Assembly: GCF_023555375.1 (NCBI RefSeq)
Contig: NZ_JAJSEE010000004.1
Coordinates: 1 to 64,000 of the forward strand
Length of the DNA stretch: 64,000 nucleotides
DNA from: Guyparkeria hydrothermalis
GTDB lineage: Bacteria > Pseudomonadota > Gammaproteobacteria > Halothiobacillales > Halothiobacillaceae
Direction: 5' to 3'
Within the stretch, counting starts at the first letter, position 1. Each line of letters opens with the position of its first letter. The translations under genes were made by a program, and so were the position numbers. Of the stretch, positions 1 to 64,000 are shown one piece after another. Below the pieces are notes generated by a model. That model saw nothing but the letters and a program-made list of their open reading frames with translations. It did not search any database and had not been told where the DNA came from.

Positions 1-65
1 ACTGCGCCTTGCATCTGGGCCCTTGGAGGTCCCGCAGAGACGTCATCGATTCGTGCAGAGTTTCC
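1..65 (-). mobile_element. MITE-like element, partial (cut by window start)
   Basis: Bases 1-65 are the reverse complement of the left end of the elements at 19359 and 56876, nearly base for base, and end in the shared terminal inverted repeat (TCGTGCAGAGTTTCC). A CTAG sits one base outside the end, at 67-70. The rest of the copy lies beyond the window. No coding potential. Confidence 0.8.
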
Positions 66-132
66 CCTAGCTTACTTCGAATCGTTACGGATAAAAATCA
101 ATCTGTTAGATCAAACGGCTAAAGCCGATCCA

Positions 133-630
133 CTAGGGGCGCTGATCCGCCGAGGATGGGGCCTGGCGGAAGGTGATCTCGTGGAGGACGGGAAAGAAGG
201 CACCCGAACGGGCCTGTCGTTGCTGGCGGGCTCGGACAAGCCACAGACTGCTGGCCAGCCCGCCGACCGCACCCAGTGCCGTCAGCCATTCGCGACCGAA
301 TGCCGCCTCGGCCAGCAGTGCACCGAGCAACAGGCCGAGCAACGGCGCGAGGTACAGCCACAGGGAGGCGATCAGCACGGCGCGCTGGGAGAGCGCGATC
401 ACCACGTGATCACCGACCGCGAGCGTCTCCTCGGTGGGCAGGTAGAGCTGGTGACGCGGCAGGCGAAACAACCGCTGGAAGACGCTGACACCACAACCGC
501 GACCATCACGACAATTGGCGCAGCCACTCTGCCCCTCGGACTCCAACCAGACACCACCGGGCTCCACGGCCACCACACGAGCGGATTCGAGCATCGGCTG
601 ATCGATCGCGGCGGGATGGTTTTCCATCAC
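133..630 (-). CDS. rseC: SoxR-reducing system / sigma-E regulatory protein RseC
   Basis: Small inner-membrane protein of 165 aa. A cytoplasmic N-terminal part carries a cysteine cluster (C37, C40, C46 in a CANC...CGV pattern) and is followed by two membrane helices at about 85-110 and 116-133. Both features define the RseC/MucC family, which takes part in SoxR reduction in E. coli and sits in the sigma-E operon. Last gene of rpoE-rseA-rseB-rseC. Its ATG overlaps the rseB stop by 4 bp (ATGA), which implies translational coupling. Confidence 0.93.
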   Translation of the reverse strand: MMENHPAAIDQPMLESARVVAVEPGGVWLESEGQSGCANCRDGRGCGVSVFQRLFRLPRHQLYLPTEETLAVGDHVVIALSQRAVLIASLWLYLAPLLGLLLGALLAEAAFGREWLTALGAVGGLASSLWLVRARQQRQARSGAFFPVLHEITFRQAPSSADQRP

Positions 631-1751
631 TCGCCCGAGGGGCCCTCGCCTGCCTCGTCACCGGGGAGGGACGCGCGCACCGTGTTTTCGACCAGGGCCT
701 CGACGGTTGCCGAGGGCACGTCGCCGATGGCGGTGATGCGCACGTTGTCGACGCTGCGTGCGGCCATGGTCATGCCCTGATCGGTACGTGTCACCTGGCG
801 CGCGGCATCCCCGTCGCGCTTTTCGACAAACACCGACGCGGTGGCCAGACCGTCGGTGATCACCATGTGCTCAAAGTACTGCCCGGTCACCGGGTTTCGT
901 CGCCAGCTGCGCGAGCGGATCTCGAAGCCGGCGGGCAGCGGATCGACCACCCAGCCGTTTTGGCGGATCGGCGCCTGCTCGACCGGTTCGCCGCCCAGCT
1001 CGATCTGCTCGAAGTCGGACTCAAGCCCGGCCAGCAGTTCATCCTGGAAGGTCAGTTCCACCGAATCGAGCGGCTCGACCTGGGTGAACTGGTTGTGCTC
1101 GATGGGCCGACCGCCCTCGTCGTAGATGCTCATGCGCAGCAGCAGCGGCTCCTGCTCGCCGATGCAGAGCTTGTAGCCGTAGCGATAGTCATCGCGTGGC
1201 ACCACGGCCATCAGGTTGCAGTTCACGCCGGCCACCCGGCTGCCGCCCAGATCGATCAGGCGATAATCGTCCTCGAGGTCGTCGATGGCCTCGAAACGCT
1301 CACCGGAGAGTCGACTGTTGATGTTCGGGTAGTCGCCGAGCATGACCTGGCGACGCTCCGGCCACAGGCAGGCGCAACGGTCACCGAGCCGACGAATCTC
1401 GCGCACCTCGCCGTTCTCGGAAACCAGCAACTCGACGCGTTCCCCGTCGACCTGCCGGTGCACCACGCGCATCAGGTCGATCTGGTCGCCCCGAATGTGA
1501 ATGAACCGCCCCCCGTAGGTGCGGCTGGCCATCGCATCGACCATGGCCCGCACGCGGTCGCGCAGGGTCTCCGTACCGGCCTGCCCCCCGGACGCCTCTG
1601 GGGTTTCCAGGCTAGTGGGCGCCTCGGGCTCGGCCGGCAGCGCCTTGAGCAGCGGCTCGGCCCGAGCCGGAGAACAACAGAAGGCCACCCCCGCCAAAAC
1701 GAAGGTGGCCATCGAAAAACGCTGTGGGAAAGGCAACCGCAATGCTCGCAT
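627..1751 (-). CDS. rseB: Sigma-E negative regulator RseB/MucB, periplasmic
   Basis: Predicted 374 aa secreted protein with a signal peptide of about 31 residues ending PARA, then a MucB/RseB two-domain body. In the family it binds the periplasmic part of RseA, protects it from DegS cleavage and senses mislocalised lipoproteins or LPS. The ATG at 1751 is chosen because GAGG lies just upstream and the signal peptide starts there. An in-frame GTG at 1787 would overlap rseA and give an unlikely N-terminal extension. Third gene of the sigma-E operon. Confidence 0.93.
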   Translation of the reverse strand: MRALRLPFPQRFSMATFVLAGVAFCCSPARAEPLLKALPAEPEAPTSLETPEASGGQAGTETLRDRVRAMVDAMASRTYGGRFIHIRGDQIDLMRVVHRQVDGERVELLVSENGEVREIRRLGDRCACLWPERRQVMLGDYPNINSRLSGERFEAIDDLEDDYRLIDLGGSRVAGVNCNLMAVVPRDDYRYGYKLCIGEQEPLLLRMSIYDEGGRPIEHNQFTQVEPLDSVELTFQDELLAGLESDFEQIELGGEPVEQAPIRQNGWVVDPLPAGFEIRSRSWRRNPVTGQYFEHMVITDGLATASVFVEKRDGDAARQVTRTDQGMTMAARSVDNVRITAIGDVPSATVEALVENTVRASLPGDEAGEGPSGE

Positions 1752-1761
1752 CACGCCTCGC

Positions 1762-2460
1762 TTACTTTTGATCAAAGGTCGCTGCACGCGCCTCGGGGCC
1801 GGTGGTACCGAACTCGGGCGACGCCATGCGGTAATGCGTCACCACGTACGGATCCGGGCCGGAGTTGCTTCGCCCCGTCGCCCAGTCAGGCAGTTTGGAG
1901 GCATTGGCCGGCGCCGTCGAGGCCTGGACGACGCGACTCTGCTGTGGGTTGCTCGCGACCGCGGCCGGCGAGACATCCTTCGGCAGTTCCTGCGCGTTGA
2001 GCGACGCCATGACGGCTCGATCGTTTTCGGTCGGCCCCTCGGCCTGCATCGGCTCGATGCCGGCGCGATCGCCGGTCGAGAGGGTCAGCCCGACCGCCGT
2101 GACCGCGGCGAACAGGGAGGCGGCGATCGCGCCCTGCCAGATACGACGGTGACGCCACGACCGCGCCGAGTCCAGAGAGACCACCTTGCCGCCGCCGGGT
2201 CGCTCGTTCTCGGGGATCTCGTCGAGGCGGGCGTTGATCGAGTCGAGCAGGTCGCGTGTTTCCAAGGACTCGCCACGCAGACGGCTACCGATCAGTTCGT
2301 AACTGCGGGTGCGCGATCGAACGCCTTCCACGTCGGACAGGAGCGTGTCGAGCTCCGAATCGTCCGCCCGCCATTCGTCGTCCCACCATTGGGAAACGGT
2401 GTCCCGGAGGGTCGTCGATTCGTTTGCGTGCCGTTGCTTCATACCGTTGCCACCTACCAT
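1762..2460 (-). CDS. rseA: Anti-sigma-E factor RseA
   Basis: Single-pass membrane protein of up to 232 aa. The acidic, helical cytoplasmic N-terminal domain (about 1-100) would bind RpoE. One membrane helix lies at about 108-127 and a periplasmic tail follows. The overall sequence is divergent, as is usual for RseA; the call rests on topology plus position between rpoE and rseB. The ATG at 2460 directly follows the rpoE stop. A second ATG at 2442 has AGGTGG seven bases upstream and may be the true start. Confidence 0.88.
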   Translation of the reverse strand: MVGGNGMKQRHANESTTLRDTVSQWWDDEWRADDSELDTLLSDVEGVRSRTRSYELIGSRLRGESLETRDLLDSINARLDEIPENERPGGGKVVSLDSARSWRHRRIWQGAIAASLFAAVTAVGLTLSTGDRAGIEPMQAEGPTENDRAVMASLNAQELPKDVSPAAVASNPQQSRVVQASTAPANASKLPDWATGRSNSGPDPYVVTHYRMASPEFGTTGPEARAATFDQK

Positions 2461-3051
2461 TTAACCGCCCTTGAGCGACTCGATCGATTGCTCGATTGCT
2501 TCACGGGCGCGGAAAATCCTCGACCGTACCGTTCCGATCGGGCAGTCCATTACCGACGCGATCTCGTCGTAACTCAGCCCTTCCATCTCCCGCAACGTCA
2601 AGGCCGTGCGCAGATCCTCGGGCAGATCGGAGATCGCCTGGTCAATGGCTGCCTTGAGTTCCTCGGTCGCCGCCAGCGCATCCGGTGTTCCACCGTCGCG
2701 CAGCGCCTCGGGCTCGATCATTGGTTCGTCTGACTCATCGGAGCCGCCGGAGTTCAACGACACCATGTAGCCGCCGCGCGCGTCCGAGGCAAGCTGGTTC
2801 TTCGCCGTGTTGACCGCGATGCGGTAGATCCAGGTGTAGAAGGCGCTGTCGCCGCGGAACCGTTCGAGCGCCCGGTAGGCCTTGATAAAGGTTTCCTGAG
2901 CAAGATCAAAGACTTGCTCGGGATCTCGAATGTAACGCGCGATCAGGCGCTGCACGCGGTGTTGGTATTTCAGGACCAGGAGATCGAAGGCTCGCCGGTC
3001 ACCCTTGCGGGCGCGGGCCACCAGGGCCTTGTCGTTCTCCTCGGCGCTCAT
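2461..3051 (-). CDS. rpoE: RNA polymerase sigma-E factor (ECF) RpoE
   Basis: ECF sigma factor of 196 aa directing the envelope-stress regulon. The sigma2 region has the near-invariant stretches FIKAYRALERFRGDSAFYTW and YRIAVNTAKN of RpoE/AlgU proteins; sigma4 has the LREMEGLSYDEIA helix-turn-helix and the GTVRSRIFRAREA end. The open frame extends upstream to 3165, but the start at 3051 (MSAEEND) matches the family N-terminus and has a GGA-rich leader. First gene of rpoE-rseA-rseB-rseC and divergent from nadB, as in many Gammaproteobacteria. Confidence 0.96.
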   Translation of the reverse strand: MSAEENDKALVARARKGDRRAFDLLVLKYQHRVQRLIARYIRDPEQVFDLAQETFIKAYRALERFRGDSAFYTWIYRIAVNTAKNQLASDARGGYMVSLNSGGSDESDEPMIEPEALRDGGTPDALAATEELKAAIDQAISDLPEDLRTALTLREMEGLSYDEIASVMDCPIGTVRSRIFRAREAIEQSIESLKGG

Positions 3052-3321
3052 TTCCGTATCCGGTCCTGCCTGCGTGCAAATCAAATGGAGGGAAGTCGAA
3101 TGTCGGGTTGCCGGCGAGACCGACCCCGTCGTCGATCGAAACCGGGGCAAGATGGCCCCGTTCAAGATGGCCGTTTACGCCATGCTTGTCCCGCGCCGCC
3201 CTTCCCGAAGGGCTCGAGCACGTATACTCGCCGAACGACATTGTATCGAAAACCCGCGTGACAGGCATATGCCGCCACCCGCATCTGTCCGGGGCGGCGA
3301 AAGGAGGAATCCGAAAGCCAC

Positions 3322-4992
3322 ATGAGCGAACTGAGCGACCACACCACCCTGCACAGCGACGTCCTGATCATCGGTTCGGGCGCCGCTGGCCTCGCCATGG
3401 CCCTGCGCCTGCCGAGCCACCTGAGCGTGCTGGTGATCAGCAAGGGCGAACTGGTTGGCGGCAGCACCCCCTGGGCCCAGGGCGGTATCGCCGCGGCCCT
3501 CGGTGGCGACACGGACATTGAGCAGCACGTCGAGGACACGATCAAGGCCGGCGCCGGGCTGCCCGAGCGCGAGGTGGTCGAACGCGTGGTCCAGGCCGGC
3601 CCCGAACAGATCGAGTGGCTCGAATCGCTCGACATGCCGTTCACCCATGACCGGAACGACCCGGAACGCCTGCACCTGACACGGGAAGGCGGCCACAGTC
3701 AGCGCCGGGTCGCGCACGCCGCCGATCACACCGGGCGCTCGCTGATGGAGACGCTGGTCGACGCGGTGCGCGCCAGGCAAAACGTCACCGTGCTCGAGCA
3801 TCACAACGCGGTCGACCTGATCACCGCGCGCCGGCTGGGCGAGACCCGGGATGCCTGCCTCGGCGCCTACGTGCTGGACATCGACAACGACCGCGTGATC
3901 ACCGTCAGGGCACGCCACACGGCCCTGGCCACGGGCGGCGCGGCCAAGGCCTACCTGTTCACCACCAATCCCGACGGCGCCACCGGCGACGGCATCGCCA
4001 TGGGCTGGCGGGCCGGCTGCCGCGTGTCGAACATGGAATTCATCCAGTTCCACCCCACCTGCCTGTACGAGCCGCGCGCCAAGTCATTCCTGATCAGCGA
4101 GGCGGTGCGCGGCGAAGGCGGTGTGCTGCTGCGCCCGGATGGCAGCCGATTCATGCCCGACCACCACCCGGATGCCGAGCTTGCGCCCCGTGACATCGTC
4201 GCCCGTGCCATCGACGCCGAGATCAAGCGCCTGGGCATCGACTGCGTCTACCTCGACATCAGTTTCAAGGGTCGGGACTTCATCGAGACCCACTTCCCGA
4301 TGATCCACGCCCGCTGCCTCGAGTTCGGCTACGACATGACCCGCGAGCCCCTGCCCGTGGTGCCTGCTGCCCACTACACCTGCGGCGGCGTCATGGTCGA
4401 CGAACACGGCCAGACTGACATCGACAACCTCTACGCGATCGGCGAAACCGCTCATACGGGCCTGCACGGCGCGAACCGGCTCGCCAGCAACTCCCTGCTC
4501 GAGTGCCTCGTTTTCGCCCAGGCCGCGGCCGAACGGATCGCGAGCGATCCCGAGTCCGGGCAGCGCGCCCACCCGCCCATCCCCGCCTGGGACGAAAGCC
4601 AGGTCACCGACCCGGACGAGGCCGTGGTGGTCACGCACAACTGGGACGAGCTGCGCCGCAGCATGTGGAGCTACGTCGGCATCGTGCGCACCACCAAGCG
4701 CCTGTACCGCGCCCGCGATCGGATCAATCTCCTGCGTCGCGAGATCCACGACTACTACGCGCATTTCCGGGTCAGCAACAACCTGATCGAGCTGCGCAAC
4801 CTGGTGGAGGTGGCCGATCTGATCGTCCGCTCGGCGCTCACGCGCCACGAGAGCCGCGGCCTGCACTACAGCAAGGATTTCCCGCAGACCAATCCCCGCG
4901 CCGAGCATTTCAACACCGTGCTGATCCCGCCGCCGGCGCGCCCCTACCCGAGCGTACGCGACGGACACCGCGGCACCCCGCTGCAGGGCTGA
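3322..4992 (+). CDS. nadB: L-aspartate oxidase
   Basis: FAD enzyme of 556 aa (family about 530-550) oxidising L-aspartate to iminoaspartate in de novo NAD synthesis. The FAD-binding GSGAAGL lies at 18-24, followed by the STPWAQGGIAAAL stretch, the substrate-site REGGHS...H region, and GANRLASNSLLECLVF near the second flavin contact. Cytoplasmic; it works with NadA, which is not in the window. GGAGG at 3303 is rather far (14 bases) from the ATG. Monocistronic, with a strong terminator just after the stop. Confidence 0.97.
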   Translation: MSELSDHTTLHSDVLIIGSGAAGLAMALRLPSHLSVLVISKGELVGGSTPWAQGGIAAALGGDTDIEQHVEDTIKAGAGLPEREVVERVVQAGPEQIEWLESLDMPFTHDRNDPERLHLTREGGHSQRRVAHAADHTGRSLMETLVDAVRARQNVTVLEHHNAVDLITARRLGETRDACLGAYVLDIDNDRVITVRARHTALATGGAAKAYLFTTNPDGATGDGIAMGWRAGCRVSNMEFIQFHPTCLYEPRAKSFLISEAVRGEGGVLLRPDGSRFMPDHHPDAELAPRDIVARAIDAEIKRLGIDCVYLDISFKGRDFIETHFPMIHARCLEFGYDMTREPLPVVPAAHYTCGGVMVDEHGQTDIDNLYAIGETAHTGLHGANRLASNSLLECLVFAQAAAERIASDPESGQRAHPPIPAWDESQVTDPDEAVVVTHNWDELRRSMWSYVGIVRTTKRLYRARDRINLLRREIHDYYAHFRVSNNLIELRNLVEVADLIVRSALTRHESRGLHYSKDFPQTNPRAEHFNTVLIPPPARPYPSVRDGHRGTPLQG

Positions 4993-5002
4993 GCCGAACG
5001 AA

Positions 5003-5034
5003 AGAAAGCCAGGCATATGCCTGGCTTTCTTGTT
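5003..5034 (+). terminator. Rho-independent terminator after nadB
   Basis: A perfect palindrome at 5003-5030 forms a 12-bp stem (AGAAAGCCAGGC with its complement) around an ATAT loop and is followed by TGTTT. It lies 11 bases after the nadB stop and could also act on the convergent pal transcript. Confidence 0.85.
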
Positions 5035-5085
5035 TCGAGCCGGACGGAACCGACTCGCCATCCTTAAGGGCGTTACTCCAAGGGC

Positions 5086-5610
5086 TTACTGACCGTACTC
5101 GATTACCGCGCGACGGTTCTTGGCCCAGGCGGATTCGCCGGTGCCGTCGACGGCCGGGCTCTCTTCGCCGTAGCTCACGGTATCGATCTGGCTCGAGGAA
5201 ACACCGTAGGAAAGCAGCACGTCGCGTACGGCGTTGGCGCGCTTCTCGCCCAGCGCGATGTTGTACTCGCGGCTGCCGCGCTCGTCGGTGTGGCCTTCGA
5301 TGACCACTTCACGGTTGCCGTTTTCCTTGAGGAAGTCGGCATTGGCTTGCAGCATGCCCTGGTACTGGCCGGCTACCGAGTACTCGTCGAAACCGAAGTA
5401 GACGATGCGCTCGCGCTCGACCGGCTGACCCTGGTACAGCTCGGATTCGCTCATGCCGCCCGCACCGCTCATGCCGGTGCTTTGTGCGCCATCGGCCGAA
5501 GCGGCATCACCGCTGCCGGCACCGTCTTCGGCGCCCGGGCCCGGGGTGGAGCTACACGCGGACAGGACCACGGCCAGCGCGCCGACGGAAGCAAGATAGG
5601 ACCAACGCAT
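5086..5610 (-). CDS. pal: Peptidoglycan-associated lipoprotein Pal
   Basis: Outer-membrane lipoprotein of 174 aa in the Tol-Pal system. Lipobox LSAC with C19 as the lipidation site, then a Gly/Ala/Ser-rich linker and an OmpA-like peptidoglycan-binding domain (YFGFDEYSV, then EGHTDERGSREYNIALGEKRA with the diaminopimelate-binding Asp and Arg). The start at 5610 has AAGGAG five bases upstream; an in-frame ATG further out lacks a signal-peptide layout. Unlike the usual tolQRAB-pal-ybgF order, no tol gene is nearby. Confidence 0.96.
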   Translation of the reverse strand: MRWSYLASVGALAVVLSACSSTPGPGAEDGAGSGDAASADGAQSTGMSGAGGMSESELYQGQPVERERIVYFGFDEYSVAGQYQGMLQANADFLKENGNREVVIEGHTDERGSREYNIALGEKRANAVRDVLLSYGVSSSQIDTVSYGEESPAVDGTGESAWAKNRRAVIEYGQ

Positions 5611-5799
5611 AATTCGATCTCCTTGAATTGGAATCATCATCACGAAACGGAAAAAACGATATCACAGCACCCGGCCGTTCAACCGTGCCGGGTTGCTGCG
5701 CTGTGACCGGCGCCACCGGGGCCGGTTCCCGACCGCCGGCTGCATTTTTGCGAACACACCACACGTTCTGTTGCATATTCACAACAGCGGATGGCCGAC

Positions 5800-5829
5800 T
5801 TGACACCATCCGGCCGGATCGCGGAAGAT
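5800..5829 (+). promoter_or_regulatory. Candidate sigma-70 promoter of tRNA-Ser
   Basis: A consensus -35 TTGACA at 5800-5805 is followed after 18 bases by a weak -10, GAAGAT (5824-5829), and then a GC-rich stretch up to the tRNA at 5841. The spacing fits a tRNA promoter. The -10 is poor, so this is tentative. Confidence 0.5.
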
Positions 5830-5840
5830 GCGCGGGCTTC

Positions 5841-5931
5841 GGAGGGTTGGCAGAGCGGTTGAATGCACCGGTCTTGAAAACCGGCAAGGGTTAATAGCCC
5901 TTCCAGGGTTCGAATCCCTGACCCTCCGCCA
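5841..5931 (+). tRNA. tRNA-Ser (anticodon UGA)
   Basis: A full cloverleaf can be folded. Acceptor stem GGAGGGT pairs with ACCCTCC (5921-5927), then discriminator G and encoded CCA (5929-5931). The anticodon stem CCGGT/ACCGG encloses loop CTTGAAA with anticodon TGA at 5875-5877. A long variable arm follows (AAGGG...CCCTT), the class II sign of serine tRNAs, then a TTCGAAT T-loop. Reads UCA and probably other UCN codons. Confidence 0.97.
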
Positions 5932-5950
5932 CCAGATTATCGGACGAACG

Positions 5951-5976
5951 AGACACCTCCGGGTGTCTTTTTTGTT
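5951..5976 (+). terminator. Rho-independent terminator after tRNA-Ser
   Basis: A 7-bp stem AGACACC/GGTGTCT with a TCCG tetraloop is followed by a T-run, 20 bases after the tRNA. It separates the tRNA from the pigment operon. Confidence 0.85.
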
Positions 5977-6075
5977 TTCGAGCCAAGTCGACGCCGTCAC
6001 CGTCGGGAATCTCGGGCCAGGGAATGGGTCGAATCAGGCGGCAACGGCGTGAGGCATTTATTCAGGAAGGATTGC

Positions 6076-6312
6076 ATGCAGGCACTGGAAATCATCCGCA
6101 CCGGCATCGCCGAGAACACGGACGTCGATCCGGCCACCATCACCCCCGAAAGCCGGCTCGACGAGCTCGGCGTCGATTCCTTCACCCTACTCGAGCTGAT
6201 CTTCTCGCTCGAGGAACAGATGGAAATCGAACTCGGCAACGACGTCGGCACCCCCGAAACGATCCAGGACCTGATCGACATCCTCGAGCCTCACCTGCCG
6301 ACCAATGGCTGA
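6076..6312 (+). CDS. Acyl carrier protein (aryl polyene cluster)
   Basis: Acidic 78 aa carrier protein with the phosphopantetheine motif GVDSF; S35 is the expected attachment site. First gene of the pigment operon. In aryl polyene clusters one of two carriers holds the aryl starter and the growing polyene (ApeE/ApeF-like roles; which is which cannot be told here). The ATG at 6076 has AGGAAGG upstream and is preferred over an in-frame ATG at 6049. Overlaps the ketosynthase start by 8 bp. Confidence 0.9.
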   Translation: MQALEIIRTGIAENTDVDPATITPESRLDELGVDSFTLLELIFSLEEQMEIELGNDVGTPETIQDLIDILEPHLPTNG

Positions 6313-7570
6313 CCCCACCGGCCAGCAACGGGTCGTCGTCACCGGTCTATCCATTCTCGATCCTCTCGGCGGGACCACCGAGGCGGTCTTCGAGCGCGCC
6401 CTCGCCGGCCAGTCCAGCGTGCGCCTGTACCCCTACGGCGACGAGACGATCGGCGGTTGCACCCCGGCCGTCTTCTTCGACCCGATCGATTTCGAGGCAC
6501 GCCTCGGCAAGGCCACCTGCCGCAGCACCGACCCCTTCGCGCGCCTGGCCATTTTGGCCGCCGACGAGGCCTGGCAACACGCGCAGCTACCGTCGCCAGA
6601 CGAGTCACCCGATCCGCGCGCCGGCGTCCACTGGGGTACCGCCCTGGGCGGCATCAACACCTTCGAGAACGGCTATCGCGCCTTCTGGAAGGAAGGCCGC
6701 AAACGGCTCTCGCCGATGTCGGTGGTCATGGGCATGAACAACGCCGCCGCCTCACAGATCGGCATCCGCTTCCGGCTCGGGGGCGTATCCGTGACCCATA
6801 GCGTGGCCTGCGCGTCGGCGGCCATCGCCATCGGCGAGGCCTACCAGCGCATCCGTGACGGCGAGATGGACCTGATGGTTGCCGGTGGCTCGGACCTGCC
6901 ACTCGGCATCGGTGTATTGCGGGCCTGGGATGCGATGCACATGCTTGCCCCGGGAGACGACGAATCCGCCCACCGGGCCTGCCGCCCGTTTCACCCGGAT
7001 CGCCGCGGGCTGGTGCTCGCCGAAGGAGCGGCCGCCTTCGTGCTCGAATCCAGGGAACACGCCGAGCGGCGTGGCGCGACGATCCTCGCGGAACTGGCCG
7101 GTTACGGCGCCTCCAACGATGCCAACCACGTGGTGCGCCCCGATCACCGCGGCCAGGTCCGCGCCATCCATGCCGCCCTGGACGATGCCGGGCTCGATCC
7201 CGACGCGATCGGCTACATCAACGCCCACGGCACCGCCACGACCGAGGGCGACGCGATCGAAGTGCGCGCCATTCGCGAATCGTTCGGCGACCAGCGCGCG
7301 AAGCGCCTGCCCGTCAGCGCCACCAAGGCGGTGCATGGGCACGCGATGGGCGCGACCGGCGCGATCGAGGCGGCACTGACCGTCCTGACGCTACAACAGG
7401 GTAAACTGCCGCCCACCGCGCACCTCGACCAACTCGATCCCGCCTGCGACGGGGTCGACCTGGTGCGCGACGCGGCCCGTTCCGCCCCGGAGATCCGCGC
7501 GGCGCTGTCGAACTCGTTTGCGTTCGGTGGGAGTAACGCCGTGCTCGCCTTCACCCGCGCCGAGGACTGA
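6305..7570 (+). CDS. Beta-ketoacyl-ACP synthase, FabF-like (ApeR-like)
   Basis: Condensing enzyme of 421 aa with a complete thiolase-fold triad: C169 in SVACASAA, H308 in NAHGTATTEGD, H346 in KAVHGHAMGATG, and a C-terminal NSFAFGGSN loop. It should catalyse decarboxylative Claisen condensation of malonyl-ACP onto an ACP-bound acyl chain. Its place among carriers, ligase and dehydratase fits the stand-alone ketosynthase of aryl polyene clusters (ApeR-type). A second ketosynthase is at 17339-18574. Cytoplasmic. Confidence 0.92.
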   Translation: MADPTGQQRVVVTGLSILDPLGGTTEAVFERALAGQSSVRLYPYGDETIGGCTPAVFFDPIDFEARLGKATCRSTDPFARLAILAADEAWQHAQLPSPDESPDPRAGVHWGTALGGINTFENGYRAFWKEGRKRLSPMSVVMGMNNAAASQIGIRFRLGGVSVTHSVACASAAIAIGEAYQRIRDGEMDLMVAGGSDLPLGIGVLRAWDAMHMLAPGDDESAHRACRPFHPDRRGLVLAEGAAAFVLESREHAERRGATILAELAGYGASNDANHVVRPDHRGQVRAIHAALDDAGLDPDAIGYINAHGTATTEGDAIEVRAIRESFGDQRAKRLPVSATKAVHGHAMGATGAIEAALTVLTLQQGKLPPTAHLDQLDPACDGVDLVRDAARSAPEIRAALSNSFAFGGSNAVLAFTRAED

Positions 7571-7584
7571 GCCCCGCGGATCTT

Positions 7585-7935
7585 ATGACCGATCAACCGA
7601 CTCGAACGATGACCGATAGCCCGATGAGCCCAGACTCGATGACCCAAGACTCGATGACAGACAATCACGACAACGCCGTCGACGCGCTGATCCCGGAAGT
7701 GGCCGCCGAGCTGGTCGAGGCCCTGAACCTCGACGAGACGCCCGAGGAAATCGATCCGGACGAGCCGTTGTTCGGTGACGGGCTGGGGCTCGATTCCATC
7801 GACGTGCTGGAAATCGCCCTGGTGGTCTCGAGACGCTACGGCCTGAACCTGCGCTCCGACGACGAGCGCAACGAGCAGATCTTCGCCTCACTGCGCAATC
7901 TATGCCGCTTCATCGCCGAGAATCGCAGCAAGTAA
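7585..7935 (+). CDS. Acyl carrier protein, second (aryl polyene cluster)
   Basis: Carrier protein of up to 116 aa with the motif GLDSIDVLEIAL; S71 is the phosphopantetheine site. The core fold starts near residue 31. The first 27 residues contain several Met residues in a Thr/Ser/Asp/Met-rich stretch, so true initiation could be downstream (for example at 7654). The last 34 bp overlap the next gene. Together with the 6076 carrier it makes the usual ACP pair of aryl polyene systems. Confidence 0.88.
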   Translation: MTDQPTRTMTDSPMSPDSMTQDSMTDNHDNAVDALIPEVAAELVEALNLDETPEEIDPDEPLFGDGLGLDSIDVLEIALVVSRRYGLNLRSDDERNEQIFASLRNLCRFIAENRSK

Positions 7936-8612
7936 CCGGCCCGTCGGCCGCCGCCCGCCTGCGTGGCTGGCTGATCGGCGCGATGCTGGTATTCAACCTG
8001 GTGTTCGCGCAGCTGTTCGCCGGGCAGGACCAGGTGTCCCTTGCCCAGGCGACGCTCGTCATCGCCCCGCTGGGCGTCATCCTCCTCGTCGTGCTCGCCT
8101 CGCGCCGGTCACCGCTGGCCGCCCCTTTCGTTGCCCTCACGCAACTCGGCATCATCACGCTCCTGGTCCTGGGCGTCGCGGCGCTCCTGAAACAACACAT
8201 CTACCTGCTCTACCTGGTGCAGCACCTGGCCGTCCACGCCGCGTTGGCCTGGTTCTTTCTCGCCAGCCTGCGCCCGGGCCACGTGGCGGCCTGCACGCGC
8301 TTTGCCGCCCAGGTGCACGCCCACATGTCGCCGGCCCTGAACCGCTACACGCGGCAGATCACTTGGGCCTGGGGGCTGTTTTTCATCGCCAACGGTGTGG
8401 TTTCCGCCGGACTGATGATCATCGCCGGGCCGGCGGTCTGGGCCGACTACGCGATCTACGCCACCTTCCCGCTGGTCACCCTGATGTTCGTGCTGGAGTA
8501 TCTCGTTCGGCTGCGCGTGCTGCCCCGCGAGGACCTGTCCAGCCCCTGGAGCGCGGTGATTGCCTACCGGCGCCACCTGCGTCAGGCCGCGGAACAACGG
8601 GCCCGTCCATGA
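7902..8612 (+). CDS. COG4648-type integral membrane protein (aryl polyene cluster)
   Basis: Hydrophobic 236 aa protein with about six membrane helices: two near 22-65, two near 75-120, and two near 150-205. It belongs to the uncharacterised membrane family regularly found between the ACP and acyl-ligase genes of aryl polyene clusters (ApeG position). The biochemical role is unknown. Its start lies inside the preceding ACP gene (34-bp overlap) and its stop overlaps the ligase ATG, so the genes are tightly coupled. Confidence 0.82.
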   Translation: MPLHRRESQQVTGPSAAARLRGWLIGAMLVFNLVFAQLFAGQDQVSLAQATLVIAPLGVILLVVLASRRSPLAAPFVALTQLGIITLLVLGVAALLKQHIYLLYLVQHLAVHAALAWFFLASLRPGHVAACTRFAAQVHAHMSPALNRYTRQITWAWGLFFIANGVVSAGLMIIAGPAVWADYAIYATFPLVTLMFVLEYLVRLRVLPREDLSSPWSAVIAYRRHLRQAAEQRARP

Positions 8613-10060
8613 CCGATCGCCGCCCTCACGCCCCAACCCGTGACATCCCGTTGGTCCCGGACGGCGACCCGACGCGCGTGTTGCTGATCGACGGCGACCA
8701 ACGCTGGACGGTTGCCGACGTGCTGGCAAGCGCCCGGGACCTCCAGGCGGCACTGCAGGCGCTGCCCGGCCCGGTCGAGCACCTGATCAACCTCGCCGCG
8801 CGCCGCGACCGGTTTCTCGTCGGCCTGGTCGCCGGCATCCTCGGCGCGCAGGTCAGCCTCATGCCCTCCACGCGCAGTCGCGGAGCCATCGAGGACCTGC
8901 TGGTCGACCACCCCGGCACGGTGATCCTGCACGACGGCGACGAACCACTGGACTCATCGTTCGGTCTCGAGGGGCAGCAGCTGACCATCCCGCCGCTGCG
9001 CCCGGCACGCATGCCGGCCGAGGCGATGCCGCGGATCCCCGGCGACCAACGGATCGCCCGCGTGTTCACGTCGGGGACGACCGGCAAGCCCAAAGGCCAC
9101 GACAAGCACTGGGGTCGACTGGTCGAGAACGCCGGCGCGGCCGCCCGCGCCCTTGCTGTCGACGACGCGGACGACAGCCACTCGGACAGCGACGCGGTCC
9201 ACGGACTGCACCTGCTCGGGACCGTCCCGTCGCAGCACATGTACGGCTTCGAGTCACTGATCCTGGCCGCGCTCTGCGGCGGGGCGACCCTGAGCGTCGA
9301 CCAGCCGTTCTTCCCCGACGACATCGCCACCGCCCTGGGCAAGCTGCCCTCGCCGCGCATGCTGGTCACCACCCCCTATCACCTGCACCACCTGCTGGCC
9401 TCGGATGGCGACCGAACCAGCTGCGAGCAGGTCCTGTGTGCCACCGCCCCGCTGGATGCCGCGCTGGCCGAGCAGGCGGAACAGGCGCTCGGTTGCGCGC
9501 TCAAGGAGATCTACGGGTCGACCGAGACCGGCCAGGTCGCCGTTCGCCGTCCGACCCGCCAGCCCCATTGGCGGCTGATGGACGGCATCCGTCTCGAGCG
9601 ACGTCCGGGCGGCGAGGTGATCGCCTCCGGTGGTCACATCGAACGCCCCGTCCCGCTGGCCGACTGCATCGAGCCGGTGGATGCCGGGCGCTTTCGCCTG
9701 GCCGGCCGGCTGGCCAACCAGGTCAACATCGCCGGCAAGCGCAGCTCGATCGAGCACCTCAATACCACGCTGCGCGCCATCGAGGGGGTGGAGGACGGCC
9801 TCTTCTTCCGACCGCAAGCAACCGACTGCGACGGCCGGCGACCCGAACGGCTCGCCGCGATCGTGCGCGCCCCCGGTCTGACCTCGGGGGTAATCCGTCA
9901 GGCGTTGCGGGAACACCTCGACCCGGTCTTTCTCCCTCGCCCGCTCGTGCTGGTCGAACAGATGCCGGTCAACGCCACCGGCAAGATCACGCGCGATGCC
10001 CTGGAGGCCATCCTGACCGACGGTAACGCCGCCGAGTTTTCCCGTCGGGACGCGAGTTGA
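8609..10060 (+). CDS. AMP-binding acyl-CoA/ACP synthetase (ApeH-like)
   Basis: ANL-superfamily ligase of 483 aa. The nucleotide loop FTSGTTGKPKG is at 153-163; the later EIYGSTETGQVA motif and a C-terminal NATGKITRDAL with the catalytic Lys complete the fold. It is expected to adenylate an aryl acid, probably a hydroxybenzoate or hydroxycinnamate, and load it on a carrier protein as starter unit. The ATG at 8609 overlaps the upstream stop (ATGA); the longer open frame to 8363 is only the shadow of the membrane protein gene. Confidence 0.92.
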   Translation: MTDRRPHAPTRDIPLVPDGDPTRVLLIDGDQRWTVADVLASARDLQAALQALPGPVEHLINLAARRDRFLVGLVAGILGAQVSLMPSTRSRGAIEDLLVDHPGTVILHDGDEPLDSSFGLEGQQLTIPPLRPARMPAEAMPRIPGDQRIARVFTSGTTGKPKGHDKHWGRLVENAGAAARALAVDDADDSHSDSDAVHGLHLLGTVPSQHMYGFESLILAALCGGATLSVDQPFFPDDIATALGKLPSPRMLVTTPYHLHHLLASDGDRTSCEQVLCATAPLDAALAEQAEQALGCALKEIYGSTETGQVAVRRPTRQPHWRLMDGIRLERRPGGEVIASGGHIERPVPLADCIEPVDAGRFRLAGRLANQVNIAGKRSSIEHLNTTLRAIEGVEDGLFFRPQATDCDGRRPERLAAIVRAPGLTSGVIRQALREHLDPVFLPRPLVLVEQMPVNATGKITRDALEAILTDGNAAEFSRRDAS

Positions 10061-10446
10061 TGATCGACTCACCGCAACCGCTGGCCGAGTGGACGCCGTC
10101 GCCGGAGATGCCCGTGTTCCGCGGGCACTTCCCGGACAACCCGCTGTTGCCCGGCGCCATGCTGATCGACTGGGCCATGTCGGCGTACATCGATCGCCTC
10201 ACGAACATGGCGGCCGGTCCGACTGACGGCGCGGACGGCGTGCCGGCCGCCACCATGGCCGTGCGCCAGGCCCGTTTTCCCGCCCCCGCGCGCCCGGGCA
10301 TCCCGCTGCATCTCCAAACACAACCCGCACGCCGCGGCCGGACCCGGCTGCAGGTCGTCGCCACGCCCGCGTCTGGGGAGCGCCACGTAGTGCTCGACCT
10401 GTTGCTGGAAGCACGGCAAGGCAACGATCCGGAGGTGACCTCGTGA
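10057..10446 (+). CDS. Hotdog-fold 3-hydroxyacyl-ACP dehydratase (ApeI-like)
   Basis: FabA/FabZ-like hotdog protein of 129 aa with the catalytic signature FRGHFPDNPLLPGAML (H24). It should dehydrate 3-hydroxyacyl-ACP to the trans-enoyl intermediate in each polyene cycle. Related clusters encode two small hotdog proteins, ApeI and ApeP, reported to work as a heteromer; the second here is at 14440-14940. Start and stop both overlap the neighbours by 4 bp. Confidence 0.9.
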   Translation: MMIDSPQPLAEWTPSPEMPVFRGHFPDNPLLPGAMLIDWAMSAYIDRLTNMAAGPTDGADGVPAATMAVRQARFPAPARPGIPLHLQTQPARRGRTRLQVVATPASGERHVVLDLLLEARQGNDPEVTS

Positions 10447-11408
10447 GTCGGGAGCACACCGCGGCGGCCCATTGGTGGACACGTCGGGAGCGTGGCCATC
10501 CGGCCTTGCTCCGCCTGATGGCGTTTGTCTCGCTGAAAGCCGGCAGGCGGGTGAGCCGGCTGTTGCTCGCGCCGATCAGCCTGTATTTCCTGCTGTTCGT
10601 ACCGGCCGCACGCCGGGCCAGTCGCGATTTCCTCGGCCGGGTGCATGGCCGACCGGCCCGATGGGGCGAGGTCTACCGGCATTTCCACGATTTCGCCAGC
10701 ACCATCCACGACCGGCTGTTCTTCCTGAGTGATCGCTTCGAGGCGTTCGAGGTCGAGGTGGTCGGGGCCGAGTGCTTCGATCCGCCCGACCCCGCCATTC
10801 TGGTCGGGGCGCACTTTGGCAGCTTCGACGTCCTGCGGGCCATGGGACGGTTCGAACGCGACCTGCCGATCAGCATGATGATGTACCCGGAAAACGCCCG
10901 GAAGATCCAGCAGGTACTCGAGGCGCTCAACCCCGAGCGGAGTCAGGACATCATCCCGTTGGGCCGCATCGACTCCATGCTCGAGGCCGGCACCCGCCTG
11001 GAACAGGGACACCTGGTCGGCATGCTCGCCGATCGCAGTCTCGAGGGTGACCCGATGGGAACCCGTCCGTTCCTCGGTCAACCGGCCCGCTTTGCGGTCG
11101 GCCCCTTCCGCATGGCCGCGATCCTCCGCCAGCGACTGTTGCTCATGGCCGGCATCTACCTGGGCGGCAACCGCTACCGGATCCACTTCGAGCCACTGGC
11201 CGATTTCCGCGATCTCCCGCGACGCAATCGTTCCCGCGCGGTCGATGAGGCCATGGACCGCTACGTCGACCGCCTGGAAACCCTGGTCCGGGCCTACCCG
11301 GGCAACTGGTTCAACTTCTACGATTTCTGGGGCGCCGAGCCTGGGCAGGAACAACCGCGGGATGAGCGAGAAACCGCCACCACGCCCCCATCGCAGGAGC
11401 GACCATGA
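10443..11408 (+). CDS. LpxL/HtrB-like acyltransferase (aryl polyene cluster)
   Basis: Lysophospholipid / lipid A acyltransferase-family protein, 321 aa, with an N-terminal membrane-associating helix at about 38-56 and the catalytic HX4D box as HFGSFD at 124-129. Families of this type move acyl chains from ACP to a lipid or sugar. In the pigment pathway it is a good candidate for transferring the finished polyenoyl chain to a membrane anchor, though the acceptor is not known from sequence. ATGA overlaps on both sides. Confidence 0.87.
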   Translation: MSREHTAAAHWWTRRERGHPALLRLMAFVSLKAGRRVSRLLLAPISLYFLLFVPAARRASRDFLGRVHGRPARWGEVYRHFHDFASTIHDRLFFLSDRFEAFEVEVVGAECFDPPDPAILVGAHFGSFDVLRAMGRFERDLPISMMMYPENARKIQQVLEALNPERSQDIIPLGRIDSMLEAGTRLEQGHLVGMLADRSLEGDPMGTRPFLGQPARFAVGPFRMAAILRQRLLLMAGIYLGGNRYRIHFEPLADFRDLPRRNRSRAVDEAMDRYVDRLETLVRAYPGNWFNFYDFWGAEPGQEQPRDERETATTPPSQERP

Positions 11409-12043
11409 CCCCGATCCCGTCGATCGCGCGGCGGCTGCTTGCCCCGGCCCTGCTGCTTCCCGGCCTGCTGTGCCTGCCCTTGCCGACGCTGGCAATCGAG
11501 CTGGAGACGCTCGCCGCGGCCCTTGCCGCCCGGGGTGCGGACAGCACCACCTACGAGCAGACGCGCTATCTCGGCATCCTCGACGAGCCGCTGGAATCCA
11601 GCGGCCGACTGGCCTTCGAGCCGCCCGACCGCCTGGTCCAGGAGCAACTCGCCCCGGAACCACGCACGCTCATCCTCGATGGCGAGGAAATGACCTATTC
11701 GGCGGCCGGGCGCGAGCGGGTCGTTTCGCTTGACGACTCGCCGCAAGGGGCGGCCCTCGCGGCCAGCCTGCGCGGCATCCTCAACGGTCAGGTCGAGGCA
11801 TTGCGCGACGACTACGAACTGGTGCTGCGCGAACGCGCCGGGGATGGCTGGCAGTTGAACCTGCTGCCGTTGACCGAGGAACTGGCCGACCGCATTCGCC
11901 GAATCGAGGTGATCGGCCAGTTCCGGGACCAGCGGGCCGAGGTCGAGCGAATGACGCTGGAATTCGCCAACGGTGACCGCAGCGTGATGCGCCTGGGCGT
12001 CCCGGCGGGGGATGCGCCCGATCGGGAGCCCACCTCGCCGTGA
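11405..12043 (+). CDS. LolA-like outer-membrane lipid carrier (aryl polyene cluster)
   Basis: Secreted 212 aa protein with a signal peptide of about 30 residues ending LPTLA, then a LolA-like half-barrel pattern (TYEQTRYLGILDEPLESSGRL, EQLAPEPRTLILDG). LolA-related proteins next to MMPL exporters occur in most aryl polyene clusters and are thought to carry the lipid-linked pigment across the periplasm. It is not the housekeeping LolA by context. Overlaps its neighbours by 4 bp on both sides. Confidence 0.87.
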   Translation: MTPIPSIARRLLAPALLLPGLLCLPLPTLAIELETLAAALAARGADSTTYEQTRYLGILDEPLESSGRLAFEPPDRLVQEQLAPEPRTLILDGEEMTYSAAGRERVVSLDDSPQGAALAASLRGILNGQVEALRDDYELVLRERAGDGWQLNLLPLTEELADRIRRIEVIGQFRDQRAEVERMTLEFANGDRSVMRLGVPAGDAPDREPTSP

Positions 12044-14436
12044 CGCGCTTCCTCAGACCCACGCTCGTCATCGGCCTGTGGCTTTCGGTGCTGTTGCTGG
12101 CGGTCTATTCGATCACACAGACGCGCTTTACCGCGGACATGTCCGCCTTCCTGCCCGCCTCCCCCAGTCCGGAGCAACGGCTGCTGGTCGACCAGCTCCA
12201 ACAGGGCGGCATCTCGCGCACCTTCCTGATCGGCATCGAGGGCGGCACGGTCGAGCACCGGGCCGAGGCGAGCCGTCGGTTGCACGCGGCGCTCGCCAAC
12301 GACCCGGCCTTCACGAGCGTGCAGAACGGCGATGCGGGCGACCGCGAGCGAGCGCGGCACGTCCTGTTCGAGCATCGCTACCTGCTCAGCCCCAACGTGA
12401 CCGACGAACGCTTCTCGGTCGACGGGTTGCGACAGGCCATCGGCCAGTCGATCGCCGATCTGAATTCCCCCCTCGGCGATGTCACGCGGGAGCTGTTTCC
12501 GCGCGATCCCACGGGGGAAATGCTGGCGCTGATCGACGGGCAATCGACCGGCAGCGGACCAGACCGCTGCTGCGGGGTGTGGACGGGCGCCGAACGGTCG
12601 ACCATGCTGCTGGTCGCGCAGGCCAGCGCCTCCGGGTCGGATACCGACGGGCTCGCCCGGGCCGTGAATCGTATCGAGGCGGCATTCCACTCGATGCGCG
12701 ATGACATCGCCCCATCCCTGCGCCTGGTGATTGCCGGCTCGCCCATGTTCGCGATCGAGGCACGCGACCGCATCAAGGCCGAGGTGACCCTGTTCACGAC
12801 CATCAGCGTCGTGCTGGTCACCCTGGTCCTGCTGCTCGCCTATCGCTCGGTGCCCGTCTTGCTCGCCGGCTTGCTGCCCGTGGGCAGCGGGGTGGCCGTG
12901 GGGATCGCCGTGGTCGGCCTGGGATTCGACGAGGTCCACGGCATCACCATCGGGTTTGGCACCGCCCTGATGGGCGAGGCAATCGACTACAGCATCTACT
13001 ATTTCGTCCAGTCGCGGCAGGGGGAGCGGGACACGACGCAGCCGGGCTCGACCAGCCGCGACTGGCTGACGACCTACTGGCCCACCGTGCGCCTCGGCCT
13101 GCTCACCTCGCTGATCGGGTTCGCCGCCCTGCTCTTCTCGGGATTCCCGGGCTTGATGCAGATCGGGCTCTACGCGATGACCGGCCTGCTGACCGCCGCA
13201 CTGGTCACGCGGTTCGTGCTGCCGATCCTGGGGCCGAAACTGCCCCGGGCGGACATCGCTGGCCTGGGACGACGGCTCGCCCGCCCCGTCGCTTCCCTGC
13301 GCCGCCTACGGGTCCCGGCCGCCCTGCTGGGTGGGCTCGCCGTGATCGTGCTCGTCTGGCAGCACGATGGGCTCTGGCGCGACACGCTCTCCGGGCTCGC
13401 CCCGATCGATCCGCGCCTGGAGGCGACCGATGCCCGCCTGCGCGACGAGCTGGGCTCGCCGAGCCCGCGCCACCTCGTGGTGGTCCGGGGTGAGGATCGG
13501 GAGGCGGCCTTGCGCGCCGCCGAGCGCGTCACCGCGATCCTCGACAAGGAAATCGAGGCGGGCCGTCTGGCCGGGTATCGTTCGCCCACCTCGATCCTCC
13601 CCTCGCAGGCCACCCAGCAGGCCCGGCAGGGGGCCCTGCCCACCCGCGAGGAACTCGAGCGTCGACTGGATACCGCGCTGGCCGACCTGCCGGTATCGAC
13701 CGACCGCCTCGGGGGATTCGTGGATGACGTGGTGCGCCAACGCGAGACGGACCTGATCGACCTGACGGCGCTCGAAGGCACCCCCTTGTGGCTGGCCGCC
13801 TCCGGTCAATTGCCGGAGGCCAGCGGGACCGACCCGTCGGTGGCCATGATTACCTTGCGCACGGCGGACAGCAGCACACCACTCGAGACCGGCGCGCTGC
13901 GCGAGGCGCTGTCCCCGGTCGAGTCCGCCGTGCTGATCGACATGCTCGCCGAATCCAACCGGCTCTACGGCCGCTACCTCCACACCACCCTGCTGGTCTC
14001 TCTACTGGGCGCGGCCGCGATCGTCCTGCTGTTGCTGTGGGTCCAGGCCAATCCTCGACACACGTTGCGCACCCTGCTGCCGATCACGCTGGCGATCGTG
14101 TTGGTGCTTGCCGGTCACGCTCTGCTCGGCGGACAACTGACCCTGCTGCACCTGGTCGGGCTGCTGCTGGTCGCGGCCATCGGTTCGAATTACGCGCTGT
14201 TCTTCCAGCCCCGGCCCAACGACGACACGGGCATTGATGCGCAACGCGATGCCCGCACACTGGCCTCCCTGACCCTGGCGACCGCGACCACCGTCTGCGC
14301 CTTCGGCGTGCTGGCGTTCTCGCACGTCCCCGTGCTGCAGGCGATCGGTGCGACCGTGGCGCCGGGGGCGCTTGCCGCCTGGCTGCTCGCCGCGATCTTT
14401 GCCGACACCCCGAACGCAACGACCCCGGATTCCTGA
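12040..14436 (+). CDS. MMPL/RND-family lipid exporter (aryl polyene cluster)
   Basis: Inner-membrane transporter of 798 aa with the internally repeated RND layout: a helix at about 7-25, a periplasmic domain to about 245, five or six helices to about 400, helix 7 near 430, a second periplasmic domain to about 645, and a second helix bundle to the end. Motifs such as GFGTALMGEAIDYSIYY fit the MMPL family. It would flip or extrude the lipid-linked aryl polyene. Coupled to the LolA-like gene by a 4-bp overlap. Confidence 0.92.
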   Translation: MTRFLRPTLVIGLWLSVLLLAVYSITQTRFTADMSAFLPASPSPEQRLLVDQLQQGGISRTFLIGIEGGTVEHRAEASRRLHAALANDPAFTSVQNGDAGDRERARHVLFEHRYLLSPNVTDERFSVDGLRQAIGQSIADLNSPLGDVTRELFPRDPTGEMLALIDGQSTGSGPDRCCGVWTGAERSTMLLVAQASASGSDTDGLARAVNRIEAAFHSMRDDIAPSLRLVIAGSPMFAIEARDRIKAEVTLFTTISVVLVTLVLLLAYRSVPVLLAGLLPVGSGVAVGIAVVGLGFDEVHGITIGFGTALMGEAIDYSIYYFVQSRQGERDTTQPGSTSRDWLTTYWPTVRLGLLTSLIGFAALLFSGFPGLMQIGLYAMTGLLTAALVTRFVLPILGPKLPRADIAGLGRRLARPVASLRRLRVPAALLGGLAVIVLVWQHDGLWRDTLSGLAPIDPRLEATDARLRDELGSPSPRHLVVVRGEDREAALRAAERVTAILDKEIEAGRLAGYRSPTSILPSQATQQARQGALPTREELERRLDTALADLPVSTDRLGGFVDDVVRQRETDLIDLTALEGTPLWLAASGQLPEASGTDPSVAMITLRTADSSTPLETGALREALSPVESAVLIDMLAESNRLYGRYLHTTLLVSLLGAAAIVLLLLWVQANPRHTLRTLLPITLAIVLVLAGHALLGGQLTLLHLVGLLLVAAIGSNYALFFQPRPNDDTGIDAQRDARTLASLTLATATTVCAFGVLAFSHVPVLQAIGATVAPGALAAWLLAAIFADTPNATTPDS

Positions 14437-14439
14437 GCC

Positions 14440-14940
14440 ATGCCGACGTCATCCGATTTCACGCACCTCGACGCCCACGCGATCGGCGAGCGCCTGCCGC
14501 ACCAAGGCGCGGTATGCCAGCTCGAGCGCGTGTTGTCCTGCGGGGAGAACACGATCAGCTGCGAGACCCGCGCCCACCAGCGCCCTGACAACCCGTTGCG
14601 CCTAAATGAACGACTGGGCGTGTTCGCGGGTGTGGAAATGGCGGGCCAGGCGATGGCCCTGCACCTGGCATTGACGGCGACAGGCCAGCCGGACGAGGCG
14701 AGCGCGGGGGTAGTCGGGGATGGCGATCTGGACAGCCACCAGGCCCGCGAGGGCATGATCACGCGGGCCAGCGATCTCAACCCGCGCGTGGGGCGGTTCG
14801 ATGATCTCCCCGATCCCTTGCGGATCGACGTGACCTGCGAGGCACAGGTCGGCGAGATGGCGCGCTACCGGTTTTCGATAACGCACCGGGAGACGGTGCT
14901 ACTCGACGGCGGTCTCTCGGTCCTGCTGAGCGGCGACTGA
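14440..14940 (+). CDS. Hotdog dehydratase, second subunit (ApeP-like)
   Basis: Protein of 166 aa of the 3-hydroxylacyl-ACP dehydratase-like hotdog family. It has the family N-terminus ERLPHQGAVCQLERV (H21 equals the conserved His of LPHxGxMxLLDRV) and the helix GVEMAGQAMALH. It is the probable partner of the small dehydratase at 10057. Last gene of the plus-strand unit, 3 bp after the MMPL stop, ending 40 bp before the convergent deacetylase gene with no clear terminator between. Confidence 0.85.
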   Translation: MPTSSDFTHLDAHAIGERLPHQGAVCQLERVLSCGENTISCETRAHQRPDNPLRLNERLGVFAGVEMAGQAMALHLALTATGQPDEASAGVVGDGDLDSHQAREGMITRASDLNPRVGRFDDLPDPLRIDVTCEAQVGEMARYRFSITHRETVLLDGGLSVLLSGD

Positions 14941-14980
14941 GCCCGCCCACGCGCTCAAGAAACGAGCCGGGCGAAAGCGC

Positions 14981-15736
14981 TTAAAGCCGGTCGGGGTCGA
15001 AATCCACCAGGGGGTACCCCGCCGCGACGATCGCATCCAGCCAGCAATCCAGGCAGTCGGCGGTGAGTTCACGGATGTCGTGGAAGATCAGCAGCACCGG
15101 TCGGCTCGCGGCCCCATCCCCCTCATGCTGCCTTCCGAGGCGCGCGAGCAACGTGCTGGCCACCTCGTCGCAACCGGCGCGTGGATCGGCATCGCCGCTG
15201 GTCACCCCGCCCACGTCCACCAGGCCGGCCAGTTTGCAGGCGGCTCGCCAGCCGGGCGTTCGAATCAGGTACGGCGCCCGGGCCAGGCGTACCGGCTGCA
15301 CACGCCAACCCGGCACCACGGAATCGGCCACCCGCTGCCATTCCGTCAATTCGGCAAGCACCCGCCGTTCGCGCCGGAACCACGGCCAACGGGGCCAGAA
15401 GTGCTCGGCGCCATGGTTGCCCAGCCAGTGCCCGTCGGCCACGATCCGGCGGGCGACCACGGGGTAATCCTCGAGGCTGCCCTTCTCGGTCCACCATTCG
15501 TAGGGGGCGAACAACAAGCGCCGGGCAAGCCAGCGGTGGGGGTTGCGCGCCAGGGTGAAGAACGCGGCGCGCAGCGGTTCATCCGGGTGGCCAAGGCCCG
15601 CGCCGCGGCGGGCCAACACATCAAGCACCGCCTCGGTCGAGCCCGAGCGTGGGCCGTCGTCGAAGCTGAGCATGACGGGTGGGCGGACATCCGTCGCGCG
15701 ATCGACGCTCATGGCCCGACTCGTCGCCAGACACAT
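14981..15736 (-). CDS. Polysaccharide deacetylase (NodB-like) in aryl polyene cluster
   Basis: Carbohydrate esterase 4-like protein of 251 aa. Motif 1 is SFDDGP at 24-29, with the catalytic-base and metal Asp. Motif 2 is HGAEH at 108-112, matching HxxxH but with Gly in place of the usual Ser/Thr. A late FHDIRE segment supplies the C-terminal His. No signal peptide, so it may act in the cytoplasm on a lipid- or nucleotide-linked sugar. Start uncertain: ATG at 15736 or 15712. Last gene of the minus-strand pigment unit, 42 bp after the ketoreductase. Confidence 0.85.
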   Translation of the reverse strand: MCLATSRAMSVDRATDVRPPVMLSFDDGPRSGSTEAVLDVLARRGAGLGHPDEPLRAAFFTLARNPHRWLARRLLFAPYEWWTEKGSLEDYPVVARRIVADGHWLGNHGAEHFWPRWPWFRRERRVLAELTEWQRVADSVVPGWRVQPVRLARAPYLIRTPGWRAACKLAGLVDVGGVTSGDADPRAGCDEVASTLLARLGRQHEGDGAASRPVLLIFHDIRELTADCLDCWLDAIVAAGYPLVDFDPDRL

Positions 15737-15778
15737 GGCCCAACGGGTGACCTGAGTTGTCGGCAGCTCATGGCTCGC

Positions 15779-16522
15779 TCAGGTCATGCCGCCGTCGACG
15801 GCGATCACCTGGCCGCTGACGTAAGACGCCGCCTCGCCGGCCAGGAACCCAACCACCTCGGCCACCTCCTCGGGACGACCGGCCCGCCGCATCGGGATGT
15901 GATCCTTCACCGCCTCGCTCGCCGCCGAGCCGTCGCTCATGGGCGTCTCGATCAGACCGGGGGCGACGGCATTGACCAGCACGCCGCGCGAGGCCACTTC
16001 GCGCGACAGGGCCCGCGTCGCCCCGATCAGGCCGGCCTTGGCCGCGGCGTAATTGCTCTGACCACGGTTGCCGATCAGGCCACTGACCGAGGCGATATTG
16101 ATCACCCGGCCCCAGCGGGTACGGATCATGGGCAGCAGGACGGGCTGGGTGACATGATGGAACCCGTTGAGCGACACATCCACCACCGCCCGCCAGCGTG
16201 CCGCCGACATGCCCGCCAGCGGACCGTCATCGTGCATGCCGGCGTTGTTGACCAGCACCTGCACCGGCCGCTCGGCCAGGATCGGCGCCAGGGCGTTTTC
16301 CACCGCCTCGGGGTCGGTCACGTCGAAGGTGATCGCGGACGCTTCACCACCCCGTCCGCGCAATTGTTCGGCCAGCGCCTCGACCCGCTCGGGATTCCGG
16401 TTGGCGTGCAGCAACAGATCGAATCCGTCGGCGGCAAGCCGCCGGGCGATCGCCGCACCGATCGCCCCACTTGCCCCGGTGACCAGCGCGAGTCGCGCGG
16501 ACTTCGTTTCCTTATCGATCAT
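15779..16522 (-). CDS. 3-oxoacyl-ACP reductase, FabG-like (ApeQ-like)
   Basis: Short-chain dehydrogenase of 247 aa. The cofactor loop TGASGAIG is at 15-22, NNAG at 92-95, and the catalytic set is S145, Y158 and K162 (YAAAK). The C-terminal SYVSGQVIAVDGGMT is typical of FabG. It should reduce the 3-ketoacyl intermediate with NADPH in each polyene extension cycle. Overlaps the end of the upstream ketosynthase-like gene by 11 bp, so the two are co-translated. Confidence 0.93.
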   Translation of the reverse strand: MIDKETKSARLALVTGASGAIGAAIARRLAADGFDLLLHANRNPERVEALAEQLRGRGGEASAITFDVTDPEAVENALAPILAERPVQVLVNNAGMHDDGPLAGMSAARWRAVVDVSLNGFHHVTQPVLLPMIRTRWGRVINIASVSGLIGNRGQSNYAAAKAGLIGATRALSREVASRGVLVNAVAPGLIETPMSDGSAASEAVKDHIPMRRAGRPEEVAEVVGFLAGEAASYVSGQVIAVDGGMT

Positions 16523-17342
16523 GATGTTGGGTCGCGTTATTCACTTGATAGTTGACCTCGAGCCCGTCGGTTCCGTCCATGACCAGATGCAGTTGCCGCG
16601 ACTCGCCCCGGGCGATGGCATCCAGCAACGGCAGCAGGCGCCCGGCCGGCACGCCGCGGCGCATGCGCTCCCAGTCCGGGTGACCCAGGACGCCCTCGAC
16701 CGGACCGTTTCCCTCGGCCATGCCAAGCGTCACTCGGTGGACATCACCGGCTTGCGCCGGGGCAATAACCAGCCCGACGGCCATCGGCTCGGCGATCGGT
16801 TCGGCCCGGCACATCGGCTCGGGGAACGGCAGGTCATAGACGGCGAGCAGCACCGGTTGGTTCCCCAGCGTGGCCTGCATGGCGGCCTCGAGCAGACCCA
16901 CGGCGGCGGTTTCGTGGTGCGCGGCGATCGCCGTGGCCGGCTCGCGTGCGCCCACCGCGATCGACCAGTAGCCCGAGGCCGCGTTGTGCACCGAGTTGTG
17001 AAAGCGGATCGGCGAGATCATGCGCTCGGGCTCGGCCAGCGAGGCGCAACTCTGGGTCAGCACCTCGGTATCCCCGGTCGACGAGGCGAACACCATGGGC
17101 AGGGTGGCCGGGTCCAGGCCCGCGGACTCCACCGCCTCCCAGCAGGCCGTCATGGCCAGGCGTGTGCTCTTGCCGGCGCGGCGACGCTCCGTGCGCGGCA
17201 GGCGGTCGGCCTTCAGCGCCCGCCCGAGCTCGGCGAGCGGCATGTGACCCGGTGCATCACCGCCCCTGAGCGCCGCGGCCGCCTCGGTCCAGTCGGCGAG
17301 CGCGGCGCCCACAAAGCCGATGCCTCGAATCGAGAGGTTCAT
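16512..17342 (-). CDS. Ketosynthase-like partner without active-site Cys (ApeC-like)
   Basis: Short 276 aa protein of the beta-ketoacyl synthase N-terminal family (ketoacyl-synt_2 type) with the family stretch FHNSVHNAASGYWSIA. No TACSSS nucleophile and no C-terminal His motifs are present, so it cannot condense alone. In aryl polyene systems such a protein pairs with an intact ketosynthase as a chain-length-factor-like subunit. ATG at 17342 overlaps the upstream stop (ATGA); the frame further out is the shadow of the ketosynthase gene. Confidence 0.87.
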   Translation of the reverse strand: MNLSIRGIGFVGAALADWTEAAAALRGGDAPGHMPLAELGRALKADRLPRTERRRAGKSTRLAMTACWEAVESAGLDPATLPMVFASSTGDTEVLTQSCASLAEPERMISPIRFHNSVHNAASGYWSIAVGAREPATAIAAHHETAAVGLLEAAMQATLGNQPVLLAVYDLPFPEPMCRAEPIAEPMAVGLVIAPAQAGDVHRVTLGMAEGNGPVEGVLGHPDWERMRRGVPAGRLLPLLDAIARGESRQLHLVMDGTDGLEVNYQVNNATQHHDR

Positions 17343-18574
17343 GCCGCCTCCTCCGCTCTGCCGAACAGCAGGCTGCAATTGTTGCCACCGAAGCCGAACG
17401 AGTTGCTCATCACGCACCGCGGTGCCATGTCGCGGTTGGCCAGCAGGTAGTCGGCGCTGAAGGCCGGGTCGCGGCGCTCGGTGTTGAGGGTACCCGGCAG
17501 GAAGCCGTGCTCGATCGCCAACACCCCCGTGACCAACCCGGTAATGCCGGCCGCACCCAGCGTGTGACCGGTCCAGCCCTTGGTCGAGGAGCAGGCCTGC
17601 CCGGGTCCGAAGACGGCCTCGAGCGCCCGATCCTCGGCGGCGTCGTTCACGCGACTGGCCGTCCCGTGCAGATTGACGTAATCCACCGTATCGGACCTTC
17701 TGCCGGCGGCGTCCAGGGCCCGGCGCATCGCGAGCTCCGCCCCCTTCCCCTCGGGGTGCGGCGAGGACATGTGGTGGGCATCAACGCTTTCGCCGACACC
17801 GAACAGGCAAAGCGATGACTCACCGCGGTTGGTGGCCGCCGGTGCGGGCTCGACCAGTGCAAAGCCGGCGGCCTCGCCAATGGAGATGCCGTCGCGTTCC
17901 ACGTCGCCGGGGCGACAGGGCCCGGTCGAGGTCAGTTCCAGCGAGGCGAACCCGTACAGGGTGGTCAGGCAGAGGCTGTCCACGCCGCCAACCACCACCG
18001 CATCGCAGACGCCGGCGGCAATCAGTCGTTGCGCGCTGGCGAAGACCTTGCCGCTCGACGAACAGGCGGTGGACACCGCGTAGATCGGCCCGGCGAGCCC
18101 CAGGCGCTTGCGCAGGTAGCGCGGCGCGGAGGACAGCTCGTGCGTGGTGGCGTAATGGAGCGGGCTCGGCAACGCCCCGGTCGCCGGGTCGCGCTCGTGG
18201 AAGGCTAGCTCCGTGTGCAGGATGCCGGAGGTGCTGGTACCGAGCACCACGCCGATGCGATGGGCGCCGTAGCGTCGAACGGCCTCGGCTACCGCCTCGC
18301 CAAAGCCGTCCTGCTGTAGGGCGAGCTCGGCCAGCCGGTTGTTGCGGCAATCGTAATCGGCCAGGGCACTGGGCAGGGAAACCGATTCAAGCCCCGCGAC
18401 CCGCCCGATCCACGTGGGCAGGTCCACGTCGAGGAAATCGCAGGGCGCCAGCGCGCCGCGACGCGCGCGCAAGGCGTCGAGCAATGCGCCCTTGCCCGGC
18501 CCGGCGGCCGTGGTGACCGTCAGGGCCGAGAGGGCGAGTGGCGGCAGCGGCCCGTTGGCCTCGTGCATGCTCAT
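17339..18574 (-). CDS. Beta-ketoacyl-ACP synthase (ApeO-like)
   Basis: Ketosynthase of 411 aa with C171 in STACSSS, H303 in NLHGTASRVND and H337 in KGWTGHTLGAAG, plus the C-terminal NSFGFGGNN loop. A complete triad means it is catalytically competent. It is translationally coupled to the cysteine-less protein at 16512, which fits a KS/CLF-like heterodimer that elongates the polyene. Coupled also to the upstream PAP2 gene by a 4-bp overlap. Confidence 0.92.
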   Translation of the reverse strand: MSMHEANGPLPPLALSALTVTTAAGPGKGALLDALRARRGALAPCDFLDVDLPTWIGRVAGLESVSLPSALADYDCRNNRLAELALQQDGFGEAVAEAVRRYGAHRIGVVLGTSTSGILHTELAFHERDPATGALPSPLHYATTHELSSAPRYLRKRLGLAGPIYAVSTACSSSGKVFASAQRLIAAGVCDAVVVGGVDSLCLTTLYGFASLELTSTGPCRPGDVERDGISIGEAAGFALVEPAPAATNRGESSLCLFGVGESVDAHHMSSPHPEGKGAELAMRRALDAAGRRSDTVDYVNLHGTASRVNDAAEDRALEAVFGPGQACSSTKGWTGHTLGAAGITGLVTGVLAIEHGFLPGTLNTERRDPAFSADYLLANRDMAPRCVMSNSFGFGGNNCSLLFGRAEEAA

Positions 18575-19326
18575 CGATCGACCTCGGGCGAGGATTGAGG
18601 GGAAACGCCGAGCCGGTCACGGGACGACTCGTCGCGCGCCATGGTCATACCCGCCGCCGAGAGCCGGTTGGCCGACAACCAGACGAAGGCGAGTGCCAGG
18701 ATGACGCCGCCGACGACGTCCAGGAACACGTGCTGGGCGATCGCCAACGTGGAATAGACGATGCCCAGCGCCCACAGCGCCGAGACGACGCGCCACCAGT
18801 TCGGCATGCCGATGGAACGAATCAGGCGATCCATCCAGAAGGCGCTGAACAGGGCGGTGGCGACGTGCAGGGAGGGAAAGGCGTTACCACTGCTGTCGAC
18901 GGCGGCGAGCCAGGCGAAGGCCGGCTCACCGGCCCACAGGGTCGGATCGCGCTCGATGCTGGTGGGAAAGGCGAGGAACACCGCCAGCCCGGCCAGGCAG
19001 AGCGCGCCGATCGCGACCCCGTAGCGCACCAGGGTGGCCCGATCGGGCATCAGGGCCGGCACCAGCGAGACGTAGACCCACAGCGAGGCATACAGGTAGA
19101 AAAAGGCCGGCTCGAACACCACCTGCCGGTCGACCCAGGTTTGCGGCATGACCAAGGGCTCGGTCACCGGCGCGGCCAGCAGGTGGAAGTAGGCCATGAA
19201 GAACAGGGTCATCATCAGGGTCGTCCCAAGCCCCTTCAAGAACCAGCAACAGGCCATCCGTCGCCCCAGTTCCCGCCACCACGCCCGCGGCGTCGCGCTC
19301 GCGTCTCGTCCTCGATCGACCGATGC
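18571..19326 (-). CDS. PAP2-family membrane phosphatase/transferase (aryl polyene cluster)
   Basis: Integral membrane protein of about 250 aa with six predicted helices. PAP2 motif 2 is NAFPSLHVA and motif 3 is QHVFLDVVGG with the paired His and Asp; PSLH in place of PSGH is the inositol-type (PAP2_3) variant. It may dephosphorylate or transfer a lipid-linked headgroup. First gene of the minus-strand unit. The start is ambiguous: GTG at 19326 (chosen), ATG at 19257, or GTG at 19371, which would lie inside the neighbouring MITE repeat. Confidence 0.83.
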   Translation of the reverse strand, partial: ASVDRGRDASATPRAWWRELGRRMACCWFLKGLGTTLMMTLFFMAYFHLLAAPVTEPLVMPQTWVDRQVVFEPAFFYLYASLWVYVSLVPALMPDRATLVRYGVAIGALCLAGLAVFLAFPTSIERDPTLWAGEPAFAWLAAVDSSGNAFPSLHVATALFSAFWMDRLIRSIGMPNWWRVVSALWALGIVYSTLAIAQHVFLDVVGGVILALAFVWLSANRLSAAGMTMARDESSRDRLGVSPQSSPEVDR

Positions 19327-19358
19327 CACCCTGATTTCGTCCCCCGGCGTGTGCGTAA

Positions 19359-19635
19359 GGAAACTCTGCACGATTCGATGACGTCTCTGCGGGATCTCCC
19401 AGGGCCCAGGTGCAAGGCGCAGTCCGCCGTGAAGGGCTCGTCGCCTTTACAAGGGCGGCAACGCCGCCGATGGGTCCTTGGAGGCCCGCCCGAAGGGGCT
19501 TGCGGGCTTGCCCGCACTCGGCGTTGCCGTCCCTCGACGGGCCCAAGTGATCGCCCCGGGCCCGCCTTCGGTCCGGCGCCTTGATTGCGGGCAAACCCGC
19601 GAGCCAGAGATGACATCGAATCGTGCAGAGTTTCC
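19359..19635. mobile_element. MITE-like element, complete copy of 277 bp
   Basis: Ends are inverted repeats: GGAAACTCTGCACGA at 19359 and its complement at 19621-19635, with the match running on to 22 perfect base pairs. The interior is nearly the same as the element at 56876. No transposase or convincing coding sequence. Flanks GTAA and CTGA do not show a clean duplication. It sits between the two divergent pigment units, directly upstream of the PAP2 gene. Confidence 0.85.
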
Positions 19636-19881
19636 CTGAGTGCGCGCGACTATCGCACGCCCCGACCCGCGCATTCAAGCGAACGCGCCTTTCCGCGACG
19701 TCTCCGGGACGCCGGGCAGCGACGGGTTCGGCCGGCCAACGACGCGCCAATCGTTCGCCACCCCATCGAAGTTGACGCGACCTGCCCGGACTCCGATCAT
19801 AACGCCCCGCCAGGACCGGCCATCGGGCCATCGACTGGCCGTCACCCCGACACACCGATCACCGCCACCAAGGCCGACCGC
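19636..19881. other. Non-coding spacer between divergent pigment operons
   Basis: Together with the MITE this gives about 550 bp without a gene between the PAP2 and halogenase-like starts. It should hold the promoter for the plus-strand unit at 19882. A TTGACG at 19772 is the best -35-like hexamer, but no well-spaced -10 follows, so no promoter is called. No hairpin or riboswitch fold was recognised. Confidence 0.5.
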
Positions 19882-21267
19882 ATGCACGAACAGGACCTAA
19901 CCGCCACGGACCAGAACCCCAACCACGAGCGGGCAGCCGTCGACGCCGGCTATTGCGACACCTTCGTGGTCGGCGGGGGCCCGGGCGGCTCGACCCTCTC
20001 CACCCTGCTCGCGCGCAAGGGCCACGACGTGGTGATGGTCGAAAAGGAACACCATCCGCGGTTTCATATCGGCGAATCACTGCTGCCGGCGAACCTCGAA
20101 CTATTCGAGACCCTGGGGGTGGCCGACGAGATCGCCGAGATCGGCATCGACAAGTGGGGGGCCGAGTTCGTCTCGCCGGCGCACGATCACACCCAGCATT
20201 ACAATTTCGGCGAGGCCTGGGACAAGTCGATGCCCAAGGCCTACGAGGTCGAGCGCGCGGAATTCGACCGCATCCTGTTCCGCAACGCCTCGCGCCACGG
20301 CGTGCGCACGGCCGAGGGCACCACGGTGGTCGACATCGACTTTCACGACCCGGCGCGGACGGACGACCAGGGACGCGACTATCACGCCACCGTTACCACC
20401 CGCGACGAAGCCGGCAACCGGAAAACCTGGCGCACCGCCTTCGTCGCCGATGCGACCGGCCGCGATACCTTCCTGGCCAACCGCCACGGCTGGAAGCGCC
20501 GCAGCCGCAAGCACAACAGCGCGGCGGTGTTCGGCCATTTTCGCGACGCCAAGCGCAACCCGGGCAAGACCGAGGGCAACATCACCCTGTTCTGGTTCGA
20601 CCACGGCTGGTTCTGGTTCATCCCGTTGAAAAACGGGGTCACCAGCGTGGGCATGGTCACCTGGCCGTACCACATGAAATCCCGCCAGGGTCGGTCGCTC
20701 GAGCAGTTCCTGTTCGACAACATCGACACCGTGCCGGAACTCAAGCGTCGCCTGGCCGACGCCTCACTGGTGCGTGACGTGCAGGCCACCGGCAACTTCT
20801 CCTACTCGGCCGACCGCACCCACGGCAATCGCTTCATCCTGGTGGGCGATGCCTTCATGTTCATCGACCCGGTCTTCTCCAGCGGCGTGATGCTCGCGAT
20901 GCAGAGCGGCGTGTTCGGCGCCGATGCCATCGATACCGTCCTGCGCGAGCCGGCCCGGGCGAAACAGGCCCTCAAAACCTACGACCGCCAGGTACGCCAC
21001 GGACCGAAGGAGTTCTCCTGGTTCATCTACCGGATCACCAAGCCGGTCATGCGCGACCTGTTCATGGGGCCGCGCAATATCTTCCGCGTGAAGGAAGCGT
21101 TGATCTCGCTGCTGGCCGCCGATATCTATCGCGGCACGCCCATCTGGCGCTCGATCGCCACCCTCAAGGGCATCTACTACCTCACTTCGCTGGCTCGACT
21201 GCGCCACTCACTGCGCGACTGGTGGGCCCATCGCCGCAAGGTCCAGCCGGTCAGTCAGGATTCCTGA
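19882..21267 (+). CDS. Flavin-dependent halogenase-like oxidoreductase (aryl polyene cluster)
   Basis: FAD protein of 461 aa. The dinucleotide loop GGGPGG is at 31-36, followed by FHIGESLLP typical of tryptophan-halogenase/geranylgeranyl-reductase relatives. GWFWFIP at 242-248 matches the GWxWxIP signature of FADH2-dependent halogenases. A Lys in GIDKWGAEF (K91) is a candidate for the catalytic Lys. A FAD-binding GDAFMFIDPVFSSGV follows. It could halogenate the aryl head, as brominated xanthomonadins would need; a plain monooxygenase or reductase remains possible. First gene of the third unit. Confidence 0.8.
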   Translation: MHEQDLTATDQNPNHERAAVDAGYCDTFVVGGGPGGSTLSTLLARKGHDVVMVEKEHHPRFHIGESLLPANLELFETLGVADEIAEIGIDKWGAEFVSPAHDHTQHYNFGEAWDKSMPKAYEVERAEFDRILFRNASRHGVRTAEGTTVVDIDFHDPARTDDQGRDYHATVTTRDEAGNRKTWRTAFVADATGRDTFLANRHGWKRRSRKHNSAAVFGHFRDAKRNPGKTEGNITLFWFDHGWFWFIPLKNGVTSVGMVTWPYHMKSRQGRSLEQFLFDNIDTVPELKRRLADASLVRDVQATGNFSYSADRTHGNRFILVGDAFMFIDPVFSSGVMLAMQSGVFGADAIDTVLREPARAKQALKTYDRQVRHGPKEFSWFIYRITKPVMRDLFMGPRNIFRVKEALISLLAADIYRGTPIWRSIATLKGIYYLTSLARLRHSLRDWWAHRRKVQPVSQDS

Positions 21268-21274
21268 TCAACCG

Positions 21275-22300
21275 ATGAGCGCCTCGATGCCCAGCCCGGA
21301 AACCCGGCGAGGAGCAGTGCCCTCGCCGCTCGGGGTAATCACCCTGCCGGATCGGCCGGTCTCAGCGGGCCAGGGCTGTGTCGTCCAACTGCCGCTTGAG
21401 TGGCTTGCGGGCAAACCGGGTGACGCTGCCGAGGGCTTTTTGCTCGACCAGGAGGTCGAGACGAAAACGGGTGTCGGGCACTGCCTCGCGACCAGCCGCG
21501 GCTTTTCCTTCGGGGTGATCGAACTCGACGAGCAGGCGGGCCTCGCGGACGGCACCGAACGGGCCTACCGGCAACTCTTCGACCTGCTCGAGCAGTCGAA
21601 TACCCCGCACCTGTGGCGGGTGTGGCAGTACCTGCCGGCGATCAACGCGGACGACCCGGAGACTGGCCTGGAACGCTACCGGCTGTTTAATCAGGGCCGC
21701 GCCGCCGCATTTTCCGCCACCGGCCGCGACGTCGCCACCAGCGCACCGGCGGCCTGCGCGCTGGGTAGCGACGAGGGCGGTTCGGGCCGCCTGATCTTCC
21801 TCGCCGCGAACACGCCGGCCACGCCGATCGAGAATCCGCGCCAGGTCAGCGCCTACCGCTACCCGCCGAACTACGGTCCCAAGAGCCCGATCTTCGCTCG
21901 CGCCGCCATCGCCCGCGGCCCCGTCCATGACTGGCTTTTCATCTCCGGGACCGCGTCGATCACCGGGCATGCGACCCGTCATGTCGGCGACATCCACGCC
22001 CAGATCGACGAAACCCTGGCCAACCTGGAGGCGGTGCGCCAGGTGGCCAATGCCGAACGGACCGCCGGCAGCGCCGCGTTCGACTTCGACGCCAGCGCCC
22101 TGATCCGGGTCTATCTCCGTCACCCCCAGGACCTCGAGCCGGCACGCGAACGGCTGACGCAGTGGTTGAGCGGACCCAGCCAGGTCATGTTCCTGCGGGC
22201 GGACATCTGCCGCGCGGACCTGCTGGTCGAGATCGAGGCCACCCTGCGCCAGCCGCGTGGCAACGATGTGGTCGAACATGCCCCGTGGACGCACCTGTGA
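21275..22300 (+). CDS. xanB2: Chorismatase / pteridine-dioxygenase-like protein XanB2
   Basis: Protein of 341 aa of the XanB2/FkbO/Hyg5 chorismatase family. Recognisable stretches are LWRVWQYLPAIN, ERYRLFNQGRAAAF and QVSAYRYPPNYGPKSPIFARA, plus a RidA-like C-terminal domain (FISGTASITGH, DIHAQIDETLANLEAV). XanB2 converts chorismate to 3- and 4-hydroxybenzoate, supplying the aryl starter of xanthomonadin and also ubiquinone precursor. Starts 7 bp after the halogenase-like gene and overlaps the next by 4 bp. Confidence 0.92.
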   Translation: MSASMPSPETRRGAVPSPLGVITLPDRPVSAGQGCVVQLPLEWLAGKPGDAAEGFLLDQEVETKTGVGHCLATSRGFSFGVIELDEQAGLADGTERAYRQLFDLLEQSNTPHLWRVWQYLPAINADDPETGLERYRLFNQGRAAAFSATGRDVATSAPAACALGSDEGGSGRLIFLAANTPATPIENPRQVSAYRYPPNYGPKSPIFARAAIARGPVHDWLFISGTASITGHATRHVGDIHAQIDETLANLEAVRQVANAERTAGSAAFDFDASALIRVYLRHPQDLEPARERLTQWLSGPSQVMFLRADICRADLLVEIEATLRQPRGNDVVEHAPWTHL

Positions 22301-23061
22301 GCGGTAATCATTCCGTGAAAACCGGCTGGCGACGCCCCTGGGGTGTCCCCGTCCTGATCCTCGGCTTCGGGGGTCTGGGCGTCCTGCTGATCGGGTGGCT
22401 GCCGCTGGCCGTGCTCCTGCTGCTGGTTCGCGGCGACCGGCGTGCGCGAATGACCCGACAGGTCATCCATCAGGCCATGCGGCTCTACCGCGGCTGGCTG
22501 ACCCTGATCGGCGGCTGTCGCTTCCACACCGCCGCACTCGAGCCGTTGCGGCAGAGCAAGCCGGGGGTGGTGATTGCCAACCACCCGTCCCTGCTCGACG
22601 CCCTGGTGGTACTCGCCCACGCCCCCAACGTCGTCTGTGTCATGCGCGCCGGGCTGTTGAAGAACCCGCTGCTTGCCCTGCCGGCGCGCCTGGCGGGCTA
22701 CCTGCCGAACGACAACCCGGTCGAGATGATGCTGGGTGGGCGTGCGGCGATTCGCGCCGGGTGCCACGTGCTGCTGTTCCCGGAGAGTTCGCGCACGCGT
22801 CGAGCCAGTGGAGGCAGCGTGGATGCCTTTCACCCGGCCGCCTTCATGCTGGCCAAACGTGCCGAGGCACCCATCCATGCCTTCCTGTTCCGCTACGACT
22901 CGCCGCTGCTGGGCAAGGACGACCCCCTGTGGAGCCCGCCCCGCGTGCCTGTGCGACTGAGCGTGGCACCACTTGCCAACCGCCCGTCGATGCATGCCGA
23001 ACCGCGCGCCGAGGCCGAGGCATGGCACGCCGCTTATCGACAGGCACTGGAGGTGGCATGA
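22297..23061 (+). CDS. 1-acyl-glycerol-3-phosphate acyltransferase-like (PlsC fold)
   Basis: Membrane-anchored acyltransferase of 254 aa with hydrophobic helices at about 15-45 and the HX4D box as NHPSLLDALV. A later FPESSR motif matches the PlsC FPEGTR block. Start is the GTG at 22297, overlapping the XanB2 stop as GTGA; no ATG gives a full domain. In the pigment pathway it may acylate a glycerol- or sugar-phosphate acceptor, making it the cluster's second acyltransferase. Confidence 0.87.
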   Translation: MSGNHSVKTGWRRPWGVPVLILGFGGLGVLLIGWLPLAVLLLLVRGDRRARMTRQVIHQAMRLYRGWLTLIGGCRFHTAALEPLRQSKPGVVIANHPSLLDALVVLAHAPNVVCVMRAGLLKNPLLALPARLAGYLPNDNPVEMMLGGRAAIRAGCHVLLFPESSRTRRASGGSVDAFHPAAFMLAKRAEAPIHAFLFRYDSPLLGKDDPLWSPPRVPVRLSVAPLANRPSMHAEPRAEAEAWHAAYRQALEVA

Positions 23062-23822
23062 GTTCGACCCCAGACTTCGCCCCCCTGATCCTGATCCCCT
23101 GCTACAACCCCGGGGCACGCATCGACACCACGGTCGAGGCGGCCTCCCGCAGCGGCTTGCCCGTCTGGATCGTGGATGACGGCAGCGACGAGTCGACCCG
23201 TCGGCGCCTGGCGGACTTGGCGCAGCGCTTCCCGCAGGTGACGGTACTGCGCCACGAGACGAACCGCGGCAAGGGGGCCGCGGTGCTGACTGGACTACAG
23301 GGCGCGCGTGCCCAGGGCTTCACCCATGCACTCACCCTGGATGCCGACGGGCAACACCCGGCCGACCGTATCGACGCGTTCATCGGCGCCGCCGGCGATC
23401 AAACCGAGGCCCTGATCCTGGGTCGGCCGGTGTTCTCGGCCGACGCCCCGGCATTGCGCGTACAGGGGCGCAAGGTCTCGAATTTCTGGGCAAACCTGGA
23501 AACGCTCTGGGCGGGCATTGGCGACTCGCTGTTCGGCATGCGGGTCTACCCGATCGACGATCTGGTCGCGGTGATGTCGGAAACCCGCTGGATGCGACGC
23601 TTCGATTTCGACCCCGAGGCCGCGGTGCGCCTGGCCTGGCGAGGACTGCCACTGGTGAACATGGACGCGCCCGTGCGCTACTTCGATGCCGAGTCCGACG
23701 GGGTCTCGCACTTCCGCTACGGGCGGGACAATCGGCTCCTGATCTGGATGCACCTGCGCTTGCTGGCAGGTTTCCTGCGCCGGTTGCCGCGGCTGATCCG
23801 ACGGCGTTGGCAAGACAGCTGA
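23058..23822 (+). CDS. Family 2 glycosyltransferase (aryl polyene cluster)
   Basis: Cytoplasmic GT2 enzyme of 254 aa: an N-terminal nucleotide-sugar half (LILIPCYNPGARI, VWIVDDGSDE), the metal-binding LDADGQH, and the acceptor half with FDFDPEAAVRLAWRG. Members close to dolichol-phosphate-mannose synthase transfer a sugar to a lipid carrier. It probably glycosylates the aryl polyene lipid. ATG at 23058 has GGAGGTGG just upstream and overlaps the acyltransferase stop. Last gene of the third pigment unit. Confidence 0.92.
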   Translation: MSSTPDFAPLILIPCYNPGARIDTTVEAASRSGLPVWIVDDGSDESTRRRLADLAQRFPQVTVLRHETNRGKGAAVLTGLQGARAQGFTHALTLDADGQHPADRIDAFIGAAGDQTEALILGRPVFSADAPALRVQGRKVSNFWANLETLWAGIGDSLFGMRVYPIDDLVAVMSETRWMRRFDFDPEAAVRLAWRGLPLVNMDAPVRYFDAESDGVSHFRYGRDNRLLIWMHLRLLAGFLRRLPRLIRRRWQDS

Positions 23823-23850
23823 ACCACTGCCTGAATGCGCCCCCGGCGAT

Positions 23851-24606
23851 CTATCGGCCGCCGAACACCTTTTTCAGCAGATCGGTGGTGCGGGCGTAAG
23901 GTTCGGTGCGGATCAGCCTTTCCTGTTCCGCGACCTTGAGAAACAGCCCGTCGAGCGCCTTCTCGGTGATGTAGCCGTCCAGGTCCGTGTCACCCGCGAG
24001 CATTTGCCCCATCGGACCGGCGCGGTCCATCATCTGCTTGTAGGCCACCGTGACGCCGGCCCGGTCGGTCGCCGCCTCGACGATCGGTCGAAAACGCGTG
24101 GTCAGCTCATCGGAACTGCTGCGCCGAAGATACGCGGTGGCGGCATCGTTCGGCCCCTCCACGATGCCCCGCACGTCATCGAGGCTCATGCGCTTGATCG
24201 CGCCAAGGAAGACGTCGGTCGCCTCGGGCACCGCCTGTTCCGCGGCATGGTTCATCGTCCCGACGAACTCGTCGGCCAGCCCAGCCTGTCCCAGGCTGCG
24301 CAACACCCCCTCGGCCTTCTGTAGATAGCCCGGCAACGGAATACGCACCTGCGGGTCGTTGAGGTAGCCGCCTTCTCGCCCCAGTTGCCGGACGGCGACC
24401 TCGACGCCCTTGCTCAGGGCTTCCCGGATGCCCTGATCCATCTCCCCCTGCGTCAGGCCGGAGGCGACCGATGGGGACTGGGGAGCGCCGCCACTGCCGA
24501 GGCCCTCCAGCCGTTTCAGCATGTCGCTGGCGAAATCGGCCTGGGCCGAGCGGTTTGCCAACAGGCCGCCGACCACGATCAGGCCGAGCGCTTGTCGTCG
24601 ATTCAT
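23851..24606 (-). CDS. DUF4197 domain-containing exported protein
   Basis: Protein of 251 aa. N-terminus NRRQALGLIVVGGLLA has a twin Arg before a hydrophobic core, so it may be exported by Tat or Sec. The body is a helical DUF4197 domain (YLNDPQVRIPLPGYLQKAEGVLR, FVGTMNHAAEQAVPEATDVF, DGYITEKALDGLFLKVAEQE). The family is widespread in Gammaproteobacteria with no known function. ATG at 24606 has GGAGAA upstream. It converges on the glycosyltransferase gene and is probably unrelated to the pigment. Confidence 0.88.
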   Translation of the reverse strand: MNRRQALGLIVVGGLLANRSAQADFASDMLKRLEGLGSGGAPQSPSVASGLTQGEMDQGIREALSKGVEVAVRQLGREGGYLNDPQVRIPLPGYLQKAEGVLRSLGQAGLADEFVGTMNHAAEQAVPEATDVFLGAIKRMSLDDVRGIVEGPNDAATAYLRRSSSDELTTRFRPIVEAATDRAGVTVAYKQMMDRAGPMGQMLAGDTDLDGYITEKALDGLFLKVAEQERLIRTEPYARTTDLLKKVFGGR

Positions 24607-24748
24607 ATGCCGTTCTCCGCTAGCCGCCGAAAGGGCATCGTGCCCCGGGAGTCCCCCCGCCAGGAACCTCATGCCCACACAAGGCTTATAGACCATCCAC
24701 CCACTCGGGCTGACCGAACGTAATCACGGCGTCGATCGAGCCGGATGG

Positions 24749-25414
24749 TCATCCCTTGTCCCTCGCACGCATCAAATCGGCCATCGCATCGCACTCGGCA
24801 TCTCCACGACGGTGCAGCCCGTCGATCACCCCGTCCCGGTCGGCGGCCGTCTTGTTCTGCGCGAATTTCTCGATCCCCTCGATCCGTTCGGGCAACAGCT
24901 CGATGCCGACGATCGCCGCCTTCATCCCGGCGATCTGCCGGTCGGGAAGGTGATCCCAGTCGAACGGATCGCCGCCGATCCGCGCCTGGTGGGTGTCGAT
25001 CAGGTCGTGCAAATGGCGGTCGAGCCAGTCGGGGTCGCCCTCGCCCGCGAGTCGCGCACGGCCGCGCACGTGCACCGACTGGTAGTTCCAGGTCGGCACG
25101 CTGGTCTCGCGCGCATCGACGTACCAGCGCGGCGAGACGTAGGCGTCCGGGCCGGTGAAGATGAGGATGGCGGACAACTCGCGACCGTCCGCCAATGCCT
25201 CGGCGACCGGGTTGGCCCGCGCGAGATGCGACTCGAACCGCCAGGTCTCGGGCCGTGTCGCCTCGCCAAAAAGCAGAAAGGGCAGATGCACGCACGGCAT
25301 CTGCCCTTTGTCGCCGAGTACCAGGGCGGCGAACGGATGGGTCGCCACCACCTCGGCGATCACCGCCGGATCGTCCTGGCGGAAATGCGGCGGGATGTAG
25401 GTCCCGACCGTCAC
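24749..25414 (-). CDS. FMN-binding negative transcriptional regulator, PaiB-like
   Basis: Protein of 221 aa of the PaiB family, a split-barrel flavin-binding fold. Family blocks are YIPPHF, HLPFLL, NYQSVHVRG and FAQNK. PaiB represses protease and sporulation genes in Bacillus; in proteobacteria its role is unclear. Start is GTG at 25414, 4 bp before the ilvD stop in the same direction. A 142-bp gap without recognisable features separates it from the DUF4197 gene. Confidence 0.9.
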   Translation of the reverse strand: MTVGTYIPPHFRQDDPAVIAEVVATHPFAALVLGDKGQMPCVHLPFLLFGEATRPETWRFESHLARANPVAEALADGRELSAILIFTGPDAYVSPRWYVDARETSVPTWNYQSVHVRGRARLAGEGDPDWLDRHLHDLIDTHQARIGGDPFDWDHLPDRQIAGMKAAIVGIELLPERIEGIEKFAQNKTAADRDGVIDGLHRRGDAECDAMADLMRARDKG

Positions 25415-25418
25415 CGCC

Positions 25419-27284
25419 TTACTTCACGCCGATCTGCGAGAGATCCCGCACCGCGCCCAGCGAGGCCGAGGTGGTCAACGCCGCGTAGGCCTTGAGCGCC
25501 TGGCTGACGTAGCGCTGGCGATTGACCGGCTTGTAGGCGGCATCGCCGCGCTCGATCATCTTCTCGCGACGATGCGCGAGATCGGCGTCGCTGATATCCA
25601 GGTGGATCGTGCGCTCCGGGATGTCGATGACGATGGTGTCGCCCTCTTCCACCAGCGCGATCTCGCCGCCGGCCGCCGCCTCCGGCGAGGCGTGGCCGAT
25701 CGACAGGCCCGAGGTGCCGCCGGAGAAACGCCCGTCGGTCAAGAGCGCGCACTCCTTGCCCAGGCCCTTGGATTTCAGGTAGCTGGTCGGATAGAGCATT
25801 TCCTGCATGCCCGGCCCGCCCTTGGGGCCCTCGTACTGGATCACGACCACGTCGCCGGCGACGATCTGGTCGCCAAGGATCGCCTCGACGGCGGCATCCT
25901 GCGACTCGAAGCAGCGCGCCCGGCCGGTGAACTTGAGGATGGACTCGTCCACGCCGGCGGTCTTCACGATGCAACCGTCGCGGGCGATGTTGCCGAACAG
26001 CACGGCGAGGCCACCGTCCTTCGAGTACGCGTGCTCGTAGTCGCGGATGCAACCCTTGGCGCGATCGATGTCCAGGCTCGGCCAACGGGTGTCCTGCGAG
26101 AACGCGGTCTGGGACGGGATGCCGGCCGGACCGGCGAGGTAACGGCTCTTGGCCTCGTCGCAGGCGGTCTCGCGCGCGATGTCCCAACGGTCCAGCCCGT
26201 CCTTGACGGTCTTGCTATGCACGGTGGGGATGTCGTTGTGCAGCAGACCCGCCCGGTCGAGCTCACCCAGGATCGCCATCACGCCGCCGGCACGGTGCAC
26301 GTCCTCCATGTGGTACTGGGCCGTGCTCGGCGCGACCTTGCACAGGTGCGGGATCTTGCGGCTCATGTGGTCGATGTCGGTCATGTCGAACTCGACCTCG
26401 CCCTCGCGTGCCGCGGCCAGCAGGTGCAGCACGGTGTTGGTCGAGCCGCCCATGGCGATGTCGAGCGCCATGGCGTTCTCGAACGCCTCGCGCGTGGCGA
26501 TCGAGCGCGGCAGCACGGAGGCGTCGTCGTTCTCGTAGTACGCCTTGGCCAGACGCACGATCTGGCGGCCGGCCTCGAGAAACAGCTCGCGACGGTCGGC
26601 GTGCGTGGCCAGCAGCGAGCCGTTACCCGGCAGGGAGAGGCCCAGCGCCTCGGTGAGGCAGTTCATCGAGTTGGCGGTGAACATGCCCGAGCAGGACCCG
26701 CAGGTCGGGCAGGCCGAGCGCTCGATCTGCGCGAGCGTCTCGTCGGAGACCGAGTCGTCCGCCGCCTGGACCATGGCGTCGACCAGGTCGAGCTTGATCA
26801 CCTCGTCGGAATCCGGCGACAGCCGGGTCTTGCCTGCCTCCATCGGCCCGCCGGAGACGAACACCACCGGGATGTTCAGACGCATGGCGGCGTTGAGCAT
26901 CCCCGGGGTGATCTTGTCGCAGTTGGAGATGCACACCAGCGCGTCGGCACAGTGGGCATTGACCATGTACTCGACCGAGTCGGCGATGATGTCGCGGCTG
27001 GGCAGCGAGTACAGCATGCCGCCGTGGCCCATGGCGATGCCGTCATCGACCGCGATGGTGTTGAATTCCTTGGCGATCCCGCCGGCCTTCTCCACCTCGC
27101 GCGCCACCAGCTGGCCCATGTCCTTCAGATGGACGTGGCCCGGCACGAACTGGGTAAACGAATTGGCGATCGCGATGATCGGCTTGCCGAAATCGTCGTC
27201 CTTCACGCCCGTCGCGCGCCACAGGGCGCGGGCACCGGCCATGTTGCGGCCGTGGGTGGTGGTCTTGGAACGATAATCGGGCAT
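25419..27284 (-). CDS. ilvD: Dihydroxy-acid dehydratase
   Basis: Iron-sulfur enzyme of 621 aa (E. coli 616) that dehydrates 2,3-dihydroxy acids to 2-keto acids in isoleucine, valine and pantothenate synthesis. Cluster-ligand regions [10 protein letters not shown] and [12 protein letters not shown] are present, with the GRFSGGTSG phosphate loop near the C-terminus. Cytoplasmic. N-terminus [26 protein letters not shown] is canonical when read as overlapping blocks. 24 bp after the L,D-transpeptidase gene. Confidence 0.98.
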
Positions 27285-27308
27285 GGATCGGGTCTCCGAA
27301 AAACGGGT

Positions 27309-27986
27309 TTAATCGATGATGTCGACCAGCGCGCCTTCCCGGACGCGGTCGAACAGCGTGATCACGTCGGCGTTGGTCATGCGCACGCAACCGTGCGAGG
27401 CCGGCTGGCCGATACGGCCCTCTTCCGGCGTGCCGTGGATGTAGATGTAGCGCTGCTTGGAGTCGACCTCGCCACCCTGATTGACGCCGGGTTCGAGGCC
27501 CTCAAGCCAGAGGATGCGGGTGGTGACGTCGTCGCGCGCGGCGCGCTCGTCCGGTCCCGTCAGGATCTCGGCCAGCTCGCCGGTGGGCTTGCGACCACGA
27601 AAGATCATGCCGCGAGGGGCATCGGCGCCAATCTTCTGATCCACCCGATGCAGGCCCAGCGGCGTCTGCAGGCTGCCTTCCCGATTACCGGTGCCCTTCT
27701 CGGCAGTGGATACCGGGAAGGACCCGACCAGTTCGCCGGATTCGTACAGGTAGAGCCGTTGCCCCGGCACGTCGACGACCAGCGCCTGGTCGCCCGCCTT
27801 CCCGTTGGCGGCGAGCCGGTCGGCCATTGCGGCCGCCGAACGGGCCACCCGGTCGGGCACGCTGGTTTCGGCAACGGTCACGGCAGCCGACTCACCCGCC
27901 GATGCCATCGACGGCCCAGCGAACGCGGTCAGGACCACGAACGAGACGGCAGCGCACCACGCCAGCCCCACACGGCTACTGGTCAT
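27309..27986 (-). CDS. L,D-transpeptidase (YkuD domain)
   Basis: Exported 225 aa protein: signal peptide of about 30 residues, then a YkuD domain from about residue 70. The catalytic motif is SHGCVRM, preceded by [17 protein letters not shown]. Such enzymes cross-link peptidoglycan or attach proteins to it. The ATG at 27986 lies inside the last 11 bp of purF, so it is probably co-transcribed and coupled to purF, an unusual pairing of purine synthesis and wall enzyme. Confidence 0.92.
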
Positions 27987-29511
27987 TGTAAAGACCGACG
28001 GAGACGATATCCCGGGAGCGCCGTGACGCCCCGGCCGCCCCGTTGGCCTTGTCGCGCTCGCTGTCGGCACGGCTGCTCGCCAGGTTGTCGAGGTAGGCGG
28101 TGTCGATGTCGTTGGTGACGTAGTCGCCGGTGAAGCAGGAGCAGTCGAACTCGTTGAGCGTCGGGTTGCCCTGGCGCACGGCCTCCTTGAGGTCCTCGAG
28201 GTCCTGGTAGATCAGGTCGTCGGCGCCGATCGCATCGCGGATCGCGTCGACATCGCGGTTGTGGGCGACGAACTCGTCCGCCGCCGGCATGTCGATGCCG
28301 TAGACATTGGGGTAGCGCACCGCCGGCGCGGCCGAGGCCATGAACACCTTCTTGGCACCGGCCTCGCGGGCCATGCGGATGATCTCGCTGGAGGTGGTGC
28401 CGCGCACGATGGAGTCGTCGACCAGCAGCACGTTCTTGCCGCGGAACTCGAGGTCGATCGCGTTGAGCTTCTGGCGCACCGAGCGCTTGCGCTTGGCTTG
28501 GCCCGGCATGATGAAGGTGCGTGCGATGTAGCGGTTCTTGACGAAGCCTTCGCGGTACTTGAGGTTCAGGTTGACCGCGATCTCCAGCGCCGCGGTGCGG
28601 CTGGTGTCGGGGATCGGGATCACCACGTCGATATCGTGGTGGGACCACTCGCGCTGGATCTTCTCGGCCAGCATTTCGCCCATGCGCATGCGGGCCCGAT
28701 AGACCGAGACGTCGTCGATGATCGAATCCGGACGCGCGAGGTAGACGTACTCGAAGATGCAGCTGGCGTACTGCGGATTGTCGGCGCACTGGCGCAGCGT
28801 CACTTCGCCCTCGCGGGAGATGAAGATGGCCTCGCCGGGAGCGAGGTCGCGGACCAGTTCGAACTCGCCGGCCTCGATCGCGACCGACTCGGAGGCGATC
28901 ATGTACTCGGCGCCATGCTCGGTCTCGCGCTTGCCGTAGCAGACCGGGCGGATGCCGCGCGGATCGCGGAAGGCGAACACGCCCTCGCCGGCGATCAGAC
29001 CGATCACGGCGTAGGCACCGCGGGCCCGGCGATGGACGTTGGTGATCGCGGCGAAGACGTCATCGGCGGTCGGACGCGCTCCGGCGATGGCACCCAGCTC
29101 GTGGGCGAAGACGTTGAGCAGCACCTCGGAATCGGAATTCGTGTTGAGGTGGCGACGATCCTCGGCCACCACGGCGGCGCGCAGCTCGTCGACGTTGGTG
29201 AGGTTGCCGTTGTGCCCCATCGCGATGCCGAACGGCGCATTGACGTAGAAGGGCTGCGCCTCGGCCGAGGAGTCACAACCGGCCGTCGGGTAGCGGACGT
29301 GGCCGATACCCATGTTGCCCATCAGCTGGCGCATGTGACGGGTGTGGAAGACGTCCTTGACCAGACCGTTTTCCTTGCGGAGAAAGAGCCGTTCCTCGTC
29401 GGAGGTGAGGATGCCCGCCGCATCCTGACCCCGGTGCTGCAATACGGTCAGACCGTCATACAGCGCCTGATTCACCGGCGATTTCGCCACCATCCCAATA
29501 ATGCCGCACAT
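27976..29511 (-). CDS. purF: Amidophosphoribosyltransferase
   Basis: First enzyme of de novo purine synthesis, 511 aa, converting PRPP and glutamine to phosphoribosylamine. N-terminal Ntn glutaminase with C2 as nucleophile (MCGIIGMV), internal QHRGQDAAG, and the PRPP-binding loop [14 protein letters not shown] near residue 365. Position after cvpA is the conserved gammaproteobacterial order. Its leader (29512-29705) holds three hairpins. Confidence 0.98.
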
Positions 29512-29548
29512 GCGTCAAACCACCTCGGTATGTAACCGTGCAAAAAGT

Positions 29549-29584
29549 CAAAAGGCCTCGGCTCGGGCGGTCCCGCCCGAGGCC
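29549..29584 (-). terminator. Terminator or attenuator between cvpA and purF
   Basis: Read on the minus strand, GGCCTCGG pairs with CCGAGGCC, with an inner GC-rich stem, and CCTTTTGACTTTTT follows. This is a Rho-independent terminator layout at the end of cvpA and just before purF. It could end the upstream operon or attenuate purF. Confidence 0.6.
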
Positions 29585-29595
29585 GAAACGGCGAC

Positions 29596-29669
29596 GCCGG
29601 AGCGGTCGTTCGACCGTTCCGGCGTGATTCGGGGTCGACCCGAAGGCGATCTGCGTCCGGCAGATCGCC
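29596..29669. repeat. Two further strong hairpins in the purF leader
   Basis: 29596-29623 folds into a 13-bp stem (GCCGGAGCGGTCG with CGACCGTTCCGGC, one G-U pair, 2-base turn). 29645-29669 folds into a perfect 10-bp stem (GGCGATCTGC/GCAGATCGCC, 5-base loop). Neither has a T-run. With the terminator-like hairpin they fill most of the 194 bp between cvpA and purF. Confidence 0.75.
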
Positions 29670-29705
29670 ACGTTGTCCTTGCCACGTTGTCGTCCAAGGG
29701 GATCG

Positions 29706-30194
29706 TCACCACTGCACGTTGCGGGCAACGTCCGCCGGCAGGATCGCCAGCAGCCACTCGGATACCACCTGGAAGTGCGGTATCAGCATGGATGCCTGCC
29801 ACCATTCTTCCTTCGGCAGGGCCGTGAACCCGCCCAGTAGCAGCAGTCCGGCGACGATCAACACGCCACGCAGCAGGCCGAAAACCATCCCGACCGATCG
29901 ATCCGTGCCGGACAGGCCGGTCGTCTCGACCAGCTTCGAGATCGCCCAGTTGATGATTCCGCCCAGGATCAGCACCACCACGAACAGCGCCACGAAGGCG
30001 ATCGCCACCCGCGCGGACGGAATGTCTACCGCCTCGGGCACCAGCACGGCGGCCGTCTGCGAAAACGCCAGCGCAATACCGAACGCCGCGATCCAGGTGA
30101 TCAGCGAGACCACCTCCTTGACGAAGCCCCGTACCAGGGCAATCGCCGTCGAGATCAGGACGATTGCCAGCAGTATCCAGTCGACCATCGTCAT
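29706..30194 (-). CDS. cvpA: CvpA family membrane protein
   Basis: Inner-membrane protein of 162 aa with four helices (about 5-22, 28-46, 65-88, 102-122) and the family start VDWILLAIVLISTAIALVRG. CvpA is needed for colicin V production in E. coli and bile or envelope stress tolerance elsewhere; its mechanism is not settled. Conserved position between dedD and purF; 43 bp after dedD. Confidence 0.95.
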   Translation of the reverse strand: MTMVDWILLAIVLISTAIALVRGFVKEVVSLITWIAAFGIALAFSQTAAVLVPEAVDIPSARVAIAFVALFVVVLILGGIINWAISKLVETTGLSGTDRSVGMVFGLLRGVLIVAGLLLLGGFTALPKEEWWQASMLIPHFQVVSEWLLAILPADVARNVQW

Positions 30195-30237
30195 GGCGTC
30201 CTCCCTGCCCGATCGATCACGCGTCCTTCCGCCCTGC

Positions 30238-31026
30238 TCACTTGGTCATCACCAGTCCGTCGCGGCCAATGCGCTGGCGCAGTCGTTCGGTGGCCTCGCC
30301 GGCCAGGTCACGCGTGGCATAAGGGCCGACGCGCACGCGCCAGACCGTGCCCTGCTCCGAGAACAGCGGCGTCACCGACACGTCGAAGCCGGACGACTCG
30401 ACCGATTCGGCCAGTGCGCGCGCGTTCCGCTCGTCGGAGAAGCTGCCCAGCTGCACCACGTATTCGCCGCTGGCCGAACTCTCCGGAAGGTCGTCCGCCG
30501 ACGAATCCTCATCCGCCTTATCGGCCTGGGCGGCAGCGGAGTCCTCGGCCGACTCGGATTCCGCGTCCTCGTCGCGCCGGGCCGGTTCCGGTGCCGACTC
30601 GACAACCGACACCTCATCGGCCGCCTGGCTCGCCGGTTCGACGGCTTCCCCCTCGGATTCGGGCATCATCTCCTCGGGCGTCGATGCCGCGGCTTCTTCG
30701 CTTTCCTCCACGGATTCGCCGCCCGACCGGGCCGCGTCCGAGCCGGACGCCTCGCGGGCCTCGATCGGTGTCTGATCGGGGAACAGCGAGGTGGGCGGGT
30801 TTTCGAGTGGCTCGCCCGTCTCGCCGGGCGGCTGCGGCACCTCGATGCGCTCGACGCCTTCGACCTCGGGCTTTTCCGGGGCGGTCTGCACCCGGAGGCT
30901 GTCGATACCACTGCCATCGAGCCACAACGGCAACAGCAGCACGGCCAGCGCCACCACCACCGAGGCGCCCACCAATCGTTGGCGGAAACGCGACTCGGTC
31001 CAGCTTGATTCGGTTTGCTCTGCCAC
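30238..31026 (-). CDS. dedD: SPOR domain cell-division protein DedD
   Basis: Bitopic membrane protein of 262 aa: short cytoplasmic N-terminus, a helix at about 18-36 (ASVVVALAVLLLPLWLDG), a long Ser/Glu/Ala-rich acidic linker, and a C-terminal SPOR domain (EYVVQLGSFSDERNARALAE) that binds denuded glycan at the septum. GTG at 31026 is chosen: GAGG lies five bases upstream, and the N-terminus RFRQRLVGASVVVAL matches DedD. An ATG at 31074 would overlap folC. Confidence 0.92.
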   Translation of the reverse strand: MAEQTESSWTESRFRQRLVGASVVVALAVLLLPLWLDGSGIDSLRVQTAPEKPEVEGVERIEVPQPPGETGEPLENPPTSLFPDQTPIEAREASGSDAARSGGESVEESEEAAASTPEEMMPESEGEAVEPASQAADEVSVVESAPEPARRDEDAESESAEDSAAAQADKADEDSSADDLPESSASGEYVVQLGSFSDERNARALAESVESSGFDVSVTPLFSEQGTVWRVRVGPYATRDLAGEATERLRQRIGRDGLVMTK

Positions 31027-31060
31027 GGCGTCCTCTTTGCCTCGTTGCGACGGGGGCGCT

Positions 31061-32411
31061 TCAATGCCCGGCATTGTCTCGCGTATCGAGTCGCGCCCGC
31101 AATGGACCGACCACGTGGAACGAACCGAACACCACGATCTCGTCGATCTCGCGGGCCTCGGCAAGCGCCGCATTATACGCACCCGACAGGTCGGCTTCAC
31201 GGTTGACCCGGTCCGCGCCGGCCTTCGCCAGCGCCGACTCGATCCGACCAATCCCGGCCGCCCGCGGTTCCGCAAGCGGGGCGATCCACCAGGCATCGAA
31301 ACAGTCGGCCAATACCTGGACCACTGCCTCGATCGGCTTGTCATCCAGGGCCGAAAACACCGCCAGACGCCGGCCGGCGGGCTTGGCCTCCAACGCCGCG
31401 GCGAGTGTGCGGGCCGCCTCGACATTATGGGCCACGTCAAAGATCACCGTCCGCCCGCGGTCGACGAATCGCTCCAGCCGACCGGCCAGGCGGACCGTTT
31501 CCAGCCCCTGCCGGACGGCCTCATCCGGGATGGCAAGCGGACTGCGCGGGTGTTGCAACAACGCAACGACGCCCGCGGCGTTATTCCACTGGTGCCGCCC
31601 GACAAGCGCCGGTCGTGGCAGGCAGATGATCCGATCGCCGCGGACCAGGCCGAAGACCGGCTGTCCGACGTGATCCGGGGTCGGGCAATCGGCAGAGACA
31701 CTGAAATCCGCGCCGAGCGACAGCATGTCCGCACCGAGACGCGCGGCGGACACGGCCACCGAATCGACCGGGTCGGGATCGACATACACCGCCGGCTGGC
31801 CGGCGCGCAGAATGCCGGCCTTCTCGGCGCCGATGGCCTCACGCCCTTCGCCCAGCCAATCCTGGTGATCAAGCCCGATGGCGGTGATCAGGGCGAGATC
31901 GGCATCCAGGGCATTGACCGCGTCCAGCCGACCACCCAGGCCGACCTCGAGCACCCAGACGTCGACGCCCGCCTCGGCAAACACCAGAAACGCCGCCACC
32001 GTCAGCCACTCGAAATAGGTCAAGGCGTCGCTGTCGGGGTGGCGCTCGATGCGTTCGAATGCGCGAACCAGGGCGTGCGCATCGACCATCTCGCCGTCAA
32101 TCAGAAAGCGCTCGCGCACGTCGACCAGGTGCGGCGAGGTGTAGCTGCCCACTCGATAGCGCGCCGCGCGACAGATGGCCGATGCCATCATCACGCTCGA
32201 TCCCTTGCCGTTGGTGCCGGCCACGGTGATCACGCAGGCGGCCGGACGGTCACCCAGCAGGTCACGCGTGAGGCGCCGGCAACGCTCGACCCCCGGTTCG
32301 ATCCGGTTGGGATCGCGCTCGAGCAACGCCTCGAGCCAGGCATCGACCGAACGGCTCACGACATCCGACCCCGGCAGGTGACTGTCAGGACTGGCAGAAC
32401 GGTGCGCCTGG

Positions 32412-32431
<20 letters not shown>
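31061..32431 (-). CDS. folC: Folylpolyglutamate / dihydrofolate synthase
   Basis: Bifunctional folate enzyme that makes dihydrofolate from dihydropteroate and adds glutamates. ATP loop [15 protein letters not shown], an [14 protein letters not shown] block and C-terminal FDVAHN are all present. The GTG at 32431 would overlap accD by 20 bp and give 456 aa; a GTG at 32359 gives about 432 aa, closer to E. coli FolC (422 aa), and is equally likely. Part of accD-folC-dedD-cvpA-purF. Confidence 0.94.
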
Positions 32432-33296
<865 letters not shown>

Positions 33297-33377
33297 GCTC
33301 GAACTCTCCCAGGATGATGTCGTTCTCGGGCCGGCCCAACGCGATCCTCGCGGTGGAGCGACCGTAGGTGTGTGTCG

Positions 33378-34222
33378 TTAGTGGCGCGCCGTTTCCACGG
33401 CCGCGCGCAACTCGGCGAGAAAGCCGCGCACGGCCTCCAGCCCCTGGGCGTTCATGCCGCCGGCCGCCGAGGCCTGCTCGTGGATCAGGCGCACGATGGC
33501 GCTGCCGACGATGACGGCATCCGCCACCCGGCCGACCTGCCCGGCGGTCTCGGCGTCACGAATGCCGAACCCGACGCCCACCGGCAACGCGCAGGCCTCG
33601 CGCACGCCCTCGACCTGCGAGGCGAGCGCATCGGTGTCGAGGTTGGCCGCCCCGGTCACGCCCTTGAGCGAGACGTAGTAGACAAAGCCCGAGCCCTTGG
33701 TGGCCACCTCGCGGGTGCGCGCCGCGCTGGTGGTCGGCGCGAGCAGGAAAATCGGGGACATGCCGCGCTCGCCCAGCGCCGCGGAGAGCTCGTCGGCCTC
33801 TTCCGGCGGCAGGTCGACCGTCAGCACGCCGTCCACGCCGGCGGCGGCTGCCTTGTCGACGAACGCGGCCACGCCGATCGCCTCGATCGGGTTCTGGTAG
33901 CCCATCAGCACCACGGGCGTATGGCTATCGCGCTTGCGGAACTCGGCGACGAGATCGATCACGCCGCGCAGACCTAAGCCCGATTTGAGGGCACGCTCGT
34001 GCGCGGCCTGGATGACGGGCCCGTCGGCCATCGGATCGGAGAACGGCACGCCCACCTCGATGGCATCCGCCCCGCCCTCGACCATCGCGTGCATCAGTTC
34101 GACCGTCGCCTGCGCGTCCGGGTCACCGGCGGTGATGTAGGGAATCAGGGCGGCGCGGTTCTCGCCCTTGAGGCGTTCGAACAGGGAGGCCAGGCGGCCG
34201 GCGGGTTGCTTGGTCGTCTCGC

Positions 34223-34226
<4 letters not shown>
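33378..34226 (-). CDS. trpA: Tryptophan synthase alpha chain
   Basis: TIM-barrel subunit of 282 aa that cleaves indole-3-glycerol phosphate. PYITAGDPD near residue 29, [17 protein letters not shown] with the catalytic Glu and Asp, and GFGIRDAE near the phosphate site are diagnostic. The start overlaps the trpB stop (ATGA), as usual for this two-subunit enzyme. Confidence 0.98.
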
Positions 34227-35432
<1,206 letters not shown>

Positions 35433-35452
<20 letters not shown>

Positions 35453-36083
35453 GACCCACCCCTCGCATGAATGCATGAATTTTGTCGGCCGACTTGATGC
35501 CCGGCGCCTCTTCTACCCCACTGGAGACGTCCACGGCGTAAGGCGACAGCGTGTCGATTGCGTCGGTCACGTTCTCCGGCGACAGCCCGCCCGCCAGGAT
35601 CCAGGGACGGCGGTCGCGTCCGTTGTCCCGCGGCCAACGGTTCCAGTCGAAGGGGTGACCGGTCCCGCCCAGGCCGCTGACCGCGTGGCTGTCGATCAGG
35701 AATCCGCGGGCCGTGTGATGCTCCTGCCGGACCCGCTGGCGCGCCTCGTCGTCCAGCTCGGCGCTGACCGCCTTGATGTAGGGACGGCCGAACTGCCGGC
35801 AGAAGCGCCCCGTCTCGCTGCCGTGAAACTGCAGCAGATCCGGACCGACCTGATCGATGACCGTTTCGACCCAGTCCACGCTCGGGTCGGAGAACAGGGC
35901 GACCGTCTGCACGAAGGCCGGCACCCGGGCAACCAGATCGCGCGCCGTCTCGACGCGGATCGAGCGCCGGCTGGCCGGCACGAACACGAAGCCCAACGCG
36001 TCGGCCCCGGCGGCAACCGCGGCCTCCACATCGGCCAGCCGCGTGATTCCGCAGATCTTTACCCGTGTGCGGCTGTTGTCCAC
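35433..36083 (-). CDS. trpF: Phosphoribosylanthranilate isomerase
   Basis: TIM-barrel isomerase of 216 aa in tryptophan synthesis, converting PRA to CdRP. The catalytic Cys is in VKICGIT, the catalytic Asp in the SGVE-side segment [14 protein letters not shown], and LLQFHG plus [11 protein letters not shown] are family blocks. The gene order truA-trpF-trpB-trpA-accD is the gammaproteobacterial arrangement. A 177-bp gap with no clear promoter lies between it and truA. Confidence 0.97.
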
Positions 36084-36260
36084 CGGATTCTCGGCCCTCG
36101 TGAAAAAGAGAAGTACAAAACAATGTGGGCCGCGGATTCTAGCAGGATTCCCGGGGCCTCTCGACTCCCGGGGCAGGCCACCACGGATCGCGGGGTCCGC
36201 GGCCGAGTACGTCGTGTCGGCCCCCCTGACCGCGACCCGCCCCAGCCCATCTGCCGTAAC

Positions 36261-37049
36261 TCAGCCCATCTGCTCGAACAGCGGCCGGCGCGGCTGGGTC
36301 GGCAGGCCAACGGGTTCCGGGTACTCGACCCCGGTGAGGTACAGACCATCCGCGGGGGCGGTAATTCCCGCCGCCTCGCGCTGGCAGGCGGCAAGCGCCT
36401 CGCTGATCCAGTCGACCGGCCGCTCGCCGCTGCCTACCGCGAACAGGCTGCCGACGATGTTCCTCACCATGTGATGCAGGAAGGCGTTGGCCCGCACGTC
36501 GATGAACAGGTACTCGCCCTGTCGGGTGATCTCGATGCGTTCGACCGTCCGCACCGGGGAATGGGCCTGGCAATCCTTGCCGCGGAAGCTGGAGAAATCG
36601 TGCTCGCCGACCAGCCGATCGGCGGCCGCCTGCATCCGCGCCTCGTCCAAGGGGCGGTACCACCAGCTCAAGCGCCCCGCGGCGATCGCCGGCCGCGTCG
36701 ATCGGTTGATCAGGCAGTAGCGATACTCGCGGGCGGTGGCGGAGAAACGGGCGTGGAAGGTCTCGTCGACCTCTCGGACCCACAGGGCAGTGATGTCGCG
36801 CGGCAGGTGCTGCATCGTGCCCATCTGCCAGCCGTAGAGCGGCCGTTCGACCTCGACATCGAAATGGATCACTTGGCCCGTGGCATGCACGCCACGGTCG
36901 GTGCGCCCGGCACAGACCACCTCGACCGGCCCGTCAGCCACGCGGCTGATCGCCCGCTCGACGCGCTCCTGCACGGAGTCGCTGTGAGACTGACGTTGCC
37001 AACCGTGGTACCGCCCGCCGTCGTACTCGATGCCCATGGCCAATCGCAT
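36261..37049 (-). CDS. truA: tRNA pseudouridine(38-40) synthase TruA
   Basis: Pseudouridine synthase of 262 aa modifying positions 38-40 of the tRNA anticodon stem. Catalytic Asp in CAGRTDRGVHATGQV, with EYDGGRYHGWQ at the N-terminus and FLHHMVRNIVG near 200. ATG at 37049 has GAGGGGAGC upstream; the frame continues to 37163 without family similarity. First gene of the truA-trp-acc-fol-pur block. Confidence 0.97.
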   Translation of the reverse strand: MRLAMGIEYDGGRYHGWQRQSHSDSVQERVERAISRVADGPVEVVCAGRTDRGVHATGQVIHFDVEVERPLYGWQMGTMQHLPRDITALWVREVDETFHARFSATAREYRYCLINRSTRPAIAAGRLSWWYRPLDEARMQAAADRLVGEHDFSSFRGKDCQAHSPVRTVERIEITRQGEYLFIDVRANAFLHHMVRNIVGSLFAVGSGERPVDWISEALAACQREAAGITAPADGLYLTGVEYPEPVGLPTQPRRPLFEQMG

Positions 37050-37429
37050 GCCCGCTCCCCTCGAATTGCCCGTCGAATTGCCCGTTGCGCAGACCCGCCC
37101 GTCCGGTCGGGAGGCGCGATGATACCGGGAAAGGCCGCGTACACCCACGGGGCGGCCAGGCACCCACCGACTCGATGGTTAATAAGTATCTCGCAACGTA
37201 CTGATGTAGCGGGCAGTTCCGGGAGCGCGTGCTAGCATCCATCCGAAAGGGATGACCAACGCGGGTTTCATATATTAGAGTTTACTGATATAGTCCGCGC
37301 TCACCGGGAGGGACCGGCGGTGCCAAGGCGCGCCCGACTGAATCGGGACGCCCCTTGCCCGTCCACGCCGACCGGGATCGCGAACGATGTCTCCGGACTC
37401 TCCGCAACCGTTTTTCAAGGACACGCAGC
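37050..37429. other. 380-bp non-coding region between truA and efflux operon
   Basis: Divergent intergenic region serving truA and the efflux operon. The only notable structure is the AT-rich palindrome with an overlapping promoter at 37266-37294. About 135 bp of untranslated leader would follow before the efflux gene ATG. No other conserved element was recognised. Confidence 0.5.
37266..37294 (+). promoter_or_regulatory. Candidate repressor-controlled promoter of efflux operon
   Basis: 37271-37292 is a near-perfect 8-6-8 palindrome, TATATTAG...CTGATATA (one mismatch), strikingly AT-rich in GC-rich surroundings. A TTTCAT (37266) and TATAGT (37289) pair at 17-bp spacing overlap it as -35 and -10. 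This layout suggests a dimeric repressor, possibly ArsR-type, blocking RNA polymerase. The regulator is not in this window. Confidence 0.5.
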
Positions 37430-39031
37430 ATGGCGCGCAGCAATCACCCCCGGCTTTCATCGAAGGTTTCCTCGGGCGACGACGGCGTCTCGACCGCTCG
37501 CCTACCCGGACCGCGGCTGCTCCCGACGGTCATCGCGCTGGCCCTGACCCTCGGCGGACAGGCGATGACCAGCCAGGCGCTGGCCGTCGAGACCGAGGCG
37601 GTCGACTTTACTGCCGAGACCCCGGCAGGCGACAGCCGGCAGGCACTCACCCTGCCGTTCAACGAGGCGGTCGAGCGCACGCTCAACCAGAACGCGGCCG
37701 TGGATCTCTCCCAGGCCCGCATCGCCGAGGCCCGTGCCGCGATCGAACAGGCAAACGGCAACCTCCTGCCCACGCTTGACCTGTCGTTCGGCGTGATGGG
37801 CTCGAACAACCCGCTCAATGTCTTCGGCATGAAGCTGCAGCAGGAGCAGGCGAACTTCAACGACTTCGGCGCCGGGGAGTTTTTCCAAACCTACGCGAAC
37901 GACCCGGCCAATCTCCCTGCGGCCCTGGAAACCGAGCCGGACAATCTCAACGACCCCGGCTGGCACCACAACTTCCAGACCTCGCTGAAGCTCTCCATCC
38001 CGATCTACAACGGCGGCAAGATCCGGGAGATGCGCACCCAGGCCCAGGCCCTGCTGCAGGCGGCGCAATCGGGCGACGAGGCCGCGCGCCAGCAGCTGGT
38101 CCTGCACACCGTCGAGGCCTACGCGGGCATCAACACCGCCGAGGCCTTCGTCGAGGTCGCCAGCCAGGCGCGCGAGGCGGCCAGGTCCTTCCGGGATCTC
38201 TCGCAGAAGCTCTACGACGAGGGCGTGGTCACCAAGGCCGATCTGCTCAAGGCCAAGGTCAACCTCGGCGAGCGCGAGCTCGACGTCGAGAACGCCCGCA
38301 ACCAGGCGGCCAACGCCGCCGACGGGCTCAAGGTACTCACCGGCATCGACACCGGCCGCGACATCGATCTCAACGAGGCGATCGACGTCGCCCTGCCCGA
38401 GACCACCCTCGAGGAGGCCCGGCAGCTCGCGCTGTCGAACAACCCGCGCATCCAGGCCCTGCGTGGCCGCATCGCCGCGGCGCGCGCCGAGGTCGACGTG
38501 GCCCGCGCCGATTACAAGCCGCAGTTCAACCTGATGGCGCAACAGGACTTCAACGACGACACGGTCGGCCTGCGCAACGACAGCTACACCGTCGGCGGCG
38601 TGCTGACCTGGCGGGTGTTCGACTTCGGCGCCCGCTCCGGCAAGGTCGACCGCGCCCGGGCGAAGGTCGACGCCAGCCTGGCCGAGCGCCAGCAGGCCCT
38701 CGACAAGCTGATCGGCCAGGTCGGCAAGGTCTGGCGCGAGGCCAACATGGCCGAAAAGCGCGTCGAGGTGCGTCGCCTGGCCATCAGCCAGAGCGAGGAG
38801 GCCGTGCGTCTCGAGACCCTGCGCTACCAGCAGGGCCTGGCGACCATGACCGAACTGCTCGCCGCGCAGACCGAACTCGACAACGCGCGGGCCGAGCTGA
38901 TCCGCGCGCGCTTCCAGCGCACCATGCAGCGCGCCGCCCTGTGGCTGGCGCTGGGCGAACTCGGACCCGAGCGGGTCGAATCTGTGCGCGCCAACGGCGT
39001 CGAGGCCGCGCTCGACACCTCCGAATCCTGA
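37430..39031 (+). CDS. TolC-family outer membrane efflux protein
   Basis: Outer-membrane channel protein of 533 aa, long for TolC because of an extended N-terminus with an export signal around 25-50. Two OEP repeats: about 75-330 and 345-515, with coiled-coil-rich stretches (ARQQLVLHTVEAYAGI, LETLRYQQGLATMTELLAAQTEL). ATG at 37430 has AAGGA nine bases upstream. First gene of a three-gene tripartite efflux operon. Confidence 0.92.
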   Translation: MARSNHPRLSSKVSSGDDGVSTARLPGPRLLPTVIALALTLGGQAMTSQALAVETEAVDFTAETPAGDSRQALTLPFNEAVERTLNQNAAVDLSQARIAEARAAIEQANGNLLPTLDLSFGVMGSNNPLNVFGMKLQQEQANFNDFGAGEFFQTYANDPANLPAALETEPDNLNDPGWHHNFQTSLKLSIPIYNGGKIREMRTQAQALLQAAQSGDEAARQQLVLHTVEAYAGINTAEAFVEVASQAREAARSFRDLSQKLYDEGVVTKADLLKAKVNLGERELDVENARNQAANAADGLKVLTGIDTGRDIDLNEAIDVALPETTLEEARQLALSNNPRIQALRGRIAAARAEVDVARADYKPQFNLMAQQDFNDDTVGLRNDSYTVGGVLTWRVFDFGARSGKVDRARAKVDASLAERQQALDKLIGQVGKVWREANMAEKRVEVRRLAISQSEEAVRLETLRYQQGLATMTELLAAQTELDNARAELIRARFQRTMQRAALWLALGELGPERVESVRANGVEAALDTSES

Positions 39032-39087
39032 ACGGCCGCCCTGCCCGGCCGCGGTACCCATTGCGATCCAACCAACGAGATCCATCG

Positions 39088-40239
39088 ATGATGCAGCACG
39101 CGACACACCCGCTCCTTTCCCAGGTCACGGACCAGCGGCTCGCCCGCCGACTGGTTGTTCCCCTGCTCGCCGGCCTCATGCTGGCAGGCTGCGGCGGTGA
39201 ACCGACCGAGCAGCCGTCGGCGAATGCCGGCGCCGAGGTCCAGGCCGACTGGATCACGGTCGATGCCGGCGAGGTCGACGACACCGCGCTGTTCCCCGGC
39301 ACGGTGATCGCGAGCGACCAGTCGCCGATCGCCTCGCGGATGATGGGCTACGTCCGCGAGATCAACGTCCGCGAGGGCGAGACCGTCGAGAAAGACCAGC
39401 CGTTGCTCACCATCGACCAGAGCGACGTCGACAGCCAGATTCGCCAGGCCGAGGCGGCGCTGGCCAAGGCGCGTTCCGGGCTGGCCAACGCGCGCAGCAA
39501 CTACGAGCGGTTCCAGCGCCTCTACGAGGAAAACGCCGTACCCAAGCAGCAGTTCGAGCAGATGCGCACCGCCTACGAGGTCGCCCAGGGCGATTTCAAC
39601 GCCGCCCAGGCTGCCGTCGAGCAGGCGCGCTCGCAGGTCAACTACGCCCAGATCCGCGCCCCGTTTGCCGGCACCATCGTCCAGCGCATGGTCGATCCGG
39701 GCCAGCTCGCCACACCGGGCCAGCCGCTCCTGATGCTGATGGGCAGCGGCGATCGCGAAGTGCAGGTCGAGGTGGACGACCAGGCCTACGCGCGGCTGGA
39801 CGAAGGCGACAGCCTCGAGGTCAGCTACCGCGATGCCGACGGCAACCCGGCCAGCTTCACCGCCGAGGTGCTGCGGCTGGTGTCGGCCGCCGACCCAATC
39901 ACCCGCACCCACACGGTCAAGCTGAGCGTGCCGGCCGAACTGTCGCTCACGCCGGGCAACTTCGTCACCGTCAGCGTGGTGCTCGACCAGAAGGCGGCGA
40001 TCCTGGTGCCGGCGGGGGCCGTTCACGATCGTGGCGGCATGCAGGGCGTGTTCGTGCTCGATGACGAGGACCGTGCCCGGTTCCGCCTCGTGCGCGTCGG
40101 CCAGGAACGCGGTGACCAGGTCGTCGTGCTGGCCGGCCTGCGTGACGGTGACCGCGTGATCACCGAGGCCGAGGGGCGACTCGCCAACGGGGTGCGCGTC
40201 GTGTCGGGCAACGCAGCCGAGGGTGATGCATCGTCATGA
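39088..40239 (+). CDS. RND efflux periplasmic adaptor (MFP) lipoprotein
   Basis: Membrane fusion protein of 383 aa. Signal peptide with lipobox LAGC, then a beta-barrel/lipoyl half (GYVREINVREGETVEKDQPLL), a coiled-coil hairpin at about 120-185 and the returning lipoyl half (AQIRAPFAGTIVQRMVDPGQ). It links the RND pump to the TolC-like channel. Paired ATGs at 39088 and 39091. Overlaps the pump gene by 4 bp. Confidence 0.95.
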   Translation: MMQHATHPLLSQVTDQRLARRLVVPLLAGLMLAGCGGEPTEQPSANAGAEVQADWITVDAGEVDDTALFPGTVIASDQSPIASRMMGYVREINVREGETVEKDQPLLTIDQSDVDSQIRQAEAALAKARSGLANARSNYERFQRLYEENAVPKQQFEQMRTAYEVAQGDFNAAQAAVEQARSQVNYAQIRAPFAGTIVQRMVDPGQLATPGQPLLMLMGSGDREVQVEVDDQAYARLDEGDSLEVSYRDADGNPASFTAEVLRLVSAADPITRTHTVKLSVPAELSLTPGNFVTVSVVLDQKAAILVPAGAVHDRGGMQGVFVLDDEDRARFRLVRVGQERGDQVVVLAGLRDGDRVITEAEGRLANGVRVVSGNAAEGDASS

Positions 40240-43200
40240 GCCAGACGACCAACACCAAGGATCCTAAGCTGAACCTCGCCGGCCGACTGGCCAACAGCTT
40301 TCTCTACTCGAAGATCACCGCGCTGATCATGATCGCCATCACCCTGTTCGGGCTGATGGCGGTGCTGATCACCCCGCGCCTGTACAACCCGGAGATCGTG
40401 GTGCCGGGCGCGCAGATCTTCGTCCAGCGGCCCGGGAATGACGCCGCCCAGATCGAGGACCAGGTGGTCAAGCCGCTCGAGGCCTTGATGGCCCGTCTCA
40501 AAGGCGTCGAGCACACCTACGGCGTGGCCATGGACGATTTCGGCATGGTCACCGTGCAGTTCGAGGTGGGTAGCGACGAGGAGGCGAGCCTGCTACGCCT
40601 GTACAACGAGATCTCGCGCAACCTCGACCGTCTGCCGCCCAACACCAGCATGCCGCTGGTCAAGAGCATCGGCATCACCGACGTGCCGATCATGAGCCTG
40701 ACCCTGAGCTCCGAGGCGCTCGACAGCACCCAGCTGCGCGAGGTCGGCCAGCGCCTGCTCGAGCAGGTGCAGAACGTGCCCGAGGTGGGCGCCAGCGAGG
40801 TGATCGGCGGTCATCGCCGCGTACTCGCCATCGATGTGGACCCGCAGCGCCTCGCCGCGACCGGCGTGCCGATGAGCCGGCTGAGCGAGATGCTTCAGGG
40901 CGCGAACGTCGTGTTGCCGGGCGGTGCCCTGACCAACGACAACCAGGAAATCCGCCTGCGGACCGATGCGGCCTTCACCGGCCCCGAGGACCTCGAGAAC
41001 CTGGTCATCGGTCAGCACGAGCAGCGACCGATCTACCTCGCCCAGGTCGCGGACATCACCTACACCCCCGAGGAAAACGACCAGTACACCACCCACGCCT
41101 TCGGCCCGGCCAACACCCTGGGCAAAGCCGCGGGCGACCCCACCGCGGCGGTCACCGTGACGGTGGGCAAGCGCGCCGGGGCCAACGCGGTCACCGTGGC
41201 CGCGGCGGTCAAGGAGAAGCTCGAGATCATCGAGCGCGAGCTCCTGCCCGAGCAGGTCGATCTCACCATCACCCGCGACTACGGCGATCGGGCCGACGAC
41301 GCGGTCAACACCCTGATCGAACACCTGGGCGTCGCCGTGCTGGTGGTGCTGATCATCCTGTTCTTCTTCCTCGGCTGGCGCGAGGCGCTGATCGTCACCC
41401 TGACCGTGCCGCTGACACTGTTCGTGGTGCTGGGCGTGGGCTGGATCTTCGGCCAGACGATCAACCGCATCTCGCTGTTCGGCCTGATCCTGTCACTGGG
41501 CCTGCTGGTGGACGCCGCGATCGTCGTGATCGAGAACATCCACCGCCACCTGCACGAGGGCAAGGAACCGTCGTTCGCCGATCTACTCGTGCGGGCGACC
41601 AACGAGGTCGGCAACCCGACCAACATCGCCACCCTGGCCGTCATCCTCGCCTTCGTGCCGATGGCGTTCGTGTCGGGGATGATGGGGCCGTTCATGCTTC
41701 CCATCCCGATCAACGTCTCGGTGGCGATGATCGCCTCGCTGATCCTGGCCTACATCATCGTGCCCTGGACGGCCTACCGCTGGCTGGGCTCGAAGGCACG
41801 CAAGGCGCTGGCGAAACGCGACACCCTCGAGGGCGACCCGCACCACGAGGACTGGCTGATGCGCAACTACAAGCGCGTCGCCAAGCCGCTGCTGGGCTCG
41901 CGGGGCTTCTCGCTCGCCTTCCTCCTGCTCGTGCTGGGCCTGATGATCGCCTCGATGCTGATGCCGGCCTGGCAGTTCGTGCGCGACTCGGGTATGAACG
42001 GCCCGCTCTCCCCGGCGGGCGTCAGCCTGAAGATGCTGCCCGAGGGCAACGTCGACACCTTCCTGCTCGAGGTCAACACGCCCGAGGGCACGGCGGTCGA
42101 GCGCACCTCGCTGGTGGCCGACGCCGTGGGCCGCGTCGTCTCGCAGAATCGCTACGTGACCGACTACCAGACCTACGTCGGCCGCACCGGGCCGCTGACC
42201 TTCGCCGGCATGGTACGCGGCGACATGATGCGCCAGGCGCCCAACATGGCACAGATCCGCGTCAACCTGGTCGACCGGCATCACCGCCCGGTGACCAGCG
42301 AGGTCGCCATGGAGATGTGGGAGCAGCTCGAGTCCGTGCGCGAGCGGCACGCGGATTCCGATATCAAGCTGTTCCTCACCCCGCCGGGCCCGCCCGTCCG
42401 CGCCCAGGTCCTCGCCCGCATCCACGGGCCGGACTACGAGACGCTGCGCGAGATCGCCACCCAGGTGCGCGGTCGTTTCGAGGACGTCTACGGCATGATC
42501 AACGTCGACGACTCGATCACCGCCGATGCGCCGGAGTACCGCATCGAGGTCAACCAGACCAAGGCACTGCAGTCGGGCATCGCCCCGGCGCAGATCGCCA
42601 AGGTGGTTCACGAGTACGTCAACGGCCAGACCCTGGGCACCGTGCACGACACCGACACCTCGGAGCCGGTCAACATCGTGTTGCGCCTCGACCAGGCCAA
42701 CCGCGCCTGGATCCGCCAGATCCGCGACCTGACCGTCACCAACCCCGAGGGCAAGGCGGTCAAGATCGGCAACCTGGTCGACATCCGCGAGGGCACGGTC
42801 ACCAAGCCGATCATGGACCGCGACCAACACCCGGTGGTCTTCGTCCAGGGTGACCTGTTGGGCTCGAGCCCGGTCTACGCCACGCTGACGCTCAACAAGT
42901 GGCTCAACGAGATGGAGCTCGACGGCAACGTCGAGATCAGCACCGGCAACCTCGGCTTCGTCGACAGCCAGCCGGACGACCTGGAGGGCTACCAGGTGCT
43001 CTGGGGCGGTGACATGCGGCTCACGCTGGACGTGTTCCGCGACCTGGGGGCGGCCTTCATCGTCGCACTGGTGTTCATCTACCTGCTGCTGGTTGCCTAC
43101 TACCAGTCGTTCATGCTGCCGGTGATCGTCATGGGCGCGATTCCGCTCACCCTGGTGGGCATCTTCCCGGGCCACTGGCTGTTCGACATGCCGTTCAACG

Positions 43201-43553
43201 CCACCTCGATGATCGGCTTCATCGCGCTGGCCGGCATCGTGGTACGCAACTCGCTGCTGCTGATCGACTTCATCCTCGATTACCGCCAGCAGGGTTACGG
43301 CCTGAAGGAGTCCGTGCTCGAGGCCGGCGCGGTGCGCTTCCGCCCGATCCTGCTCACCGCGCTGGCGATCATGTTCGGCTCGGCGATCATGATCACCGAC
43401 CCGGTCTTCGGCGGGCTGGCCGTCTCGCTGATCTTCGGCACCTTCGCCTCGACCATGCTGACGCTGCTGGTGATCCCGATCATGTACTACTTCTGGCAGC
43501 TCGATCAGCAGATCAAGACCGAGAAGAAGGCAACGAAAGCCAAGGCGACCTGA
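40236..43553 (+). CDS. RND efflux permease, HAE1/AcrB-like
   Basis: Inner-membrane pump of 1105 aa with twelve helices and two large periplasmic domains. Helix 4 reads LLVDAAIVVIENI: the first proton-relay Asp of AcrB (DD pair) is kept but the second is Ala, as in some RND subfamilies. The porter domain starts PEIVVPGAQIFVQRPGND. Substrate cannot be told from sequence; drugs, solvents or metals are possible. A terminator follows 20 bp after the stop. Confidence 0.95.
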   Translation: MSQTTNTKDPKLNLAGRLANSFLYSKITALIMIAITLFGLMAVLITPRLYNPEIVVPGAQIFVQRPGNDAAQIEDQVVKPLEALMARLKGVEHTYGVAMDDFGMVTVQFEVGSDEEASLLRLYNEISRNLDRLPPNTSMPLVKSIGITDVPIMSLTLSSEALDSTQLREVGQRLLEQVQNVPEVGASEVIGGHRRVLAIDVDPQRLAATGVPMSRLSEMLQGANVVLPGGALTNDNQEIRLRTDAAFTGPEDLENLVIGQHEQRPIYLAQVADITYTPEENDQYTTHAFGPANTLGKAAGDPTAAVTVTVGKRAGANAVTVAAAVKEKLEIIERELLPEQVDLTITRDYGDRADDAVNTLIEHLGVAVLVVLIILFFFLGWREALIVTLTVPLTLFVVLGVGWIFGQTINRISLFGLILSLGLLVDAAIVVIENIHRHLHEGKEPSFADLLVRATNEVGNPTNIATLAVILAFVPMAFVSGMMGPFMLPIPINVSVAMIASLILAYIIVPWTAYRWLGSKARKALAKRDTLEGDPHHEDWLMRNYKRVAKPLLGSRGFSLAFLLLVLGLMIASMLMPAWQFVRDSGMNGPLSPAGVSLKMLPEGNVDTFLLEVNTPEGTAVERTSLVADAVGRVVSQNRYVTDYQTYVGRTGPLTFAGMVRGDMMRQAPNMAQIRVNLVDRHHRPVTSEVAMEMWEQLESVRERHADSDIKLFLTPPGPPVRAQVLARIHGPDYETLREIATQVRGRFEDVYGMINVDDSITADAPEYRIEVNQTKALQSGIAPAQIAKVVHEYVNGQTLGTVHDTDTSEPVNIVLRLDQANRAWIRQIRDLTVTNPEGKAVKIGNLVDIREGTVTKPIMDRDQHPVVFVQGDLLGSSPVYATLTLNKWLNEMELDGNVEISTGNLGFVDSQPDDLEGYQVLWGGDMRLTLDVFRDLGAAFIVALVFIYLLLVAYYQSFMLPVIVMGAIPLTLVGIFPGHWLFDMPFNATSMIGFIALAGIVVRNSLLLIDFILDYRQQGYGLKESVLEAGAVRFRPILLTALAIMFGSAIMITDPVFGGLAVSLIFGTFASTMLTLLVIPIMYYFWQLDQQIKTEKKATKAKAT

Positions 43554-43572
43554 CCAATCAGCTCACGGCATG

Positions 43573-43611
43573 AACCGCGACCCGCCGATCCGGCCGGTCG
43601 CGGTTTTTTTT
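43573..43611 (+). terminator. Rho-independent terminator after RND operon
   Basis: A 10-bp stem AACCGCGACC/GGTCGCGGTT is followed by a run of eight Ts. It closes the efflux operon ahead of the cupin gene. Confidence 0.88.
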
Positions 43612-43654
43612 GTCTACGCTTGGGCTCCCGTGACCCCTCAGGACAAACCGATCC

Positions 43655-44374
43655 ATGGCCGAACACCCGCTGACACCTATTCACGCCGACCTGTTCGAGC
43701 GTGCCGTCGTCGACACCAGCGCCCTGCCCTGGGTGCCATCCCCGGAGCCGACCGTCGAGCGCAAGCTGATCGAACGCGAGGGCGGTGACGGCACGCGGGC
43801 GACCAGCCTGGTGCGCTTCGCACCCGGGGCGAGCTTCCCCGAACACGTCCATCACGGTGGCGAGGAATTCCTGGTGCTGGAGGGCGCGTTCTGCGACGAG
43901 ACCGGCTGCTTTCCCGCGGGTCACTACGTGCGCAACCCGCCCGGCTCACGACATTGTCCGAGCGCCCCGGACGGCTGCGTGATCCTGGTGAAACTGCATC
44001 ACCTCGACCCGCGCGAGACCGAGCAGATCGTCGTGGACACGACGACCACCCAATGGCAACCGGGCCTGGTGGAGGGACTCGAGGTCATGCCGCTAGGTGG
44101 GTTCGAGGGCGAGCACACGGCCATGGTGCGCTGGGCGCCGGGCACGCGCTTCAAGCCGCACCACCATTTCGGCGGGGAGGAGATCTTCGTCGTGGAGGGC
44201 ACGTTTGCCGACGAGTATGGCCGCTATCCGGCCGGCACCTGGCTGCGCAATCCGCACTGGAGCCTGCACCAGCCCTACTCGGAGACCGGCTGCACCATCT
44301 GGGTGAAGACCGGCCACCTGCCCATCCCGGACTCGTGGTACGTGGAGACCCGAGGCACCCAGTCGCCCCCGTAG
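43655..44374 (+). CDS. Double-cupin ChrR-like protein
   Basis: Protein of 239 aa made of two tandem cupin domains of the ChrR anti-sigma cupin type: ligand motifs HVHHGGEEFLVLEG near 57-71 and HHHFGGEEIFVVEG near 168-182. Each has the His/Glu metal set. ChrR cupins sense singlet oxygen or bind metals as part of an anti-sigma factor, but the zinc anti-sigma domain is missing and no ECF sigma gene adjoins. Function uncertain; possibly a stand-alone dioxygenase-like or acetylacetone-cleaving-type cupin. Monocistronic. Confidence 0.85.
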   Translation: MAEHPLTPIHADLFERAVVDTSALPWVPSPEPTVERKLIEREGGDGTRATSLVRFAPGASFPEHVHHGGEEFLVLEGAFCDETGCFPAGHYVRNPPGSRHCPSAPDGCVILVKLHHLDPRETEQIVVDTTTTQWQPGLVEGLEVMPLGGFEGEHTAMVRWAPGTRFKPHHHFGGEEIFVVEGTFADEYGRYPAGTWLRNPHWSLHQPYSETGCTIWVKTGHLPIPDSWYVETRGTQSPP

Positions 44375-44379
44375 TTTAG

Positions 44380-45045
44380 CTACCGGGTGGCAACCACGCT
44401 CGCCGCCAGTGTCGCTCCCTGGGCAGCCAGGCGTCCGATCAGCCCGTCGACCAGTGACTGGGCACCCCGGGCATAGGCCTCGGCGTTGTTCCTCTCGAGT
44501 TCGACCGTCTCGTTGAAGATCATCGCCTCGACCAGCTGACGTTCGGCGGCCCGGTACCAGCTGCAGGCCACCTTCATCTGGACCTCGCCGGAGGGGTTGA
44601 GCCCCGCGTTCGGCTCGAGCCGGTGCTCCAGGCGCTGGATTTCGCAATAGAGGCTCAGGTCCGCCGGCACGCGTGCGCCGCCCCGCACCACCGTCTTGAC
44701 CCAGGACTGACTGGAAAGGGACTCGTCGATGATCTCGTTGAGCATCACCGCCGGCGGGCTCGCCCAGCGGTTGTCGCGGTAATACGCCAGTGACTGGCGA
44801 TCACGGCTGTAGGCCATGTCTCGGCGGTCGATGGCACTCGCCGCGCGGGTCTCGACCAGCCGCACGATCACCGACCCGGCAGTCGTCGACGGGCGGCTCG
44901 ATTCGGGCGCCACCAGGCGCCATTGCTGCGGCTCGCCGCCCCGCTCCGGCAACACGGCGCAGCCGCTTGCCAGCACGGCGATGCCCAACGCGAACAGCGC
45001 ACGCACTGGACTCCATTTCATTGCGTTTTCAATCGGATACCGCAT
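44380..45045 (-). CDS. ABC-type transport auxiliary lipoprotein (PqiC/DUF330-like)
   Basis: Lipoprotein of 221 aa with lipobox LASGC (Cys near 29) and an ABC-transport auxiliary domain of PqiC type (RDRQSLAYYRDNRWASPPAVML). Such proteins sit at the outer membrane and serve MCE lipid transport systems. Last gene of the minus-strand permease-ATPase-MCE-lipoprotein set. Start may be 45045 or the ATG at 45021. Its 3' end is 5 bp from the cupin stop, with no terminator visible. Confidence 0.88.
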   Translation of the reverse strand: MRYPIENAMKWSPVRALFALGIAVLASGCAVLPERGGEPQQWRLVAPESSRPSTTAGSVIVRLVETRAASAIDRRDMAYSRDRQSLAYYRDNRWASPPAVMLNEIIDESLSSQSWVKTVVRGGARVPADLSLYCEIQRLEHRLEPNAGLNPSGEVQMKVACSWYRAAERQLVEAMIFNETVELERNNAEAYARGAQSLVDGLIGRLAAQGATLAASVVATR

Positions 45046-45079
45046 CTTTCTACCACTCGGGTTTCACGTTTACCCGCGA

Positions 45080-46051
45080 TTAAGGGTTCGCCTCACCCGG
45101 TCCCGGCGCGCGTCGGTCACCACCGAACAGCGCCCGGGACGGGTCGTCGTCAAGCGTCGTGGTGAACTCGCTCAGGCGACGGGAGAGGTCGCGCAAATCG
45201 CGGATCAGCAGGCTCATGTCGGGTAGCGTCTGGCGCGAGATCTCGTCGGCCGCCCGTTCGCCCGCCTGGCTGAAGCCGACGGTGGCCTCGGCTGCCGTGG
45301 CCACGCGGTCGGCGGTCTGCTCGAAGGTATCCATGGTCCCCGACACCCGACCAATGGCCTGATCGAGCGAGTCCATGGTGCCCTCGGCCCGGGCAAGCAA
45401 CCGCTCGCCACTCTCGGTCAGTTCGGCCGTGTTCTCGGCGGTACGTGAGGCGTTCTGCATCAGCGCACGCAGGGTCTCGCGTTCCTCGGCCAGCGTGCCG
45501 GTGATCTGGTCGAGGTTGGTCACCGTCCGTTCGATCGCCGCGAGGTTTTCCTCCCGCAGCAGGCGGTCGATGCGCTCGCTCACGGCCACCAGCCGCACCA
45601 TGGTGTCGTTGAGCCCGCCCTCGAGCTTGGAGAACAGCGAGGGTTCGTAGGGAATCACCGGGCAGCAGGCATCCGGGGCGGCCGGGAGGTCCTGCTCGGC
45701 TGAACCGCCCTTCAGGTTGAGCACACTCAGGCCCGTGACGCCCTGCGGTTGCAGCTGGGCGCTGGTGTCCGCGCGAATCGGCACCGTCTGATCGATCAGC
45801 AGGCGAATGCGGATATTGTCCGGGTTGTTGCGGTCGATGCGAATCTCGTCGACGTAGCCGACGTCCACGCCGTGGTAGTAGACCCGGCTGTCGCTGTTCA
45901 GCCCGGAGACGCTGTCGGTCGCGTAGACGAGGTAGGGGCTGTACTGACGCGAGGACCCGCCGCTGTAAAGCCACCAGGCGGTAAGCAGCGAGGCGCCGAG
46001 CAGCAGCACGACGAACAACCCCACGATGCTGTAATTGACCTTCGATTCCAT
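45080..46051 (-). CDS. MCE/MlaD-family lipid transport protein
   Basis: Protein of 323 aa anchored by a helix at about 8-28, followed by an MCE domain (SVSGLNSDSRVYYHGVDVGYV, QLQPQGVTGLSVLNL) and a long helical tail at about 150-310, longer than MlaD (183 aa) of E. coli. The tail suggests a PqiB/YebT-like or Mce-type tunnel. Periplasmic side of the inner membrane. 34 bp upstream of the lipoprotein gene. Confidence 0.93.
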   Translation of the reverse strand: MESKVNYSIVGLFVVLLLGASLLTAWWLYSGGSSRQYSPYLVYATDSVSGLNSDSRVYYHGVDVGYVDEIRIDRNNPDNIRIRLLIDQTVPIRADTSAQLQPQGVTGLSVLNLKGGSAEQDLPAAPDACCPVIPYEPSLFSKLEGGLNDTMVRLVAVSERIDRLLREENLAAIERTVTNLDQITGTLAEERETLRALMQNASRTAENTAELTESGERLLARAEGTMDSLDQAIGRVSGTMDTFEQTADRVATAAEATVGFSQAGERAADEISRQTLPDMSLLIRDLRDLSRRLSEFTTTLDDDPSRALFGGDRRAPGPGEANP

Positions 46052-46060
46052 GACGTCGCC

Positions 46061-46894
46061 CTAGGTCCTCCCCGAGGTATGAGCGCTCCGACCGAGCTCG
46101 AGTTTCGCATACTCCGCCGACCGACTGCCGCGGAAATAGGCAACCAGTTCCGGCTCGTCCCGTTGCGCCAGCTCAACGGCCGGGGCGAAGGCCAGCACCC
46201 GCTTGCGGGCCAGGAACGCCACCGCGTCCGACCCCCGCCAGATCGAGTCGAGATCGTGCGTGGCCTGGATCACCGTCAGGCCCAGCGAATCGGTCAGCTC
46301 GCGCACCAGGGCGTCGAACCCGGCCGCGGCAATCGGATCGAGCCCGGAGGTCGGCTCGTCCAGTATCAACAGGCGGGGATCGAGGGCCAAGGCCCGCGCC
46401 AGCGCCGCGCGCTTGACCATGCCGCCGGAGAGCTCGGCCGGATACTTGCTGGCGCTGTCCGCGGGCAGCCCGGCGAGCCGGACCTTGCTCATCGCCAGTT
46501 CCTCCAGCCAGTGCCCGCGCACCGCGGTGTGCTCGCGCAGCGGCAACATCACGTTTTCCAGCACCGTCAGGGCGGTGAACAGCGCGCCGCCCTGAAACAG
46601 CAGGCCGATGCGACGTCTCAAGCGACGTTGTGCGTCTTCCCCGGCCGCCAACGCATCCTCGCCAAACAGTTCCAGCCGACCGGCATCGGGGCGACGCAGC
46701 ATCGACAGGGTGCGGAGCAGGACTGTCTTGCCGGTCCCCGAACCACCCACCAGGGCGATGATGCGCCCGGCCGGCAACTCGAGTTCCAGCCCCTCGTGCA
46801 CGCACTCGTGACCGAAGCAGTTGCGGATGCCGGACAGGCGAGCGACCGGCGATACGGTCGCCTCGCTCGTGATGTGGTCGAGATCCCCCATCAT
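46061..46894 (-). CDS. MCE-system ABC transporter ATPase (MlaF-like)
   Basis: ATPase of 277 aa with Walker A GGSGTGKT, signature LSGGMVKRAALARAL, Walker B LLILDEPTSGLDP and the switch His in ATHDL. MVKR after the signature is typical of MlaF/Mkl proteins that drive MCE lipid transport. Starts at one of two adjacent ATGs (46894/46891), 4 bp after the permease stop. Confidence 0.95.
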   Translation of the reverse strand: MMGDLDHITSEATVSPVARLSGIRNCFGHECVHEGLELELPAGRIIALVGGSGTGKTVLLRTLSMLRRPDAGRLELFGEDALAAGEDAQRRLRRRIGLLFQGGALFTALTVLENVMLPLREHTAVRGHWLEELAMSKVRLAGLPADSASKYPAELSGGMVKRAALARALALDPRLLILDEPTSGLDPIAAAGFDALVRELTDSLGLTVIQATHDLDSIWRGSDAVAFLARKRVLAFAPAVELAQRDEPELVAYFRGSRSAEYAKLELGRSAHTSGRT

Positions 46895-46898
46895 CGCC

Positions 46899-48053
46899 TC
46901 AGTACCCCATCAGGTTGAACAGCACGGAGAACCCGGCATCCAGCACGATCACCAGGAAGGTGGCCTGCACCACGCTGACGGTCGTGGCGCGACCCACGGC
47001 CAGGGCGCTGCCCGCGACCCGCATGCCCTGCATGCAGCCGATCAGGGCGATCGCGACGGCAAACACCGGCGTCTTGACCAGCCCCAGCATCAGGGTGGTC
47101 AGATCGACCACCTCGGGCAGTCGGTCGAAGTAGACCGAGAAACTCACTTCGAAGCGGTAGGCCGCAATCACCGCGCCGCCCAGCAGCCCCAGCAGGTTGG
47201 CGAACACCGTCAGCAGGGGCAGCACCACGATCAGGGCGACGATCTTGGGCAGGATCAGCATGTCGAACGGCGAGATGCCGATCGATCGCAGCGCGTCGAT
47301 CTCCTCGGTGATCCGCATGGTGCCCAGCTGGGCGGTATAGGACGAGCCGGTCCGCCCCGCGACGATGATGGCGGTCAGAAGCGGCCCCATCTCGCGCAGC
47401 GTGATGATGGCGACCAGGTTGACGATCAGGATGTTGGCACCGAAATCGGCCAGGGTCGCGCCGGCCTGGTAGGCCATCACCATCCCCACCAGGAACGAGA
47501 GCAGACCGACGATGCCCAGCGCCCTGAGGCCGGCCGCCTCGATCTCGGCGACCACCTCGCGCCAACGGATGCGCCAGGGAAACGCCAGCAACCGGCCGCC
47601 TCGCACCACCAGCTCGCCGACGAAGGCGAGGAAGGCGTTGCCCTCGGTGAACTTGGCCACGGTGGCCCGACCGATCCTTGCCAGGATGCCCTCGCGCGGC
47701 GGCCGAGGCGTTTGTGGCGGCGGCAGGCGGGCCTTCACCAGCTCGACCAGGTTGCGCTGCCCGGCGGGCAGGGCCGTCAGATCCACGCGCGCCCCACCCT
47801 GTTCCAGATCGTCGATCAACCGCGCCAGCGCGAGCGCCCCGGCACTGTCCAGGGCCTCGATCGCGCCGTCCACCCGGATCGTCCCGTCGCCCTTGCCGCC
47901 TACCCCGGCGTCCCCGCCCAGCGACGGGCGGTGGGCGGTATCGATCGAATCGAGCGTCCAGTGCCCCGACAGCCGCAGGCATCGTTCCCCCTCGACGCCT
48001 GATTCCAGGGCGATGCGCGGCGGGGACATCCGGGACGATTGGTTAACTGGCAT
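46899..48053 (-). CDS. MCE-system ABC permease with N-terminal STAS domain (MlaE-like)
   Basis: Permease of about 384 aa. The N-terminal 130 residues form a STAS/MlaB-like domain (DSAGALALARLIDDL), fused to an MlaE permease (LREMGPLLTAIIVAGRTGSSYTAQLGTM, EEIDAL). In E. coli these are separate MlaB and MlaE. ATG at 48053 chosen; 48029 is an alternative. First gene of the lipid transport set; a MITE lies 70 bp upstream. Confidence 0.92.
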   Translation of the reverse strand: MPVNQSSRMSPPRIALESGVEGERCLRLSGHWTLDSIDTAHRPSLGGDAGVGGKGDGTIRVDGAIEALDSAGALALARLIDDLEQGGARVDLTALPAGQRNLVELVKARLPPPQTPRPPREGILARIGRATVAKFTEGNAFLAFVGELVVRGGRLLAFPWRIRWREVVAEIEAAGLRALGIVGLLSFLVGMVMAYQAGATLADFGANILIVNLVAIITLREMGPLLTAIIVAGRTGSSYTAQLGTMRITEEIDALRSIGISPFDMLILPKIVALIVVLPLLTVFANLLGLLGGAVIAAYRFEVSFSVYFDRLPEVVDLTTLMLGLVKTPVFAVAIALIGCMQGMRVAGSALAVGRATTVSVVQATFLVIVLDAGFSVLFNLMGY

Positions 48054-48123
48054 GGACCGGGGGATCTCGACGGCGTAAACGGAGGGAGTCGGCAGCAAAT
48101 GGGCGAATCAACGCGAACGCTAG

Positions 48124-48285
48124 GGAAACTCTGCACGAATGCCATGCCACTCTGGCTTGGCGAGTCGTTCGTGATCAAGGCGCGATGTCTTGACGTGCCG
48201 GTGGCCACGCCAAGACATCGCAACGCGGCGCACGGGCGACTCGCCAAGGCGCGCTTCAGCAGTATGGCATTCGTGCAGAGTTGCC
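48124..48285. mobile_element. Palindromic MITE-like element, 162 bp, with CTAG duplication
   Basis: Flanked by CTAG at 48120-48123 and 48286-48289. Ends are 22-bp inverted repeats with one mismatch, beginning GGAAACTCTGCACGA as in the longer elements here, but the inside is unrelated to them. Nearly the whole element is self-complementary: TTGGCGAGTCG pairs with CGACTCGCCAA, and 48190-48229 roughly holds GCGATGTCTTG...CAAGACATCGC. No coding content. Confidence 0.85.
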
Positions 48286-48553
48286 CTAGAGCGTAGGCGC
48301 AAACCGTCCCGCTCGTCCATCGGCGGCCACGATCCGCCATGACGCATGGCCGCCTGCGCGCTGGCGTCGGTGGGATACGACGAACCTGTTAGAATACCCG
48401 GCCTTTTAAGGCCCGGGTTATGGCCCTAGCCATTGCCCGGGCCGAACGCACCCTGTGCGTACGGATCCGGCCACCTTGCACCTTGGCCACCCCTTCCCCA
48501 ACACTGGACCCCATCTGGGCCAGCGTGGCCGACCGCGACTCGAGGAGATACCC
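48286..48553 (+). other. rluB leader region
   Basis: With the MITE this makes a 500-bp stretch without genes. It holds a TAGAAT (48390-48395) that could be a -10, though no good -35 precedes it, and directly after it a short hairpin at 48396-48418 (ACCCGG-CCTT-TT-AAGG-CCGGGT, one bulge). The rest looks unremarkable. Confidence 0.4.
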
Positions 48554-49531
48554 ATGGAAAAACAACGCTTGCAGAAGGTCCTGGCGGCCATGGGGCTGGG
48601 CTCGCGTCGCAAGATCGAGAACTGGATCGCCGAGGGCGAGGTGCGGGTCAACGGCCACGTCGCCACGCTGGGCGACCAGGCGGGCCCCGGCGACATCATC
48701 GAGATGGGCGACAAGCGCATCCAGGTGCCCGACGTGCGCCCGGTACGCCGCGTGTTGATTTACCACAAGCCCGAAGGCCAGATCACCGCCAACCACGATC
48801 CCGAGGGCCGCCCCACGGTTGCCGAAAACCTGCCGCCGATCCGCGAGGGTCGCTGGATCACCGTGGGCCGGCTCGACTTCAACACCAGCGGGCTGCTGCT
48901 GGTCACCAACGACGGCGAGCTCGCCAACCGCCTGATGCACCCGAGCTACGGCATCGAACGCACCTACGCCGTGCGCGTGTTCGGCGGGTTGAACGACGAG
49001 CAGCAGAAACAGCTGCTCGAGGGCGTCGAACTCGAGGACGGGCCGGCGAGCTTCAAGCGGCTGGTCGACGCCGGCGGCCAGGGGCAGAACCACTGGTACC
49101 ACGTCACCCTGCACGAAGGACGCAACCGCGAGGTCCGCCGCATGATCGAGGCGGTCAATGGCGCGGTCTCGCGGCTGATCCGCATCAGCTACGCCGGGGT
49201 CGCCCTGCCGCCGCGCCTGCGCCCCGGCAAGGTCCAGGAACTGGAACCCGGGATCGAGGCGGCCCTGGCCGAACTGGTGGGCCTCAAGCCCGAGACCCGG
49301 CACAAGACGCTCGGGCGCCACGACGCCCGCCGTGCCCACAAGCCGTTCAAGGCCGGCCGCTCGGTACGCGATGGCAAGCGGAACGCCAAACCCGGCCGAG
49401 GCGGCCAAGCTCGTGGCAAGGGCAGCGGCCCGGTTGCCCATTCGCTCAAGCGCGAGACCACCATCAAGCCGGCCAGTTCGCGCCGCAAGGGCGGCGGCAC
49501 CACCAATCGCCGCCGCGGCACCAGCCGCTGA
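48554..49531 (+). CDS. rluB: 23S rRNA pseudouridine(2605) synthase RluB
   Basis: Protein of 325 aa: an S4 RNA-binding domain at about 4-60 (RLQKVLAAMGLGSRRKIENWI), then a RsuA/RluB catalytic domain with the nucleophile Asp in GRLDFNTSGLLLVTNDGEL. The last 85 residues are a basic, low-complexity Lys/Arg/Gly tail, often seen in RluB. It makes pseudouridine 2605 in the peptidyl-transferase region. ATG at 48554 has GAGGAG upstream. Confidence 0.94.
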   Translation: MEKQRLQKVLAAMGLGSRRKIENWIAEGEVRVNGHVATLGDQAGPGDIIEMGDKRIQVPDVRPVRRVLIYHKPEGQITANHDPEGRPTVAENLPPIREGRWITVGRLDFNTSGLLLVTNDGELANRLMHPSYGIERTYAVRVFGGLNDEQQKQLLEGVELEDGPASFKRLVDAGGQGQNHWYHVTLHEGRNREVRRMIEAVNGAVSRLIRISYAGVALPPRLRPGKVQELEPGIEAALAELVGLKPETRHKTLGRHDARRAHKPFKAGRSVRDGKRNAKPGRGGQARGKGSGPVAHSLKRETTIKPASSRRKGGGTTNRRRGTSR

Positions 49532-49584
49532 CACGCACCCATCGGCTTGAAGCCCGGCCGCCGGGCACCAATACTGGGGAGACC

Positions 49585-50148
49585 ATGCAAGAACACCATT
49601 CGCTGACCAACCAGCTCCTGATCGCCATGCCGAACCTGGAGGACCCCAACTTCAGCCACAGCGTGACGTACATCTGTGAAGACAACGACGAGGGCGTGAT
49701 GGGCATCACCATCAATCGCCCGCTGGAGCTCGACCTCGGCGACATCCTCGATCACATGAACATCACCTGCACCGACCCCGACGTGCGCGGCCGGCAGGTA
49801 TTCATGGGCGGACCGATCGCCCTAGAGCGTGGCTTTGTCCTGCACGCCCCGCACGGCGGCTGGGAATCGACCCTCGAGGTCACCGACCGCATCGGCCTGA
49901 CCACCTCCAAGGACATCCTGCAGGCGCTGGCCGACGGCGCCGGTCCCAAGCAGGCCATCGTCGCGCTGGGTTACTCCGGCTGGAGCCGCGAGCAGATGGA
50001 CCGCGAGATCGCCGAGAACAGCTGGCTCAATGTCGAGGCCACCGAGGAAATCCTGTTCGACCAGCCGGTCGAGGAGCGCTGGACCACCGCGGCAAGCCAG
50101 CTGGGCATCGACATCAACCTGCTCTCCGGCGAGGCCGGTCACGCCTGA
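49585..50148 (+). CDS. YqgE/AlgH family protein
   Basis: Protein of 187 aa of the UPF0301/YqgE/AlgH family: LLIAMPNLEDPNFSHSVTYICEHN-like N-terminus, GITINRPL, GGPI and ALGYSGWSREQMDREI blocks. In Pseudomonas AlgH affects alginate genes; the molecular role is unknown. ATG at 49585 after GGGGAGACC. Its stop overlaps the ruvX start by one base, the conserved yqgE-ruvX pair. Confidence 0.95.
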   Translation: MQEHHSLTNQLLIAMPNLEDPNFSHSVTYICEDNDEGVMGITINRPLELDLGDILDHMNITCTDPDVRGRQVFMGGPIALERGFVLHAPHGGWESTLEVTDRIGLTTSKDILQALADGAGPKQAIVALGYSGWSREQMDREIAENSWLNVEATEEILFDQPVEERWTTAASQLGIDINLLSGEAGHA

Positions 50149-50660
50149 TGACCGACCAGCCGATCGCCGATGCCCCCCTGCAGGTGCTGGGATTCGATTA
50201 CGGCGAATGGCGAATCGGCATCGCGATCGGTGACCGACGCATCGGCAATGGCCGACCGCTGACCACCCTGCACAACCGCAACGCCGACCAGATCGACTGG
50301 AGCGCTATCGAGGCGCTGGTCGACGAATGGCAACCGGATGCGCTCGCCCTGGGCTGGCCCATCGACGACGCCGGGCGCTGCTACCCGCAAGCCGCGGCCA
50401 TCCGCCGCTTCGGCAACCGCCTGCGTGAACGCAGCCAACGGCCGGTGTTCGTGGTCGACGAGCGCCTGAGCTCCGAGCAAGCCACCGAACGGCTGGGTCG
50501 GCGCGCCATCGCCCGCGACGAGGGGCGCATCGACGCCATGGCCGCGGCGGTCATCCTGGACACGTTCTTCGCGCAAGCCGCCCCCCGTCCCATCGAGGCG
50601 GTCACCAAGGCCGAGGTCACGCAGAACCTGGTCGAGACCCCGAGCGCCGCGCGGCGTTGA
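50148..50660 (+). CDS. ruvX: Putative pre-16S rRNA nuclease / Holliday junction resolvase YqgF
   Basis: RNase H-fold protein of 170 aa with GFDYGEWRIGIA (first metal Asp) and VDERLSSEQA, and a late DAMAAAVIL Asp. YqgF/RuvX helps mature the 5' end of 16S rRNA in E. coli. Coupled to yqgE upstream; pyrR follows 39 bp later. Confidence 0.95.
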   Translation: MTDQPIADAPLQVLGFDYGEWRIGIAIGDRRIGNGRPLTTLHNRNADQIDWSAIEALVDEWQPDALALGWPIDDAGRCYPQAAAIRRFGNRLRERSQRPVFVVDERLSSEQATERLGRRAIARDEGRIDAMAAAVILDTFFAQAAPRPIEAVTKAEVTQNLVETPSAARR

Positions 50661-50699
50661 TACAATCCGCAGCAACCCACTTCACCGGACCCCACTTCG

Positions 50700-51221
50700 A
50701 TGACACAGACCGATCGCCTGCTGCCCGTCAACGAGGCCATCGAGCGGCTCGAGCGCCAGATCCGGGCCGAACGCCGCGACGGCGCGCTGGTCGACCCGCT
50801 GATCGTCGGCATTCACACCGGCGGGGTCTGGGTGGCCGATGCCCTGCATCGCGCGCTGGACTGCCAGGAGCCACTAGGTCGGTTGAACATCACCTTCTAT
50901 CGTGATGATTTCAATACACTTGGCCTGCACCCGCAGGTCAGCCCCTCGGATCTGGCGGTGGACGTCGACGGCCGCGATATCATCCTGGTCGACGACGTGC
51001 TGTTCACCGGCCGCACGGTGCGGGCGGCGATGAACGAGCTGTTCGACTACGGCCGCCCACGCCGGATCGCCCTGGCGGTGCTATACCAGCGCGACGGCCG
51101 CGAACTGCCGATCTGCGCGGACTGGGCCGGCCAGGAACTGAACCTCGGTCCCGACGAGCAGATCCACGTCGACGGGCCGGACCCGATGACCGCCCGCCTC
51201 GTATCGAGCAAGGAGAGCTGA
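50700..51221 (+). CDS. pyrR: PyrR bifunctional regulator / uracil phosphoribosyltransferase
   Basis: PRT-fold protein of 173 aa with the PRPP loop [17 protein letters not shown] and N-terminal [10 protein letters not shown]. PyrR attenuates pyr operons in Gram-positive bacteria and makes UMP from uracil. In Gammaproteobacteria it is linked to pyrB, as here; no anti-terminator leader fold was recognised upstream. Confidence 0.96.
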
Positions 51222-51226
51222 GCGCC

Positions 51227-52240
51227 ATGGCCGTGAAATTCGTCCGCCCCAAGATCCCGAAATTCGCGCCCGACCCATGGGCGATCCAGTTCGACGAGAA
51301 GGGCCACCTGCGCCACCTGCTCACCATCGAGGGCCTGGGGCCGCAGTGGATTACGCGCATTCTCGACACCGCCGAGGGCTTCGTCTCGGTCACCGACCGG
51401 GAGATCAAGAAGGTGCCGCTGCTGCGCGGGCGGACCGTGGTCAACCTGTTCTTCGAGTCCTCGACGCGGACCCGCACCACCTTCGAGCTCGCCGCCAAGC
51501 GCCTGTCGGCCGACGTGCTCAACCTCAATCTGGCCACCTCGGCGACCAAGAAAGGCGAAAGCCTGCTCGACACCTTGCGCAATATCGAGGCGATGCAGGC
51601 CGACATGTTCGTCGTCCGCCACGAGCAGTCCGGCGCGGCCCATTTCATCGCCCGCCACGTCGCCCCGCATGTCTCGGTGCTCAACGCCGGCGACGGCTGG
51701 CACTCGCACCCGACGCAGGCGCTGCTGGATGCCTTCACCATCCGCCGCCACAAGGGGGATTTCACCCCCCTGCGGGTGGCGATCGTCGGCGACATCCGCC
51801 ATTCGCGGGTGGCACGTTCGCAGATGCATGTGCTCAACTCGCTCAACGTCGGCGAGCTGCGCGTGATCGCCCCGCGCACCTTGATCCCCACCGACGTCGA
51901 GAAACTCGGCGTACGCGTGTTCCACGACATGCGCGAAGGCCTCCGGGACGTCGACGTGATCATCATGCTCCGCCTGCAGCGCGAACGCATGGAGGCCGGC
52001 CTTTTGCCCAGCGAGGAGGAGTTCTACCGCCTCTACGGCCTGACCGAGGAGAAGCTCGCCTGGGCCAAGCCCGACGCGATGGTCATGCACCCGGGCCCCG
52101 CCAACCGAGGCGTGGAAATCGAATCGTCGGTGGCCGACGGGCCGCAGTCCGTGATTCTCGAGCAGGTATCCAACGGCATCGGCGTGCGGATGGCGGTAAT
52201 GAGCCTGTGCATGAGCGCCAATCGGGGAGAGAACGCATGA
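51227..52240 (+). CDS. pyrB: Aspartate carbamoyltransferase catalytic subunit
   Basis: ATCase catalytic chain of 337 aa: carbamoyl-phosphate loop [19 protein letters not shown], the aspartate-loop region LRLQRERM, and [11 protein letters not shown] at the C-terminus. The N-terminal extension of about 20 residues is like that of class A ATCases, which form a dodecamer with a PyrC-like partner. Its stop overlaps the partner's ATG. Confidence 0.97.
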
Positions 52241-53607
52241 AGGACGCACCCGAGAACCTGGGGCTGGACTACGACCCGGTGCGCCACCCGGAGGGCTGTC
52301 GCGAGGGCATCGACTGCGATCGCTGGGTCATCCGCGGCGCCCGGCTGCGTGATCCGTCGAATGGGCTGGATACCACCAGCGATATCTATCTCGGTGGCGG
52401 GCGCATTGTCGGGATCGGCGAGGCACCCGGCGACTGGCCGACCGATACCGCCGAGCATGTCTGCGCCGAGGGCCACTGGCTGATCCCCGGCGTGATCGAC
52501 GGCTGGGCGCGCCTGCGCGAGCCCGGTTGCGAGCACAAGGCCACCATCGCCACCGAGAGCGCCGCCGCGGTCGCCGGCGGGATCACCACCGTGGTCATGC
52601 CCCCTGATACCTCGCCCGTACTCGATACCGTCGCGGTCGCGCGCTACATCAAGCGTCGCGCCCAGTTGGCCGGACGCGCCCGCGTGGTGGCCATCGGCGC
52701 GATGACCCAGCAACTGGGCGGCGAGCTGCTTGCCGAGATGGCAGCACTCGACGCCGGCGGCTGTGTCGCGATCTCGAATGCGCACTACCCCTTCCAGGAT
52801 CTGCGCCTGATGCGCCGCGCGCTGGAATACGCCGCCACCTTCGACCTGCAGGTGCTGCTCCAGCCGCTCGACCCGTCGCTCTCCGCGCGCGGCTGCGCCC
52901 ACGACGGCGCCGTGGCGACCCGGCTGGGCTTGCCCGGCCTGCCGGTCTCGGCCGAGACCGCCCCACTCGCCCAGCTGATCGCGATGATCAGCGAGACCGG
53001 CGCTCGGGTGCACGTGCCCATGCTCTCCTCGGCGGCGGCTCTCAAGCTGGTCGAGCGCGCCAAGGCTGACGGGTTGCCGATCACCGCCGGCGTCTCGGCC
53101 CACCACCTGTGGCTGACCGAGATGGACACCGACGCGCTCGACCCCAACGCCCACGTCATCCCGCCGCTGCGCACCATTCGCGACCGCGACGCCTTGCGCC
53201 GCGGGCTGGCCGAGGGACTGATCGACACGGTGGTCTCCGACCACCAGCCGCACGAACCCGATGCCAAGCTCGCGCCCTTCCCGGAGACCGAGCCGGGCAT
53301 CTCGGGCCTCGAGACCCTGCTGCCGCTGGTGCTCAAATTGGTGGAGGAAGACGTCATCGGCTTCGACCGAGCCATCGACGCCCTGACCACCCGCCCGGCC
53401 GCCCTGTTCGGTCTCAACGATGCCGGCTCGATCGCCGTGGGTCAGCGCGCCGATCTCGCCCTGATCGACCCCGACGCGATGTGGAGCCTCGGCTCGACCG
53501 GCATGGCCAGTGCCGGCGAGAACACGCCCTTTGCCGGCTGGGACTTCGCTCACCGCGTCGAGGGCACCTGGGTCAACGGTCGGCGGGTGTTCCTGCGCGA
53601 GGGATGA
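52237..53607 (+). CDS. Dihydroorotase-like protein PyrC' (probably non-catalytic)
   Basis: Amidohydrolase-fold protein of 456 aa next to pyrB. At 86-97 the usual metal-binding DxHxHLREPG reads [12 protein letters not shown], so both His ligands are lost, while the rest of the family ([22 protein letters not shown]) is kept. This matches the inactive PyrC' of Pseudomonas-type ATCase, which stabilises the PyrB trimers. A working dihydroorotase must be encoded elsewhere. ATGA overlap with pyrB. Confidence 0.92.
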
Positions 53608-53655
53608 CCCCTGCCCGGCCGCGGCCGCTATGCCGTGGCCCGACCTTGGGCCCTC

Positions 53656-55800
53656 TCAGGGCGAGGTGACCTGGAACTGGCCCACCAGCTGGTGAAGCTT
53701 GTTGGCCGTGTGGCCGACCAGCTCCGAGCTGTTCTTGAGCCCGTCGATCTCCTGGTTCATCTCCGTGGTCACGTCGGCAACGCTGCGTACGGTGTTGCCG
53801 TGCTGCTGGCCGCTCTCGTCGATCTCCTTGATGATGCCGAACATCTCCTGAACGATGTCGTGCAGGCCACTGTTGTCAGACGAGGCATCCTCGGCCAGCT
53901 TGAGGCTGTTGTCGACGTCCTTCACGCCGTTTTCCATGAAGCCGACCGCCTGCTGGGTTTCGCGCTGGATGCCCTCGATCATCGTGCGGATGTCGTGAGT
54001 GGCCGTTGCCGTGCGACCGGCGAGGCTGCGTACCTCCTCCGCGACCACCGAGAAGCCACGACCGTGCTCGCCTGCCCGGGCGGCCTCGATCGCCGCGTTC
54101 AGCGCCAGCAGGTTGGTCTGATCGGCGATCTCGGTGATCACCTGGACGATCTTGCCGATCTCGGTGGTGCGATTGTCGAGCGAGTGCACGGTCTTCGCCG
54201 ACGTGTCGACCACGTCGCGGATCGCCTGGGTACCGGCACGCACCGACTCAAATCGCCCCTTGGCCTCGGCGACCACCCGATCCATGGTGGCCTTCATCTG
54301 CTCGGCGGTGCTGGCGGCACGCTGAATTTCCTCTAATTGCGCTTCCACCAACGAAAGCATGTCCCAAGCCGACTCCGAGACGGTCGAGGACGTCCGCTGC
54401 ACCATCGCATTACGTTCAAGCATCTCGCTGTTTGTCTGTCGCACCTCATCCGCCGCCTCGATAACCTGACCCACGATGCCGTCGAGATTGTCGATAAAGC
54501 TGTTGATCCAGCGCCCCATGTCGCCAGTCTCGTCGGCCGCCATCCGCTGGGTGTCCAGCCGCTGGCGCAGGTTCCCCTCACCCTCGGCGATGGTGCGAAT
54601 CACGTCAGTCATCTGATTAAGTCTTCCGGACAGGCGCGCCGGACCCAGCCGGTAGAACATGATTGAGCCGAACAAGAGCATCGCGAGGCTCACGCCGTCC
54701 ACCGCCCAGGCAGATAGGTCGGTCAGGTGCTGAACGGCAATGGTGGGTGCGACCACCAGCAACACGGTACCCAGATAGAGTCGCATCAGGCGGTTGCTGA
54801 CCGACCGGCGGCGATAGACCTCCTCCAGATCGCCCTCGCACATCATCCCCCAGCGATCCGGCGAGCCGGGCAACTGGAACGTCACCCCCTTGCCGATCAC
54901 CGGGAAGTGCCGGTAGTCCGAATAGCCGGGGTAGGTGATGAACAGGTTCTCGCCCTTGCGCATGGTCTCGCGCACACCCGGGTGTAGCTGGCCGGTGGCC
55001 GGGTCGGTAAAGCGCAGCTCCAGCTCGGTGTGGTTCTGCACCTGCACGGTGCCGAACTTGGTGTGGATGCCGCTCTTGAGGTTCTCGCCGTGGGCGAAGG
55101 TGTCGTCCTCGAAGCGCGAGCGCGACAGCGCGGTACCGGGCTGGATGCTCGGGTCGAACCTTGACTCGACCATGAACAGGTAGTTGTCGCCCGATTCCGG
55201 GTAGATGTGCCCCGCCTCGCGCTGGATCAGGTCACCGAGCACGTCATTCGGTACCCGACCGCAGACGCAGCCCAGCACCTCGCCGTCGCGCTCGATCGGC
55301 TGGTAGAACATCAGGGTCACCGCATCGTGAAAGCGCGAGCTCGACGGGCCCAGTTCCAGCGTGCGCCGGTCGCTGTACGGTCCATGCAGGAAGGGCGCCT
55401 TCAGGCCCTCCTGGACGGCGCGCCTGTCCAGGGCATGAGCACCATCCAGGTAGCTGTGGCTGGATGCGACGACCTGCCCATCGCAATCGACCACGAACAA
55501 CTCGGAGAAATCCGGCGCGATCCGACGCTTCTCCTGTAACAGGTCGGACGCGACCTCCGGGAATGCGGTGGCGGTCGTTTCCGCCAGCCCGGCCATGTGA
55601 TCCCACTGGTTCCGCGCCCAGAGCTGCAGCAACTTCTTTCGCGTCGCCGCGATGCCTTCGAATGTCTGTTCCACCACCGGGTACATCTTGCGGTTGCGAA
55701 AGCATGCTCGCCCCATCGCCAACTTGCCGGTGGCACCGAACCACGGCAGCCAGCGGCGTTCGGCCGGGGAGAGATTCATCGAAAGGCTTTTCAGTTGCAT
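53656..55800 (-). CDS. Methyl-accepting chemotaxis protein with unusual N-terminus
   Basis: Chemoreceptor of 714 aa. The first 335 residues hold a Cache/PDC-like sensor (LFVVDCDGQVVASSHSYLDG) but no N-terminal membrane helix is visible. Two closely spaced helices lie at about 340-356 and 366-384, then a HAMP region and a signalling domain with the hairpin tip IADQTNLLALNAAIEAARAG. Start uncertain: ATG at 55800 (chosen), 55779, or TTG at 55842. A stop further upstream closes the frame. Single gene. Confidence 0.9.
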   Translation of the reverse strand: MQLKSLSMNLSPAERRWLPWFGATGKLAMGRACFRNRKMYPVVEQTFEGIAATRKKLLQLWARNQWDHMAGLAETTATAFPEVASDLLQEKRRIAPDFSELFVVDCDGQVVASSHSYLDGAHALDRRAVQEGLKAPFLHGPYSDRRTLELGPSSSRFHDAVTLMFYQPIERDGEVLGCVCGRVPNDVLGDLIQREAGHIYPESGDNYLFMVESRFDPSIQPGTALSRSRFEDDTFAHGENLKSGIHTKFGTVQVQNHTELELRFTDPATGQLHPGVRETMRKGENLFITYPGYSDYRHFPVIGKGVTFQLPGSPDRWGMMCEGDLEEVYRRRSVSNRLMRLYLGTVLLVVAPTIAVQHLTDLSAWAVDGVSLAMLLFGSIMFYRLGPARLSGRLNQMTDVIRTIAEGEGNLRQRLDTQRMAADETGDMGRWINSFIDNLDGIVGQVIEAADEVRQTNSEMLERNAMVQRTSSTVSESAWDMLSLVEAQLEEIQRAASTAEQMKATMDRVVAEAKGRFESVRAGTQAIRDVVDTSAKTVHSLDNRTTEIGKIVQVITEIADQTNLLALNAAIEAARAGEHGRGFSVVAEEVRSLAGRTATATHDIRTMIEGIQRETQQAVGFMENGVKDVDNSLKLAEDASSDNSGLHDIVQEMFGIIKEIDESGQQHGNTVRSVADVTTEMNQEIDGLKNSSELVGHTANKLHQLVGQFQVTSP

Positions 55801-56105
55801 GCACTTGCTCTGCTCTATTGGATTTGCGCCCCCTTTGAGCAAAAAATGGGCCAGACGAATATGGCGTCATGGCGACATTTGAGCGCGCAAACGCACTGGT
55901 CGTGTGCATTAGAGAATCAGTAGCTGCTTATTTGCACTGGATTGGTGCGCGAGGTGCGTTTGCACGGCCGGTCGCTCGGCCGCGGGTCGCCACCCGACAT
56001 CCGTGCCGCTGGACGCATACCCGGTGACCGAAGTGCACGACAACGACTGACTCCGGGATCGAAGGGGGCGCCCGAACGGAGACGAATGCGTCGATTAGTA
56101 GGGCA
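55801..56105. other. Non-coding 305-bp region between chemoreceptor and tcdA
   Basis: Upstream region of the chemoreceptor. Holds a spaced 10-bp inverted repeat, GCAAACGCAC (55887-55896) and GTGCGTTTGC (55954-55963), and is more AT-rich than its surroundings around 55840-55940. No promoter or RNA could be called with confidence. Confidence 0.45.
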
Positions 56106-56843
56106 CTAGCGCTTGTCCTGGAGGATGCGGCGGATGATCTCGCCGGCGACGACGTGACCAAACAGGTTGGGCAGGTAGCTGATCGTTCCATTGACCGCGC
56201 GCGGTTGGCTGCCGTCGTCGGTCGGCTGGTGCGGGGCCGGTTTGCGCGGGGTTTCGGTGGAGTAGACCACCGGGAAGTCGACCGGCGCTCCCGCCTTCCT
56301 GAGCTTGCGCCGCAGCACCGCGCCCAGTCCGCAGCCGTGCACCCGATCAAGGCGCCCGACCTGTATCTGGCGCGGGTCGATGCGATTGCCCGCCCCCAAC
56401 GCGGTGAACGTGCCGCGTCCCTGCGCCCGGGCGACGGCCAGCAGGCGCGCCTTGACCGCGATCGAGTCGATACAGTCGGCGACGACATCCGGCTGATGCT
56501 CCCCGAGAAACGCCTCCACGCCCGAGACGTCGAGGAAGTCGGCACTGGGCACGAGCTCGATGTCGTCTCGAATCGAGGCCAGCCGCTCGACGGCCACCTC
56601 GGCCTTGCCGCGCCCCAACACCTCGCGGGTGGAGAACAGTTGGCGATTGAGGTTCGAGGCGGCGAACGTGTCATGGTCGAGCAGGATCAACCGCCCCACC
56701 CCGGCGCGGGCCAACGACTCGGCAGCCGCTCCACCGACGCCGCCCAGCCCGGCGACCAGCACACTGGCCGCGCGCAAACGGGCGATGCCCTCCTCTCCAA
56801 TCAGCAGTTCGGTACGTTCGTCGACGGGGTTGATGGCAGTCAC
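56106..56843 (-). CDS. tcdA: tRNA threonylcarbamoyladenosine dehydratase (ThiF/E1-like)
   Basis: E1-like adenylating enzyme of 245 aa that cyclises t6A37 of tRNA to ct6A. ATP loop GLGGVGGAAAESLARAG, nucleotide Asp in LLDHDTFAASNLNRQ, then DVVADCIDSI and the C-terminal GTISYLPNLFGHVVAGEIIRRIL characteristic of TcdA. Start is GTG at 56843; the open frame runs on into the neighbouring MITE, which is not credible coding. Confidence 0.92.
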   Translation of the reverse strand: MTAINPVDERTELLIGEEGIARLRAASVLVAGLGGVGGAAAESLARAGVGRLILLDHDTFAASNLNRQLFSTREVLGRGKAEVAVERLASIRDDIELVPSADFLDVSGVEAFLGEHQPDVVADCIDSIAVKARLLAVARAQGRGTFTALGAGNRIDPRQIQVGRLDRVHGCGLGAVLRRKLRKAGAPVDFPVVYSTETPRKPAPHQPTDDGSQPRAVNGTISYLPNLFGHVVAGEIIRRILQDKR

Positions 56844-56875
56844 GGCAGGCAATCCACGTGGATGAGAATGATTAA

Positions 56876-57141
56876 GGAAACTCTGCACGATTCGATGACG
56901 TCTCTGCGGGACCTCCAAGGGCCCAGGTGCAAGGCGCAGTCCGCCGTGAAGGGCCGTCGCCCTTTACAAGGGCTGAAACGCCGCAGATGGGCCCTTGGAG
57001 GCCCGCCCGGATGGGGCTCGCGGGTTTGCCCGCACTCGGCGTTGCCGTCCCTCGACGGGCAATGAGCCCGTCTTCGGGCCGGCGCCTTGATTGCGAACAA
57101 ACCCGCGAGCCAGAGATGCCATCGAATCGTGCAGAGTTTCC
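56876..57141. mobile_element. MITE-like element, complete copy of 266 bp
   Basis: Terminal inverted repeats of at least 22 bp, beginning GGAAACTCTGCACGA at 56876 and ending with the complement at 57141. The interior matches the 19359 copy with small indels. Flanks are TTAA (left) and TTAG (right), close to a YTAR duplication. The right flank forms the tatD stop codon. No coding content. Confidence 0.88.
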
Positions 57142-57945
57142 TTAGGAGGCGGCATTGTAGCGAAGCCGGCCCTTGAAGAGCTGCCGGACGTTTCGGTCGA
57201 TGCGTTCGCGCAGTTCGCTCTCGTTGCAACCGCGCAGGGTGGCCAGCGCGGCGAGGTTCTCGGGCAGGTAGGCGGGCAGGTTGCGTTGGCGGCGGTGCGC
57301 GTGACCGGGCTGGTTGGGCGCATCGGTCTCGAGCACCAGCGACTCGAGCGGCAGCTCTTTGACCATTCGGTGCATGCGGTGCGCGCCGGGGTGCGTGATC
57401 GCCCCGCCCACCCCGATGAAAAAGCCCTGGTCGACGAACTGCTCGGCCTGCTGGCGCGAGCCGGTAAAGCCGTGGACCACGCCGCCGGCATGACGACGCC
57501 GGCGCAGCCAGTACAGCAAGCGGTCGGCGGACTTGCGCTCGTGCAGGATCACGGGCAAATCGTGGTCGGCGGCCCAGTCGAGCTGGGCGGTGAACAGGGC
57601 GTTCTGCACCTCGGCGTCCAGACCGGCACGCTCGAAGTCGAGCCCGATCTCACCCACCGCGATCGGCGCATCGGCCGCCTCCCATTGCCGTTCCAGGCCG
57701 GCCACGGCCGCATAGACGCCCACCCGATCACTCCACCACGGGTGCGTACCGAATGCCCCCCAGGCCGACAGGCCGGCCGCCCGGGCCGTGGCCATCGCCC
57801 GGCACTGGGCCGGGAAGTCCGCCGGCGAGACACCCACCGCTACGACCCCCGTTACGCCGTGGGTCCGGGCCTGCCCCAGCACCTCGGGCAGGTCCGCGGC
57901 GAAGGCGGCCGCCTCGAGGTGGCAATGGGTATCGATCAGCTCCAC
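57142..57945 (-). CDS. TatD-family metal-dependent hydrolase
   Basis: TIM-barrel hydrolase of 267 aa: metal His pair in DTHCHLE (5-11), catalytic Glu in VGEIGLDFER, His in VILHERKS and VVHGFTGS, Asp in LETDAPNQ. Members act as 3'-5' DNases or RNases (YjjV/TatD). Full length for the family; its stop codon TAA lies in the target sequence at the MITE edge. Probably once contiguous with tcdA, which is read in the same direction. Confidence 0.93.
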   Translation of the reverse strand: MELIDTHCHLEAAAFAADLPEVLGQARTHGVTGVVAVGVSPADFPAQCRAMATARAAGLSAWGAFGTHPWWSDRVGVYAAVAGLERQWEAADAPIAVGEIGLDFERAGLDAEVQNALFTAQLDWAADHDLPVILHERKSADRLLYWLRRRRHAGGVVHGFTGSRQQAEQFVDQGFFIGVGGAITHPGAHRMHRMVKELPLESLVLETDAPNQPGHAHRRQRNLPAYLPENLAALATLRGCNESELRERIDRNVRQLFKGRLRYNAAS

Positions 57946-58148
57946 GACGGACCTCCTGCTTTCAACCGGGGCGAGATTGCCGCGACCACCGCCATCGGGC
58001 TCAAGAATGCGGCGCGACGGTCGATTCTAGAGGGTAGTGCCGAATCACGTCGGGGCGGGCGCGCCGCATCCCGGCAAACGGGTCGGCAATGCTATCGTTT
58101 ACCCAGACCAACGTGCCACTGCACGGCCAAACTCGAGGACCGCGACAC

Positions 58149-58991
58149 TTGAATCCCAGCACGCTACTCGGCATGTTCTTCGGCCTGGCCATCGTGGTCG
58201 CCGCGATCGGCCTCTCCGCCGAGGACCCGTCCAACTTCCTCAACCTGCCGGGCCTGTTGCTGGTGGTCGGCGGCACCGTGGCCGCGACCCTGGTGAGTTA
58301 TCCGCTGCACGAGGTGCTGCGCGTGTTCCGCGTGTTCGGCATCGTGCTCAAGAACGAACGCCTGTACGCCGAGCGCGACATCAACGAGCTGGTCGAGGTG
58401 GCCAAGCTCAAGTTCCAGGGCCAGATCAGCCGGGCGGACGAGAAGCTCAACCGCATCAAGAACCCGTTCCTGCGCTCGGGGATGCAAATGGTGCTCGACG
58501 GGGCCTCCTCGGAAGACCTGATCACCCTGATGCAGTGGCGCATCTCACGCATGCGGGCCCGCGAGCGGGCCGAGGCGCAGATCTTTCGCACCATGGCGAC
58601 CTTCGCCCCGGCCTTCGGCATGCTCGGCACCCTACTCGGGCTGATCAACATGCTCAGCGCCATGGATGCCGACCAATTCGGTGCCATCGGCACCAACATG
58701 GCACTCGCCCTGATCACCACGCTCTACGGCATCCTCTTGTCGAACATGCTGTTCAAGCCGATCGCGCTCAAGCTCGAACGGCGTACCGAGCAGCGCGTGA
58801 TGCTGATGAACATGATGGTCGAGGGCGTGCTCTTGATGCAGGAAGACCGCTCACCGGCCTTCATCCGCGAGACCTTGGGCTCGTTCCTCGCCCAGAGCGA
58901 GGACGAACTGCGTGACGGCGAGCCCCCCTCCAAGCGGGCCAGCGGCCGCCGCGAGAGCCCGCGCCGGCGACCGAGGCAGGCCAGCGAGTGA
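58149..58991 (+). CDS. MotA-like flagellar stator / proton channel protein
   Basis: Stator A subunit of about 280 aa with four helices (about 3-20, 32-50, 150-170, 183-203) and the family block APAFGMLGTLLGLINML. Start is probably the TTG at 58149 (NPSTLLGMFFGL as in MotA/PomA), with GAGG ten bases upstream; an ATG at 58089 is the alternative. Overlaps the MotB-like gene by 4 bp. No flagellar genes adjoin. Confidence 0.88.
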   Translation: MNPSTLLGMFFGLAIVVAAIGLSAEDPSNFLNLPGLLLVVGGTVAATLVSYPLHEVLRVFRVFGIVLKNERLYAERDINELVEVAKLKFQGQISRADEKLNRIKNPFLRSGMQMVLDGASSEDLITLMQWRISRMRARERAEAQIFRTMATFAPAFGMLGTLLGLINMLSAMDADQFGAIGTNMALALITTLYGILLSNMLFKPIALKLERRTEQRVMLMNMMVEGVLLMQEDRSPAFIRETLGSFLAQSEDELRDGEPPSKRASGRRESPRRRPRQASE

Positions 58992-59941
58992 ACGGCGTGA
59001 CCAGCGACCCCAGCGCCCACGAGATCGAGCTCCAGGAGGCACGGGTCGCCGCCGCGGCTCGCGACGGCGGACGCCCGTGGAGCGAGGGCTGGGAGCCGGA
59101 CGTCCGCCAGGTCGAGGACGACCAGAACTACTGGTTGCTGACCATGGTCGACCTGATGACCCTGCTGCTGACCCTGTTCGTGCTACTGGCCGCCTATGCC
59201 TATCAGCACAAGGCGCAGAACCCGGTCGAGCCGGGCAGTGGCGCCCAGACCGACCAGCCGGCGAACACCGATCGCCCGGCGGCGAGCGATGCCACCGGCG
59301 AGACCGATCCACCCGAGGTAGTCATCGGCGGGAACAAGCCGAACCCGGATGCCCGTACCGCCAGCGGTGATGCCCTGATCGGCGAGCGGCACGAACGCCT
59401 GTTCGCCGAGCCGGGCGATGCCGAATCCCACCAGGAAGAGCCCGAGGGTCCGGCCGGCGATGGTGACCAAACGCCGGCCGAGGAACGGGCGGAGGCCCAG
59501 GCGAGTGCGTTGGCCGGTCGATTCGCGGACATGGGCGACGATGTCGAGGTCTCGACCATCGCCGATCGCGTGCAACTGCGCGTCAAGGACAATATCCTCT
59601 TCCCCACCGGCGAGGCGGGGCTCTCCGGTCCCGGACGCGCCCTGCTCGCCCGGTTGGCCGATCGGCTCGACGGCAGCGACTATCGCATCACGGTCGAGGG
59701 GCACACCGACAACCGCCCCATCCAGACCTGGCGCTACCCGTCCAACTGGGAGCTGTCGGCGGCGCGGGCCGCGGCGGTGGTCCGCCAGCTGATCGACGCC
59801 GGTATCCGCCCGGGACGACTGCACGCCGTGGGCCTGGCGGACACCCAACCCATCGCCGGCAACGACACGGCCACCGGCCGCGCGGAAAACCGCCGCGTCG
59901 ACCTGGTACTGGAACTGCCCGCTACGGAGGACCGCCGATGA
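58988..59941 (+). CDS. MotB-like stator protein with OmpA domain
   Basis: Stator B subunit of 317 aa. Cytoplasmic N-terminus of about 48 residues, one helix with the ion-carrying Asp (D55 in TMVDLMTLLLTLFVLL), a long acidic Pro/Glu/Ala linker at about 75-180, and an OmpA-like peptidoglycan domain (EGHTDNRPIQ). GTG start at 58988. Pairs with the MotA-like protein. Conducted ion cannot be told from sequence. Confidence 0.9.
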   Translation: MNGVTSDPSAHEIELQEARVAAAARDGGRPWSEGWEPDVRQVEDDQNYWLLTMVDLMTLLLTLFVLLAAYAYQHKAQNPVEPGSGAQTDQPANTDRPAASDATGETDPPEVVIGGNKPNPDARTASGDALIGERHERLFAEPGDAESHQEEPEGPAGDGDQTPAEERAEAQASALAGRFADMGDDVEVSTIADRVQLRVKDNILFPTGEAGLSGPGRALLARLADRLDGSDYRITVEGHTDNRPIQTWRYPSNWELSAARAAAVVRQLIDAGIRPGRLHAVGLADTQPIAGNDTATGRAENRRVDLVLELPATEDRR

Positions 59942-60399
59942 ACGCTCCCCGCCCGGACCACGATGACTGGACGCTGCACCCGCGGCTCAAGGCCGACAGT
60001 TTCCCGATCATCCAGCATGGACGCCTGCAGTTTCGCCTGATCAACGACCGACGTTTCGTCTGGGTCCTGATCGTCCCGATGCACCCCGGCGCCGAGCAGC
60101 TGCACCAACTTTCCGCCGACTGGCGCGAGGAGACACTGACGGGCCTGCAGGCCCTGAGCGAGACGCTCGAGCACCTGTATGACCCCGACCGGCTCAACGT
60201 CGGCGCCATCGGCAATCTCGTCGACCAGCTCCACGTGCATTGCGTGGTCCGCCGCGCCGACGACCCGGCGTGGCCAGGCGTGGTGTGGGGCGCCGGCACG
60301 CCCGAGCCGATGGAACCGATCGAGCTGCTGGCCCGGGTCCAGCCGATCGCTGCTGGACTCGGCGATGCCCTTGCGCGACACTCTGAGCGCCCCACGTAG
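59938..60399 (+). CDS. HIT domain protein
   Basis: Small nucleotide-binding protein of 153 aa of the HIT superfamily: the signature reads QLHVHCVVR with H99 and H101, but the third His of HxHxHxx is Cys. It is closest in layout to the small HIT hydrolases of Proteobacteria, which may cleave nucleotide phosphate diesters. Overlaps the MotB-like gene by 4 bp; its relation to the stator is unknown. Confidence 0.9.
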   Translation: MNAPRPDHDDWTLHPRLKADSFPIIQHGRLQFRLINDRRFVWVLIVPMHPGAEQLHQLSADWREETLTGLQALSETLEHLYDPDRLNVGAIGNLVDQLHVHCVVRRADDPAWPGVVWGAGTPEPMEPIELLARVQPIAAGLGDALARHSERPT

Positions 60400-60465
60400 T
60401 GCGGGCCGGCCCGCCCCGGGCCGGATCAACGGAATGCGACCGAACAAGGAATCAGGACGACCCGA

Positions 60466-63042
60466 ATGCGACTGCTCCCCCTGCCGCTGCAATTTCTGAT
60501 CTTCATCCTCGCCCAGCTGGCTCTCAGCGCGGGCCTGGTGTTCTATCTGGGCAACCTCGCCCAGTCGAACGTCGAGACCTTCGCCGAGGCCAGCCGCGGT
60601 TTCGTGGAGACACACAAGTCGATCGAACAGATCCGCAACGAGTACGCGGGCATCGCGGCCAAGGTCGAGCGCGAGGTCACCGGGTTCGCGCCAGGGGCGC
60701 GCCGTGACGTCTCGGGGCTTAAGACCGAGCTCACCCAGATCGCCTCCGCGGTGCGCGGCAGTGTCGCGCTGGCCCCGCTGCGCGAGAACCACCCCGGGGC
60801 GATCAATCAGCTCGCCGACTCGATCGAGGCGCAGTCACGCAGCCTGGTCGAGGCCAACCAGAACGTCGCCTCGGCCTCCGCCGACGAGATCGCGCGCATC
60901 CAGACACGCCTGGCCGAGCAACGCGCGGCGATCATGACCGACGGCTTCGGGGGCCTGATCGACGCGGCCAACGAGGAGCTCGAGGACACCATGCAGGCCA
61001 TCCGCGGGGCCAACGCGGCGGTCACCGAGAACTACCAGCTGGTCCTGATCGTCTTCGTCGCCCTGCAGGCCCTGCTCCTGATGCTGGTGCTCTGGCTGAC
61101 CAACCGCCAGATCCGCCGGCTCGCCGACATCACCGAGCGGATCGTCGCCGGCCAGCAGGCATCCGCCGGCTCGCAACAGAAGCGTCGTGACCAGCTTGGG
61201 CGCATCGCCCGCGCGGTGCAGCAGTTCCGCAGCTCGCTGGTGAGCCTGTCCAACTCCCGCGAGCAGCTCCAGGCGATGCTCAAGAAGCACGACAAGGAGG
61301 CCATGAGCCGCCGGCGCGCCGAGGATTCGCTCGCGTTGACCGCCTCGGTGTTCGACGAGGTGCAGGAAGCGGTGCTGGTCACCGACATCCAGGGCATCGT
61401 CACCCGTGCCAACCCGGCCGCCGAGTCGTTGCTGGCGATGAGCACCACCAAGCTCGCCGAGCGGCCCCTGCTCGAGATCCTGCTCGACCAGCCCAGCCGC
61501 GTGATCGCGCCGATCTGGAAGCACGTGCTGGACAAGGGCGAGTGGCGCAGCGAGATCGAGTTCACCCGACCGGAAGACGGCAAGACCCTGATTGCGCTGG
61601 TCTCGATCCGGCTGGTGGGCGAGGCGCGCGAGAAGCGCGGCCACGTGATCGTGGTGATCAACGATCACACCGAAATCCGCGCCCGCGAGAACGAGGTGCT
61701 GGCGCTGGCCCGCCAGGACCGCGTCACCGATCGGCTCAACCGTGGCTATTTCGTCCAGCAGGTCGATACGCAGATCCAAACGCACCCGGACCAGCCTTTC
61801 GCCCTGGTCTCCCTGGGCCTGGACGGTTTCACGGCATTCAACGAGGCCCTGGGTCGGCGCTTCGGTGACCGCATCCTCCGGGTCATGGGCGACCGCCTTG
61901 CCGAGATCACCGAGCCGCGCTCCCTGCTCGCCCGCATCGACGGCGACGAATTCGCCTTCCTGGTGTTCGCCGACAAGGGCGAGGACCTCGAAGCCCGCGT
62001 CGACGAGGTCATGCGCCAGGCCCATGCCCACCTGACCCAGCGGGTCGAGCTCGCCGGCTACCGCCTCGACATCCGTGCCAGCGTCTCCTCGGCCCAGTTC
62101 CCGGCCGAGGGGCAAACCGCCGAGGAGCTGCTGCGCATCACCGACAACGGCCTCTCCCAGGCCAAGGCCGAGGGTGGCAACCGCATCATCGGTCACGCCG
62201 AGGGCCATACCCACGCCGCCCAGCGGCGCTTCGAGCTCACCCAGGCACTGGGCAAGGCGCTGGGCAACCGCGAGATGCGCGTGCACTACCAGCCGCAGGT
62301 CTCGCTCGCGAGCGGCACCCTGGTGGGCTTCGAGGCGTTGATGCGCTGGCGCTACCGCGGCGACTGGATCTCCCCGGGCGAATTCATCCCGCTGGCCGAG
62401 GAGCACAACCTGATCGGCGAGTTCACCGAGTGGGCCCTCAACAACGCCTGCCGCCGCGTGGCGGACTGGCAGCGCCAGGCCGGCCAGGAACTGACCATCT
62501 CGATCAACGTCCCGCCGCAGCTGCTGCTGCTCGACAAGGTCGACGAACGGTTGATCGAGCTCGCCAAATCGGCCGGCTTGCCGACCTCCTCGATCGTGCT
62601 CGAGATCACCGAGAGCGATTTCGGCTCTGACCCGACCCTGCTCGCCGAGCGCCTGCATCAGCTGGCGATGCACGGGTTTGCCATCGCGATCGACGACTTC
62701 GGTACCGGCCACTCCTCGCTTGCCTACCTCAACAACCTGCCGATCTCGAAGCTCAAGATCGACAAGCAGTTCGTCGACGAGATCGAGCGCAGCGAGGATG
62801 CCCGCAAGCTGCTGGAGTCGATCCTTGCGATGGCCGAGAAACTCGAGTTCGAGGTGGTCATCGAGGGGGTCGAAACCCCGCAGCAGCTCGTCGAGCTACG
62901 CAAGTTCGGCAGTCGCCTGCAGATCCAGGGCTTCGTCTTCTCGCGCCCCTTCGACGAGGACTACTGGGACGGCGAATTCATGCACGGGAATATCCCGAGC
63001 TACCCGGTCCCCGACATCCAGCCAACGCGCCAGGCCGACTGA
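60466..63042 (+). CDS. PAS-GGDEF-EAL cyclic-di-GMP signalling protein
   Basis: Membrane protein of 858 aa: helices at about 8-30 and 191-211 enclosing a periplasmic helical sensor, a HAMP-like stretch, a PAS domain from about 290, a GGDEF domain at about 405-575 and an EAL domain at about 585-835. The GGDEF motif is DGDEF and the start of the domain is RVTDRLNRGYF, so cyclase activity is doubtful. EAL motifs (GFEALMRW, DDFGTGHSSLAYL) look intact, so phosphodiesterase or c-di-GMP binding is likely. Confidence 0.92.
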   Translation: MRLLPLPLQFLIFILAQLALSAGLVFYLGNLAQSNVETFAEASRGFVETHKSIEQIRNEYAGIAAKVEREVTGFAPGARRDVSGLKTELTQIASAVRGSVALAPLRENHPGAINQLADSIEAQSRSLVEANQNVASASADEIARIQTRLAEQRAAIMTDGFGGLIDAANEELEDTMQAIRGANAAVTENYQLVLIVFVALQALLLMLVLWLTNRQIRRLADITERIVAGQQASAGSQQKRRDQLGRIARAVQQFRSSLVSLSNSREQLQAMLKKHDKEAMSRRRAEDSLALTASVFDEVQEAVLVTDIQGIVTRANPAAESLLAMSTTKLAERPLLEILLDQPSRVIAPIWKHVLDKGEWRSEIEFTRPEDGKTLIALVSIRLVGEAREKRGHVIVVINDHTEIRARENEVLALARQDRVTDRLNRGYFVQQVDTQIQTHPDQPFALVSLGLDGFTAFNEALGRRFGDRILRVMGDRLAEITEPRSLLARIDGDEFAFLVFADKGEDLEARVDEVMRQAHAHLTQRVELAGYRLDIRASVSSAQFPAEGQTAEELLRITDNGLSQAKAEGGNRIIGHAEGHTHAAQRRFELTQALGKALGNREMRVHYQPQVSLASGTLVGFEALMRWRYRGDWISPGEFIPLAEEHNLIGEFTEWALNNACRRVADWQRQAGQELTISINVPPQLLLLDKVDERLIELAKSAGLPTSSIVLEITESDFGSDPTLLAERLHQLAMHGFAIAIDDFGTGHSSLAYLNNLPISKLKIDKQFVDEIERSEDARKLLESILAMAEKLEFEVVIEGVETPQQLVELRKFGSRLQIQGFVFSRPFDEDYWDGEFMHGNIPSYPVPDIQPTRQAD

Positions 63043-63062
63043 CGGTGTACGTCCCGAGAACG

Positions 63063-63101
63063 AAAGGCCCGCTGCCGCAACACGCGACAGCGGGCCTTTT
63101 T
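63063..63101. terminator. Bidirectional terminator between EAL gene and polA
   Basis: A 12-bp stem AAAGGCCCGCTG/CAGCGGGCCTTT with a 13-base loop is followed by Ts on the plus strand and preceded by As, so it can serve both convergent genes. Confidence 0.85.
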
Positions 63102-63139
63102 GATCGATGGCGCGATCGACCCGACCGCGTGACCGAGTG

Positions 63140-64000
63140 TCAGTGCGCCTCGTCCCAGGACTCGCCGATCCCGATGCCCACCTCGAGCGGCACGCGCAGG
63201 TCGGCCGCCCGGATCATCGTGCGCTCGATCTCGTCTGCCAGCGAGGTCGCCTCGTCGGCGGGCACCTCGAAGATCAGCTCGTCGTGCACCTGGATGATCA
63301 TGCGCGCCCGCCCGGTCGTCACCACGTTCGCGTGCAGGGCGAGCATCGCCCGCTTGATGATGTCGGCCGCCGTGCCCTGCATCGGCGCGTTGATCGCCGT
63401 GCGCTCGGCGTATTGGCGGCGCTGGCCGTTGCGGCTCTTGAGCTCCGGCAGGTAGAGGCGGCGGCCGAAGACCGTCTCGACAAAGCCGCGCTCATGGGCC
63501 CGCGCCCGGGTCTCGTCCATGTAGCGCGCCACGCCCGGGTAACGGGCGAAGTAGCGATCGATGTAGTCCTGCGCCTCCGTACGCCCCACCCCGATCTGGC
63601 GCGCCAGGCCGAAGGCGGACATGCCATAGATCAGCCCGAAGTTGATCGCCTTGGCGGCACGCCGCTGCTCGTCGCTGACCTCGCCGCCGTCGGCGAACAC
63701 CTCGCGGGCGGTCGCGCGGTGGATGTCCTCGCCCTGCTCGAAGGCCTTGAGCAGGCCCTCGTCCCCCGACAGGTGCGCCATGATGCGCAGCTCGATCTGC
63801 GAGTAATCCGCCGAGACCAGCTTGTGGCCGGGCGAGGCGACGAAGGCCTTGCGAATCCGCCGCCCCTCCTCGGTGCGCACCGGGATGTTCTGCAGGTTGG
63901 GGTTCGATGACGACAGGCGCCCGGTGGCGGTCACCGCCTGGTGGAACATCGAGTGCACGCGCCCGGTGTCGGGGTCGATGCGCTCGGGCAGCCGGTCGAT
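63140..64000 (-). CDS. polA: DNA polymerase I, C-terminal part (cut by window end)
   Basis: C-terminal 287 codons of a family A polymerase. Motif A is [19 protein letters not shown], motif B is [16 protein letters not shown] with the finger-helix Lys and Tyr, and motif C is [26 protein letters not shown] precedes them. The polymerase active site is complete; the exonuclease domains lie outside the window. Functions in repair and Okazaki fragment processing. Confidence 0.97.

Follow-up and report, generated by a model that had tools for sequence, protein, structure and literature searches.

The aryl polyene of Escherichia coli is built on a 4-hydroxybenzoate (4-HBA) starter which, as summarized for this pathway, is made by UbiC (PMC8253772), and the solved pair 7f28 is described as AbApeO-AbApeC (PMC8358021). 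According to the description of the xanthomonadin genes, the Xanthomonas pig locus comprises seven transcription units (PMC3838355). For arcuflavin of Azoarcus sp. BH72, the gene table lists the halogenase arcA and the XanB2 gene arcB as neighbours by locus number (PMC3949708). Natronochrome and chloronatronochrome come from Thioalkalivibrio and, in the words of their 2011 account, the corresponding genes were 'to be identified' (PMC3368412).

Here we analysed a window of 64,000 nt (the whole stretch of DNA under study) from Guyparkeria hydrothermalis. The host is a sulfur bacterium of a deep-sea vent. The segment 6076-23822 very probably represents a xanthomonadin-type aryl-polyene lipid cluster, a reading in which the product is deduced from the genes. 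The gene set appears to be complete and of a known kind, and the product is probably a halogen-bearing yellow membrane pigment. The segment carries 19 intact genes without internal stops, and gene orientation bears out the three opposed transcription blocks of the preliminary description (plus, 6076-14940; minus, 14981-19371; plus, 19882-23822):

6076..6312, plus strand: acyl carrier protein (ACP) 1, ApeF-like (PF00550; profile versus E. coli apeF, E 4.8e-10; Ser of GVDS kept)
6305..7570, plus strand: ketosynthase, FabF/ApeR-like (PF00109/PF02801; best ape match apeR; Cys-His-His present)
7585..7935, plus strand: acyl carrier protein 2, ApeE-like (PF00550; best match apeE, 48%)
7902..8612, plus strand: ApeG-like membrane protein (without a Pfam family; profile versus apeG, E 1.4e-18)
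8609..10060, plus strand: AMP-forming aryl-ACP ligase, ApeH-like (PF00501; apeH; start ATG 8609 within ORF 8363-10060)
10060..10446, plus strand: dehydratase, ApeI-like (FabA/ApeI-like hot-dog; PF07977, PF22818 under cut-off; apeI; GHFP His kept)
10443..11408, plus strand: LpxL-type acyltransferase, equivalent to the ApeJ C-terminal half (PF03279; apeJ residues 246-549)
11405..12043, plus strand: LolA-like carrier, ApeL-like (PF19574; apeL)
12040..14436, plus strand: MMPL/RND exporter, ApeM-like (PF03176; apeM)
14440..14940, plus strand: second dehydratase, ApeP-like hot-dog (12-row profile: PDB 6qsr_B, E 1.3e-11; apeP, E 7.2e-10)
14981..15736, minus strand: CE4 polysaccharide deacetylase (PF01522; AF2 model; Asp-His-His)
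15779..16522, minus strand: ketoreductase (KR), ApeQ-like (PF13561; FabG model above cut-off; apeQ, 44%)
16512..17342, minus strand: chain-length factor (CLF), ApeC-like (PF13723; PDB 7f28_A, 6qsp_B; apeC)
17339..18574, minus strand: ketosynthase (KS), ApeO-like, TACSSS motif (best PDB matches 7f28_B, 6qsp_A; apeO, 43%)
18571..19371, minus strand: PAP2-superfamily membrane enzyme, possibly Aur1/SMS-like (PF01569/PF14378; AF2 model, structure comparison)
19372..19881, no strand: divergent intergenic region (block at 19640-19659)
19882..21267, plus strand: flavin-dependent halogenase (PF04820; PDB matches; kept motifs)
21275..22300, plus strand: XanB2-type chorismatase (PF21168; TIGR04444, 213 bits against a cut-off of 325; PDB 5ag3, 4bps)
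22297..23061, plus strand: PlsC-type acyltransferase, ApeD-like (PF01553; apeD)
23058..23822, plus strand: family 2 glycosyltransferase, equivalent to the ApeJ N-terminal half (PF00535; apeJ residues 4-242, 40%)

All parts named in the preliminary description (ACPs, ketoreductase, dehydratases, ligase, acyltransferases, LolA-like and MMPL proteins, XanB2, halogenase-like protein and deacetylase) were recovered, and its three ketosynthase-type proteins are present, although they actually correspond to two ketosynthases and one CLF. Missing from that list were the ApeG-like membrane protein (7902-8612), the PAP2 enzyme (18571-19371) and the glycosyltransferase (23058-23822). The gene content and homologies of the locus, its retained catalytic residues and its conservation are established. 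That the gene set is beyond chance follows from the codon-position G+C filter, passed by 15 of the 19 longest ORFs, from the catalytic residues, which are kept in the orthologues wherever examined, and from dN/dS values of 0.09-0.41 for the 18 of 19 genes that were paired with genome G009 (ACP2 was left unpaired). The filter failures are the ligase, CLF, PlsC-type acyltransferase and glycosyltransferase ORFs, the longest forms of which begin far upstream of the likely start. A scan for promoters and terminators returned no more sites than shuffled sequences did and is thus uninformative on transcription units.

In a comparison with the ape cluster of E. coli CFT073 (NC_004431), 15 cluster genes correspond to 14 of the 18 ape genes; the matches are one to one except for ApeJ, a single fused gene in E. 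coli whose two halves are separate genes here. The shared core includes an ApeO plus ApeC pair, an aryl-acid ligase with dedicated ACPs, a ketoreductase with two dehydratases, and a LolA-like carrier with an MMPL exporter. Both KS and CLF match the solved pairs 7f28 and 6qsp in PDB sequence comparisons; we take 6qsp to be the Xenorhabdus ApeO-ApeC structure and 6qsr, presumably, its ApeI-ApeP counterpart. These gene-for-gene matches and solved pairs, together with XanB2 and the halogenase, uphold the original assignment to the aryl-polyene/xanthomonadin class. For the ketosynthase at 6305-7570, PDB FabF chains outscore ApeR 7f27, though apeR is its best ape match, and the ApeP-like dehydratase (14440..14940) has no Pfam match, being recognized by profile only. 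Counterparts of apeA, apeB (methyltransferase), apeK and apeN, all carried by the E. coli cluster, were not found among the 19 genes, so that the set, as judged from these genes, departs from the E. coli type and leaves methylation, release and the final stage of export without an assigned gene unless loci outside the cluster contribute. Conversely, four genes here lie beyond the E. coli set, namely, those for the XanB2-type chorismatase, flavin halogenase, CE4 deacetylase and PAP2 membrane enzyme.

The presence of a XanB2-type chorismatase and of a flavin halogenase, the latter recognized by sequence only, groups the cluster with the xanthomonadin/arcuflavin-type pigments. The XanB2 protein shares SGTAS with 5ag3/5a3k and a Cys at the DVCR/DICR place of 5ag3, and is unlike FkbO (SATAG; DIAR) at these residues. 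We take 5ag3 and 5a3k to be 3-HBA-forming enzymes, and the distinction between SGTAS with DVCR/DICR and SATAG with DIAR to be presumably meaningful. The Cys is kept in all 19 other XanB2 rows and Ser-Gly in 18 of them, with one Ala-Gly. The TIGR04444 score falls below the cut-off, as do those of all 20 matches among 57 relatives, and, as cautioned in the arcuflavin study, alignment alone cannot accurately tell which chorismatase reaction takes place (PMC3949708). The first seven PDB matches of the halogenase, including 3e1t, 8zop, CmlS and PltA, are named halogenases, with monooxygenases of the same flavoprotein superfamily further down. The signatures GGGPGG, Lys, WFWFIP and FIDPVFSSG, which we assume to be meaningful for halogenases, are kept in 18 of 18 rows. 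The XanB2 and halogenase genes adjoin.

The deacetylase model (AF2, pLDDT 84.9) matches CE4 structures, ArnD included, and model and sequence agree on a NodB fold with an Asp-His-His metal site, which is kept in 14/14 rows. For the PAP2 enzyme, Aur1/sphingomyelin-synthase structures fit the AF2 model slightly better than phosphatases do (Z of 14.4, 14.1 and 13.9 for 9vj4, 9ivc and 8ijq versus 12.6 and 12.1 for 5jki and 6ebu), a best Z near 14 being common for mostly helical models. These high Z values came from the second comparison only; Foldseek returned nothing at E <= 0.001 for the model, nor did the profile against PDB sequences at E <= 0.1. PSLH, presumably significant in a PAP2 protein, is kept in 15 of 15 rows. 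A PAP2 gene is likewise found inside aryl-polyene clusters from two further families of Gammaproteobacteria, and it probably belongs to the lipid-anchor step, about which least is known.

From these genes we infer the reactions, product, cell location and role as follows. XanB2 would convert chorismate to 3-hydroxybenzoate, and probably 4-hydroxybenzoate, and the ligase would load the aryl acid onto an ACP. The ApeO-ApeC-like pair, aided by the FabF/ApeR-like ketosynthase, would add malonyl units, which the KR and two dehydratases would turn into a conjugated polyene, with Cl or Br added by the halogenase. A glycolipid anchor, presumably made by the glycosyltransferase and two acyltransferases, could be modified by the deacetylase and PAP2 enzyme, and the MMPL and LolA-like proteins would move the product to the outer membrane. 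In a vent chimney, the likely role is protection against oxidants rather than light. The preliminary remark that the exact structure cannot be predicted is fair.

None of the 11 genus genomes gave a UbiC match and all 11 gave one for UbiA, suggesting that XanB2 may also supply the ubiquinone precursor and thus have a double role. Among the genomes compared, however, UbiA occurs without matches to UbiC or XanB2 in four that are 98-99% complete (G004, G014, G024 and G025) and in two less complete ones (G003 and G008), which requires another source in at least some; moreover, of the 44 genomes in the class survey that match XanB2 strongly, 10 also carry UbiC. Both observations count against the ubiquinone idea. 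A bolder proposal, which we regard as tentative and rather doubtful, is a halogenated aryl-polyene phospho-glycolipid, with the CE4 enzyme first unmasking an amino sugar, PAP2 then acting as an Aur1-like phospho-head-group transferase on the pigment lipid, and XanB2 serving as the sole 4-hydroxybenzoate source for ubiquinone-8. If the latter were true, pigment and respiration would be tied to one gene, and the link between pigment gene and ubiquinone supply is now directly testable outside Xanthomonas.

Of 10 other genomes of the genus, 5 carry the whole cluster with gene order and orientation unchanged; it is absent from the nearly complete genus genome G004. The co-directional layout that had been called usual is true of the E. 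coli ape cluster, but the view of opposed blocks as unusual, or as a mark of novelty, is rejected given the five like genomes, the split clusters of G038 and G240, and the seven units reported for Xanthomonas. Four sister-genus genomes provide evidence against a fixed arrangement: the first and second blocks are co-directional in G021, no first block is found in the 13.8 kb from the deacetylase gene to the contig end in G019, and XanB2 lies elsewhere on the chromosome in G013 and on a separate contig in G023. The 19640-19659 block recurs, altered, in G001, G002, G005, G009 and G010, its arms not both being kept (left changed in G002 and G009, right in G005 and G010); the 119-base spacer used for G007 lacks it, and the 64,000-nt window holds no second copy.

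The 15 genes in common with ape are also what would be expected of an E. coli-type aryl polyene with a 4-hydroxybenzoate starter and no halogen, in which XanB2 would feed ubiquinone synthesis alone and the halogenase-like protein would act as a hydroxylase. The failure to find UbiC offers such a use for XanB2, and G022 retains XanB2 without a pigment-type ketosynthase; nevertheless, the halogenase motifs kept throughout, halogenases as the leading PDB matches, and the adjoining of the XanB2 and halogenase genes, as listed for arcA and arcB (PMC3949708), render this reading improbable. Even less probable is an arcuflavin-like aryl-polyene/dialkylresorcinol hybrid with resorcinol genes elsewhere in the genome: family searches revealed no DarA/DarB candidates among the 19 genes, and the cluster carries its own glycolipid-type anchor genes, even though the arcuflavin set, as tabulated, likewise has a halogenase, XanB2 and deacetylase and is spread over more than one locus (PMC3949708). 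Finally, the resemblance of the enzymes to fatty-acid synthesis and the lipid-tailoring types (deacetylase, glycosyltransferase and PAP2) would suit a modified fatty-acid glycolipid that is not a pigment, but no enoyl reductase was recognized among the 19 genes (the cluster SDR scores above the FabG cut-off), the ApeO-ApeC-type pair is dedicated, and XanB2 would provide an aryl starter, which makes this the most remote of the three.

Within the xanthomonadin-type reading, arcuflavin is one of the closest counterparts. XanB2 with a deacetylase had been considered a new combination, but the arcuflavin gene table already includes the halogenase arcA, XanB2 arcB and deacetylase arcN (PMC3949708), and the idea of the deacetylase as a newcomer to such clusters is rejected. 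Compared by description, the two have in common a halogenase beside XanB2, a KS with an N-terminal-KS protein, KR, dehydratases, acyltransferases, glycosyltransferase, LolA, exporter and deacetylase; Azoarcus, as described, has two loci, a methyltransferase and a dialkylresorcinol hybrid pigment, whereas the Guyparkeria genes form a single locus that includes two ACPs, a second ketosynthase and PAP2 (the term 'phosphatase' is absent from the main text on arcuflavin; PMC3949708). With the Xanthomonas pig locus, again by description, the cluster shares XanB2, halogenase, ACP, ligase, acyltransferases, exporter and an organization in several units (PMC3838355). An isolated vent sulfur oxidiser emerges as a candidate host for halogenated aryl-polyene chemistry. 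Natronochrome is presented as a yellow pigment in the membranes of halophilic sulfur-oxidising bacteria, and the name of one form marks it as chlorinated (PMC3368412); a link to the Guyparkeria cluster is only a suggestion, yet it indicates where the pigment genes of these bacteria, unidentified as of 2011, could be sought.

The predicted pigment cluster fills window positions 6076-23822 with 19 genes, which are tightly packed save for one divergent region of 510 bases and form a minus-strand unit (14981-19371) set between two plus-strand units (6076-14940 and 19882-23822). All 19 genes recur in unchanged order and orientation in five of the ten other genomes of the genus (G001, G002, G005, G007 and G009), flanked in each by pal on one side and an FMN-binding-protein gene on the other. 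Fifteen of the 19 genes are found in order in G010, where the examined stretch stops inside the ligase gene, and one end of the cluster is visible at a contig edge in G006 and G008. The sharing of this layout within the genus therefore indicates that the three-unit arrangement was inherited and is no accident of a single genome. No part of the cluster was found in G003 (64% complete), and it is absent from G004 (99% complete), which carries a different region between the same flanks:

L044 (G004:C17:85000-104500), 3304-14537: tyrosine integrase, Mrr and MmeI-type restriction genes and a terminase-like gene in place of the cluster

A tRNA-Ser(tga) gene adjoins pal both with the cluster (window) and without it (G004). 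A DUF4197 gene adjoins the cluster (window 23851-24696); of the stretches searched in the genus, only those of G008 and G009 have a match to it at that place.

A pigment ketosynthase of this type is encoded in eight of the ten genomes of the sister genus (62-66% identity), and all eight keep the block of PAP2, ketosynthase, chain-length factor, ketoreductase and deacetylase genes. The plus-minus-plus order occurs in three of the eight (G013, G017 and G023), the order of gene blocks differs in G021, and no first block was seen beside the second in G019; the cluster stretches of G015, G025 and G026 are cut. The three-unit layout is therefore not fixed in the family.

The chorismatase XanB2 (21275-22300, plus strand) may have a second job beside pigment formation, namely, the supply of a ubiquinone precursor. 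Searches found XanB2 in 8/11 genomes of the genus and 8/10 genomes of its sister genus, and UbiC (PF04345) in 0/11 and 0/10, respectively; two other genera of the family have UbiC (4/5 and 1/1 genomes), and no XanB2 was found in them. All but one of the 27 genomes of the family have a UbiA match. Across 232 genomes of the class, with kinship ignored, UbiC is missing from 34 of 44 genomes with a strong XanB2 match versus 53 of 188 others (Fisher p 5e-9), or from 35/48 versus 52/184 (p 3e-8) when four weak matches are kept. The strong XanB2 matches fall in 28 families, and in 21 of these no genome with such a match has UbiC. G022 carries XanB2 and no pigment-type ketosynthase, and in G013 the gene lies away from the pigment cluster:

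L063 (stretch of G022), 7660-8766: XanB2
L037 (stretch of G013), 18357-19271: XanB2

The dominant quinone is given as ubiquinone-8 in the available text of PMC9032823, and a bifunctional role of Xanthomonas XanB2 is known, as cited in that of PMC3949708. Four nearly complete genomes (G004, G014, G024 and G025), in which UbiA is present and both UbiC and XanB2 are unmatched, count against the idea of a second job.

XanB2 can be aligned with the chorismatases 5ag3/5a3k and with FkbO (4bps), and sides with the 5ag3/5a3k group at two differing places (SGTAS versus SATAG; DVCR, in 5ag3, versus DIAR), which presumably tell 3-hydroxybenzoate formers from FkbO. According to the available text of PMC3949708, alignment cannot say whether a XanB2-type chorismatase yields 4-hydroxybenzoate too. 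A XanB2 relative (36%) lies in a Planctomycetota MAG (L003, 10001-10915). In the halogenase, the flavin, lysine and WxWxIP-type positions are retained in all 18 rows compared; with 83-87% identity across six genus orthologues, its gene is one of the most strongly conserved in the cluster.

The predicted model of the membrane enzyme PAP2 (18571-19371, minus strand; pLDDT 77.5) appears closest in structural alignments to inositol-phosphorylceramide synthase, Aur1 and a sphingomyelin-synthase relative. Their margin over the two highest-scoring phosphatases is 1.3-2.3 Z units; helical models often reach scores of this size, and the lead of the Aur1-type enzymes is therefore only modest. The PAP2 profile matches 8 of 232 class genomes (E <= 1e-12), namely three of the genus, four strong matches (G063, G152, G238 and G240) and one weak (G156). 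Where the surroundings were examined, the gene sits within an aryl-polyene cluster in G063 and G240, and the short stretches of G238 and G156 hold no such cluster around it; in G152, ~8 kb separate PAP2 from XanB2. A search of the available literature found no paper combining aryl polyene with the enzyme under the name PAP2, and the word phosphatase had no match in the available text of the three papers checked for it, PMC3949708 included.

The predicted deacetylase model (pLDDT 84.9) resembles CE4 enzymes, including ArnD, and strongly hydrophobic segments are absent from the protein. Its profile has matches in three genomes of the genus and in G227, in which ApeJ-like genes lie no more than ~4 kb from the gene; a weaker stretch resembling the deacetylase (38% over part), missed by the profile search, is part of the G240 cluster. 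ApeJ attaches N-acetylglucosamine to some aryl polyenes (available text of PMC8776678), which would provide the deacetylase with a substrate, and we infer that an N-acetylglucosamine-bearing aryl polyene may be what it acts on. Both PAP2 and the deacetylase deserve testing as recurring, putatively lipid-tailoring genes.

Within the divergent region, the inverted repeat GTGCG-N9-CGCAC (window 19640-19659) is a putative regulator or promoter site; of six relatives examined in the genus, five share the block, four of them with one or other arm altered. The genome comprises 2,433,989 bases in 9 contigs. Strain R3 originates from a hydrothermal vent chimney (available text of PMC9032823); a word search of the main text of that paper, as available, found none of pigment, polyene, antiSMASH, yellow or halogenase, and a search of the available literature found no paper combining Halothiobacillus with aryl polyene.

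Assignment of the cluster to the xanthomonadin/arcuflavin type is well supported. Gene identities derive from family and PDB searches, and the longest ORFs of 15 of the 19 genes passed the codon-position G+C filter. In a comparison using profiles of the window genes and their orthologues, 15 of 19 match 14 of the 18 genes of the E. coli CFT073 ape cluster (L065). The second dehydratase has profile matches to 6qsr_B in PDB and to apeP, and none in Pfam; apeR tops the ape matches of the ketosynthase at 6305-7570, and FabF chains rank above ApeR (7f27) in PDB. Whereas ApeJ is undivided in E. coli CFT073, its counterpart in G. hydrothermalis is in two pieces encoded in separate units, the acyltransferase in unit one and the glycosyltransferase in unit three.
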